Under the pieces are notes generated by a model, which was given only the letters and a program-made list of their open reading frames with translations, ran no database searches and was not told where the DNA came from. Below, in pieces: positions 1 through 64,000 of a stretch of DNA of 64,000 nt. The DNA is taken from the NCBI GenBank assembly GCA_011033025.1, contig WFMF01000001.1, positions 2,409,755-2,473,754 on the forward strand, read 5' to 3'. Both the position numbers and the translations under genes were made by a program. Source of the DNA: Beroe forskalii. Taxonomy: Eukaryota > Ctenophora > Nuda > Beroida > Beroidae. Position 1 is the first letter of the stretch, and each line of letters begins with the position of its first letter.

Positions 1-2895
1 AAAATTGGGGAAAATGGAAGATTAGGCATGGCGCATATACGGCTGATATATTATACGACAAACATGAGCTCAAACCGTACGTTGTGATATATGGTAGTTT
101 ATTGTCATGTCGCTAAAACAAGCCTGAAAGGTGTATATTTTAGTGTACTGTCATGTCGCGGTAGGGAGAAGCTGTTGTTGGTCAACCTGATTTCACACTA
201 CAACAGGTATCCACACAACACATCTTTTAACATAATTTCCCCTAGATACGAATCAGCGAAATAGTGTCGGCGAAATAATGCCAACGTCAAGAACTTGCCA
301 CTTAGAGCTATGGAAATGTTGTATAAGTAGGATTCGGGAAAATGGTGTGAATATAACTCAGTTTTCCGGGTTTTTGCTTTTTTTCGTGCTGCGTAGGGTC
401 GAGCGGCAAGAAATACAATTAAGCAATTACAACCAACTCGTCACGGGAATAAACTGAGATGATCAGAGTACTCAACAGTAAGACGTGGAGACTGGAAGAT
501 GGCATTACAATCACGGCTAAGAATGGTTATTAAGTATGGCAAACCACGTTACGGCAAATAGTGACTTGATCAGACAAGTTTTACAGCATATATCAAGTTC
601 TATTACTTTGCAATATTAGTAACATTTGTTCCGTTATTAATGATAATAGCTTCCTCACGGCTCATAACCTCTCTCTCTCTTATTGTCCTAAAGCAGAAGC
701 CTCATTTACCCAGGTTTAACTTCATTAATAGAGCAATAAGTTAATGCGTATAATTATCAGTATATTACTATCATTATTATGCATATTAAGTTTAATAATT
801 TATACTTTTATATTACAATCACTACAAAAGGTACTTTTATCACGTAAATTGCCTATGAATATTGTGAATCCCAGAGTTTTGCGTGGAGTACTCCACTGGA
901 GTAAAGGAGTTTGCTCCAAAGAAAAGATATTATTTAGGTTGTCAGATACAACAATACAACAGTAAAAGGCTAATTGCTTGCCCTTAAGTTCTGTCATATT
1001 AGTCAGATATTATAAATTGTGAGATAGTTTCTCAATGTACTATGTTAGGCGTGTCAACTGACAATCCAAGAAAAGTCCAGCTGATGCCACCACGCACTCA
1101 AAACACCGGAGTTATTTGTCACGTCTTTTGTCACCGTAAATTCAGAAAAAACGGACTAAATAAAGCGGGAACACACAATCAGTAGGATTCCGATTTATCG
1201 AAATGTGTCACAGTATTTCACTGTTCCCGTCTGTTTTGGGCCGAACTGCTGTCGTCATATAAGTTTTGGGCCGAACTGCTGTTTTTAGATAAGTGTTCTA
1301 GAATCATTGTGATAGTAACCCTGTTCAGCACAGCATGATGTCACCGTTCTGCACGTCAGAACAAAACATGAACTAAAATTCCCAGAGCCCGGATATCTCA
1401 AGTGTCTTCTAGAGATTGGTACCAGAATATGTCAGGTCAGTTTAAAGTATTGCATCACTTTGAAGAAAAGAAGAACTAGAGAAAGGTGCCTGGTAGGAAC
1501 ATTTCAACTGACACACCCAGAGAGTACCCTGTTACTCCTTCATCAAAACATGAAAAGTGGCATGTTAACGTGCTTATCTCTTTTTCTTTTTTTTTTTTTT
1601 TTGTAGAACCAGGAAAAATGTGTCAGTAAGGTACCAACATTCCTAGTGATGTAGTTGGTTCATGATGGGTTATATGAGGTAGTTAGGGCGATGAGGTTCA
1701 GTAGCATGAAACTTCATACGTCATATCTAAAACTACCTCTTATTTCATTCCTTTTTGTGGAAATATGTTAATTTATCTCCCCACTTTATAATATCTGGGC
1801 GAGTTTGCACTTGGGTTGTCAATTAATACGAATGTCAGTGACTCTGAAAAAGTACTTAAAACGGAAGTGGAACCTACTGCTACGCATCTGAATTGTAACC
1901 AGTGCTAATTCTAGATAACTCCTTCATCAAATTATTGAAATCAAGAAAATAAGTACCTTCGAAAATTTTGGAAAATTCCAGGCAGAAAGGTTTTCGAAGA
2001 ATCATGAGCTTTGTCCATGATCCATGAGAATCAATCTACAAAATCATCACGACTTCCACGTTCTAGGTGGTAGTAGAACCGACCTTGCTGCCTCATTTAA
2101 TAAACTCCTTTAAATCATCCGTAGTAATAAATTGCTAATCAATCACGCACGAAGCTTTCTCAACGCTTTCTTCATTTTGAAACTTCCACTAACTCTGTAT
2201 ACCGTGCATGAATAATGGACATTTATAAGTGACGTCATCGTCCAGGCTGAGAGGGGTCATTATAAATCGCTTGTTACAATTTCACCAAGTTTTAACTATA
2301 TCAAAGCATAATAAACAGTAAATGGCACAAAAGAAAGTATGAAGTAGTTAAGTAGAATAGGATGTCGGGCACCACAATTTTGTCACAATGATTGATTTCG
2401 TACAAGAGCAGTCGAAAGAATTAACCATAAAATGCATTCGAGCACCGACAGCTAAAGAGGTAGGACTAATCGGAAATCATTGCCTGGTAGATACTGAATG
2501 AATACAAAAAAATGTTACGACCAAAGGAGACTCTCAAACTGGAACAAAATAATCTGCATTCTGCAGACTGTAGAAACTTAAACAGAAAAAGAGCGTTTTA
2601 TCAAATCGGCAAAACAGGAACCAATAATTTGCAAAAAAGAACGACGTCCAGTAAAAAGTTAGTCCTGTCTGCAAGCTTCTCAGCGACGTCGAGGAATTAT
2701 AAAAAATTCCCTACACGTGTCCACGTGCTACAGCCACGCGCAAAACTAGGCAACCACCATAGTGATGTAATTATTAGGGTTTAAAGTGGCGAATTGTAGA
2801 AATTACGATGCTAATATATTTGTCTGTTCTTCTTAGAGTCTGGGGTTGTGTAGCGAGATATAACACGGAATTTACTTGACTGGTTTCAGGCGACA

Positions 2896-3289
2896 TACTC
2901 TTCAGTCTCAAATAGACGGGGGGGGGACGATTGCAGTTTTTTGGATTTTTACTACGGTGGGGGACAGTTATTTAACACCCTCCCCGTTTAGAAATTTTGA
3001 AAATTTTGAAAAAAATACGTACATAAATCAAAGAAAAATTATATTTTTTGTTAGAATTGTGCAAAATCAAGCAGCAACCTAAAAGCTTTGCCAACTGTTT
3101 CTCAGAATTACGATCTTTTTCTCGATCTGAGTCCATATCTTTGATCAATTTGTGTATTTCAAACCATTCGATTGAAATTTACCTCCCCCTCCCTCTTATT
3201 TGCAACCCCCCCTTTTTACGACGTTTTTGAAAAACCTACACAGGGGGACAGTTATTACAGCCCCCCCGTCTATTTGAGACTGAAGAGTA
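2896..3289. mobile_element. MITE with 29-bp perfect terminal inverted repeats
   Basis: The ends are perfect inverted repeats about 29 bp long. The left end reads TACTCTTCAGTCTCAAATAG then ACGGGGGGG, and the right end is its reverse complement. Both ends carry TA, as expected for a Tc1/mariner-type TA target site. The roughly 394-bp interior has no credible transposase, so this is a non-autonomous element. Short ORFs across it are not genes. Confidence 0.85.
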
Positions 3290-3470
3290 GCAACGTATAT
3301 GATATCATATCACAGAATACGTCTAATATACTACTACAACTTCAGTGGTGAAGCGCACCCACCACCACTGAGCGAAGCCAAAAACTTTTATAAACTTTGC
3401 ATTTTCTCTCAGGGTCAAGAGGTAGAACCATGCACAAAATATCAAGGAGAATTATATAATTAAGTAAATA

Positions 3471-3510
3471 TGACGTCATTATTATGTGACAAAGTGGCAC
3501 TAAGATGCCG
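3471..3510 (+). repeat. palindromic CRE element, copy 1 (degenerate)
   Basis: The left arm TGACGTCATTATTATG is followed about 25 bases later by a degraded right arm. The outer flank ACCGCCTAGTTTA at about 3518 matches the conserved right flank of the family. Confidence 0.55.
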
Positions 3511-3722
3511 CATAAAACCGCCTAGTTTATATTGTTTACGTGCGTGAGTTGAACCACTGAGATATAATATTTACTAGTGTTTGCATATAATATGTCAACA
3601 ACAAGCACAACAACAGTACTAACAGCGCACTTTTTAGGGGACGGTTCCGACTTTGTCTTATCAGCTCAGTTCTGTGCAGTGAGCATACAGCTCTGTGTAG
3701 GAGAATATTTGGGCACTGTTGA

Positions 3723-3763
3723 TGACGTCATCATCATAGATTAACATGCGTAGTTGATGACGT
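3723..3763 (+). repeat. palindromic CRE element, copy 2
   Basis: Left arm TGACGTCATCATCATAG, centre ATTAACATGCGTA, right arm GTTGATGACGT. The arms are imperfect inverted repeats of ACGTCATYAWC. Confidence 0.7.
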
Positions 3764-5665
3764 TTTAGCGCGTATACTGTGGTGACCGGAGCATACAAGT
3801 TCGATAAATCAGGAAGCCAGCACAATGCTCCCCAAACACAAACTTTATATAACAAAAACAAGTAAAAGTCCGGGTTACATCAGGGGAGGGAAGGTTTTAA
3901 AACTTTTACTGTCTTTGAAAAGAAAAAAAAACGTTGAAAATTAAAACATTCAGCACACGGAAGATGGCAGATATATATTGGGTATTTCTATAGCTGCTGT
4001 ATGGGAGTAAGGGGCATGGTACTGAACAAGACTTTTAAAACAAAACTTCCTAACTCCATGACCTTTTTATTTCAGGGTGTATGTGTTCAGATCACGTGAT
4101 TTTAATATTTTATTACATCACGTCTGTTATATCAATGGATTGGTGCGATACATCGCAATTCGAATGATCACTTTCTGATAAACCACTGAGTTTTCAACTT
4201 GGTGCATTCTTGAGGTTTGAGTGAGATATCTGATACTCTGATAATCTCAAGCATGGGAAATGGCTGCAACCTCTTGTAAGTTTTATGTATCAGCATTGAG
4301 CAATCTGTGTTACCTACACAATGCGAGACATACACTCTTTCACTACAAAGTAGCTGTATTCGGCTTGTACAGCCAACTTTGTGTAGCTAAAATTAAATTG
4401 AAAATAAGAGAAGCCTGATAATTTCGAGAGATCGCTAGAGAGACTAGTAACTTTGTCTGAGCAGAAGAGAATACTATCTTTTGCTAGGACCAAAAAAGAG
4501 GAAAATATTATGACGTTTCTCTCGATGAGCTTTGAGCCAACGAAAACTCATTGAAATAAGGCATGACACAAAAAACAGATTTGTACAGCAGAAACTGATC
4601 CGAATCAAGATAATCGGAATATATGAGTTGCAGGAAGAGGCGTGTTTCTAGCCAGACAGCTGATACCTATACAACTATTGGACAACGAGCTGAATAAATA
4701 TGTGTATCCACCACATCCAAGTGGAGCTATGGCAACAAATCGTAATTAAAATAATCAACAAATAAAAGCGGAGTTCAAACTAGACAAAATGTACGCTAAT
4801 TTGTCTGGAGAGAGGAAAAGTATTTAGGTAAACGAGATCTTATAATCTGCAAACGAAGGGGGGAAACAGCCATGATCTAGCTAGAAATATAGGGTAGATT
4901 CATATGTTGTGGTGTCCACTTTTCCTATATTATAGTCTGAACGAACCTCTGATTGACATAAGTGGAAGAGAGTTGGAAAACATGCATATTATAAATGTGC
5001 TAATGTGGAAAAGCCAATTTAATATGTCGTCATGATAATGAGATGATCTCCCGCTACTCTCACATAATAAGAACGTCACCTGTTTTCATTTCATGGCGTT
5101 TTAATTGCTTGCTGGATATGTACTTAACGACCAATTTGTCATTCCTTCATCAAGATCTAGGCGTCAGATAGGGCCATCATGGGTTTGGATTAAGAACATA
5201 TATATCAAACCTTTATTGATTTGTATTGATTATTAAACGAAATGATATCATTAATCATTTACTGATGTATTTACTGATTAATCCACATCGTTTGTATTTT
5301 CCGGGCTTTTTTGAAATCGGATTTAAAATTACGGCTCAGAATAAGAAGCCTCATTTCATTTGAATTCCCACAGGATTATATTAATTAAGAAATTATCAGA
5401 CTTTTATTATCATTCTCCTTTGATAATGGGGCGCCTGCTTTGAATTATATGTTCAAGTTCACACTTTAGATCAAGAAGTTCATGATATTGTATATTTTAA
5501 TTTAAGTATTATAATTGTTACCGGAATAACTTGTTAAAATCTATAACATGGGTGAAAAGAAATAAGGAATTTAATTATATGACATAATCATGGATTATCT
5601 AGAAAATGAATTAATTCACAGAAGAATAATTACCACTTGATCATAATTCAAAAATTATTACTTAC

Positions 5666-8600
5666 GCTGAAAATTCTTCAATTTCTTGAGCGTCGCTGCG
5701 ATACTTTTCTTCAACTTGGCAGATTTGTCAACAGTAGTAGGTTTCTGAAAAAGAGAGAGGGTTACTGATTTCGGCTGACCAATGACCGTGTCTCAGAATG
5801 TGAAAATTATCAAAAATTTCGCAACACACGGCTTTTTCCTTGAACACAGACTGAAGTGTACACCGTGACAGCTGCAGCACAGTATTTTTATCTACATACT
5901 GCAGTACAGAGTAGCTGTAATATGATCAACCATGAGTCTAGATGCTTAGTTGCTTCAACTGATCGGGAAGCAACAAAGAGAAACTGAATCCAAAGATAAA
6001 CTTAGACATGTCAGTGCTTGGTTTTCAGTTCATCTGAGTTTAACTTAAAAGTTAACTTAGGAGGCAAAAACCCCAGGCCAGTGAATCGATAGTTTCATAT
6101 CATGGAATCCTCAGTGTCTAATGTCTATGATTCATGTAAACTTGCCTGATCGGGTCCATATTGCTTTAGACCCTCGCCCTTTGGGCTGCGGGTCTAAACA
6201 GGATACATCCCTTGGCTAAGCCCTCGGGAAGTATCCCAAAATGGACCCGATAGGCGTGTGTCTATGTGCTTTATACAGTATTAATTATCAGGGGATGGCT
6301 CCACTCCCCAGTCCCCTAACGAAATGGAAACCCCCAAAGATCAACGCCAACCTGGCTTCCATATGTCGACTTCATATGCGTGTGAATGTGAGGACAGTGA
6401 TAGCTATGATAATTTGTTGCTATTATTAATTAGAGTGATGAATGGTGAATATCATAACATATAATATATCGTTTAAACTTTATAATGAAAATCACGGCAG
6501 TAGAACACTACCCATGGAGCGCTTTATAGCTCCAAAGTAATATGTAGGAGGGTCACTTCTCACTAGGGCCGGGTTAGGGACAAGGTTTCGTTGGGTTGAA
6601 AGTTTCATGGGATTATTCCATGAAATAACATTTGTATAACATTGATAGATTGATATAACATTGATATAATAACATAACTATAACATTAATATCTCAACAG
6701 TTCATAGTAATGCCTAACACACAGGTGATCTATACTGTACTCAGTCTCAAAGTCTCTTAGGAAATCATAGAACATACCCGTATGGTAATTAATCACATAA
6801 TTACTGTTAATTCTCCCTCCTACCCTTCACTCAACTGTCTACAAGACCGAGTAATTATAGTCCCGTGATGAGGATATGTAACCAATCAGATCACAGAAAA
6901 TTAGGAACTACCCAATGAAATAACAGGAAATAGTGTGCGAGTGAACACAAGAGTGGGGGAGTGAAGATAAGAGGGTTTTGGTATGATATTCATTCTCAAT
7001 GATAACCCTGTCAATGATACTAATTTTCTGAAAAGGGGAAACAAGGGATGATTTCTACACACGTTTTACTCAAAGTGAGGAAGAGTAAAGGTCGGTGTTT
7101 AAATTTATTTCAAATTCTGAATTCGGGTAGAAAAAATTCACAAAATATACTGCAATCATAATCTCGTAAATTTCATAATTCCTATAAGTTTCATGCTTAC
7201 TTTGACTGTCGTCCGGTTATAACCATGTCTCTCAATCCCAAACGGCTTAGGCTTGGTTCGAGTGGTCATGTTCACATCAACTTATATTTCTTGAGGAAAG
7301 AACAATCAACAATTTCAAATTTCAATATGGCTATGTCGTTTACGTTGAATTATGAAGGTCACGCTAAATTCATTTTACAGCTTAAAGTATTCAATAATAC
7401 AATCACTCAATCCCAAACGAATCAATCATATAATCGTCTCCGCCCAAGGATCAACGAAGCAAGGAAATCAGGAAGCGGATCTAAGCATTCAGACGGGTTG
7501 AAATGTGCAGCGACCACTCAAAATGCACAAATTGAGCAATCACTAGGTACTATATAATTTCCAAGCAATACTATGTTCTATTTCCAAGCAATTCCAAGCC
7601 ATAAAACGATGGAGGGGAAGAGTGAAGAAATATTTCATTTCCATCGGTCGGGGGGAAGTAGCGAAGTAAAGTATTTAATATATGACGGGTCATCACAAAA
7701 TCACTTCATTCATTTATTACACTAATTACTTTCAAATGAAATCGGGAGATCGTAGTTAAACGACAGCTTCATTTATCTCTATACAGTAACATATCATTGC
7801 ATTCGATAAAAGCTGCAGCTTATATATTGGAATACTACAACCACAAGAAATGATATATTGTGAAATATTTCACTTCACTGATCTCTACAAAATATACCGT
7901 GACAGCGTCAGCGCTTACCCTGCTCACTGTCACGCTCTGGAAGCAAGCGAAATGACGTCATTATCAGGGTTTAGAGTAGGGAGTTAGTGACGTCACGACG
8001 CCTACTTTTCACACGCAACACAGCGGCATATATCTCGCATTGCAGTGTTCTTGCCTTTTGAGGCAGTGGCATGCGGGTAAAAGTGAAATCTTCATTAACT
8101 CTCTCTCTTGTCGTGACGGAGTGGCTAAATGACTCAATGATTCGTCCGGCGAGAGTGAAAAACGGTTAATTCATCAGACCTAATAAACCAATGGAATTTA
8201 AAACCCTTAAATATATTATTACAGTATTAAGGGAAAGTCCTCTTTTAATGTGTAATAATTAACTATCATGTGTGTACAGTGTAAGTAAGATTTTCAATGG
8301 GGCACAGCGCCCCATTAGCACATGAGAAGGCGCAATACCTAGTGATGCGGGCGGGTTTATGTAGTGTGATGTGGTTTCAGTGAAAAATGGTGGTGACTGA
8401 AGAATCTAGCAAAATATTGACATAACACTACGAAACTACTACTAAAATACGACGAAAAATGCATCAGAATTCAAACGAATGAGGTATGTAGTTAAAAACT
8501 TAACAGGTTAAAGTGAGTAGCTTGAACGTACGAATTACGATGCACAACTACTACGCCCTACACCATGACACAGAATGTTGCAAATCTGACGGGAAACGTA

Positions 8601-10407
8601 ATTCACTGCACAATATTCTCGGGGGTACAAGAATTCAAGATGTCGCACCCTTGAGACAAATAGCTCAACGTAGGTACCTATTATGTGCACAGAATATGTA
8701 CATGTCCACGACGACCTAGCAGCAACTCACATATATTACAATTATTAAGGAGAGGGCTGAGACCATGATGCCTGCTCATGAATGGTCAGCAATTTGGCAG
8801 CGCGCAAAATGTAAATGACGTCATTGTGACCACCTATTTCTCCCAAGAACCTAATATAATATTGATCTTGCAGTATACAATTTGCAGGAAGACACCACAA
8901 AGGGAGACACCAGCTGAGCACATATCTGTCGAGTGACTTATTAAGAATGTTGTGCAGAGGAGGAAGGGCGTGGTTACGTCATCAAGGCACAATTGCTAAT
9001 CCTATTGGTGACGTCACACTGAATGATCAGTAAATTGCACGTTTCACAATGCTTTTGTTCCAGCGGACAATTCATACAATGTATGAAAAATATAATGCCT
9101 TTTGTGTGCGAGTTTGTTGGAACAGTACGTCAAATTTTTACAAAAAATTGGACCTTGTTAAATATCCTATATTATATACATTATACGTCATGATGGCGTT
9201 TATTTGTGATTTCCGTTGGTGGGGTTTTGTGGAGCTATATCTTTTTAGAACTCTGTTTTGTAGAGTTGCAGAAACCTCAGAGTGAAGAATGACAGGTTTT
9301 TGATAACTTTATCATGTGTATGTGATTGTCTCATACGTGAAATTTGGATAGGCTTGGTTTAATTTAATCAACCTAGATTACAGATATATGGACGGATCAA
9401 ATCACAGTACTTCTGTACTGGGATTTGTAGAGTAAAATACAGAAGCGTGAGAATTGACAACTTTCCTCTTCACGGTTTCCACACCACTAAACAAGAGCAT
9501 AAGAAAAAAAGGACAGAATTTTCAAGTCTTATTAATAATCAAGATTCGACCACACAGCTGCTCGAGAGAAAGTCGCAGAAAAGCGACTTTCCTTTCTCAT
9601 TCCTTTTCCTTTTTTCTTCTTTCCCTCTTTTTGGAGCCGTCAGGCCCACCTTTTCAAAAGGTCTGAAAGATTTCAGTTAAACCGTAAACCACCCAGTTAC
9701 CTGAGAGAAAATGGCGGAGAGGGACTGCTTCCACATCTCCACGTCCTCCCTACTTTGTGAACGGAGCTTCAGAGATTTCTGGTTACCGTTTGCTGGTGTA
9801 AGCAGCATAGAGTAGAGTGTTGGAGTATCCAGACTATGGACATCTGAAACAGTTCAGCCAGTTAACTTCTGATGAGCTTTACAATCCTATTTTTCAGGTA
9901 CAAGTTATCTAATAATAATATTTCAATTATCATTCTAGAACAATAAATTATACAATCTTAATTAAGCGTTTTCACTACCTACTATTCTAACAGGTAACCG
10001 TTACTGAAATGGATAGTTACTAAGTTAGGTTTCGATATTCACCTTTCAATGAGTTTTGCTTGAGATTGTCTTCTTCACAGCCGTCTGATATGCTGCAAAA
10101 CTGATTCAAATCAACAACTTCTTTAATTTGCCTCGATCTGTTTCCCTTCTGGAAATGAATGTTACATTAGTATTTAAGTATTCAAACGTACAGTGTTATC
10201 TGGTACATAAAATTCTCATAATATTTGTTTCCAAGAATATGAAAAATAGTTCTTTTGTTTCAAAGAATTAATCCGATTTTGAACTAATTTTACCTTGTCA
10301 ACATCGAAGACTAATAATCTGTCTTTCACCAAGAGAAAATGGTAGGTATACCAAATGGTAGATTCTTTCCTTTGAAGAACACCTTGAACTTCACCTTCAT
10401 AGTCCAT
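5666..10407 (-). CDS. PH-domain protein (3' end not found)
   Basis: Four phase-compatible exons on the minus strand: 10407-10294, 10148-10043, 9843-9701 and 5744-5666. The first three encode one pleckstrin-homology fold of about 120 residues. It starts MDYEGEVQGVLQRK, contains beta strands WYTYHFLLVKDRLLVFDVDK and RQIKEVVDLNQFCSIS, and ends in the characteristic helix SREDVEMWKQSLSAIF with its invariant Trp. PH domains typically bind phosphoinositides or proteins at membranes. The fourth exon encodes a Lys-rich segment (KSAKLKKSIAATLKKLKN). The start is chosen at 10407 because an in-frame TGA lies three codons upstream and an acceptor-like TTCTAG precedes it, implying an upstream 5'UTR exon. 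Further 3' exons are expected because the last exon ends in phase 1. I cannot name the family beyond PH. Confidence 0.75.
6145..6255. repeat. T-shaped foldback (three-way junction palindrome)
   Basis: An outer 11-bp perfect stem (ATCGGGTCCAT 6149-6159 with ATGGACCCGAT 6241-6251) extends by GCCT/AGGC across a one-base bulge. It encloses two independent hairpins. One is TTTAGACCC 6165-6173 with GGGTCTAAA 6190-6198 and an inner GCCC-TTT-GGGC. The other is GGATAC 6201-6206 with GTATCC 6231-6236, continued by TCCC/GGGA and GGC-TAA-GCC. It lies inside an intron of the PH gene. Confidence 0.85.
7953..7995 (+). repeat. palindromic CRE element, copy 3
   Basis: Left arm TGACGTCATTATCAGGG, centre TTTAGAGTAGG, right arm GAGTTAGTGACGTC, then the outer flank CGCCTACTTTTCACACGC. 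This is one of the best preserved copies and shows the outer conserved flank clearly. Confidence 0.75.
9567..9591. repeat. short perfect hairpin
   Basis: GAAAGTCGC and GCGACTTTC form a nine-base-pair stem with a short A-rich loop, followed by a pyrimidine-rich tract. No function is assigned. Confidence 0.5.
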
Positions 10408-11136
10408 GTGCAATCACTAGAAATTTTAAACAATTATATGAAGACTATCAATTCGTTGATAATGCATAGGTAAGAAGGTATTCTTTAAGATACTTTTCCA
10501 TCATAAAGATAGGAACCTGTTTTATTCTATGTTATTTCATGTAACATGATAATAGTTGGCGTTACAGTAAACTGTTGATGCCACCTGCCAGAAATTTAGA
10601 GTAAAATTCTCAGAGGACATGAGGTGATTTAAATCATCAGCAAAGTAAATACCTAAATTCATACCAAACCTTCACTACTCCTCTAATCATTTTATATGTT
10701 GTTTTGTTACTGCAAATAAAGTTATCTAAACCTCGTGAATGTGTTATCATTTATCGTAGTGCCATGATCGTGATAAGTCATGGTATTTCAATATCTTACA
10801 GCATGTTTTTGACGAACTCTATGTTATCAATATAGCATTACCCACATAATATCCTTCTGTTGCTATAGCAACACAAATGAATTCTTCTAATCAATCTAGT
10901 GACCACTGGACACTCATGTCCTCTCTTGTTATTAATTTGCAGCTTCTTCTCTCACTTAGACTTATACTTCACAAAATATTGTATTAGATTGGAGACCCAT
11001 CATTTGAGCAGTAAACCTACACCACTGTACTAGAGGTGTTAAACGAATGTATTCTTACTTTTCCAGATACATCAGCTTATCAGCTTCCAGTACCATAATT
11101 TGTTTTTGGGTTTAATTTTCTTGCTGTTAAAGTGAA
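10408..11136. promoter_or_regulatory. divergent intergenic region between PH gene and GPCR gene
   Basis: About 730 bp separate the coding starts of two head-to-head genes, so both 5'UTRs and probably both promoters lie here. An acceptor-like TTCTAG at about 10420 (minus strand) suggests a spliced 5' leader for the PH gene. I see no convincing TATA box or other named motif. Confidence 0.4.
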
Positions 11137-14032
11137 ATGGTATCAGTGACTTCGACAGTTTTCATTTCTTTGTTTTTGTTTGTCTTGACATTAGCAGAGG
11201 CTTTTGCTATGTGCATTTCTGTTTTTGTTCTCTACAACCTTATCAGAGAAACATCACCTGGTAATGGTGCTAAATACAGGTATGGTCTAGTGTCAACAAA
11301 CTATACTGATTTCTTATTAACTTCATCATGGTCATATTTCATAAAAATATCAAGATATGATTACAATGAATATACAGTGAGTATTTACATAAAAGTACCT
11401 AAGGTGGAGGTGTATTTTAAGACTTAACGAGGCTCATAATGATATCAAATGTGTCAAATATCTTTTAGGAACTGGTTACACATTGTAACAAAGGACAGTC
11501 TCTTGGTGTTCATTCTTTTTGTCAACTTCATAGTGGCAGTATCATCAGATGAGTGGTATTTATCAGAACCCATCTGTTGGATTACTGGATATCTACATGT
11601 GGCCCTAATTTTAGTGGGGATTGCTCATGTTTGTTCTCTTTTTGTTTACCAGGTAATAGATAGAGTCTACCTATTAGTTTATGATATAGCAATATTTGTT
11701 TCAAATTTTTAGCATTTTGATCTAATTTAATTAATAACCTATTTTTTTGGCCTTTATCTAAGTAAACTGTAATTGATAATCATCACCATTATCAAAATAA
11801 AATCTTTGAAATTTGTCCTAATAAGTCAGATTTGATAGTAACAATCAATACCATCAGTATCTAGAGACAATAATAACACCATTTGAACACCCTGACGAAT
11901 GGCATAGTCGTGTTTTGTGGAGCATATCATGGGTTTTACCATCGATACTGACTGCCCTTATTCCTGCAACAACAGCATCAGATATTAAGTACACAACAAG
12001 TCGACTGTCTTGTACTTTCAACAGGTAAACAGCAGCATCATTTTATTATGTATTGAAAATGTTGATAAAAAATAAATTTTGTTTCCCTAAAAATTTTGTT
12101 TCCCTCTTTCTTTAATAATTTGCGAGTAAGACCTTATAAGACAACCAAATAAGAATTTGTGGCATACTGTACTATAATTATTGATATACATAAATTCTTC
12201 CTGTTCAAAGAATTGATTATGATTTTTTGATATTTAAAACAAATTAAAACACAAGGCTAAAGCACAAGGTTAATCATCTTTAGGTTAAGTTTCATGGGTA
12301 ATTTCAAACCCAATTTTCAGAAAATAGAATGATTCTTTGCTATATTTATTCTTGCTAGTATTTTATTGCTAACCTAGTCAGCAAGATTTTTTCCATGGCA
12401 TGCTTAAATGGCTAGAGTTCTTCCCTCACTGTGATATTAACTTAACTATGTCTAAGCGTGGAATAAATGTTTTGATTTATTTATTTATTTAAAAACTAAC
12501 TCATGAAACTTATAGTAAAGCAGTAAAGATGATTATTGATTTTAACCTTGTTTTTAACACTAGAGCACTTTGTGAAATTTAATTTCAACACACTGGTTAT
12601 TCTTTTGATAGAATTTAACTATAATTGGGATTAATCAGGGAGGGAAATGTCAATCATGACACAGCACTATTGGTGCTTATTGCCACATCATTTGGATTTT
12701 CCTGTGTATTCTGTATATGTCTTCTCTTGAGGATTCATGGAGGTCAGTAAGTATTCACTATTACTAATGATTATAGCTCAATTCTATCACACTACAGCAT
12801 ATTGTACAATGTACTTTAGCATGTATTTGAAAAATTTCAAGTATTTCAAATGAATTTTGCAGCTATTAGATGTGAAGAAAGCATGGATTCTCCATTAGGA
12901 CACATCAGTCTGTTTGGTCATCAAATTCCAGAGGTACATTAGCTATTGAGTCATCATATTGGCCAAAAGTGTTACAACATTTTAGAAACATTTATGATCC
13001 TCAACATAATAGGTATAGCCTAAACATTGTAATTGCAAGAGTTATAAATCGATTAGCTAGAATTTCCTGTCTTCTTGCATGTCCTAGAATTATGTTTGAG
13101 AATCATTTTCCCTGAAAATAATTTCCTTGTAAACAATTTTTATCAGAGTAGACAACATGAGGCTGATGTTTGCTCAAAAGAATGCCAAAGGGATGACTTT
13201 AAGATGACCTGTTTAATGGCTTTGGCTAATTTCACACTTTTAGTCCCATATACATTCTTGCTATTTGCATTATCAGCTACGAGGTAAATTTTGATCAATC
13301 TCACTTACTTATTATTCTAATCAAAGGCTTGAATTCTTAATTCGAACCCTGTAAAAGGCTTATTATTCTATAAATTATCCATCACATTCATAATGAACAT
13401 TATCAAAAGTGATTTAAATCCACTTTTACATTAATTACTAGTTATTTCACTAAATCATCCATAAGACATCAAAAATTACCACACCCACTTAAGATATGAA
13501 TCAAAAATTAAACATTTGGTATACATTTAAAGTTTAATCATAAAGTTTAAAATCATTAAGTTTAAACATGTAATGTTTAATGTAAATTTGGTACTTTATG
13601 AGATCCTTTTTCTTTCTCTCATCCAATCCCATTAAACAAACATTGACCCATTCAAACAAGCTTCATGTTCATATTATAGCACCAGTCTGCTGCTTTTGGT
13701 TGGCATCAAGTGTTTGTATTCCAGATATATAACCAAGGGATTTATCCATATGGGGTTCTTTCAATGCACCTCATTTTCACATTTTCACAGTTTTTCATTA
13801 CAGGGGAAATGTTGAAGAAGGACTTAGCAAGTTTTGTATCCTTATCTTCAGACTTCTACCACTGATGGACTTCCTAATTCTATTGAAAGATTTGGTTTTC
13901 AGAAGCAGGATAGAACAAAGTTTAAACTCTTTGGATTATACATGTAAATTTTTTCACATGAGGAACTTTGTGTGCTCTTCCCAAATCACCCCCACATCTG
14001 TGATACAAGTTAACACAGAGAATGACACCTAA
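11137..14032 (+). CDS. class A-like seven-transmembrane GPCR, divergent
   Basis: Seven exons join in phase: 11137-11279, 11469-11652, 11858-12024, 12639-12742, 12863-12933, 13147-13283 and 13804-14032 (TAA), giving 344 residues. Seven hydrophobic helices are visible. TM1 starts almost at the N-terminus, so there is essentially no ectodomain. The TM3 Cys (EPICWITGYLH) and an ECL2 Cys (SRLSCTFNR) can form the usual disulfide, and TM4 has its Trp (WSISWVLP). Counting 25 residues from the TM3 Cys puts YQY in place of DRY. TM6 lacks CWxP (FTLLVPY). TM7 has LPLMDFLIL instead of NPxxY. It is therefore rhodopsin-like by architecture but lacks the canonical activation motifs; ligand and coupling cannot be predicted. 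The short cytoplasmic tail has no clear palmitoylation site. Confidence 0.8.
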
Positions 14033-14959
14033 ATCTCTATTAAGAGATTCAATTACAGAGTGATTTTGAGAGAGATCATTCAGTTCCATATCTTAGGTTT
14101 GAATTGGGTGTACACCTGTGTAAAACTTGTAGTTTCTGTGGAACAACAGTGAATGGGATTTTCATGTTCAGTCAATGGGATTTCAACACTACTTTATACA
14201 ATCAAATGTGTTGAGAATCCTGAAGATACTTTCATAAAGTCAATCTTAGTTATGATTCGAAACTGTCAGTTGACATTGTGGAGAATTTATTTGGCTTGAA
14301 TCATAATTGTTACTTTCAATGAAAGACAGCAGTTTTATTAAATAAGTACTAGGGAAGTCATGAAACAATATCTCAGCTGTCATGAAATTTCAGGACATCA
14401 TGTACCTCATCTGATACAATACAGGGATCTCTTGTACTGAGGTCAACATCATTTATTTAGTTATCTGGTAAAATAACCATCATCATTTGTGTGGTTTACG
14501 CATAAATTAAGCAACGTAACTGAAGCAAATTATATTATAGATGTAATATGTGACCAAGAGTATCAAGTAACTCTTATTGATATATTCATCTTTTGACTTG
14601 TTTGTGAAATAACCTTGTCTTTTCTCTTGCCCAGCCTCCAGAAAATACATAGTATACCATATCAACAACACCCTTACCACATGTTACTTGTCCCTGTTTG
14701 TTCAGATTGCACTCGCACGCACAATAAGGCTCTGTAACATAGAGTAACAACACCCGCCCCTTTGCACAACATTAAATATGATGAAATTAAAACAAGGGAA
14801 TAAGGAATCGACTGATAAGAGCAAAAGTTTTTTTGCTTTACTTAATATTTATTTGTTTTGTGTTTGAAATTGAAAATATGAAATTGACCATGAAATAACT
14901 TATCCTTTTTAAATAAAAGTCTAATTGCAAAATTTTACGTTGCCTGAACTTACCAGACG

Positions 14960-15420
14960 TTGTTTGCCCGACTCTACGAGTCAGGGCGCGCACGGGGGCC
15001 AGGTTCTTAAGCCGCGCAACGTGAAAGTTTTTAGCAAGGGGCCGCGCGCCGTCGTTCCTCCTGACCTTCTGTTCCTCAGAATTTAGCCATAAGCCGCGCA
15101 CGCGCGTAAGCCTCTAGTTATAAAATGAATGCACACATGGTTTGAGGTTTCTTGTTCTGAGAAACCGCGCGCCGCGCGAACAGGGTAGCAAATCGAACAC
15201 GAGTGTGGAATACCGGAGTGTGTTCGATTTCCAAATGATTAGCTCAAGTTATTTTAAATTTTTTGCTGAACACGGATATCCCTGTGGGGCCGGGGAGGCG
15301 CGCGGCGCGTACACACACCTTGCCAGGCGTTGCCTGGCCCCCTCGCGCGCGCGAAGCGCGCGCGCCCCGACTCGCAGAAAAAAATATGGGGCAGGCAACG
15401 TCTGGCTACACACACCCATG
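14960..15420. other. CpG-rich GC island with short palindromes
   Basis: This is much richer in CG than the surroundings and full of CGCGCG runs. It contains several hairpins: CCAGGC-GTT-GCCTGG near 15323, AAATCGAACAC...GTGTTCGATTT near 15190-15233, and distant inverted copies of CCAGACGTTG near 14953 and 15403. ORFs here are compositional artefacts. It may be a decayed mobile element or an unmethylated CpG island. Confidence 0.45.
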
Positions 15421-16449
15421 CGGGCTAAGGAAGTTATTTTTCCAATGACTCGCAGAGTCATGACGCATCAGATAAGAACTGTGATGCTACGCTCAGAATT
15501 CTGTGCCAAAGCCCATCTGTATTCTGTTTCCATATAATCAACCATTTTGTATTATTTGACCAAGTTTATTTGACTGACTATTTTCAATGGCTTTTCAGTG
15601 TTTTTATCAATTTAATATAAATTTGTCATTGTGGAGGTTAGAATAAACTTTATCACATTGAATTGTTTCTTACACATTACATGGGCATCACATGAGCAAT
15701 GTTGGACCTATGGACTTAAGACCACCCTCAAGACCACCCTTGGTACATGCCTTGGCCATCCTGGCCGACTCATATCTCAAATTCGTGTTTTCCAAAATTT
15801 GAGGGGTGACCCCCCCCCACAGTTTAAATTCTTCATCTTGTTTCAATAATTGAAACAGAAAATCGAATTCCTGTTTTTATTGTTTTTCATATAGCCAACA
15901 CTACTTTATACAATCAAATTTGAGGAAAATTGAGGGAAGATGATAGTTGAGCTCATAAAACATGTTTAAGTCGCCAGTGCACAACCTAAAGTTTGTGAAC
16001 CTCAATCAATAGCCTTTTACTTGTTATACACCTCTATAGATAAGACTTTGGATTGTGTGAGGTGTGTGTATGAATTATGAGGCCCCCATGGTCGTTGGGC
16101 AGAGCAAAAGCTGGGACAGGGTTTTGCTGGCTCAAGATTGAGAATGTTGCTGTTTCATAATTAAATTACCTGATCTTGGAGATAGATTCCCCCAGCTCAA
16201 AAATCCACTACTCTTGGCCAATGCCCCCACTAGCCCTAAACTAACACCATCTAGTGGTTGGGGGAGCATTAGGTGGCCATCAAATGCATTCAACCCCACA
16301 ACACAGTCAAAAGTCCATGTGCCACAGTGTTAGCTTTCATTGCTTGAAAGAAAGGTGTAATGGCATGCCCCCTAGACCCCTCAAATACTAGATTGAGATG
16401 AAATACTTGGCTGGCAAATGAAAAATTAATAAAGTGTGAAACTTTTACT

Positions 16450-16533
16450 TACCTGAAAATTTCATATAGAATCAAATTTCATATAGAATCAACCTGAAAA
16501 TTTCATATAGAATCAAAGTTCATATAGAATCAA
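16450..16533. repeat. tandem repeat of TTTCATATAGAATCAA
   Basis: Four imperfect copies of a roughly 16-21 bp unit containing CATATAGAATCAA, just upstream of the first PRPF38B exon. Confidence 0.75.
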
Positions 16534-16572
16534 CACTAAGTTTCATGAAATTTACCTTGTTTTATGTTTTAG

Positions 16573-19500
16573 TTGTATGGTTGGAGTGACTCAAATCTGA
16601 AAGATGTATGATGATGACTTTGAAGAAGTTGAATATGAAGATGAACATGATCTGGTAAGATATTTTATCTCTAGATATTGTCTGAAATCAATTAAATCAA
16701 GTCTTGAGACTTTATTTGTCTAGCAATTGAAATACTTGAGGACTTGAAACTTTCAAGGCATGTTAAGACAATTCTTCAGGATGGAATGTTTAGGTATATC
16801 ACTGGTTTAAGTAGATCCAAATATCTTTTTGGTAATTGACCAATTCATGATCATTCATAAAACTCTATTTTATGTCAGCACATAATAATGTCAGCACATA
16901 ATGTCAGCACATAATAGTGTCTTTTTGTCATCATATTTTTGGTAGAATATCAGTGCAAAGTGGCAGTCAACTGACTGCTCCTTAGCAACTCTCCCTGTTC
17001 ATATAATACAGTCAAGGACTTGTTCTGCTTTCCATTTGAAGGCTCAGGCATGGTTTTCTGGCCTCAGCTCTGGATTATATACCCAGCAGTCGAGTAGCTC
17101 TGCTTACTCACAAGAGCACGCCCTTTGGCCTAGTGTACAGGGTAGCCGCTATGCTTTGCAAGACTTCCTCTAAGTCTGATTTTAGTGACCATGGTCACCC
17201 TGATAATATTTAGATCACTCATATATCAATTTCAGGTTTTTGAAGCCAAGCGTAAGAACATCCCCCGCACGCTGACACCTTATGGGAATGAGAGAACCAT
17301 GAACATGAACTCATTGGTGCTTACTAATATCCAGAACAGCAACTACTTCAAGTATCAGTTGTATGACCTCAACACTTACCATCAAGTCATTGAAGAGATC
17401 ACTCGCAAGGTGAGTCAATTGTTTTGTTATGTATTGAATCTATTTATCATTATTATTCTAGAAATTTAATGAATTATAGGATACTATCAATGATATACCT
17501 ATTATTGTCCTTTAGCTACAGTGGTCGTTAAGTTACTTATTGAGTTTTCTTGAAGATGCTTCTTGGTATTTTTGGTGTACTACACTTCGTTAATCATGAT
17601 GATAGCTAACCATTGCTTATCATGATTTCTTGTTTGTATGAATTTCAAAATAGGCGAATTTAAATGTTATTTCCCTTTAACTGAACTTATTAAGTTTACA
17701 CAATTACATTTTGATGCCCAAATTTTGTAGAACATTCTGTGTTTAGACCCCCAAATTTGGAAGGGGAGTGGTGTGTAGTTCCATGTTGCTTACACGGCCA
17801 TCCACTTTAAAACGGAAAAAAGTTTTATTTTATTCGGTCATAGGCTGGTATTTAGAATTATGATACTATGCAGTTATTTATAAGTGATTGGATGGAATCC
17901 TAGAGCCATATAACTATAAAAAGCCATTATCTTTCGGAATATTGATTGAAAACTAAGTAGCGACATGGAATGACGTAACAAAATCGCGAAACTATTTATT
18001 TAATATTTATTGAATCGACCTGAATCACGTCAAATATTTAAAAATGTTGATAACATTTGTGTTATGTTATGTTAGCAACCATTTAAGTGTCTGTTGATGG
18101 ATCTGCTGACGTTTCAAATCACAATGATTAGATTTTAAGAAGCACACATTTTAGGAATGGATCTCTATTTATATACCACCCAACCCTCTGCTTCATTCTC
18201 ATTCAATCGTTATTCTCTTCTCTCGAACGAGGAACCGTTAATAACTCCTACAGAATGTCCCTGACTGCAACCCTAACCCTCCTTGCCCCCTTTCCTCCTC
18301 GCCTGTACCTCCTTCCCCACTGAAGCGGAAGTGACTGAGTGGCCGTGGACTGACTCTTGGTTTGACAAGCAGCAAATCAAGTTGGGTCCTGCCGATGCTG
18401 ACAACGCGCGCCAAGTCCTGGTTCTGACTGACGACGGACCACGAGCAGTGTGTGACGACCTCTGGACGGACAAGTCCGCTCTGGCGCTCTGTAAAATGGA
18501 GGGCTTCCAATACGGACGCCGGACGTCCGTGCGGAGTGACGTTGACTTCGCGTACTCGAGCGTGGAGTGCTACGAGCAGTACGACTACGTGGACCTGTCT
18601 ACCTACCAGAAACCCCTGTTTGTGATAGCCAACGCCCAGTGCTCCTACACGCCCTACTCTGACTCCACCTTACCTTGCTCGCCCAGCCAAGCAGCTGCTG
18701 TCTTCTGCTACGACGACCCCTGGTACAACGTCTTCCACAACGTCCAGCTCTCAGCAGACTCCCGCCACTTCTCCATCAAGTTCCTCATGAGCTTCGTCAA
18801 ACTGGGGCAGTTCTACAGCGCTCTGTCTGCTGACCCACTCGCCAGTGTCCCGGGGGTGGCTCAGTACTCAGCAGAGGCTTGTGGGAACGAAGTGAAGCTT
18901 TCTCTGGAGGAGTCACTCAGGGAAAATGCTTTCTTTTTGAGGGGCGAATTCGATGAGAACTGCGATGAGTGTCTCAGCATAATGCTGGAGGGGGAAACGT
19001 TGTTCAACAATATTTGTGTAAATGCAGATAATTGAGACTGTGTTGTGACACCAGGACAGGAATTATTGGATTTTTCAACTTAAATTATGAACACCTATGA
19101 TAATGTTGGTACTTGGGGGAACGCCCATAAACCCCCGTTGGATATCAAAAAATGGCAACTTATGGGGGTTTAATTTTCATCCTTCCTTCTGTTTAATTTT
19201 TGAAATAACTATATTTTAGTATTTTCTAAAGGTTCAATTCTGCGTTTAATTTTGTTGCTCAAGATAATTTCCTATGCTTGAATAAAGTGACGAACACTTG
19301 AAATACACTGCTCACAGTCTACCACACACATTGATGTCATTACATTACTGTGTAGTGTGTATATAATGATAGACTTCGTTTCTTTCAGAGTGCTTCAGTC
19401 CTTTAGTCATAAATAGTCTAAAGAATTCCTTCAGGATTCTACAGAATTATATAATTTCTCCCTAGTAAATTTCTAATTACCTCTGTCTGTATTGTGTGTT

Positions 19501-22500
19501 CGCAATAAGTCATTGGCAATGATCCATGCGCTGGTGAACATGCAGCGTTTGATAAAGGCATTGATAAACACACGCATATTGCAGTGCGTGCAATTTACTG
19601 CCCATAAACTTTTTGTCGAGAGAACAGTATTTCATCGATCCATGTGCACACTGTATACGTGAACTTGAAACCATCAGGCTCATATCGGTGAGTAATCTGC
19701 TCTGTATTTCAGCATGAGTAATCTGCACTGTGTTCGTCAGGTGAAGCACCTGGAGCCGTGGGAGAAGGGCAGCAGGAAGACTGCCGGACAAACTGGCATG
19801 TGTGGCGGGGTCAGTGCGCATTTAATTTAGATATTCAATTCATGAAGCATATGTGTGCAGACCGCTCGACTATTGGAGAGCTCGAAAATTGCGTGCTTTC
19901 GATGGAATCTATGTCGAAGGTGCGAACAGTAAATCTGCACTTTTTTAGCACTCCTGTTATCGAGCGGTCCACACATTCTTAACTTGGTAGTATTGCTAAT
20001 AATGTCCGCCGTGGCGTGTTAACATAAGAATGTTTCGTGCGATTAATCCCACTTACCAGGCTCTACCACACACCACACAGCTTGTTTAACCCCACTTTAC
20101 CACGCTCTACCACACAGTGTGTTTAATCCCACTTTACCACGCTCTACCACGCTCTACACAGTGTGTTCAGCCCCACTTTACCACGCTCTACCACACAGTG
20201 TGTTTATCCCACTTACCACGCTCTACCACACAGTGTGTTTAATCCCACTTTACCACGCTCTACCACACAGCGTGTGTAATCCCCCTTACCACGCTCTGCC
20301 ACACAGCGTGTGTAATCCCCCATACCACACAGGTCCGTGGCGTGGGTGCAGGTGGCGTGGTGTCCAGTGCGTACTGCATCCTCTACAAGCTCTTCACCCT
20401 CAAGCTGACCCGCAACCAGGTGCACAGCATGCTCAACCACAACTTCGGTTTCGTGAGGGGGCTTGGATTCCTTTATCTCAGGTGCGGACTAGAGGTAGAG
20501 TACTGGAGGGGCGTGATACAATGATTTAATGAAAATTAAAATTTGGGCCTTTTTAGTCCAAACCATTATTATTCATTTGGAAATGAATTCAGATCATGAA
20601 TGTCGTTAAATCTAAATGAATCATCGACGTTGTATAGAAAATGAATTCTAATTGAAGTATTTGAAACAGAACTTTGATAAAAAGTATCTTTGAAACAGGT
20701 TTAAATTTCATTGTCGTGTTTACCTATTTCCACTGCCTACCGAATGACGTTTTGGCCCATTATCAAAGCCCGTCTAGAAGTACACCTGGACTCACACTAT
20801 ACGCCACTAGGTACACCCAACACCCCAGCACGTTTTGGGACTGGTTTGACCCATATTTAATGGACGAAGAGGTGGGTTGGAGTGGTGAGTAAACAATAGT
20901 CTGTAGTGACGTCATCGAGTACGTAGTAGTTTTGTAGAATAAGTAGTAACATGATAGAATACGTAGTAAAATCCAAGCATAATATCAGCGAAAGATGGTG
21001 TTTTAAACAGCTTTGGCAATTGACGCCCTGGCCAGGGCGGTCACCCCCAGCAAATCAGAAAAAGGAGAGTCAGGACCTTTCTAGAACGATTCGTCGTAAA
21101 ATTTAAGGTCTAGGACAACCGTCCTTATCGATACACGCATACTTAAATCACGCGCTACAGAGACATAACTAGGGGTATAAGTCAGAGAATTTGGTGTCAC
21201 GGTAGCTTAATAAGATATAATATGCTTCATTATATAAACTAACAAAACCGTTGGACGGCTGGTCTAGTAACCCCTCGCGGGTTAATGGGGGGGGGGGGGT
21301 ATTAAGTCATTAGACCAACCGTCCTACTACTCCAGCCCCTAACCGGACAGAGTTGTCCCATTCATGCATACATACTTACATACATTGATGATATTCTATG
21401 GATTTAATGACATTTGGATATTTATCGGGTCCCCTTTCGACCACTTTTTCAGAGCTGGGAAATTTTAGAGTTAATTTTAGAGTTAATTTTAGAGTTAATT
21501 TTAGAGTTAATTTTAGAGTTAATTTTAGAGTTAATTTTAGAGTTAATTTTAGAGTTAATTTTAGAGTTAATTTTAGAGTTAATTTTAGAGTTAATTTTAG
21601 AGTTAATTTTAGAGTTAATTTTAGAGTTAATTTTAGAGTTAATTTTAGAGTTAATTTTAGAGTTCATTTTAGAGTTCATTTTAGAGTTCATTTTAGAGTT
21701 CATTTTAGAGTTCATTTTAGAGTTCATTTTAGAGTTCATTTTAGAGTTCATTTTAGAGTTCATTTTAGAGTTCATTTTAGAGTTCATTTTAGAGTTCATT
21801 TTAGAGTTCATTTTAGAGTTCATTTAAGAGTTCATTTAAGAGTTCATTTTAGAGTTCGTTTTAGAGTTCATTTTAGAGTTCATTTTAGAGTTCATTTAAG
21901 AGTTCATTTAAGAGTTCATTTTAGAGTTCATTTTAGAGTTCATTTTAGAGTTCATTTTAGAGTTCATTTTAGAGTTCATTTTAGAGTTCATTTTAGAGTT
22001 CATTTTAGAGTTCATTTTAGAGTTCATTTTAGAGTTCATTTTAGAGTTCATTTTAGAGTTCATTTTAGAGTTCATTTTAGAGTTCATTTTAGAGTTCATT
22101 TTAGAGTTCATTTAAGATTTCATTTAAGAGTTCATTTAAGAGTTCATTTTAGAGTTCGTTTTAGAGTTCATTTTAGAGTTCATTTTAGAGTTCATTTAAG
22201 AACTTTCATTTAAGAGTTCATTTTAGAGTTCATTTTAGAGTTCATTTTAGAGTTCATTTTAGAGTTCATTTTAGAGTTCATTTTAGAGTTCATTTTAGAG
22301 TTAAAATAACACCCAATCTGCAGCTGGAAATAAGTGATATGTAAATTGATACTATTTTGACACAGAAAACTTATATGGTCTATGGCTAAAGATAATAAGA
22401 GTTATCGAAATAGAAAAGCATATGGAGATCCAGTTCCTTCAAAGTTCACATTCAATGTCCCAACCGGACATTTTCTAAAAACATGATAGTTTTTCTGCTA

Positions 22501-25500
22501 TGTCTTTAGGTCCATGTCATAAAGTGCTGTCCTCAAGAGGAAAGCTAGGAAAGCTGGAAGACTTCTGTTGTATAATCATCGGAGCATCCACCCTCAAACG
22601 CCAGGTCATTCACAGTGAGGCTACTGAAACACCAGTAGTTGTCCCCAGAGTTGTAGATCTTGACTTCTTTGATTTCTCCAATGTCTGCATCATCGTAGAT
22701 GGTGCAGGTTCCAGTGGACCCCAGAGCCCGTGATGCGGTACAATCATGGGGACTGGTTTCACCGTTTGAACCCACTATGGTGAACATATATCCACCTGTG
22801 CTTCCAGCATCCCACTTTTCAGTTCCAGTCTCATGAATGATGTTATACTCGACTCCCTCCCCAGCCACAGAAAGTGTTTCGGTTAGATAGTCATCCACGC
22901 ACTTCCCCCCGAAATCCAAACCATTCACTGAGAGGCTCAGGAAACACCAGTAGTTGTCTCCAGAGTTGTAGATCTTGACTTCTTTTATTTCTCCAATGTC
23001 TGCATCATCCCAGATGGTACAGCCTCCAGTCGACTCCAGTTCTCTTTTTGAAGTGCAATCATGGGCAGCGGTTTCACCTTTTGTACCCACTATGGTGAAA
23101 ATGTATCCACCAGTATTTCCAGCATCCCAGTCCCCAGTTCCAGTCTCATGAAGGATGTTATACTCGATTCCCTCCCCTGCCAGAGAAAGTGTTTCGGTTA
23201 GATAGTCATCCACACACTTTCCCCCGAAATTCAGTTCATTAATTGTGAGGCTCAGGAAACACCAGTAGTTGTCTCCAGAGTTGTATATCTTGACTTCCTT
23301 GATGTTCCCGATGTCTGGTACATCCTCCATTGTGCATTCTCCGGTTGCACCTTGAGATCTTGTTGCAGAGCAGTCAAAGGGAGCGGTTTCACCTTTTGAA
23401 CCTACTATGGTGAAAATGTATCCTGCTGTGTCTCCAGCATCCCAGTCTCCTTTTCCAGTTTCGAATTGGATTGTGTAATGCGTGTTTCTCTCTCCTTAAA
23501 ACGAGGCTTCGTCAGTGATCAGTAGAATTAAATCTATTAATGGAAAATACAAAAACCATTCAAAATGAGTGGTACCTACTTCAATCTTCATTAGTAATTT
23601 GTTACTTTTCAGTGACAAATACCTAGATGTGGAGACAGTTATTTGGTACCCTCTCACTGTCCAATACTGTCCAACGCTCAATCGCTCATGTTATTTCCAA
23701 CCAAGTAAGTAAGTATTAAATAACTAATAAAGTATAGATACTTTATTGCAAGGAATTAAGTGTCTTACCTTCGCAGTTCGCATCACATGCTTCAAGTTTC
23801 TTCTCAGTCTTATCGCATTTCTTTCGTTGTTTCTTGTTCAACTTTGGTTCTCCCTCGGCTTCACATCCTGTCAACGAAGATTCGTAACCCTTCTTCAGGC
23901 AATCATTCTTCAGCTGTTCGATCATGATTTCCTTGACGTTCTCGTCTGCGAGTTTACAGTCTTGTCCAGTCCCATGGTGCAGGAGTTGCAGTAGCGTGGT
24001 CGCCACCAGAAGCAGTCCGAAGCTGTTGAAGATCATCGTGATAAAAGCGGAGAAATTATCTTTCTGTATGATATGTCTTGTTAAATAGGGGCATTATAAA
24101 CGAACATTATTCAGAGAGCAAATGTTATATTGGATTCTACCACAATTCCTCATGAAATGATGATTGATGTTGTGCCCAAACAAACACACTCGGGTGCTTT
24201 GTAGCCCGGTGGAAATGGAGACAACATGGCACCGCACTTTGTTTTGCCACATTGAGATTCCTCTTGCTAATCCATTAGCACTCAACAATTCAAATTAGCC
24301 CTGGGCGGGGTAAATTATAAATGTAGTAGTAGTGAACCTCCCCCGTAGGGGAGTTGCCTCTTTTATGGGCGGTTAAAGAAAATATTATACAATTAAATGA
24401 TAAAAATTTCTGCGACATCGAGAGCTCCAACAGTTCAAAATACACATAAATAAACGTATCTTAAAGTAATTCGAAATCAATCAAGATTTGCGTGAAAGTC
24501 CTCGAAGATAAATCCACGGAAAGAAGCACTCAAAACTAGCTATACATTTAAAAATCATACAATCATGCGTTCAAAAATGTCACATCACAAGTTATATCAC
24601 ACATGTTACGGACCACGATAGTGCCAACTCAATTACTGACCACCTCCCCCGCTTTTATGTAGTGTCGTTTCTCAGGCTCTGCTGCAGTCCTCCTTTTCAG
24701 CTCCACAACCAATTCCCGGTACTTTGTCCTCTCCTCGGCTGTTCTGTCAGGTGACAGAAAAACAGTCTTGTAGTTCTCAGACTCCCGTAACTTCCTCGAC
24801 TTCATCAGTATCTGCTGCACTGCCGATGTACCAGACAGAGTGACCTTAACTGGGCGTACTGTGTCTGACCTAGCTTTACCAAGACGAATAGCCTCGAATC
24901 TTGGCTTTTCATCCAGCTGTTGGAATACCTCACTGATCTTCTCAGGCAAGTTTTCATCTACACTCTCGGATAGTCCAAATACCATTACATTGCGACTCAG
25001 TTCCTCCTCAGCAATCATCTGTTTCGCTACTGTCTTGAGAGTTTCTTTTCCTATCGTAGCACTTCTGCTGCTGCTTGATCCTGACTGCATGACATCACTG
25101 TAGGACTTCTTGACACTTGACTCCACTGAGGTTTGAACAGACTCCACTACACCATTGTAGGACTTGTTCACACATGTCTCCACAGAATTCTGAACTGACT
25201 TCTCAATCTCGTACTTCAATCCGTGAACGGTGGCAGTATATTTCTCCAGCGTCTGTTTCTGAGGGTTTTTGGGTGAAGAACAGTCATAATTCTTAATCCT
25301 TATTTAGCCATTGTTCAATTGCATCCACCAAAAGTGGCAAATATTGAGAAAAGTTATAATCTACAAGGTTTTATCTACACGAGATGAGATAGTATGGTCA
25401 AAGCCACTAGAGCTATAGAAAGTTAATAATTTTAGCTTGAAGGTTGAATTGTTTTCAACACACACGTACATAACACATGTTTTTTTATCTCCATGTCCAT

Positions 25501-28500
25501 TTGACACAAATTTTTGCCAAATTTTTGGCCCAAAGTGGCTCAAAATTTTTTGGAGGCCTGAATCAAAAACCCGAGTCCATTTGTTTCTGAGGAATTTACC
25601 GCTGCAAAAAGAATTATGCAAAAATGTTGATCTTAGCCGAAGTTATAAGACTTTGAATGGAGGAACACTGGAATCGGTCCAAACTCAGTTTAGTGATTAT
25701 CTTGGATAGGGTCCATCATTCTTGAATAGATTTGATCATCAAAACTTGAATAATTAAACCACTTCTTGGCCTTAGAAAAGAACGACCAACTACTTCAAAT
25801 AAGCAATGAGTGCAAATAGATATTCCCTGTCGACTGAGCTAACAGCTTTAAGGTAGTCTGAAACAAGATGCTGAGAAATCAAGAGGAGCTGATGTTTTGA
25901 AAAGGATGGTAGGACCAGTAGATTCGTGATCAGAAAGGGGCGTTGAAATACATGAGACAATATGTGGAACAAGCTCTCCAAAGTTTCTGAGGCAGAGGTC
26001 CAGGGTACTGTCTTGTCAAGTAGGTTCTACCACAAGCTGTTTGCAGAGGTGATCAGACATGAAGTTAAAGAAAAGTTTGGAGCACTTCATCTGAACCAAC
26101 AGGCAGAACTTTGAGTGACGACCATTAAATTCTCGGGAAGTTGAAATCACCAAGAATACGGAGTAATAAATCCACCGTAGCATCCATGATGTACGGTTTC
26201 AACCAGGTTTCTGATATAGCAATGAGAGGAACATTTTTCTTATCAGCCAACTGTCTTCTGAGGTAGGGAACTTTCCATTTGCAGGAAGTATGGGCACTAG
26301 GGTTAATGGACTGTCTATTAATTATTCATTCAGCATCCATACTCAGGAAACTGCTACATGCCTACATCATTGGCTGAGGGGTGATGGACTGTTGCCATGC
26401 AATGGTTGTTGGGGTATTTTCCTCTGAACCACTTGATTCATATGGTATTGTGGCACTGTCTGCGTCGGTGGACCTGATATCTTGTTTTGGGTTATTTGCC
26501 TCTTTAGTTGCTGAACTTCCTCCTAAATTTGGGATTGGAAGTTGGGTTGCGTAACAAGGAGGTTATCGTCAGGTTGGACGATGCGGTTAGCTCAAAATCT
26601 AGGAAGTCTTTGATTTCTCTCACCAAGGTATGTTTCCCTTTGTCCCCTGCCTCATGAGGGAATGCGCATTGACCACCCTTGCAAGCGATGTAACCTTTGT
26701 GAAAGCATTTCGTATGTCTATTTATATACATTAATATTAATGAATCACGTATTGAGAACATTAAATCTAACTATACTTTACTACTTTAGTCATATTTACT
26801 GATTAAACAAATATTGGCGAACCAGGTCTTTGAGTCACACAGGCACATTACCCTTGAGTTGAGCCACCATGCCAACCAGAAGAGAGTCTTTGACTAGTGT
26901 TAGAACTCAAAGAGACTTCAGGTGATATAAAGTCTTCTTCAATAGTTTAGTTCTAGCTATGTGGTCCCGGGCTAACCTCCATTCTGGTGTTATGAAATTG
27001 AGTCACGACCGGCTTAGGCGGAGTTAAACGTCGTCTTATGGGCGTTTTATATTTAATATTCTCAATATATGATTGAGCTCTGATGTACAGCACATCTTCA
27101 GAAGCTCGGCTATTATTCACCTACCCACATACTGTTTTCCTCACCAAGCTGCGTTTCCCTTTGTGCCTTGTCTCATGAGGTCAGAAGCACCCTTGTAACC
27201 TTTGTGGAAGCATTTTGCCTGACTAAACCTCAAGCTAAATTCAATGTTCCCAGTATGAAAATATTTCATGAGATTATAATTATAAATAGCTAGGAAAACT
27301 CTGAGGCAAATTGCTGTTCACATTTGACGTAATTATGGCGTCATCAATTAAGCGAAATTTTATTGCTTTTTCTTAGTGAAGGGAAGGATTAAGCAAATTT
27401 ATCGAGCTTTCAGAAAATCATATGGATTATTGCCAGGCTATCTCGATTATTCATGGAGATATAGTACGCGATTTTCTAAGGTGCGGTGAAAATTGATTTA
27501 GAAAGTTTAGGACAACGATTTAACGGGCGACATGTTAAGAACTACGACTTACCTTGACATGAGACCGGCCAAAAGTATGTTGTACTAAGGCGGAATAGTT
27601 TAATTGGCTATATGGGAAGTTGGTTTGAGCCTATTTTGGTGCTGTGATGACGTCATCAAATTTCGTGGGAAATGGGGTATACGATGAAATAGCGAATTAC
27701 GTTAGTTCAAGTGGACGTTTTGTAAAAATTAGGGGATAATTAAAGAATTGATATTTACACGCGATTTTCGACTTGATTACATTGAAGCGAGTTCAAACGC
27801 GATAAATGTGCTTGAAATTGAAGCCGGATGCTGTATTTCAGCGCGTGAGTTCACGTCGATGAGGTGTAAAGATAAAAAATACGTCACTTTCATTAATATG
27901 AAGTGAGAATAACGTAGTTTTGGACTGCGTGAGGATAAGTTACGTTGGTTCCAAATGACAGATGGAAGGACTGACCAATGGCCAATTTAGCAGGGGGTAA
28001 CAACGGTTTTGGAGGTCCTTGATATTAGGCCTTAGTGACTTCATGAGCAGTTTCGTCATCACACCAATTAGATTGCTTGCGATTCTATGTTTACAGTCGT
28101 TTCTGAAACTCAAATTTTGAGATTAGTAGGCAGAATTTACGACTTACATCTTATTCAAAATTTAAAAGTGGCAAATTCTTAACTCTAAAATAGTAATGTC
28201 TTGAATATGTTTCGTTGATGACTAATTGTTCAACTTCATTAACTGCGATTTGCAACTTTCACCAACTTAACCCGTTGCCCGTCCCAGGAAATAGACCCGC
28301 GGGCGGGAGGCGGACGACCAATCACCATTGGGGAGATGTGCCAGCAGCTCCTCACTCGATTAGACTGGTATACCACCCTCTTCCCGAGGTAGGTGCGACA
28401 TGTCTCATTTTATCGCATTTTATGATTTATCGCATTTTGTCTCATTTTATCGCAATTTTATCGACTTTTTATCGCATCTTCATCGCATTTTATCACTTTA

Positions 28501-31072
28501 TTATCTCCTTTTTATCTTCAAGTGTTATCTATTTTATATCCTTATCATTTTCTTTCTCATCTCATCATCTTTCTTATTTCCTGGCAGGTCTGATATGATC
28601 TGCGATATTTATGCTGACATCCTTTTCATCCTCATATAATTGTTATCCCTTTCCTTGCTTTTCTTATCTCTTATCTCTTATTCTGTTGCGAGAGAAACCT
28701 GACTGCACCTCGTAAACTAGCGTCGTTCAGTGGCCCTCATTAGGGGTACTCTCTGTAGTCTGAAATCTTCATAAAAGTGTCGCAAACTCTGAAATTGTTT
28801 TGTGTTTATGTTGTTTTTATTCTTCAGGATACCTATCGTTATCGCCAAGGAGATAGAGCAGAAGATGGAGGACTGGAAGGCTGCTCAACAGGCCAGCAGA
28901 GAGGAGGAAAGAAAAGGTGAGCGAGGGACTGTGGGAAAGCTTACATTTTTTTGAGAAAAAGATTATTTTTTCAAGGGAAAGCTTACGTTTTCAGGAAAAC
29001 AAGTAACGTTACTTCCTGTTGCTCTGTTGATATTGATAATTTACTTCAATGTCCAGGAAATTTGACTCTGTGGTGTCAGATATTTGAAGACGATTTTCAC
29101 TTGAACATACTGGAAAACTCGGACTGATTTTAAACTTTCTTGTATAACCAATTAACGTTTCCATCAGACCAACAGAGACTTCTTTCAGATGCACGAGATG
29201 CAAGGGGCGATGATAGGCGAGAAGATTCGTACCGAAGGGACGACTCCAGAAGGGATGACACTAGAAGGGACGATACTAGGCGAGATGATCCTAGGCGAGA
29301 TGATCCTAGGCGGGATGGTTCCCGAAGGGACGAACTTAGAAGGGATGATCTGAGGAGAGATGAGGGTAGAAGCCGTGAGGGTTCTTATCGTCGTGAGGAT
29401 GCCAGGTATGGTAAACTAAGGGCCGAGGATATTCTTATCGGCTTGATGATTCCAGGGGTAGTACGACATTTGATCTTAAAACAATTCATCTCAATACACT
29501 TCATCTCCCTCTCCTGATCCTAACCCTAAGCCAGACCCCAACCTATCCTTGGAGTTGAAAATTTGAAATATTACGACTTGCGAGATAAAGTTTCGTAAGA
29601 TGAAGTGTCGTGAGATGAAATGTCGTGAGATGAATTGTCGTGAGATGAAGTGTCGCGAGATAAAATGTCGTGAGATGAAGTGTCGTGAGATGAAGTGTCG
29701 TGAGATGAAATTTCGTGAGATGAAGTGTCGTGAGATGAGGTGTCGCGAGATTAAGTGTCGTGAGATGAGGTGTCGTGAGATAAAATGTAGTGAGATGAAG
29801 TGTCGTGAGGTGAAGTGTCGTGATATGAAGTGTCGTGAGATCAAACGTCCGTTCCCTTGTAGGCGTGACGACACACGGCGTGATGACACGCGGCGCGACG
29901 ACTCCAGAAGAGAAGGGTCGTACAACAGACGGGAGGCAGATCGGAGAGATGACCGGAAAGAAGGGGTGGAGGAGGGTGGGAAGGGGGACGAGGATCGAAC
30001 CCTGCAGGAGAGGCCTGAGGCTGAGAATGTGTAAGTTTTGTCCGGTGATTGATTACCCTCAGATTTGTGTTTTGTGTCATGTCTCATCAATGAAATTGAC
30101 ACATGAGCAGATCATTAGTAAATTTTTTGTTTATTCGATAGTAAGATCGAAGGAGAATTGCTGTAGGAAATTATATTATGTAAATTTGAATTATAATTTA
30201 GTTATCATAATCAAGGCATGACATAATGACTTCTCCAGGGAAGAAGATACCGGCCCTAAGCGCATCATTAAGCGTTATGCAATCGAGAAGAAGGCCAAAA
30301 AGAAGAAAAAAGATGGTGAGGAAGCGGAAAAAGGATATAAACTGGACACCAGTACGACAGAAGATGCAGTGAAAGATTCAAAGATGAAAAACGAGATAGA
30401 AAAGACAAGTCAAAAGACACTAAAAAGAAAGATCCAGATAAGGACAAATCACATCGGAGCAAATCAGATAAATCCCCTGAGAGCAAGTCAAAAGAAAGCA
30501 AATCTTCCAGAGGCAAAGACAGGAGTCATGATCACAAATCATCAAAAGATAACCACAAAGGCAGGTCAAAAGAAGATCGCGAAACTTCCCGTTCTAAGAA
30601 GAGCTCCAGGAGGAAAAGCAGATCTGTCAGCAAGGAAGGGAGGAAGAGATCACGGTCGAAGGACAGAAGTAGACGATCAAGCCGTTCGTTGGAGAGAGAT
30701 AAAAAGGACAGGACAAAGTCATCATCAAATCGTAAAGGAAGAAGTCGGTCGAAGGAGAAGGATAAGAGGGAGAAGAAGACACGGAGTTCTGCTGATAGGA
30801 AGAAGAGGTCCACCTCAAGGTCTCCCAGCAAAAGCAAACGAAGACGGAGCAATGAACGGAAGAAATCCGACGAAACCCCTTCAAAAACCGCCGAAAATGA
30901 ATCAGAAAACCTGTCCCTAGATAAAGTTCAGATAAACTCCAGTCCTACCCTTGAGCACGAAAACCTAACAACACTCGATGCTGAAGATAACGAAGCTGCC
31001 GACAATGTGATTATAAACGAGTCATCTTCAACCATGGATGATGAACCAACTACACTCCTTTCACCTGAGTGA
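16573..31072 (+). CDS. PRPF38B: pre-mRNA-splicing factor 38B (PRPF38B)
   Basis: Splicing factor of the PRP38 family, expected in the nuclear spliceosome (B complex). Coding exons: 16604-16654 (ATG 16604), 17236-17409, 19741-19809, 20333-20481, 20811-20871, 28288-28388, 28828-28916, 29168-29405, 29863-30030 and from 30239 to the stop at 31070-31072. The conserved core is unmistakable: PYGNERTMNMNSLVLTNI, KHLEPWEKGSRKTAGQTGMC, GGVVSSAYCILYKLFTLKLT, TFWDWFDPYLMDEE, GGGRPITIGEMCQQLL and LDWYTTLFPRIPIVIAKEIE. An Arg/Asp-rich tail (repeated RRDD units) and an RS-type tail follow, as in family members. The RS tail from about 30352 is in a different frame from the exon start at 30239: either a poor-consensus roughly 68-nt intron (GTGAGG at 30317) or a one-base loss in an A run at 30387-30391 is needed. 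Introns contain two complete secreted-protein genes and LINE debris. Confidence 0.93.
16873..16915. repeat. short tandem repeat ATGTCAGCACATA
   Basis: Three head-to-tail copies of ATGTCAGCACATAAT within the first PRPF38B intron. Confidence 0.75.
18166..18175 (+). promoter_or_regulatory. TATA box of nested SRCR gene
   Basis: TATTTATATA lies about 80 bp upstream of the ATG at 18255, followed by a pyrimidine-rich initiator-like region. Together with a polyadenylation signal at 19281 this makes the nested gene a self-contained transcription unit inside a PRPF38B intron. Confidence 0.5.
18255..19035 (+). CDS. secreted SRCR-like protein, nested in PRPF38B intron, one frame break
   Basis: A single-exon gene. 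The long frame ends TGA at 19033-19035 and encodes about 245 acidic, Cys-containing residues. An SRCR-like core is visible: VLTDDGPRAVCDDLWTDK, ALALCKMEGFQYG, a later VEC, an AQC and a terminal VFC, matching the usual order VCDD / C(R)xLG / C / C. The segment after it (roughly 110 residues) is unrecognised. This frame has no ATG. ATG 18255 opens another frame reading MSLTATLTLLA, and removing one C from the C5 run at 18286-18290 joins the two into a good signal peptide (ending ...PFLLACTSFPTEA). So it is a probable assembly indel or a recent null allele. Alternatively the pyrimidine-rich stretch to 18324 could be a splice acceptor for an unseen exon. Composition is much more GC-rich than its neighbours. 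Confidence 0.65.
19281..19286 (+). promoter_or_regulatory. polyadenylation signal AATAAA, nested SRCR gene
   Basis: AATAAA about 245 bp after the SRCR-like stop codon, in the PRPF38B intron. It is consistent with an independent transcript ending near 19300. Confidence 0.5.
19848..19980. mobile_element. small MITE with imperfect inverted ends
   Basis: ATGTGTGCAGACCGCTCGA at the left is matched in inverted orientation by TCGAGCGGTCCACACATT at the right, and complementarity continues inward. It is about 130 bp, with no coding capacity, just downstream of PRPF38B exon 3. Confidence 0.65.
20045..20331. repeat. tandem repeat ending at a splice acceptor
   Basis: About seven imperfect copies of a roughly 37-bp unit built on TTACCACGCTCTACCACACAG followed by TGTGTTTAAT. 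The last partial copy supplies the ACCACACAG that is the acceptor of the PRPF38B exon beginning at 20333. Confidence 0.8.
21252..21325. repeat. hairpin with a G-run loop
   Basis: GGACGGCTGGTCTA and TAGACCAACCGTCC form a near-perfect 14-bp stem. The loop includes an uninterrupted run of about 13 G (21287-21299). It may be a remnant foldback element. Confidence 0.6.
21464..22303. repeat. 12-bp minisatellite TTTTAGAGTTMA
   Basis: About 70 copies of a 12-bp unit in the large PRPF38B intron. The first block of about 17 units is TTTTAGAGTTAA; from about 21664 the unit is TTTTAGAGTTCA. Variant units (TTTAAGAGTTCA, TTCG) recur in the same order near 21820-21910 and 22110-22200, showing a higher-order duplication of roughly 290 bp. 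Open frames on both strands arise only because 12 is a multiple of three. Confidence 0.97.
22545..24036 (-). CDS. secreted protein with three PLAT-like repeats
   Basis: Two exons, 24036-23769 and 23494-22545 (stop at 22545-22547), join in phase to give about 405 residues. Exon 1 encodes a signal peptide (MIFNSFGLLLVATTLLQLLH) and a charged, Cys-containing region. Exon 2 encodes three tandem repeats of about 107 residues. Each has the sequence order of a PLAT/LH2 beta-sandwich: a TGxGDWDAGxTGGYIFTIVG strand pair, GET, then IGEIKEVKIYNSGDNYWCF and a closing strand. Each repeat adds conserved Cys pairs (HDC...C, WCF...GKC) not typical of intracellular PLAT domains, so extracellular disulfides are likely. 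PLAT domains bind lipids or proteins; the partner is unknown. The gene lies antisense inside the 7.4-kb PRPF38B intron. The near identity of repeats 2 and 3 points to recent internal duplication. Confidence 0.8.
24629..25267 (-). mobile_element. LINE (CR1-like) ORF1 fragment
   Basis: The open frame on the minus strand shows the block often seen in invertebrate CR1-like retrotransposon ORF1 proteins: RNVMVFGLSES, KISEVFQQLDEKPRFEAIRL, RPVKVTLSGTSAVQQILMKS, KTVFLSPDRTAEERTKYREL and a C-terminal Glu-Lys-Arg-rich end. The N-terminal part is a Ser/Val/Lys coiled-coil-like repeat. No reverse transcriptase follows, so this is a truncated insertion in the PRPF38B intron. Confidence 0.75.
25790..26240 (-). 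mobile_element. degraded LINE ORF2 endonuclease fragment
   Basis: Reading the minus strand from about 26230 gives IAISETWLKPYIMDATVD directly followed by RILGDFNFPRI and a stop, two hallmark motifs of the apurinic-like endonuclease of non-LTR retrotransposons. Normally about 100 residues separate them, so the copy carries an internal deletion. Matching residues continue in shifting frames to about 25900 (DHLCKQLVVEPT, STPLSDHE). It is a pseudogene. Confidence 0.65.
26504..26761 (-). mobile_element. LINE-like zinc-knuckle fragment
   Basis: The minus-strand frame encodes KCFHKGYIACKGGQCAFPHE, a C-x7-C-x4-C-x3-H finger, followed by GDKGKHTLVREIKDFLDF, of the type found in ORF1 of some non-LTR retrotransposons. 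A second, shorter copy of the same DNA lies at about 27140-27220, so the element is repeated locally. It is upstream (minus sense) of the endonuclease fragment. Confidence 0.5.
26762..28287. other. intron sequence, rest of large PRPF38B intron
   Basis: Apart from the partial duplicate of the LINE finger near 27140-27220 and an isolated TGACGTCA at about 27646, no structure is evident. No exon is supported. Confidence 0.4.
28390..28520. repeat. diffuse TTTATCGCAT repeat
   Basis: About eight irregular copies of TTTATCGCATTT-like units immediately after the PRPF38B donor at 28389. They are too diverged to define a single period. Confidence 0.5.
29589..29852. repeat. 15-bp intronic minisatellite TGTCGTGAGATGAAG
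   Basis: About 17 copies of a 15-bp unit ending roughly ten bases before the acceptor of the PRPF38B exon at 29863. The unit is a whole number of codons and open in the frame of that downstream exon. Confidence 0.9.
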
Positions 31073-31551
31073 AAATATCAGACAATCCGACCCCATATAT
31101 TGCAGACTGGTTTTAACCATTGACAGTTCATCAGTTTGAATGATGTTGTTTTAATGTTTGCTACATTGAAGGTCTCTCATTTTTCAAAATTTAAAAAAAA
31201 GGTTAAACTAAACACCACAAAATATGATCGGGTTATTCATTTTAATTACTAATGGATGGATAGCAAACTATCATATACGGTAAGTGCCTTTATTTGCTTG
31301 CTGTCGTGGTGAATAGTTTCCATGTTTTTATTGGATTTTTGAGTGACCCTTTAAAGCAGCCGTGTCTATGATAATTGCTTCTTTGTCTACCTATCTGATA
31401 ATCTGATCCTCAAATTTATTGACACAAAATAGGGAAAATGTTACCGTTTGGATAATCTAATAACCAACCAATTAATCGACAATCATCGACTTCATTTAAG
31501 TCCAAGCTGTATCGTTTATGTTATATGCTACTTACTAGATCATAAAAATGC

Positions 31552-31561
31552 AATAAATAAA
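31552..31561 (+). promoter_or_regulatory. polyadenylation signals of PRPF38B
   Basis: Overlapping AATAAATAAA about 480 bp after the PRPF38B stop codon and about 340 bp before the next coding start on the same strand. Confidence 0.5.
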
Positions 31562-31899
31562 ATTTACAGTTTTACTTTGGAAATGATATATGATTTGTTA
31601 ACCCGGATAGAATTGTTTCATTGATTTGCGATGCGATTGATCAACTATTAAAGACCTATTGAATAATTTCATGTAAATCCATATTAAATCCACTATCAAT
31701 ACCCCTTTGGATTTGAGGTGAAATTTGAACCTGTTTCGAATACCTGCCACTAATAAAATTTTTCCCCTTGTGTAGAGCAAATGACACAGTTTCGAATACC
31801 TACCATTAATAAATGTGTAGAGAATATGACCTTTTTTCGAATAACAACCATTTATAAAACTCCTTCCCCCTCGTGTAGAGAAAATGACATAGTTGTGAG

Positions 31900-33583
31900 A
31901 TGAATGGCACTGAGGGTGAGTGCAGTGGCAGTGCACAACCTTACTACGCTAACTTCGATTGCTATGACGACAGGTGAACACCTAGACTCTAGAGGGGTCA
32001 TAGTCACGATTGTGAAATTCTGAATTATAAGGCCCAATTCATTGGTCAGAGTTTTTCAAGCCATTGCGGCAAAACCAAGATTTTATTAAAAAGTTAAACA
32101 TTTTTTGCTTATCTGCCAAGTTTGTGATATCGATCTCAATTGTTATTTTGTCTCAGGTCGTGTTACAACGGCATGCAAGTGAGTGACACTGAGGGGAATC
32201 TCAGTGATAACAACAGTGATCTGGTGACTGACGACGGACGAAGTGTCGATCAGGTATTTGTATTTTATATGAAATTAAGGTATCACGCAAATTAAGGTAT
32301 CAGGTACTTGCACTTGTAACCTCTCCCTCCCCTTGATGATTACGTAACACATGACCAGTCATAGTCAATACCTTACGAAACATATTAATAAGGTTGGAAA
32401 TTTGTTTTTTTTTTGAAAAAATCACCAAATTTTTCCCCCCACAAAATCTCAATATGACGTCATCATCATACGTTTACATGTTTAATATTCCAAAAAATCC
32501 CCCAAATTTCGTATCTCTCAACCTTCGATCCCCAGCATTATTGTTCCATGTAAATTTATCTTGTAAGGTAGGTGCTTTGACGTCATCCTGCGCAGGTGTG
32601 TCGGTGCTGTGGCGCGGAGTTGCGTGGAGCAAACAGTCTGAACTCCCTGCAGAACAGTGTGCTATACGATTACTTCCCTGATAAGAACATCGCCGCTGGA
32701 TGGAACGAGGTACGACACTTCAAGTGCATATAATGGGAGTATAGGACCGGCATTTGGGGTACATTTAAAGTGCGCTTAGGGGGCATGTCCGGGTCATTTG
32801 GGCGCAGATAGGGTTCACTAAGGGGGAACGCCCTGGTCATTTGGGGTACATTTAGGGTGCGTGTAAAACTTACGAATCATGGTCACTTTTATTAGAATCT
32901 CATTCCAACTCTTATTATAGGCAGACACTGCACAAAACGTTTCCGGGCTGCCTAACGTCATCCTGTCTTATCAAGTTTCACTCCGGTGTCGTTTCTTATT
33001 ATATGAACTTTTTGCATGAAACCCACGTGAATACCTTAAAATCATCGCTCTTACAATCATCGCTTTCAGAATAACCTCGACTTGGTTGGTCCCGAAGACT
33101 TGCCGCAGTACGGTAAATTCTTCCAGAAGAAACTTGAGGAGCGCCTTCTACAGGTGATATTCATATAGAATTACGCGATTGATTTTACATTGCCTTTACC
33201 CCCCCATACCCAAGTTTGCAATAGTCCGGTATTTGTCACAATAATGGTGGGGACCGGTCGGTGCCACTTTTCCAATTGTCCCAAACGCAACAAAAGTGGA
33301 TTTGGACAGGGGAATTTGGACAGTGACACTCCCCATGAACAAGTAGCTTAATTTGAAAAACGCCCAGATAACCGGTATTTCGGTATCGGTTCGGTTAACC
33401 GGTTGTCTCCTACAGGTGAGTTCGCATATCAACGTAGAGAAGAGCAGGAAGGAACAGAACGAGAAGAGACTGGAGAACGCGCTGAAGGAGAACGAGGTGC
33501 TGAGGGAACACCTGCGCAAACTACAAACCCGCATGCATACCTTCCAGGAGAACATGCGGGTCGGAAACGGAACTTCCGTCTGA
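31900..33583 (+). CDS. 178-residue coiled-coil protein, weakly geminin-like
   Basis: Five exons join in phase: 31900-31973 (ATG), 32157-32253, 32596-32709, 33070-33153 and 33416-33583 (TGA). The N-terminal third is acidic and low complexity (DTEGNLSDNNSDLVTDD). The middle contains a CxxC pair (VCRCCGAEL) and YDYFPDKNIAAGWNE. The C-terminal 70 residues are a strongly predicted coiled coil (KFFQKKLEERLLQ, then KEQNEKRLENALKENEVLRE). The stretch KE-x2-EKR...ALKENE-x-L resembles the start of the geminin coiled coil, but the rest does not match clearly, so I assign no name. Donors and acceptors are all consensus GT-AG, and an AATAAA follows at 33990, so the gene looks complete. It lies directly downstream of PRPF38B on the same strand. 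Confidence 0.75.
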
Positions 33584-33598
33584 AAAAGGACCATCTGT

Positions 33599-33673
33599 CA
33601 CGTGATGTATCACGTGGTATGAAACATCTCACGTGGTGGAGCACGTGGAAGAAAACGTGATTATGATCACGTG
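33599..33673. promoter_or_regulatory. cluster of five CACGTG palindromes in 3'UTR
   Basis: CACGTG at 33599, 33611, 33630, 33642 and 33668, in 75 bp, starting 16 bp after the stop of the coiled-coil gene. CACGTG is the core E-box bound by USF, Myc and MITF-family bHLH-zip proteins. Confidence 0.8.
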
Positions 33674-33989
33674 GTACGCTAGTATATCACTTGACGAAAG
33701 CCAGAGTTCGTCTGCGGTCCCTTGAGTACTGTATAACTGTAAAATGCTGTTCTTATTGTCTGTGATGTACAATATTAAGCCGCTTATAATTATCGTTTTG
33801 TAATACCCACAAGCCCACAGACACCAGCTGAGAATCTAAACTTCCCAAATAACGAACATAACCATAAACCAACCCTTTCAACGACTTTTCGTAAAACAAA
33901 AGTCAAAAAAGTTCCCTTATTTTCTATCTATATTCTATGACTGTTATTGGATGTATAATGTATATATCAGAAATTGTATCATAACCATC

Positions 33990-33995
33990 AATAAA
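33990..33995 (+). promoter_or_regulatory. polyadenylation signal of coiled-coil gene
   Basis: AATAAA about 410 bp downstream of the stop codon at 33583. Confidence 0.5.
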
Positions 33996-34099
33996 CTGTG
34001 AAAATGGACAAAATAGGACTTGGAGCAGAAATAACCAACCATTGACCATAGATTTCATACATCTATGGATAATCTATGGACACAATATTCTTGAATAAA

Positions 34100-35096
34100 T
34101 ATCTGCGTTATTTGAAGATTTCTTAATATGTTATAGCTGTTTCGATAGATTGATAAACTTATGATAGATAACTATATATTTTGCTGTACGCCAGTCTGAA
34201 ACTGGTAGTTAAATTAGATTAGATTTCATTTAAACTGAAACACGCATATTTTGTAAGCTTGCTTTTCAAGCGAAACTACGTTTAATTCGAACATTTTGAT
34301 GTTTATTTCATAGCTATATTTATCATCTTTTGTTACAACCAATGTACTTAGTACTAGTGAAGTTATGGTTAAAAGTTTAAACATTCCAAAGTTGAGCCAG
34401 AAACTTATGAAAATGAGTTGATATAACTTTTTGCACCTAGAAGTAGATCTATTCATCATCAAAATATTGTGATTTCGCTTGAACCATTTCAGCCCTGATT
34501 ATGCATTGTTTTTTCATATGCTGTTATCGATAAATTTAATATGTTTTATCAAATTAAACAATAAATGTTTTCCAAAAACCAAGAAATAGTTATGTTATTT
34601 GTTTCACATTTGGTACTTTTCTCGACTCGCCCAGTCGCCCACGTAGCCAGGAGTATGACTGTATTTGGATGTCATAGGTATGTACGATAAATTTTGCACA
34701 AAAATTTGAAATTTTTGAATTTATTTCGGGCAATATGTGGGCAATATGTGGGCAATATGATCCTGAAGTAGCTAACATTTTTGACTCTCAGAAGCTGACA
34801 TATGGCAAATAAACCGGTTTTTCGTTGATAACTCAGACATTTTTTGAAATAGACATTTCAAATTTTTGGTGCAAAATTTCATTGAGAAACTCCAAATTCA
34901 ACCAAATCTGGGGTTGTGTTGAGAAACACAATTTGGATAAACCAATATTTGACACAATAGTTGTTCGTACAGCGCGTTAACTTTGTAACGATTATTTTGC
35001 ACCACCAGTTATTTCAGCAGTAACATTTGTAATGACCAGTGAGACATGATTATAGATCACACAGACCAAGGGGTGAAGTTACCAAACCTTATAGTT
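34100..35096. other. gene-free AT-rich spacer
   Basis: No exon, RNA gene or repeat was recognised. Short ORFs on either strand lack splice context or conserved motifs. Confidence 0.4.
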
Positions 35097-35370
35097 GTCA
35101 ACAGACCTCAAGCTACGCTCACTAGCTTGAGTGGTGTCAACGTCATAAGAGTTGGTATGTGTACGTAGTGTCATTCGTCATTTCTGATTGGGTCCCGAGT
35201 GGTGTCAACGTCATAGGGTTGGTATGTGGCATGTGCATACGTCGCCGTTCGTCATTGATGACGGAGTGGTGTCAGCCGGCATATATAAAGACATGTGTTG
35301 CAGTTCTTGTCATTAGTTGCATTTTTTTCTTGTGTACGCTTGTCTTTTCTTGCTTAAATTGTTGTTGATA
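35097..35370 (+). promoter_or_regulatory. TATA-bearing block upstream of satellite array, copy 1
   Basis: This block is about 90 percent identical to the one at 36050-36325. It contains GAGTGGTGTCAACGTCATAG, the near-palindrome CGTCATTGATGACG and a good TATA box, TATATAAAG, at 35282-35290, and runs directly into the 17-bp array. A 69-codon ORF overlaps it and has a counterpart in the second copy with a hydrophobic C-terminus (VLVISCIFFLCTLVFSCLNC), so a small membrane peptide cannot be excluded. Confidence 0.5.
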
Positions 35371-35768
35371 ATGTACCGCTGTAAATGAGGTACTGTTGTA
35401 AGTAAGGTACCGTTGTAAGTAAGGTACCGTTGTAAGTAAGGTACCGTTGTAAATAAGGTACCGTTGTAAATAAGGTACCGTTGTAAATAAGGTACCGTTG
35501 TAAATAAGGTACCGTTGTAAATAGGTACCGGTGTAAATTAGGTACCGTTGTGAATAAGGTTCTGTTGTTAAAAGGTACCGTTGTTAACAAGGTGCCGTTG
35601 TTGTTAATGAAGTAATGAGGTACCGTTGTTAACCAGGTACTGTTGTTAATGAGGTACCGTTGTTAACCAGGTACTGTTGTTAATGTGGTACCGTTGTTAA
35701 CAATGTACAGTTGTTAATACGGTACCGTTGTCAACAAGGTGCCGTTGTTAATGCGGTACCGTTTTTAA
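35371..35768. repeat. 17-bp satellite array, short copy
   Basis: About 23 units of GGTACCGTTGTAAATAA shading into GGTACCGTTGTTAACAA. The array is followed by AAAACGAAAGTGGCAATTT, a sequence that also follows the long array. Confidence 0.95.
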
Positions 35769-36049
35769 CAAAACGAAAGTGGCAATTTTTTGTGACGCAT
35801 CAATACAGTAGTACTTCGTGTTATGCGCGAGGACAAAGTTTGTACATCCTTTCTTGCGCACGACAAAATAAATTGCGCGCAATGTAGATTGCAGTCAGAA
35901 TAATCGGACCGTGCGTGGGAAAAAACAAAACAGCAATTAATAATCAGAACAAAATTTGAGAAATATTTGATATGACAGGCGATAGTGGACACCACCTCAA
36001 TTAATTGAAAACAACCCTTGCAGTGGTTTATCTATTGGTATAAGTTTTG

Positions 36050-36325
36050 TCAACATACCTCAAACAATCAATGCTCACTAGCTCGAGTGGTGTCAACGTC
36101 AAAGAGTTGGAATGTCACGTAATGTTATTCGTCATGCCTGATTGGGTACAGAGTGGTGTCAACGTCATAGGGTTGGTATGTGGAATGTGCATACGTCGCC
36201 GTTCGTCATTGATGACGGAGTGGTGTCAGCCGACGTATATAAAGACATGCACTGCAGTTCCTGTCATAATTTGCCTTGTTTTCTTGTGTACGCTTGTCTT
36301 TTCTTGCTTGAAATGTTGTTAATAA
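36050..36325 (+). promoter_or_regulatory. TATA-bearing block upstream of satellite array, copy 2
   Basis: Second copy of the block at 35097-35370, with TATATAAAG at 36236-36244 and the same TTTTCTTGTGTACGCTTGTC leader before the array. The overlapping ORF is also conserved here (CLVFLCTLVFSCLKCC at its end). Confidence 0.5.
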
Positions 36326-37762
36326 TGTACCGTTGTAAATAAGGTACCGTTGTAAATAAGGTACCGTTGTAAATAAGGTACCGTTGTAAATAAGGTACCG
36401 TTGTAAATAAGGTACCGTTGTTAACAAGGCACCGTTGTTAATAAGGTACCGTTGTTAATAAGGTACCGTTGTTAACAAGGTACCGTTGTTAACAAGGTAC
36501 CGTTGTTAACAAGGTACCGTTGTTAACAAGGTACCGTTGTTAACAAGGTAACGTTGTTAACAAGGTACCGTTGTTAACAAGGTACCGTTGTTAACAAGGT
36601 ACCGTTGTTAACAAGGTACCGTTGTTAACAAGGTACCGTTGTTAACAAGGTACCGTTGTTGACAAGGTACCGTTGTTAACAAGGTACCGTTGTTAACAAG
36701 GTACCGTTGTTAGCAAGGTACCGTTGCTAGCAAGGTACCGTTGTTAGCAATGTACCGTTATTAACGACGTACCGTTGTTAACAAGGTATCGCTGTTAAAA
36801 AGGTACCGTTGTTAACAAGGTACCGTTGTTAAAAAGGTACCGTTGTTAGAAAGTTACCGTTGTAAAAAGCTACCGTTGTTAAAAAGGTACCGTTGTTAAA
36901 AAGGTACCGTTGTTAAAAAGGTACCGTTGTTAACGAGGTACCGTTGTTAACAAGGTACCGTTGTTAACAAGGTACCGTTGTTAACAAGGTACCGTTGTTA
37001 ACAAGGTACCGTTGTTAACAAGGTACCGTTGTTAACAAGGTACCGTTGTTAACAAGGTACCGTTGTTAACAAGGTACCGTTGTTAACAAGGCACCGTTGT
37101 TAACAAGGTACCGTTGTTAATAAGGTACCGTTGTTAATAAGGTACCGTTGTTAACAAGGTACCGTTGTTAACAAAATTACCGTTGTTAACAAGGTACCGT
37201 TGTTAACAAGGTACCGTTGTTAACAAGGTAACGTTAACAAGGTACCGTTGTTAACAAGGTACCGTTGTTAACAAGGTACCGTTGTTAACAAGGTACCGTT
37301 GTTAACAAGGTACCGTTGTTAACAAGGTACCGTTGTTAGCAAGGTACCGTTGTTAGCAAGGTACCGTTGTTAGCAATGTACCGTTGTTAACAACGTACCG
37401 TTGTTAACAAGGTATCGCTGTTAAAAAGGTACCGTTGTTAACAAGGTACCGTTGTTAAAAAGGTACCGTTGTTAAAAAGTTACCGTTGTAAAAAGGTACC
37501 GTTGTTAAAAAGGTACCGTTGTTAAAAAGGTACCGTTGTTAAAAAGGTACCGTTGTTAACGAGGTACCGTTATTAACAAGGTACCGTTGTTAACAAGGTA
37601 CCGTCGCGTTGATAACAAGGTACCGTTGTTTACAAGGTACCGTCGCGATGTTAACAAGGTACCATTGTGAACACGGTGCCGTTGTTAATAAGGTACCGTT
37701 GTTAATAAGGTGTCGCTGTTAATAAGGTGCTGTTGTTATTAAGGTACTGTTGTTAATAAGCT
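36326..37762. repeat. 17-bp satellite array, long copy with higher-order structure
   Basis: About 84 units of GGTACCGTTGTTAACAA. Ordered variants (TTAGCAA, CAATGTACC, TATCGCTG, TTAAAAAGG, AGTTACCGTTGTAAAAA) occur near 36700-36930 and again near 37330-37550, so a segment of about 630 bp was duplicated within the array. Confidence 0.95.
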
Positions 37763-37946
37763 TTAATTTTGGTTTCATTCTGATGAACTTCAAAGTAATT
37801 ACTTGAAATTGAAAGAAAAAAACGAAAGTGGCAATTTGCCTATCCACCCTCGTCTATTTTGACTTTTTATATTTTGACTTTTTATATTTCTACTTTTTTG
37901 CCCAAACGGAAATTCTGCAACAGTTCTAATAATCAAATGTTCAATT

Positions 37947-39550
37947 CTATATCAAAAGGCGGCCACCACTCAGGCTAGAAGGAGCTTCTACATCATCTAG
38001 TACGGTAGAGTGACATTGAATGTAACCCACTATGAAACTTCGGACTGTCTCGTACTGTGCAAGAGAACTTTCAAACTCCGCAATGGCTCGCTCTCGGGCC
38101 TGGAAAGTTAAGATTCAGTAACTGGAAATATCTTGAACGACGATTCCGATGTAAATCTATTGAACATGAACAAACTTGGTAACAAAAAACGATGACTGTG
38201 CAATGAACATTGAACGTAAGGGCATGTATAACATATCGGTCGATCGAATGGAATTGTTCGATCGATCAACGTCATTCGATCATTTGATCATTATTTTCTA
38301 TTTACTACAATATGTCAGTCGATCGAATCGATCAACTGACATGTTTTAAATAGAAAATCTTTACCCTATAAATGAAATAACTATAATATTGACTTATTGA
38401 AAGAGGTATCGGTAGTTCGAAGGGAGTTGATCGATCAACCTATCCCATTCGATCGACCAATGTGTTACAGGCCTCTGACCTTGATGGTTTTTCTGAGTTC
38501 CTCCTGCAAGGACTCCTTCCTTGCCTCCAGGTCAGCTAAGTGGATGCTCTGTCGCTGTCGACACTTCTGAACTGCCTTCCTGGTGAGACCCCGTCTTCTC
38601 ATGTCCCGCAGTAACACACTCTGCACTTCCGGCATTCCCTGCCAATTCGAAAGAGTAGAAATTTATTACAGAAATTTCTTGCTTCAGTCGGTACTCTGGT
38701 TTACTGAATCTGTGTGCTGCTGTTCCCATATATTAGATCCGAAAAACTTTTGGGTCTCAGGATCAGGACATTCATATTTATAGCAAGTTAAGGATACTGG
38801 ATTAAGATTATAGGCCCCAATAAAATGGCATCATGGCCCATTCCCTGTATTTTACTTGCTGGTATTCTCGAGACAGGTAAAGCAATTAGTTTGAAGCAAA
38901 TCCTTCATTAAATTCGTTCCTTGACTTCACCTGATTGAAAGTGCCCCAATATATATTATAGCTTTATAGGAGAAGAACACGATTACACGAACCATTGAAC
39001 CAAAATACAAATTGATATAATGTCTCAAAGTCACGCCTGGTTGTAATATGTATGTATTTGAGCAAAATACGTGTCCCCAATGCAGGTACTTCGATTTTTG
39101 TCTTCATAAAAACAAAATCTTATATAGTTATTTGTCACCAATTTATACAAATGGGAACCAGGGTACAATGCAAACCTAGAGCTCGTGTACTATGAGTTAA
39201 CAGGGCTTTAGGTATGATTTCCATATGGATGAAATAAAAGATAAAATAAGATAAAAGAGTTATTGGCTGTGATAATGTATATTTCATTTTCATACTATAT
39301 AGCCCATACTGTGAAAGATATCGTGTGATCTGGATTTGAATCTGATATTATGAAGTAAATGCATGATTCGATGTGACATGACCCTGTATGGTTATAAAAC
39401 CTGTATGATATCGTTGAACTGCTGTTTGTCCATCTCCACTACCACAGATTCAGTGTACTCCTGGCTGCATTCACCCTTTATAACCGAAGTGGACAAAGTA
39501 GAGTCTTGTGGGGACCTCTCAAATTCGAATTCTTTGTTTGTCATGTCCAT
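37947..39550 (-). CDS. small CNC-type bZIP transcription factor
   Basis: Three phase-0 exons: 39550-39401 (ATG), 38638-38480 and 38099-37947 (stop 37947-37949), giving 153 residues. The CNC homology region is recognisable: EMDKQQFNDIIQ just before the basic region, then LLRDMRRRGLTRKAVQKCRQ, matching the family's [20 protein letters not shown]. A leucine-zipper helix follows (HLADLEARKESLQEELRKTI). CNC factors (Nrf, NF-E2, BACH, Cnc, SKN-1) usually dimerise with small Maf and act in stress responses. This protein lacks the long acidic and Neh-type regions and is far shorter than known members. An in-frame TAG four codons upstream supports the ATG. The normally invariant Asn of the basic region is Thr here. 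A MITE fills most of the second intron. The first donor (GTTTTA) is weak. Confidence 0.75.
38226..38470. mobile_element. nested foldback MITE in CNC-bZIP intron
   Basis: Outer ends GGTCGATCGAATGG near 38238 and CATTCGATCGACC near 38445 are inverted, continued by GATCGATCAAC on both sides. An inner inverted repeat pairs ATTTTCTATTTA..ATGTCAGT with ACTGACAT..TAAATAGAAAAT (38291-38357). It ends about eight bases from the splice donor at 38479. Confidence 0.8.
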
Positions 39551-42500
39551 AGAACACGGCGGCTATTGATAGCCTTCGATGGTTCCAACTAAAATCTAAA
39601 ATCTTTAAATCTTGAGTTTACAATTACGCAGTATTTGAGCTATATCTCTTTATGTAAAAAAAAGAAATTTCAACATATCCAATATCCATTGCAGATACCC
39701 TTACAGTCTAATAGCATAAATTACATGGCTAATTAAATTGGATCCATGGCCCCGTGAAATGGAAACAACAGTTGATTGGGAAATTAAGTGCAATCTTTAA
39801 TAAGTTAGTAAGTGACTATAGCTTATTGGTACTGGTAGGACCCGATCAGGCAAGTGTCTATATTTATATTATAGACTCGCGTCCCGTATATGAAAACGTC
39901 AGAGGGCTCTATTTAATGCTTAAAACGGGCAGAGGGCACCAATATATAAGGCACAGAATTAAAATAATTGCGAACAATCAGCGACGGTCGCTGTAGCTCA
40001 TGTTATTATATTTGTCTCCTGCACTCTATGATTGGTTGATGGTAAAGTCACGTGATACAAAGCATTCTGATTGGTTGATGGTAAAATCACGTGATTTAGA
40101 CCACGTGACAGAACAAAACCAGTATCTGGTGCAGACCACCGTGCTGCAGGGTGAAGAGAGTGGGGAACACTGGCTTCAATTAGCGTTCTTATGAAAGAAT
40201 ACCAATCCTGCTGACCCCTTAATGACCCCTTGCAGACCCCCTGGTGAACCCCTTCCGACCCTTAGCTTGGGAATATTTAGTTGAATTATAGCCCCCAAAA
40301 TCATCCGTGAAATTTGAAATGATTTATAAATCAGTCGAGTTTAACATGAGGTTCTTGTCTCTTAAATTCTATGTCAGCTATTTAATTTGTAAATTAACAA
40401 ATAAAAGGCGCTGATTTTATCAAGACAACCACGTAACAGCTGCAGAAAGCTTTATGTTTTTATAAGTATAATAATAAATATTAACAAATACACTCATATC
40501 AATTCATGTCATGTGTGATAAAGTTAGTCAGATATATTTACATTTTGAATATCACAACCACTATTTATAACTTTATAATAACAAATTATATGGGACCATC
40601 CAGAACGTTTCAATCTTTCAAATAAATAAAAGTGATCAGCCAATAAGATGTGAGCTCAAAGTTGACTCCATTTAAATACATTGAAATAGCCATTTCATGT
40701 TAGCCATTTCAAATTAACGGAACTATTTTGAAATCTTTTAAATGATACAGATCAATACAGCTATGAACTGTAATTGTTCCATTGAAGTCAACTTTGCGAT
40801 CAATTACATTTTTCAATTTTTGCCAAGCAATTCGTCATATATAGTATCACGTGTTAGAAATGGGTGGTTAAAAGTAGCGTCATCAACTGCCATACCAACC
40901 CACTTCAGAGTAATTAATTCCTACTAGATTTCTGAGAAATTTTTCAGAAATAATTTCCACACGACCGCTATTCGTACGTACGTGATACTTACTCATTACT
41001 GAATACTGATTAACTTTTTAATTTTAACTTTCTTTAATCCTCAAAATTAACCAAAGAAGCAGGAACTTAATTAATTACAGAACAAACCGGGCATGGAACA
41101 AAACAAATTGACATAAAAATACTATCATGCTTAATGGCAACATTTTTCCAGAACCGCCTATTTTAATGGATGGACATGGGACAAGAATTAGAAAATGAAA
41201 ATGGAACTGCCCAGTAAAATACGAGTTATACAATACGAACTACGAAGTTACGAGATTTATTTACGTGGAACAATGATTCTGGGTATCTAATTCTTGGGAG
41301 CACGAAAATGTGGGGATTTTTCAATTTTATGTTTTTCAAAGTTTTAACGTTAATTAAATGACGTCGTCATGCTGAAATTTAATGGGGTGCAGAAATACGG
41401 GAATTAATTTTCGTCTAATCCCCAAATTTCGTTCCACACGAAAATCTCTCGTATTATCATAGTGACATGAACGGACTTTTAATACTTTAAACATATCAAA
41501 TAATAAATATTTATATCATTATTATTAATTAACACAATTAAGAGCAAATTAGGGCGAATTATAGGGGAAAATGTGCATTAACTTATTATCAGTATATTGT
41601 ATGAATTATTATAAAAACTTGATTTTAAGAATATTATCACAAAGATGTATGCAATATGCATCACTCATCAGTCATTGCATCAGTCATCAGGCGTAAGATT
41701 ACTTTGTTTTCAAATCAAATCAGGTTTGAGAAAATAGGTTTTATAATGATCAAAATAATATATCAATAGCTTTGCTTATTTAGTAAGTAATTAGTCTTCG
41801 TTCTTCCTGCGCAAAACAACAGAAAATCAGATAGTTCACATGCAATTAGCCAAAACGATTAAATACAGTTATATAGCATGGATACTTATATCTAAGTTAA
41901 TTGTTAGCCACCATACCAACTATAATATGTTTTACAACAAATCTAGGGCATTTTAAACAAATTATTTAACTCATTGATGCCTGTATAAATATATGCATAT
42001 ATTTCAACCAACTTGAGAGAAAAAGAAAATAAATATGCATCTGTTATTGCTTGCAGCGTAAAGTAGCAACCATGCCAAGTAGCATTTGGGCAGGCTGTCT
42101 TGTGATTGAACTGGCTTATGATTACAGTTCATTAATTAACATTTTGACAATAAATATCAAATTATTAAATACTGCTGCAATTAACTTATACCAGCAACCG
42201 GTTTATTAGCAACCAACTTCAACATAAACACCAGGAGTTGGTATTGAGTCATCGGCAAAGGAAGGGGCGGAATTTGGTGGTTCGTCCGCGGCGGACCCGC
42301 TTAAATTATTTTTGTTTCGAATTTTAGTCCACTAAATTTTTTTTAGTCAACTAAAATAATTGACGCAATTTACAATTGGACTTTCGTGGGCCCAAACCGG
42401 ACAAAATTCCACCAGGTTTCGTACCGAGTCAACTATGACACATCAAGGTCTATAATATAGACTCTATACTAGTAGTAGTAATAACCGTATATAGCTAATC

Positions 42501-42791
42501 GAATGGGACTAGTCATACAAAACACTGGTTAATGCATCACTGGTTTAACAACATACTGGTTCTTATATACTGCTACAGTGATATAATGTGATCCGTTATA
42601 CAACTTAGGTTGTTATATCAATTACACACTTCATACTCAAACAGTCCTCGACTACTTCTTCTTCTTCTTCCGAACACAGAGATAAGTACTTCACTGCACT
42701 TGTACACTATGTCCACTGTCACACTCCTACAGTGTCGCACTGTCGCACTGCCGCATCACTGCTACAGTGTCGCACTGCCGCATCACTGCTT
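39551..42791. other. gene-free stretch upstream of CNC-bZIP
   Basis: No exon was recognised. It contains the duplicated ATTGG/CACGTG module at 40029-40095, an isolated TGACGTCGTCA near 41361 and a (CTT)n run near 42656. ORFs are AT-rich chance frames. Confidence 0.45.
40029..40095. promoter_or_regulatory. duplicated inverted-CCAAT plus E-box module
   Basis: TGATTGGTTGATGGTAAA then RTCACGTGAT occurs twice, 39 bp apart, followed by a further CACGTG at about 40102. ATTGG is an inverted CCAAT box and CACGTG an E-box. It lies about 480-550 bp upstream of the CNC-bZIP start, so it is a promoter or enhancer candidate. Confidence 0.55.
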
Positions 42792-45700
42792 TTAGCTTCC
42801 GGAGCTAGTGCTCTCTTGACCGCTGTGTCGTGTGAAGACACTATGTAGGTTGTGGGTGAAACTCGGCGGCCTGAAATATAGGATGGATTTAAAAGGAGAC
42901 ATTTTGGTTATTTTCACTTATTGCTTTATTGTTTTACTAGTCGATGGAAATATGTACGGTTAAATCTTCCTTAAAAATAGAAAGTATAAAATAATTCTAA
43001 GTGAGCTTTAGTCCATGAGTTTCAAGTCCACGGTATAAATGTTTCACAAATATTTACGTTCAGTCTTCAGAGTTTAAACAACCTATGAATCTACCAAGAA
43101 TTTTTTGTCTGATTTATATAGCGAAGGCCATATCTTCCATTCTCAGTATCTAACTTTATAGCAAGTAAAAATATCTAATTCTTGGTGTGGCCAAATAGAT
43201 TTTGGAATTTTTACCAGCGCATTAAACAGGACGTGTAACCCACTTTTAACACATTTATATCTAAAATTTCATCGCGAATTTAAAAGCTGTCCACAAATTT
43301 CTTTGAATCTCCGGTATGAAGTTAAAATGTGCACTTTACCAAATACGACGTATATTTATATTTATAGGTATGGAAGCTATGGATCATGAAATGTTGGCGT
43401 TCTGCGACAGAGACAGGTTATTAAACCGACAGATAGATGTTTCACAAGTTGACTCCCTAATATAAATCAACATGTAAATCAACATGTAAAATTTAATGAG
43501 TGAACTTTTAGCAGGATTTAAAATTTAATGAGTGAACTTTTAGCAGGATTTAAAATTTAATGCGTGAACTTTTAGCAGGATTATATTATGAGAGACGTAA
43601 TATAAAACGGTGTTAAACTAAATTTTAAGAATGCTACAATATTTGAGTAACTGTTTAACTTTTTCAACAAGTGTCTACGCTTATTATTTAGGGAAAAAAG
43701 TAACTATCAAGCGTCAATCGTCATGCATTCAATATGCAATAAAGCTGGCGTTAAAAGTTAGAAAAAGAAAAAAGCACTACAGACGAATCTAAAAAGTCAT
43801 GACATATTCATCATCTAGCTTCCTCTCCCTCTATTTTCAGCTGCAGTTAACCAGCTAAATTTGAGTACACTGCAGTCTAACTCCAGTGCATATGCCCGAG
43901 TTACAGACGTTTTCGTGATGGGGTTTTCGTACCGTTTTACGATGAAGCGCAACTGAAAATTTCCCATTTACCCCCTATTACCGCTATATATAAGACTCAT
44001 AACTCACCTAAACGCACTGTCCAGAGAGACGTTCTCCAGAGACAAGGGATGGGAGGTGGATTTGAAACTATCTGGAACTTTGACGTGTTCCCCGGCGCCT
44101 TTCGGCGATGCTCTTTCGGTCTGAAACGGATTTTGAATTAAAAATACCAATAATAACCAAGCTCATTTAATTAATCAATACTGGAATATTGAAATATTGG
44201 AATACCAGTATATTGCGACGTAGAGTCGTACAATCTATATGCTTATATTGATCTCCAAGAATTTGTCAAAATTTGAACATCATAAGTTCTGTATTTTTGC
44301 ATTAATTAACACCCCTACTTCTATATTCATGACATTAATCAACAACTATCAGCCCTAACTTCAAAGAAATGGATGTCCATAAATTCTTAATAAATTCTTT
44401 GCATATATTGATATATACCAGATTTGAAGAATTTATAGACGAATCCTATCAACAAAAAAGAAGTGTGTAATATTTCACGAGCTTAATAAAAATCACACGA
44501 CGGCTGCTATTTAATCCGGCAATAAAGACATTAAATATTCGAGTATATATATAAAACAAATCCTTGTGTTTACTTATTAAATATTCGAGTATACAAAAAA
44601 ATCCTTGTATTCACCTTTATATGTTCGGTGATCACGTTGGGAGAGGAGGTGAGGGGGAGGGAGCTGAGATGGGGGCTAGAGTGAAGGGCGGGGAGATGAG
44701 AGGTGGGTTAAACCCCGCTGATCCTCCGGCTGCGCCCCCGGTAGAGGTTCGGGAGAAGAAGGGTCCGGAGAGACTGGAACCGGCAGAGGAGGGAACGGGA
44801 GAGGTGACCGGGGAGGGCTGGGAGTCTGAGGGCAGCTGAGGACTGCCGGCTGAGGAGAGAGAGAGGGGTAATGGGAATTGTAAAATTTCTTGAAGAGATG
44901 GAACCAAATTTTGTACTTGGCATATCATTTACTATTTGGTAAGCTGGCAACGAACAAAACTAAATAGAAGGTTTCATGAAACTTGAAAGTTTCAGGAAAT
45001 TAAACCAGGAAATTTAACCGAATTATGTACCTACTTGACATCATTCACTATTTAGTTAAGCTGGAAATGAACAAAACTGTAGAAATGATTTCATGAAAGT
45101 TTCAGGAAATTAAATCATGAACTAACCGTTGGAAGAAGGAGTAGAGGAGGGCGGGACAGCACAGTTGAAAATCCCGAGAGTTGTGGGGATGTTAAGGGAG
45201 GTGGGGATGTTAAGGGATGTGGGGATGTTCAGGGATGTTGGGATCTTGAGGGAGCTGGCTAGTCCCAGGGCTTGGGAGGTCAGGGCGTTGCTGAGAGCCG
45301 TGCTGGAGAGACCGAGGGAGGTGGCGGAGAAGGAAGGCATGGGAAGGTTGCTGGAGGGAAAGATGATGTGAAAAAACTGCTAAACAGTCAGATCAATAGA
45401 TCATCATCAATTATCGATTTTTAACTATCAGAGGACATTTTCATAAGGGCAGCACTTTTTCACAGATGTAATTATTTTCATTCTATAAATTGATCTAAAT
45501 TGCCAAGAAATTGAATAAATTTGTTTACCTGGAGTTGAAAGAGGAGGGGAGGCTGGTGGTAAAGGAGGTGGGCAGGCTCACCGGAACACTGCTCAGCTCC
45601 GTCTTGATTTGCAGGGTTCCTCCAGTGCAGCTATTACCTGGGGGAGGGGGAAATTAATGTGGAGTTTGATTTAAATTGAAAAATAGAGATTAGAGAAAAA

Positions 45701-48700
45701 GATTAGAGATTAGAAAAAGATTAGAGATTCATCCGCTGGTGAAATCGAAAAAAAAACTTCCATAGATTCGCAAAAATTACAATATCTTAAAAAGACGGAT
45801 AACTGTGAAATATGCTAATTGCTTCATCCTCTATAATCTATCTGCAGTATATCTACCTTGTTGATCTCGCGGGCGTGGTCAGCAGTGTTGGAGGTGTTGT
45901 AGAAGGAGGAGGTGTTAGCAGGCACACTGGACATGTACTGTCCAGATGTAGCTCCAAGACTCACGTTACTGTGGTTTGCCATCGTCTTACGGGGCCTGTG
46001 GTTGTTCATCCAAACCTGCGGAATGCGTGAGTTTAAAGTATAAGTCGGAAAAGTAAGCCTACCTGAAAAATGGGTTGTGGGTTTGAAATGGACTGGCATT
46101 TCTACGTGTTTTTGAATAAAGTCTTCTTTGACTTAGCATTGACTTGGTTTTAAACATGGAAACTGCTATGGATGAGCAAAATTCACTCAATGGCGTAATG
46201 GACATGACATTTTAGGCCTTAACGAAAGCACCACTATTGACAACTCTGTAATCTGAATTTATACATTCCCATATCGCTTCAATTGCCTCCCTGCCCATCA
46301 TCCAGGTTTTGTCGTTCTTTTTTGTTAAATTTAGTTTTTTGATTGATCTACAGATGAATCATTAAGTCAGAACGAAGTGCATCTGAGTCGCTCGTTGTTT
46401 TGTGGCAATTCAATTGAAATGCTGGCCTACATTTAGTATGGCATCAGGTTTACGAAGACTTATTATATAGACACGAAGTTATAGTTGGACGGAAACGTTC
46501 GAGATTGGTCGTGCAAGTCTCCCTCATCCGATCATAATTTTATATGTTTTTGTATCCATTTCCATACTATGCCGTATATATTAATCCGTCCAAAAAAACG
46601 TTAAATGCTTTCAGATAGCCCAGTAGACCGGCGTTTTTCAATTGTACGCAGAACGGAGAATCACTTTGTTTACTGTTATCTTATATTCCGAAGTTCTTTG
46701 AATAATAACCTAAAAAGCTTCCTAATTCGTTGGAAAGACTGTGTTACTTAAAGCAATTTTCTCAAACTGAATATATGAGTATATGTAAAGTCGTACCTGT
46801 ACAGAACGATGGCACTGTAATTGTACGTATATCATCCATAGCGAGCTCCTAGAAGAGCTTCCGAGCTACGGTTTTTTCATATGATGATGAGAGCTCTCTA
46901 GAGCTCTGAAGCTTACGATATATAGATATATATTTTTGAAATCTTAATCGTTTTCTAACCACCGGTGTAAATCCCTGTAAAATTCCCTATAAAACGTGGA
47001 AGTTGCATGGCTCTAGTCTGATGGTGATCCTCGGGTAAGTATCCAATATTGGAGGTAATTTGGAGAGTACGCCTCATTCACTGACCGTATCACATGGACT
47101 ACGACCATATTTCATTATTGCAAATTGTCCATACTGTCTACTGCAGATAGATACATATAAAGAGCTATCTATAATATATTATTTTCTCTCTCTCTTGCTG
47201 CACACATCCCAGTCTCCACTTGATCAACCAGGGATTTAAAAAAGCGCTGATATTTAATGGAAAAAAGTGCATTTGTCGACCAGATATATACCCTGCAAGA
47301 CACGTGAGACATTATCCCAGAAGATATATGTTGATACGAGCACGTGTGCGTGGCTGCCTACTCACATTCACGTATTTATATACCTATATATATATATTAA
47401 TTAATTAGTAAGATATATCTCCTGAAAAAGCAGCAGCTCTACAGACCAACAATGCGCATTACCAGTTTAAAACGTTCAGAACGTTTATAAGTATGACAGT
47501 ACATATCTCCCCGCTCATTGGTCCGAGTGAAATGCTCCCCGCCTCTGATTGGGTGGCTGTATCACGTGACCCATCGGCAGGTAGCGATTAATTAGATAGT
47601 TTTAAGTAAGACCACAGCACCACTTGGTACAAATTTTCTAATCAGAGCAAGGGGGTCGACCTGAAAACGGACACATGTTGCCATTGGTATATAAGCTGCT
47701 TGTCATCGCTTAGGAGACCCCTGCGGTGGATCAATGGCCGGGCCACCGTCATCAACTTCCTAGTTTGAGCTATGATAATGACGTCATCAGGACATCGCCT
47801 GCTGAATTTGAGTGGGAACCTCAGGCTCGGCCGGGAAGCACATCTTGTCTGTGTGCAAGCGAAGTGACGAAATTTTAACAGTCATCCTCATAAATCAAAT
47901 TAACATACTTTCCTTTCATAATTTAAACCAACGTACAATATATATCAGTGTGAAAATTTACCCGGGCAACATGTTTTGGTGTATCGCAGAGGATTTTCAT
48001 TCGGAGGACGGACAGCCCAGGAAATTTGAAAGGTTTTTCGTCTATTTCTACTATTTCAAATGTCAGTACAACGTCTGCCTTGAAGATTTCCAGTAATTCA
48101 ATAAAGTAGTAACATGGGCTAGGTTGGGGATGGATTAAAGGCAGTGCAAAGAAGCTTTCAAACATATAATCAACTTATATCAAGACTTTCAAAAGGTCGA
48201 ATATGTCAATGAACGAAGATATACAACTATGGAAGGAATAAACAGGACGCCCAAAAAGATACCAAACTAACAGTTCGGTATCTTTTTGAATCGAAATAAA
48301 GTTTGAAAGTATATTTCAGAATGATGAATTCTATAAAATTATTACAAACCTTCACTTGATAGAACGTCAAGCCGTGTTTCTGAGCAAACTCGTTGATCTT
48401 TTCACTCTCCCCGCGTTTCCAGTTTAATGCTGTTAGCGAAGGACTCAAGAGACAGTGTGGTGGCAGGACTAAATGAGGTTCTTTTCCGTCTGAAAATAGG
48501 TCAAGAGTTAATAGAATAGGTTAAGAGTCAAGAAAATAGGTTGAGAGTCAATAAAATAGGTTTGGAGTCAAGAAAATAAGTTGAGAGTCAAGAAAATAGG
48601 TTTGGAGTCAAGGAAATAGGTTTGGAGTCAAGGAAACAGATTTGGAGTCAAGGAAATAGGTCAAAATGTCAAGAAAATACACCTTTTCTCATTAAAATGG

Positions 48701-51700
48701 GTTTTTGGGCTTAGGGAATGGGATTTTGTGAAAAAACAGGACTCAGAAACACGTGTGCGCGGGAAAAACCGCTGCGCGCGCCGTCTAAAATATAGCTCAG
48801 TGGGTAGTGCGTCATTACAATCAACACTTACGTATTGCGCCGCGTCTTACGTCGATACAATATTACCAGCGCGCATATTACAAGTCTTGGGCTTCTTGAG
48901 AATTTTGTTCATTCGGTACCTTTCCTCAATAAGCACCAAAAATTTTACCGATTGAAAAAACATTTCCCCTAAAGTATGCGATGGAAGTCAGAGTTCCCCT
49001 TATATCGTAAACGGATATTGCAATCAATAGCCGATCATCGAAAAACGTATATATCGCAATCAATTGCCGATCGAAAAATGTCCACTTATTCATTTATAAA
49101 AGTTTATAGTTTGGTAAAACGAGAATAGAAAAAATAACTAACCTCCTCTCTGTTTACATAATATAAATGATAAACAATTTCCAGTATATCTTATTAAAAA
49201 ACACTGGCGCCACTCGAACGAGGCTCCGATTGTATTTTAATTTTGTTGTTCTAACAATGAAATTGGGTGACACAATAATGAAAGTCCCATTTAAACGAGA
49301 TTCATTAACCAATGTCACTTGCGAACTCGTGGCATTAGTACGCTAATGCCACTCGAGAGAGAGCGCGCGCGGCATTAGTCCCCTGCAGCCTCTCCCATAG
49401 TCCTGGCATTAGTTTGCCAAGCTGAGTGGTCGACAGGTACTTATAATACTGAAGGTAATGTGAGGCACCAAAAACAAGATACATAACTTAGCATATATAT
49501 CCCTCGAAATCAGGCATTGTTTGTCTCGAAAAATGAAAGTCTGTGATGGGGAATCCGAAACACGCGCAGTGTTTAGACGAACCGCGCGCGCACACGCGAA
49601 AAGTAGATCCGCGTGCGTTGATGACATTATCAGGGCTTATAATGGGGTGTGTAAATGACGGAGAACGGCCGACTTTTTGAACGGGCCATTTTTACGTTTT
49701 TTATATATATTGTTTATTGTGAGCCAAAGTTTGCAATCATAGACTATATAGACTGATTGTAAACAGTTATTAGGAACGAGCAAAGTTTGATACATGTCTT
49801 GTTTTTAAAAACACAGATCCATTAGCCATGTTGGAGTATTATTCTAGCTAAAAACTCGTCTTAGTTGAAGAAAATTTCACCTTTTTGTAGTTATAAAAAC
49901 TGCATCAAGTCATTGTCTGCTATAACAATAAGTAGGTATGAAAAAGAATGTGGTATCAACGGAATGAAATAGGAATTGAGAACGTGAATACGGGATATAA
50001 GTTTGGTTTGAGGAAAGAAAGGAATTCTGAGAATTTGGGTAAAGATCCCCGACGAAAAATTTCGATAACATTGGGCAAGAACGTCTGATAACGACTAAAC
50101 CAATTCCGTATTTTTGAGATTAAAAAGATGAGCCCATAGCATACTATAGAACATATTTTATCTTTCATAGCATTCACAAAATGTCAAGATTTTTGGACAG
50201 CTGCACTCAAATATTCAAATAATTTTTATGATCCAACTGTTTGCCGACACTTCCCGATTTCACACTCCAGAAATGACGATCTCCTGAAATAGCCGTCGTA
50301 GGCGTTATCTCACCCGACACTTACCACGTCTATTCCAAGTCTCATAATGTGAGTCCCAATCTCCGATAGCCGAACGGAGCCTATTTTTTGGAGCCTATCA
50401 CATTTCGATAAAGGATACAATATATGTTTTATATATATTATATTTGGCGTGATACTAGGTGCGAGAAAGCATGCATAACTACCGCTAGACCCCTAATTGG
50501 TTAACTGCTTAACTGGTTAATATATCAGTCTTTTCATAATATACGGACATATATATATCGAATCTAAACTCCAAATGATGCATGTGCGATCCTCTTTACT
50601 TCTTTATATACCTACTGTGAAAAGTCTAACAGCTGACAAATATAGGGGGTATTTACAAATAAAAGGTAAACGTGTGCCTACAATGATTCCCCTAACGACT
50701 ACTCATTTATGTGAGAATATAAAAGCATAGCATTCGGCTTTGTTGCCGCTTCAATGGGTTTCCCCCATTCATCTCCCACTATATAGTATATATATTAACT
50801 CCCTGTATCTTATTATCTTTCTAAAAAAGAAGAAATAAAAACGTGCCTAATTACGTAGAAATTGACGTTTAAGCGTTGCCGTATTTATGTCCATTACGGT
50901 GGGCTGGGTAATATATCAACGTGACCAAGATGTGAATAGCTGACAGCTAAATAACGTCATTATCATAGGTTAACGTAGCGCGTTGATGAACTTTCGAACC
51001 GCCTATTTAGATACGTATTCCCCTAAGTGTGATAAGGTTCAATAAGCTTTCAAGGATCAGCCTAAAGGTGGTGCATGCAGGGGAGGTTTATATGTTTATA
51101 TATATTATATTTGCTATTGTCTTACAATCATTAGAGTAGCCGTACCCCCCATAATTTTGTCGCTGACTCATTCAAAGCTCCAACTTGACGACAACATATA
51201 TAGTAATTGCAACACACACTTATCTCGCATGCCTATATATAATAGTATTTCCCGCTGACCCATGCAGTAATTTCATAAGAAAATCCGGGGTCGAGAAATG
51301 GAGATGGCCAAGAATAAGTTGAAAATATCCCCATGGGGAAATACGGTAATTGCGACACACCATTATCTCGTTAAGATGGAGGGATTATCTCATAAACCCT
51401 AATGAAGCCCATTTCCACGTCCGGGTGTCAGGGAATATCGGAATATGGTCCTGCAAACTTTACAACACTACTTTATAAAATCAAATTTGAGATTTCCTGA
51501 TGACGTTGAAGTTTCGTCGGAATTAATTGAATTTCAGAAAAAGTTCGTTTCACTTCGCCGAGCAAAAAAAGAATACAAAAATTATTCATTCCATTTGTCC
51601 GGTCAAAAACAATTGTCTCATACTTCAGCCAAGCTGTTCCACCAGGCATTATTGGGAAATTTACCCTGGCTACTCGAGGACGGGAATGAGTCCAGGGCGT

Positions 51701-54700
51701 CAATTACGAAATGGATGTTTTGCCAAAACCCGACTTGAGTAAACATTTAGTTGCAGATTTGAACTAAAATTTTGATTGGTTTATCGGCTGAAAGCCTATC
51801 TGTTTGTTCGGATCAACCAAGACGAACAGTATGTAAAACTGATTGCAACACTTTCTTTTGCTTTCTGTAAAAAATTTTTTCTTTAAAGTTTTCTTTATCA
51901 GTTTATCTAATCGTGTTGAAACCTCTGATCATCGTGCTAAACTAAATTAATGATGTTGCAAAATCAATTTCATTCCAGAAAACTATCCAAAATGCTGATT
52001 CTGAATGCTATTACAAACTAATTGAGCCTATTGATGGGAATAATAATCAAGTAATGTAAAGCGTTTAGCACTAATCTACAGTGTTAAGCCGATGATTTGG
52101 GATTTATCAACAGCCAATTCACGGCAACAATGAGTTATTTTTAATGATTTCCAAGAAGCCATAGCAATAGATAAAATTTTTAGCAGGAAAATAGCACCTA
52201 TAAAAGTTAAAAAGTCTGGTTAATAAGAGCCTTTATTTGTCTATACAACTATCGCCCTGAAGGGGCCATACACCAGTTCGAATGACGTCACTAACACGCA
52301 TTAACATAGTGAAAGGATGACGATTTCCCGCCCACATTTCGTGCGAGTCAATTACAAGGCAAAGACATCTCGCGCATATAATGATAATCATTAGAATTCT
52401 CCGTGCTTGGCGTTCAGCAGTACACGCCTCGCTGGCGTCGTATTAGTTTACCCACAGGTCCATTTGACATTGGCCAATCAGCGTCCGAGTTGACTGCAAA
52501 CTCGTTCGCTGATTGGTCAATGTCTTAACGATTTCCTATGGGTAAACTAGAATAGCTGGCGTCGTCAGAATTATCTCCGGAAGCTGCTGATATGTGTGTT
52601 CAAATACTGCTAGAAACGGCGCACAAAGCCGTGGTTTTTGGTATTTTTACTAAAGATGTATGGATTGAAATTCTACTGAGCGCATGGTTGGAGAAAGGAG
52701 ATTTTTTTCTCTGATTCTTTGGTATTTTTAAGTTTTAAGTAAAGATATATGGATTAAAATTTTACTAAGACTGTTTGAAGATTGAAGGAATAATATTTTT
52801 AATGTTTCTCAAACAACTTTATCATAAGGCCTGCAAACCCTTTAAATATTACTGCCCATGCCTGAACGATAACATTGCAATATTTCAATATATGCAAAAC
52901 GTGACTGCTTGAGTGAATGATAATAATTATGTATTATAATACCGTGAAAAATTCATATCAAAATATGCCACAGTAGCCAGTGAAACAGCTACAAGTCCCT
53001 GTAGCAGCTTTATTCAATATTTTAGATTAAAACCCGATCTGTTCTGCCACAATATATAACATATATCCCTTGGGTTACAAAGTTTTGTCAGCGTTTATCA
53101 GTGACCTCACGATCATGGTTTTTAATGGAAATTGACAACGTAACACGACTATAATGCTCACTCGAGCCCTGTAAAATGTGTGTTACGTCAATTTAACTTG
53201 TAACTCACTCAGGCACACGTCGGGTTTATTCGAGGAGTGATTGGTGCAAAAATTATTAATAAACCCAATCCAATACTGTCACATATTCATTACCCCTAAA
53301 AACCATTTACAACTATATTCACACGTAATATAAATGACAATAATGTTTAATTAAAATAAAATATTGACAAGGCTCGCCTCTATTTCTCCAAGAAAGCTTG
53401 CTACAGCAGCTTCTCATGTCATTTTATAGGATGCCTTCAAGTCTCCGACTTTAATATTATCATTCGCTTGAGATATCCAAGTTACTTAGTATGTTATATA
53501 ATATATCTCACAAAAAATCTCATATGATAGAGTCATTTGCCTGCGTAGCCTCTCTGATCACACAAGTGTTAAAAATTATTACGGACACGGAAAATTCCGT
53601 TGAAGTCCTTGAAAATATAATAATTCGTCAAAGGTTGGGGAGTCGGGAAATAGCGCGAATTTGACGACAGATTTGAGTATTTAGTTTTAAACCGCAGTGC
53701 ACCATCCCACAACATAATGTTTACCTACAACTGTATATTATATACAGTAGGTATATAAAGTGCAGGCACTATCACACAATGTAAAGTAGTGGATTCCCCG
53801 AGACAGTTGTACAGATTCAACGGTAGAAGCAGGAGATATCATAATCTTAGATTATATTCAGTGGGATTATCCTGGGGAGAAATATCCTGGACACCAATAT
53901 TACCATCTATTTATGTATCTATATATTCCGATATCCACAATGAGCTTTACGATACAAAGAACGATCATATAGTGTTAGCTATTCATAAAAGTATAATTGT
54001 TCCGGTAGTTTGGCTGAAGTTCACTAGTGAAGATAAGCAGACTCCCCTTCTGTAGTGCTCACACTAAAGTATACAAAGAGTGGAGAATAGCCACTCCAAC
54101 ATCCCTAAAGCACCATGTTAAGCTATGATGATGACGTCATCCAGGGTCCTGCCAACTATATAAATACAGGTTGAAGTAGCTCTCCCATATTATTATAGTG
54201 TGATATGATGACAAGAGGGTTTGAACGTCTACCTAACGCTGCATCCAATAATTAGAAGATTTCTCGAGACTCAGTGGCGTCAATTTTTACTAATGTCATC
54301 GCATTGCCTACCTCTGAAATTATCACTTTTTTATGTGCGACAGATTCCTTTAGCAGGAGCGCGGAGAGCGCACGGGCAATGGCCGGACACGACCCTTTGC
54401 CCGGGAGATTTGATCACGTTGTATGAGCGATTCTCACACTCACCCGGCCACGCCACGGAGATTAGACACGATCCTCGTCACTAACTCACCACTCTAAACC
54501 CTGATAATGACGTCATAATCACCCGCCATTTGCCGCGTGTTTTGCAGAGGACACAGCTTCGCGGCGGCGGCTGGTTCTGTAGTGTCACCAGGAAGATCTG
54601 GCTTGCTCAATAGTCATGTTGATGATATGATAACCCTCTAGGGGAGGAAGGAGGTGGTGCAGAACATGATGAAGAGCTTGGTGTGAGATAATACACCTCT

Positions 54701-57700
54701 TGTTACCAGTAATGGGCGGAAATTAACACGATAACTAGAGAGGATGATTTGTGGAGTTTTTTCAAAGGGCGTTCCCGTTCCTACTACACCACGGAGAGGA
54801 GAGAATAGTGGATTATTTGACTCTTCCTGATCAGTGAATTGTCTAGCTGAGATTGAACATGTGAGTAAAGCCATATACTCCGGTGATATTATATATTATT
54901 TTCCTAACATGTGAGAATATGAAGAAGAAGAAGTATAAAGGCCTTAAAGCCTTAATTTGCAGGTTTTCACACCACAGCAACTCTAATCACCATCATGAAT
55001 TGAAGGGGGAAAAGAGCGTTGCTTAGCGAATAATAGCTGGAGGGAAAAAGCTTTTAAAACATTTTAACTTTTTTATTAATAGTCTGATAAGGAGCTGTTC
55101 ATTTTTCATTGGATCTGCGTAAATGAACATGACTGATGAGCAACAATGAGCATTTGCAATTTGCCCAAAATCTTATTCCTGGCCATTGATATACTTTCAA
55201 AGTTGTGATTAACCATTATAAAATGAGGGTTTTGGATGGCCCACTATATCACCGCATCTCAATCCTGTAGAATGAAACTTGCAGACATCGTATCTCAGCG
55301 ATAAACATCTCTAGAAATAATATCTAAGAACTGCATATTCGATCATATTTTTGTCTTGTTTTTGCTTTTCCCGGACAACACACCGAAGTACGTTCCCTCT
55401 CTCCTCCTCCTCCTCCTCCTCCTCCTCCTGCTACATGTTTTCGAGACCCAATTCTTGGTCGGATAGACAACATACCCACATGCAGATGGGCCACGTCTTT
55501 CGTTCACCAAATCCTTCCACCAGAACATAATCCCAGCCTTCCAATGCTGCGTTCCGAGGTCATTTGCATCTCCTTCGGAGGGAGTATAAGCGAGGGGAAA
55601 GCCAATAACAGATATACCCTATCAGATCTGATATATATATTATATATCTCTTTTATCTATCAGTTCTAGCTATATATTTCTAATGTTTTATGAAAATGCT
55701 GTGATTTGAGACCGGAATGATAATTTGCCGGACAGCGAACCCCTGCTGTCGCCCGTCGCATCCCCAATGGAAAGCAATATTTTCCCTATATCTCCTGTAT
55801 AATTACAGACCTATATTTAGGCCTATATATATCTATGTAGGTATATATCGACATTCAGATATAAACCTAACTATCTCTGGCGGGATATAATCGAGAGATA
55901 GATCAGGAAATGTTGTGAGATTCAGAGGCAGTTCCGTAATCTCAGATCCTGGGGCCCGGTCATATCTCAGATCACAAGTCTATGCAGGTTGCAAACAAAC
56001 AGCAGATGACTGATGGTGACGTCATTATCATAGCTGACAGTAGGGCTCTGATGACGTAGAGCTTACTCCTTGCCCGAGGATATGGCTTTTAACATTTGTC
56101 TTTTTCTGATAATATCCCGAATGAACAGTAATTGTTTTTCAAGGATCTATAATTATTATATCTATATACTCACAGGAACAAATTTCTCAAGAATGATGTC
56201 ACATATTATCCTGCACGATCAATCATTGGCGACCAATGAGTCAATCGCAGGCGATGTTTAGATGTCATTATCATAGCGCAACATGATAAGTTGATGATGA
56301 GGGATTGCCTGCTTTTTACGACATGCGTTTAGAGATCTCTGAAGTGAGCCGGTATCAGGTGCTTGATTTAACAGCAGGTATTATATAATTTATGTGGTCG
56401 CAGAAACAATCATAATGTTAGCAGCTGCTAAACCTACGGAAAATAACCCGTTAAAATTCAAAGCGAAATCTGCACTTTATAAATCAAACCGGAAGTCGAT
56501 AAGCATAAACGGAAAACGAACGCGGCTCAGACGTAAGGACTGCAAGATATTTGAAACAAAGCTCAAATATGTTCATTGTTCTTAAAATAGGGAATAATAA
56601 GGAGTTTGTGATTATGCAATTTGCAGACGTTTTGGCCATGCACATAGTAAACATAAGGAATGTAGTTGCCATGGTAACATATCCATAGTGAAGATAGTGA
56701 CGTCATCAGTTACCAAATATGGGCAATAGATCGTACTGGGAAACACTCGTATAACTCGTAAGGTATGACAATTATTCAGTATATATTCGTGATGCCAATG
56801 TTTATATTTTCTTCTGTGTTTGGAGGAGCTAATACGCTATACACACAATGAGAGAATGAGGGAGGAGGTATCTGGATAACATCTGGAATAGCTTTCCAAT
56901 AACAGATGTGAACAAGATCTGGAAAGACCTTTCTACAAGATCTGGATGGATCTTTCGTGACAGTTTCACAATAAAACTACGACGAAAACGTTAATTTATC
57001 AGGGTTCTAGGCCATACCTTACATCTTATTCCATATACCAAGTGAACCATATCCAAATAACAGCATTGTAGCCCTACATTCCTCAAGGGGAAGCCGAATG
57101 TCCCAAAAATCTCTTGATTCTAGAACTGTTCATTATATCCATTTCACGAATGATTTAATAATACCCCCATGCGTCAAAAATGGAAAATATTCCAAATTTC
57201 AGCTACCCATTTTCAGAAGTTTAATCTTCACACCTTATTAAGTGCAGCTAACCTTTGTCTCGGACAACTTTGTGCCTGCCGTACTTTCCATCATTTTCAA
57301 ATATTTGAGCTATTTTTCAAGGAATATAATATTATATATTTTTTAAAGAATTTTAAGGGAATAATAGTTCAATGAACTTTAATATACGATATGTTTTGTA
57401 TGCGTATTATATACAAAACATTGAATAAAACAATGTTCCGGGAAGCCGGTCAAGCATTACATGCACTGTTCAATAGATTATCTGTAAAGAACCATTTAAT
57501 ACGTGCCATAAACTTGTCAACCACTCGACCGTCCACGTGCACTAGACCTGTTCAAATGACGTCATTATCATAGATTAAAATGGCTCATTGTTGACATCAC
57601 ACCGTCTACCCTATTTTTGAGACATCATATTTTCTTTATCTAGAGTGGTGATGTTGTCACTACCCTGCCTATATAAAACATGATAAGACATAGAAATTAC

Positions 57701-58505
57701 ATAGTCCGTGGTATTAATAATTTGACCCGAATTTGGTGGTCGTGTAACTATCTTTAAAAGACTCCACCCGACTAAAATTTGTAAATTATCTCACTGCTAA
57801 TAATTTCGGAGTGAGAGAGGTGGTAACAGCTGCTCACGTGACTGTTCAAAAGGGTGACGTGACAGTTCAAACAGGTCACGCGACTGTTCTAGCAATTCAA
57901 GTCATGCGAGTTTGTTTCCGGCCAATGATTTCCCGAAATTCTACAAAAGTTCACTGATCTGCGTCCTTTATTACGCGATTTAATAAAGTCATACCCCAAA
58001 AAACATATTATGCATGTAAAAAGGTCAATTTGATAAAAATGAGATTTTATAAAGAAATAAGGGGTAAAAAGGTCGATCTGCGAAAAAAGTTGAAAAAAGT
58101 CAAGCTGCGATTTGGAGAAGCGTAATAAAAACTTGAAGCAAACAGTAATAAAATTTTCGAAAACTAAGAAAACCACTGACCTTTGGCCCACAGTTTTGTT
58201 GATGTGAGTGTTGTATTTGGCAGCCAGTAACTGAGCGGCTGTGTTATCTAAGCTCCTCCACGGCTTCACCAGATCAGCCCCTGGAATTATATTCTATTGG
58301 GATTTTAAAATATTTCTATTGATTAGAAACTTAAATCAAGGAATCGGCCAAAATGACTTTCAGACAGAATTCAATGAAGCGAAGTTTACTGATAAAAACT
58401 ATGCAAGACGAATACCACTCATCTCATACCTGAAGTGGCTGCTGCTGTACCAGCCACAGCTGCACCAGCCCCAGCACCACTCTTACTGGTACTGGTGCAC
58501 GTGCT
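42792..58505 (-). CDS. homeobox transcription factor, atypical homeodomain, alternative C-termini
   Basis: Exons on minus: 58505-58430 (Ala/Gly-rich), 58280-58181, 48489-48350, 46015-45857 or 46015-45991, then either 45637-45529, 45350-45127 and 44849-44632 (stop), or 44120-44008 and 42870-42792 (stop). All junctions are GT-AG and phase-compatible. The homeodomain starts RRKRTSFSPATTLSLESF, continues KINEFAQKHGLTFYQVKVWM and ends NNHRPR; W48, N51 and R53 are kept, but F49 is Met and residue 50 is Asn. An extra G in the run at 48409-48412 breaks the frame inside it; frames on either side join perfectly to their neighbouring exons. The D-E-F terminus is Pro/Ser-rich with an ITPSLN-like repeat (IPTSLN three times) and a KTEL site-like IKTEL, typical of activation domains. 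5' exons beyond 58505 are likely missing. I cannot assign a homeobox class. Confidence 0.75.
43489..43582. repeat. triplicated 33-bp unit
   Basis: Three consecutive copies of AATTTAATGAGTGAACTTTT followed by AGCAGGATTTAAA, nearly identical. It lies in the last intron of the alternative homeobox 3' end. Confidence 0.85.
47747..47786 (-). repeat. palindromic CRE element, copy 4
   Basis: Reverse orientation: CGTCATCAAC ... CTATGATAATGACGTCA, with the outer flank ATCGCCTGCTG at 47794. It lies in a homeobox intron. Confidence 0.7.
48490..48665. repeat. 20-bp minisatellite GGAGTCAAGAAAATAGGTTT
   Basis: About nine diverged copies of a 20-bp unit starting directly at the acceptor of the homeodomain exon (exon boundary 48489), so the array occupies the 3' end of the long homeobox intron. 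Confidence 0.8.
48720..48960. other. CpG-rich block with a tRNA A-box-like motif
   Basis: GCGCGCGCCGTCTAAAATAT then AGCTCAGTGGGTAGTGCGTC resembles the 5' half of a tRNA (A box TAGCTCAGTGG). No matching B box or cloverleaf follows, so this may be a tRNA-derived SINE remnant rather than a tRNA gene. Confidence 0.3.
49622..49660 (+). repeat. palindromic CRE element, copy 5
   Basis: TGACATTATCAGGGCTTATAATGGGGTGTGTAAATGACG, with left flank AAAAGTAGATCCGCG corresponding to the family's AAAAGTAGGCGG. A point change has removed the full CRE of the left arm. Confidence 0.6.
50952..50991 (+). repeat. palindromic CRE element, copy 6
   Basis: TAACGTCATTATCATAGGTT ... GCGTTGATGAAC, followed by the outer flank ACCGCCTATTT. 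Confidence 0.7.
52283..52322 (+). repeat. palindromic CRE element, copy 7
   Basis: TGACGTCACTAACACGCATT ... AAAGGATGACG, followed by CCCGCCCACATTT. It is more diverged than most copies. Confidence 0.6.
52444..52549. mobile_element. short foldback element
   Basis: TAGTTTACCCACAGG...TTGACATTGGCCAATCAGCG is inverted as CGCTGATTGGTCAATGTC...CCTATGGGTAAACTA, an arm of about 38 bp each side of a 25-bp centre. Non-coding, in the long homeobox intron. Each arm carries an inverted or direct CCAAT box. Confidence 0.8.
54096..54139 (-). repeat. palindromic CRE element, copy 8 (degenerate)
   Basis: Reverse orientation: CCAACATCCCTAAAGCACCA ... AGCTATGATGATGACGTCA. The inner arm is intact; the distal arm is decayed. 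Confidence 0.5.
54476..54515 (-). repeat. palindromic CRE element, copy 9
   Basis: Reverse orientation: CGTCACTAACTCACCACTCT then AAACCCTGATAATGACGTCA, then outer flank CACCCGCCATTTG. Its centre is nearly identical to copy 3 and copy 13. Confidence 0.75.
55395..55430. repeat. (CTC)n microsatellite
   Basis: About eleven consecutive CTC triplets in a homeobox intron. Confidence 0.95.
56017..56057 (+). repeat. palindromic CRE element, copy 10
   Basis: TGACGTCATTATCATAGCTG ... CTCTGATGACGT. Both arms retain ACGT cores. Confidence 0.7.
56262..56300 (+). repeat. palindromic CRE element, copy 11
   Basis: ATGTCATTATCATAGCGCAA ... AAGTTGATGATG, with outer flank TGCCTGCTTTTTACG. It lies only about 200 bp from copy 10, in the same orientation. 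Confidence 0.7.
57557..57600 (+). repeat. palindromic CRE element, copy 12
   Basis: TGACGTCATTATCATAGATT ... CATTGTTGACATCAC, followed by ACCGTCTACCC. Confidence 0.7.
57834..57891. repeat. three tandem CACGTGACTGTTC units
   Basis: TCACGTGACTGTTCAAAAGGG, then TGACGTGACAGTTCAAACAGG, then TCACGCGACTGTTC: three 21-bp copies of an E-box/CRE-like site about 300 bp from a homeobox exon. Confidence 0.7.
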
Positions 58506-60792
58506 CTGTTTGAAGGGAGGGAGAGAGGGAGGCAGGCCACTCTCCTAAAACCTGTAAGAGGGGAGTGGGTGAGAGCCTAAAACCTAGAGCCGAAAATGGG
58601 AGGGTTTAAGTCGGGGAAGATTCCTCAAGATTTGATGTTATGGCTATGAAAATAGTATAGGATTTTCTGATTTTTAGGCAATTAAAGATAGTGAAAATAA
58701 GGTGACTACGAAGAGTATTGGGTCTATTAGCAGGCTTAATAATAAAGTTTATGGACAAAAAGGCCACTATTATTATAGGTACACTTTCAGTTGGCTTATT
58801 TGAATCTGACAATATGACTTTCAAGCGGACTCCATTGATGAGCGACCTTTACCAATACTACTACACTACTATCTGCTCGGTAAGTTAAGAAGTTAGGCTC
58901 CAGTAATCGACCACTTCCCTTTCCCTATCTACCACTTCCTTCACAATACTCAAAATTAAGGGTGATTACTTGTTAATCAAGTCAGTAAATCTGTATTATA
59001 ATTTACCGATGGTCAAAATCACTGGACGTACTTCCGCCTGCTAATACACAACAATATTGTGCTTAATTGGAAAATTAAATGCACTTTAAACTGCAATTAG
59101 GCAGCTACCAAACAATCAATATATAATTACCGATAAAAGCGCTTTGGTTTTATGATCCGTTCCGTGGGGGACTTATCTATCGGAACGCTAATATCATTAA
59201 ATTACACCGATTATCGAAAGCTAAATCAACTCTTTATCTCCTCCATTGAGCCCAAACCTAGCAGTGGTTGAAAGTAAGCTGTATTGACGCTTTGTTAAGG
59301 AACTTTAGAGAATTTTCATAACATCCAGATGACGCTAAATTAGGAAATTTATAAATTTTACTGTGATCAGGGACTCAAATTTTACTTTATTTGGGGTTGA
59401 AAAATCAGCACTTACAAATTTTTTCCTGAGCCCATACTTGTACTTTTGAATGCCATAATGATTTAGAATTATTCAAATATGCTGGTTTCATTTTCCAGGT
59501 ATTCGAGCATCACGTAGGTCGTAGAATAAAGAATTATTAATGACAAAAGTTTTAATGACTATGGTTATGACAAATGGGTAATATATGCAGGAAATTGACG
59601 TTTTGATTGCTGGAAAAAATATTGAGTAAAGAAATTTGAATAATTGCTGTTAAACTGACGATTGGGAAGTAAAGTTGTGCATAGAAAATAAGCGAGTGAG
59701 TTTGAGGTCATTATTATGATTTAGAGTGGTGGATTGATGATTTCAAATCGCATACTTTTCATTCGAGACTTGAAATAATGCATTAACTATAACAGAATTA
59801 CTCGGTTATTTGTCATCTTCAATAGGGCCTTGGATTATAGAGGGATATTCGAAAAATAGAGAAATAGGTGTCAAGGCAAAACTTTGACAATTCCTCGCAT
59901 AAATGTATATAATTTGCAAAATATATCAAAGATTTTTTGAAGGTGACAGATTATTATTGTGATTCATTATACGTGGCCGGTTTGACAAAGAAAATCGAAA
60001 TAATCACATTAACCAAAATTAATTTGAATATTTTGGTTACTGTATATAAAATATCAGTCTCTTGGCTGATATAGCATAAAATGTGCTCAAAAACGTTCGT
60101 TTACAGTGAATTAGTGAGCGAGATTAAGATTGTCAACGCCTGAAAATTTTTGTTTGACATGAAAATAATAGTAAACAAAGTGGTGGTATCCCATTGGTCA
60201 AGCCCAGAGCTGAAGTTATTTGAACAATTTTCTTGCTCATTTCAAAATATCTACCTGTTTCGAAGGAAAATAATTTTTGCTCATGTTAGCTCGCTTCAAC
60301 TAAATTCTCCTCGATTCGATCATCGAAAGCGAGGTTATATCACCATCAGCTCAAAATATGCCGCATCACAAAAATTCTGAATCACTAATAATGTTACCGT
60401 ACACATAACTAATCTACCCGTGTGGTTTTTTATATATATATTCTAAATTCAAGGTATATATTTTATATATTTCTCGATATATATATTTTATATATTAAGT
60501 TATAGTTACGATCCGCATTTATATATATATAACGTAAAACAACGTATTCTTACAATACCACCGGGTAGGCTTCAAATTGATTTTTAACGACAAAACAACG
60601 ATCCTTTTCCTCCATTTGCCCTCTCCCCCTCCGTCTCTCTCCATCTCTCGGATCAGACATTTCGCTACTCTTTTTATTATATAGCACAGATTAACAATTG
60701 TCGGGTGATAGCGGGCGAGTTTACGGAAATCCGTAAGTGTCACCGTAAATCTGAGTGCGAACAAGGAAAAAACGCGCCAGTAATATGCTGAC

Positions 60793-60833
60793 ACGTCATC
60801 AACTCACCACGCTAAACCCTGATAATGACGTCA
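60793..60833 (-). repeat. palindromic CRE element, copy 13
   Basis: Reverse orientation: ACGTCATCAACTCACCACGC then TAAACCCTGATAATGACGTCA. Closest to the consensus of all copies. Confidence 0.8.
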
Positions 60834-61022
60834 CTCTCAACTATCTACATGCTTCACGCGAGAGAGTTCATGTGATCGATGGTAAATGAGCGTCCCGTCA
60901 AAGTGTCGTGCCTACATAGTTTCTAGATAGACCCCACGCCACGGACATTCCCATCATCTCCCACTCCCAATTACTCATCTACTCTCCTCCACTTATATCA
61001 ACATGGATTAGGCGGGTTACAG

Positions 61023-61065
61023 TGACATCATTATCAGGAGTAGGAATGGGGAATAGTGCCATGTC
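61023..61065 (+). repeat. palindromic CRE element, copy 14 (degenerate)
   Basis: TGACATCATTATCAGGAGTA ... ATAGTGCCATGTCAC. The left arm is clear and the right arm decayed; the preceding GATTAGGCGGGTTACAG matches the left outer flank. Confidence 0.6.
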
Positions 61066-61843
61066 ACGGATCAGGGTGTTTTTCACTCTGCGCGCGCGCG
61101 TTCAATCTATCAGTTCTTGAGTACCTATATATATATATTGAATAACAAAAAAAATATATATTCAAGTGTACGGAGTATAATATAAAGCTAAAGGTCAAAT
61201 TTGGTCGCTGCGCTCTGTTCCAAAAGATGTTATGAGGATTTGTCGGTTAATTATTTTGTATCAGTGTTGAGATGGTACCCTCGAAAATGGGCAGTTCTTT
61301 ATACTTCAGCTGACGGTGCTGACAAGGTGTACCATTCGTACGTAACTGTGTCAATTTAATTTCATTAAATTTATAGCCAGCTACAATATATTTAGCTCAG
61401 ATGCGCCCGGATCTTTTGCTAATATATATTTTATACGTTTTTTTACAATATATACCAAAAAATAGTATATATATGGAAGATGTAACGCGCGCACAAGCGA
61501 ATCGTTTAAATTCTGTATATTTCCGAAAGTGGCAGGGAATCTTGTAAAGTTGTAAGGGATGCATATCCGTGATAACTGCACAAGCAATTTGCGAGATCGG
61601 CCGAAACACGTTACACGATATTGTGCAGTTTAGGAAAAGTACGGTATTTTTTGTATTCAGTTCAAAGCACTATAGGCATGACATCACTTTCAAATATTCT
61701 GTTCGCGATTTAGTAAATTTTATATTATTTGAGTCAAAGATTAGAGTTAAAACGGCCGTGACTCTGAACGCATGCAGTCAAGGTGGCTCTGTATCTCTGA
61801 CTGGCGTGGGTTTCTAATCTGTTACTCGACAAATAGGCGTTTC

Positions 61844-61885
61844 AACCTCATCTTCTCACTACTTTGAGGTATGATAATGGCGTCA
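61844..61885 (-). repeat. palindromic CRE element, copy 15 (degenerate)
   Basis: Reverse orientation: ACCTCATCTTCTCACTACTT then TGAGGTATGATAATGGCGTCA, preceded by the outer flank AAATAGGCGTTTC. Confidence 0.6.
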
Positions 61886-62611
61886 TCACAACATGGAATA
61901 TCATTGAGCTGTGACCGTTACTATAATTTTCCATGAACGTTATATTTCAAAATCAAAGCAAAATGTAGCAGCTGTCAGCGGTAACACCTATAAAATTTGT
62001 AAAATTGATTTAAAAATCTGTCCGATAAAGTAAAAGCTTGTGCGATATCAGCTGAAGACTGACGATATACTGATATATATTTGAACTTTATCATATTTAT
62101 CTATCTTTTTATATATTCCTTGTCAAAGCAGTTGAGCGAGGCCTTGACCATATCACGATTGAACGATAGCGGTTTTTCTATGAGGAAGCTGCTTGAGTGT
62201 GCGTGTTTTCGTGTCCGAAGGGTTTTGGCAATGCTTGAGACTTGAGTATATAAAAGATATGCAAAGAAAAAAAGAAAGAATTTGATTTTCCGAAACATTT
62301 TGGTTTCAGTCCAAGTTTATATACTGAGACCAACTCTACGAACAAAACATGGGCCATAATATTATATGGTTTTGGTACTTGAACAGTGTGCTCAATAGTA
62401 ATTTCCCTGTTTTCGTAGCTAGTATAAAACATATACTTGTGTTTAAATACATACACCCTGTATATATTTATGTGTATATAATTTCCATCTGATATCTGGA
62501 TCCTGGAAATGAAGATAGTCCGAAGTGACAGTAGCTGTGAAGTGTGGCATCGAACTCGAAACTGAGCTGCTCGAACTACTGGGTGCTCAGAAATCCAGCA
62601 GACGAAGGAGA

Positions 62612-62650
62612 TGACGTCATTATCATGGCACAATGTGGTGAGTTGATGAG
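62612..62650 (+). repeat. palindromic CRE element, copy 16
   Basis: TGACGTCATTATCATGGCAC ... TGGTGAGTTGATGAG. Arms and spacing match the consensus. Confidence 0.75.
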
Positions 62651-62959
62651 TTTTATAAACCTTTTCATGCGAGCAGGGGGTTTAATTGGTAGAGCAGATA
62701 GGCCAGATGTCGGATATATGATATATATTCTCCCTCATATATTTTGTACGGAATTGTATTTTAACCGGTAAGAACGAAATTTTAAACCAACTCTTTTGCT
62801 CTATTGATTATCTCTATCGATTCAGGGAGATTTCCAGCCCTTAATAAAGACCGTTAGATCCTGCTTCTGGCTCTCTTGCAGTGGTGAGGTAATAAATAAC
62901 GTATGAAAACCCTGGCCTCCGTCTAAACCACCCAACGCGATAAAAGCAGGCGGTTATCA

Positions 62960-63000
62960 ACGTCATCAACTCACCATTCTAAGCCATGATAATGACATCA
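62960..63000 (-). repeat. palindromic CRE element, copy 17
   Basis: Reverse orientation: ACGTCATCAACTCACCATTC then TAAGCCATGATAATGACATCA, with outer flank AAAAGCAGGCGG at 62942-62953, the clearest outer arm in the set. Confidence 0.8.
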
Positions 63001-63636
63001 TCACCACCATCTATATTTACCTGGCGAGCATTTTATCAGTGGATCAAAACATGGAACTAAGTGCCAGTATATGTACAAATATATATATACCATATCTTAC
63101 ATAATTCATAAATGTCTCAACATCAGCTTTCAAGGTATGCCTGGCTCGCTGCCTGTTGGACCACAGTGCGCCAGCTAACCAGTCGCGGCCTACATAGATT
63201 TATATATATTCAATCATTATCATATACACATATCATATATAATATATCACATAATAACATGTATAATATATTCGGCCTGAAGATCAGAGATATATCTAGC
63301 GTATATATATTTTCTATAAATTCTGGGATTGGGAACAGCCTGGTTATATAAATATTACCTCTTCTCCACACGGCGTATGTTCCGAGATGTTTGGGAGACC
63401 TCCCTCCACACAGAACGTTATTGGTTCTGATATTTCCGATACAGATTATGCAATGTCGAATAAAAGCAGTGCACGGGAGGGGAAATTACTCCCAGTTATC
63501 CTATATATAACGTACGGGTTTCACGTCTTTTGTCTGGTCAATCAATGATAATTAACGGTAACTCTTGGCAGTGACCGAGACAGAGAGAAAGAGCCATATT
63601 ATGGAGGAGTGGACGGAAGACTAGGCGAGTGGACGA

Positions 63637-63679
63637 TGACGTCATTATCATAGCTTAATTTGGTGAATTGCTGATATCA
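63637..63679 (+). repeat. palindromic CRE element, copy 18
   Basis: TGACGTCATTATCATAGCTT then AATTTGGTGAATTGCTGATATCA, with left flank CTAGGCGAGTGGA. Confidence 0.7.
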
Positions 63680-64000
63680 GACAGTCTGTTGGTATGGTAC
63701 GCCAGACATGTATATGTATGTATGTTGCTGTTGTTGGAAAGATGTTCATTGGGTCGCCTGCACGTGGCCAAGGGATCTCAGGCAGATCTAGTGGGAGCTG
63801 GTCGTCCCTAACGGTACCGAGTACAGGAAAGGAAACTGGAAAGTCCGTGGTGGGGTTATATTCTCTGATGTCCGAGTGGCAGCCAAGTGGAACTTAGCCA
63901 AGGCTCAAAGTATGGTTACAGCACATGGTAGGAAAGGGGATGTGGTTACAGTCGACAAAACCCCTTGAGAAGTTGCAGTTGCAGTAGCTACTATGGAGCT

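Follow-up and report, generated by a model that had tools for sequence, protein, structure and literature searches.

In form, the palindromic elements described here from the ctenophore Beroe forskalii come closest to the MITEs with TA borders of the Tc1/mariner group. Both are short and non-coding, are present at high copy number in both orientations, and have long terminal inverted repeats with a TA at both borders. Unlike those MITEs, however, the old copies in Beroe preserve the centre of the element and not its ends. A second comparison is with the cAMP response element, TGACGTCA. This octamer is present at both ends of the Beroe core, in agreement with the CREB/ATF site motif named in the initial annotation. 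That said, in Beroe the octamer belongs to a ~43-bp unit of near-fixed spacing, which exceeds a bZIP site.

Two further systems are described in a single source. In Mnemiopsis, a GC-rich loop-anchor motif with two CpGs is bound by CTEP1 and CTEP2, and more than 90% of the promoters in loops carry DNA-transposon insertions (PMC12221973). The Beroe core likewise has two CpGs and thousands of ctenophore sites, but with ~42% G+C it differs from that motif, which is described as GC-rich (PMC12221973). In placozoans, Mutator terminal repeats lie at promoter-hub loop anchors and are proposed to be a domesticated regulatory site. There too a transposon-borne motif is found at many sites, but the phylum and the transposon are different, and the motif is a terminal repeat where in Beroe it is the centre (PMC12221973).

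The window analysed is the whole stretch of 64,000 nucleotides. Allowing up to three mismatches, the core 14-mer TGACGTCATTATCA occurs in it 52 times, against 8.6 +/- 2.8 expected (100 shuffles). Built from 57 copies that lie outside the window and compared with a null of 30 first-order-Markov windows (highest null score 11.8), a 43-bp weight matrix finds 23 copies above the null maximum, 14 on the + strand and 9 on the - strand. The recurring palindromic module of the initial annotation is real, as all 18 of its places score above the best of the 30 shuffled windows, and five further copies join them. Its report of both orientations and of a gap at 9-47 kb also stands, with no core copy above the null maximum between 9,016 and 47,744. 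Two of the 23 copies, at 61023 and 8781, are borderline. The copies are listed here with their matrix scores.

282..324, - strand: degenerate core copy, new to the list; 19.3 (null maximum 11.8)
2763..2805, + strand: core copy, new to the list; 30.9
3471..3513, + strand: core copy; 25.1
3723..3765, + strand: core copy; 46.0
7953..7995, + strand: core copy, exact left 14-mer; right arm CGCCTACTTTTC retained and left arm gone, by arm scores; 56.8
8781..8823, - strand: very degenerate, borderline core copy, new to the list; 13.3
8974..9016, - strand: degenerate core copy, new to the list; 26.1
47744..47786, - strand: core copy, exact left 14-mer; 47.2
49619..49661, + strand: degenerate core copy; 16.1
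50952..50994, + strand: core copy, right arm ACCGCCTATTT nearby; 41.4
52283..52325, + strand: core copy; 33.6
54097..54139, - strand: core copy; 40.1
54473..54515, - strand: core copy, exact left 14-mer; 54.9
56017..56059, + strand: core copy, exact left 14-mer; 45.1
56260..56302, + strand: core copy; 33.8
57557..57599, + strand: core copy, exact left 14-mer; 44.6
59703..59745, + strand: core copy, both arms detectable, new to the list; 40.1
60791..60833, - strand: core copy, exact left 14-mer; 59.8
61023..61065, + strand: borderline core copy; 12.3 (null maximum 11.8)
61843..61885, - strand: core copy; 39.2
62612..62654, + strand: core copy, exact left 14-mer; 49.6
62958..63000, - strand: core copy, both arms detectable; 59.0
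63637..63679, + strand: core copy, exact left 14-mer; 44.8

The inverted repeat of 75-80 bp first described for the module holds for the family consensus, but not for most copies in the window, where the arms are largely decayed. The outer arms are long and nearly perfect in the youngest copies elsewhere in the genome. In the window, eight copies whose left 14-mer is exact were scored; one outer arm exceeds 95% of the null in five of them and both arms do so in none. The window contains no Rfam family at gathering thresholds and no tRNA gene.

Extending the search to the 216-Mb genome, as had been suggested, finds TGACGTCATTATCA as an exact match 7,719 times over the two strands and the reversed pattern three times; the family is restricted neither to one orientation nor to one locus. 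The proposal of a cis-regulatory module particular to the homeobox locus, for which the clustering of copies at 47-64 kb would speak, is therefore unsupported, since thousands of copies lie genome-wide and none of the genome's 104 homeodomain matches, from scoring 150 of 152 candidates, falls inside the window. The nearest on the same contig is ~275 kb away. We exclude this reading and leave it virtually no weight. Exact arm 14-mers number 1,278 genome-wide with four variants pooled, a core-to-arm ratio of 6:1. Neither the TGACGTCATTATCA 14-mer nor TGACGTCA together with MITE and inverted repeat was found in the open-licence literature searched, and the matches listed there gave no description of the palindrome family.

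These palindromes are MITE-type elements, distributed genome-wide and recently active in Beroe forskalii. The youngest subfamily is a MITE-like palindrome of ~100 bp with TA on both sides, the span between the two flanking TAs being 101 bp. Its 83 young copies, each with at most 3 of 77 bases different, are dispersed, 40 forward and 43 reverse. The terminal inverted repeats are long (~30 bp) and nearly perfect, with ends WYTAWAC and GTWTARW and with borders of Y-TA on one side and TA-R on the other; of 39 young copies, most have a TA at each border. The family as a whole is short, non-coding, dispersed and of high copy number. It has GCGCACGAGAAATAGGCGG-like ends, of which 292 exact 19-mers are found genome-wide. 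The young copies give a strong single-strand hairpin (z -10.6). Mobility, which the initial annotation had favoured, is well supported by the genome-wide copies in both orientations and by the young, near-identical and dispersed palindromes; no empty site was found for 11 joined flanks. A candidate autonomous partner with intact ends 8 kb apart, from the first 100 listed of the 292 end 19-mers, turned out on reading to be two separate copies, and no other partner was found among them. As to a putative target-site duplication, no co-variation between the two borders was seen in 32 young copies. Direct repeats of 14 and 15 bp lie beside 2 of 39 young copies; among 760 shuffled pairs, 2 have repeats of 13-15 bp. 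Locus L112 hosts a related palindrome whose ends are alike at 15 of 19 letters and which has no recognisable core.

The old copies, those of the window included, have a sharply bounded and well-kept centre of ~43 bp between decayed arms. In this core two TGACGTCA-type sites lie 35 bp apart and point towards one another, the left one adjoined by TTATCA, and the conservation profile of 60 copies with an exact 14-mer drops abruptly where the core ends. The spacing of the two halves is near-fixed: the right half is recognisable beside 40 of 55 exact 14-mers, at the same offset in 39 of the 40. When copies are ascertained by the right half only, the left core is diverged at no more than 5 of 14 positions in 66 of 87 (mean 8%), while the arms are diverged by 36% and 41%, against 54-56% for random sequence. 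In pairwise comparisons of relatives (39 of 40 used), the core is 86% identical, the two arms 34% and 48%, and control flanks 26%. For three old copies, 1 of 117 nearest relatives, chosen by a similarity that the core dominates, aligns for at least 15 bases into both arms. For the copy at 7953 this is 0 of 39, with 11 of 39 reaching at least 15 bases into the right arm, and for the copy at 60791 none of 39 reaches 15 bases into both. All ten elements located solely through their arms carry an intact core. The copies are not a mix of armed and armless ones, since left and right arms are uncorrelated (rho -0.12). Insertion of a bare 43-bp core was likewise rejected, no direct repeat being found next to the core. 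Left and right flanks of old copies do not show compensatory pairing.

We estimate a probability of about 0.58 that this is an old MITE family with recent activity, in which a putative protein-binding site at the centre is retained copy by copy. The centre of each copy would be kept separately after insertion. Because the centre would be retained as a candidate binding site, the transposon would thereby write such sites into the genome and the old copies would act as such. Constraint on the core of old copies is inferred from sequence comparison. The initial annotation had suggested that cores surviving in diverged copies would be compatible with selection, and in its form the pattern agrees: conservation is much higher in the core than in the arms.

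A plain MITE is a possible but rather unlikely alternative. Here the centre would be needed for transposition alone, e.g. as a transposase binding site, and inserted copies would be neutral, with the core conserved among source copies and the arms drifting between many source lineages. The palindromic ends and the recently active subfamily fit this account, as does the coreless palindrome at L112. In 80 of 83 young copies, substitutions are only mildly depleted in the left core (1.6% vs 2.8% in the arms; odds ratio 0.57, p = 0.03), which supports a plain MITE and speaks against copy-by-copy retention. CpG decay as the cause of the faster arms was rejected, as CpG transitions in the young copies equal the average rate. 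Placement also counts against retention. Unselected transposons often lie clustered, with empty stretches between them, and this is the pattern seen here: copies are clustered among the matches listed, the 9-47 kb gap is empty, and six unselected 10-kb stretches hold one core copy in total (matrix scan). However, neutral time would diverge core and arms equally, whereas nearest-by-core pairs among 39 relatives are ~6% different across the core but 57% different across the arms (identities of 94% and 43%). Nor were families with common arms seen, apart from the young subfamily and the tandem arrays.

If selection does hold the old cores, they would rank among the larger collections of transposon-derived sites that are maintained one copy at a time. 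Ctenophores are often placed as the sister group of all other animals, and these cores would offer a concrete, testable sequence for the non-bilaterian gain of distal regulatory or architectural sites; a plain MITE family would still be usable as a repeat model for ctenophore genome annotation. As to what might bind a retained centre, our guess is an architectural zinc-finger factor of ctenophores, similar to those reported at Mnemiopsis loop anchors, or else a bZIP factor acting on the CRE-like sites. It is conceivable, though we think it unlikely, that the MITE has supplied the genome with thousands of long (~43-bp) binding sites and that most old copies are individually under purifying selection and anchor a predicted ctenophore-specific architectural protein, a transposon-supplied looping code parallel to that of placozoan Mutator.

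The bounded motif, unique flanks and clustering, at thousands of sites on either strand, also recall the upstream motif of nematode piRNA genes. That the core serves as a promoter for many small RNA genes is nevertheless very improbable here: the profile has no fixed downstream base bias to +80, and a transposon accounts better for the weak arm homology on either side.

Finally, cores could be homogenised by gene conversion or slippage, for which 35-bp tandem arrays would be the donors. Arrays can grow because the two TGACGTCA sites repeat in direct as well as inverted orientation. There are 387 exact core-to-core junctions genome-wide, with many 35-bp steps among the first 100 listed, and 35-bp tandem core arrays are present at three loci (L009, L011 and L013). 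We regard such concerted evolution as quite improbable, since the 387 junctions are few beside 7,719 single core 14-mers, and since it would need gene conversion over tracts of 43 bp among thousands of scattered sites, which would be unusual. Flanking direct repeats are found in excess, 5 of 85 copies scoring at least 12 against none of the shuffled pairs. Two of the five belong to tandem arrays and one to another repeat family; the remaining two are L011_3400 and L010_3214.

The module described in the initial annotation recurs in the window far beyond chance. The 14-mer TGACGTCATTATCA, which is the exact left part of the ~43-bp core, has 52 matches there with at most 3 mismatches, against 8.6 +/- 2.8 in 100 shuffles. 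A 43-bp weight matrix, trained on 57 copies that all lie outside the window and thresholded at the best score of 30 Markov windows, finds 23 core copies, two of them borderline. It recovers all 18 of the positions originally proposed, and the supposed gap between 9 and 47 kb is borne out by zero copies above threshold from 9,016 to 47,744. We call the cluster at 47-64 kb dense because a single copy passes that threshold in six 10-kb stretches chosen at round coordinates on this contig. Exact 14-mers along the contig, listed up to 2.04 Mb with one tandem array entered as a single site, are also clustered: 26 of 67 gaps are shorter than 5 kb (10.6 expected; maximum 21 in 5,000 uniform draws).

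A genome-wide search (216 Mb, 1,134 contigs), as the annotation had proposed, returned the exact 14-mer in both orientations, with 3,926 forward and 3,793 reverse matches; the same pattern read backwards gave 3. A search with a 77-bp sequence, allowing 3 mismatches, brought up a young subfamily of 83 copies (40 forward, 43 reverse). From a profile of 39 of the 40 copies fetched, one being left out as a segmental duplicate, the element has the termini WYTAWAC and GTWTARW and is palindromic right to both ends, with 101 bp between its two TAs. Its single-strand folding is strong (z -10.6). A TA target duplication is likely, and is rated no higher because the left and right borders showed no co-variation among 32 young copies with intact ends and none of 11 joined flanks matched an empty insertion site. 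The terminal 19-mer has 292 exact matches; a pair lying 8 kb apart among the first 100 listed turned out to be two separate copies. Copies in stretches L052 and L055 (left borders) and in L011 near 3400 have an apparently truncated left end, next to which right-flank sequence recurs as direct repeats of 8-17 bp.

This family is of an ordinary, MITE-type kind, with an unusual conservation pattern. In 60 exact-14-mer copies conservation has sharp limits at -1 and about +40, and the arms beyond them are weak. When copies were ascertained by the right half of the core only, the left core was diverged at no more than 5/14 positions in 66 of 87 (mean 8%); the arms of these 66 had diverged by 36% and 41%, and random places by 54-56%. 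Across all 87, divergence was 20% in the left core and 41% and 45% in the arms. A second set of 66 old copies, obtained from 83 by removing 17 that are young or in tandem and subject as well to a 4/14 filter on the left core, shows 85-97% identity at left-core positions and mostly 30-55% at arm positions. The arm signal in old copies is weak but significant on both sides, with no left-right correlation (rho -0.12, p = 0.33). Exact arm 14-mers, four variants pooled, number 1,278 genome-wide versus 7,719 for the core. A search by both arms alone (16 rows, versus 2 in a shuffled control) found 10 distinct elements, in none of which the core is diverged by more than 2/14. Arms might have been lost through the structural instability of palindromes.

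Nevertheless, we regard a functional core as the best reading of these sequence comparisons, given such a conservation pattern in a MITE-type family. Transposition would select on source elements, not on inserted copies, so that core and arms would be expected to diverge alike after insertion. Their unequal divergence requires either that the core be retained after insertion or that a homogenising process act on it. Against retention, the left core of young copies is just mildly depleted in substitutions (1.6% versus 2.8% in the arms; odds ratio 0.57, p = 0.03; 80 of the 83 copies); the highest rate, 5.8%, falls in the centre.

Relatives of individual old copies bear on the same question, although they were selected by a similarity in which the core dominates. 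For each of three old copies, 40 candidates for nearest genome relative were scored, 39 of them besides the query:

L017_8334, an old copy elsewhere in the genome: right arm reached by at least 15 bases in 7/39, left arm in 2/39
Window 7953..7995 (+), core copy: right arm 11/39, left arm 0/39
Window 60791..60833 (-), core copy: right arm 0/39, left arm 5/39

Most alignments are confined to the core, at 91-98% identity, and one of 117 reaches both arms by 15 bases or more. Forty relatives of the first two copies were fetched; in the 39 with sufficient flank, pairs are 86% identical over the core, 34% and 48% over the left and right arms and 26% over control flanks. Nearest relatives by core share 94% of the core and 43% of the arms; nearest by arms, 59% of the arms and 87% of the core.

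At least two other repeats (the first two below) carry the motif:

L018 4740-4990: long palindrome with the 14-mer in each arm; aligned with its reverse complement, it is identical at 209/236 letters
L002 about 1406-1615 and L014 about 1763-1962: separate ~210-bp palindromic repeat with the 14-mer; 184/199
L112 about 7129-7401: ~260-bp palindrome without a core match, with similar ends GCGTATTAGAAATTGGCGG (4 mismatches)

In local alignment the first two each have only 16-17 consecutive identical letters in common with the young element. By eye, the core likeness of the ~210-bp palindrome, which ends in TACCTTAGGAGGT and ACCTCCTAAGGTA, seems longer than that, and its core may go back to an old insertion that has since spread with the palindrome. 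CCCTAA-like repeats lie outside the L018 palindrome.

The core also occurs in tandem. The core-to-core junction GTTGATGACGTCATTATCA has 387 exact matches genome-wide, many at 35-bp steps among the 100 listed. Arrays of 35-36 bp units, with TGACGTCA common to the units, were read in three stretches:

L009 4173-4423: tandem core array
L011 3190-3340: tandem core array
L013 9550-9660: tandem core array

Since TGACGTCA reads the same on both strands, the two inverted arms double as direct repeats at a spacing of 35 bp, between which slippage would be possible.

In Mnemiopsis and Hormiphora, a GC-rich motif with two CpGs is reported to anchor chromatin loops and to be recognised by CTEP1 and CTEP2, zinc-finger proteins specific to ctenophores; a DNA-transposon insertion is present in over 90% of the promoters that take part in loops, and the placozoan loop motif sits within Mutator terminal repeats (PMC12221973). 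The core described here is not notably GC-rich, and a possible link between the two motifs is a lead only.

Two open frames in the window are recorded here: 22545-23495 (-), with a PLAT/LH2 domain (E 1.1e-14) and internal repeats by eye, and 21392-22213, a short repeated peptide (FRVN/FRVH) resembling a coding minisatellite. The mitochondrial contig C1134 (13,339 bases) contains COX1, with TGA read as tryptophan. ARAGORN in its bacterial setting found zero tRNAs in the first 9,900 bases, and ctenophore mitogenomes are reported to lack them (PMC6991124). Its G+C is 17.5%; three published Beroe forskalii mitogenomes, including individual Bf201606, average 17.3% (PMC6991124). The contig also carries a ~260-bp direct duplication, 90% identical, at 4273-4529 and 7532-7794.
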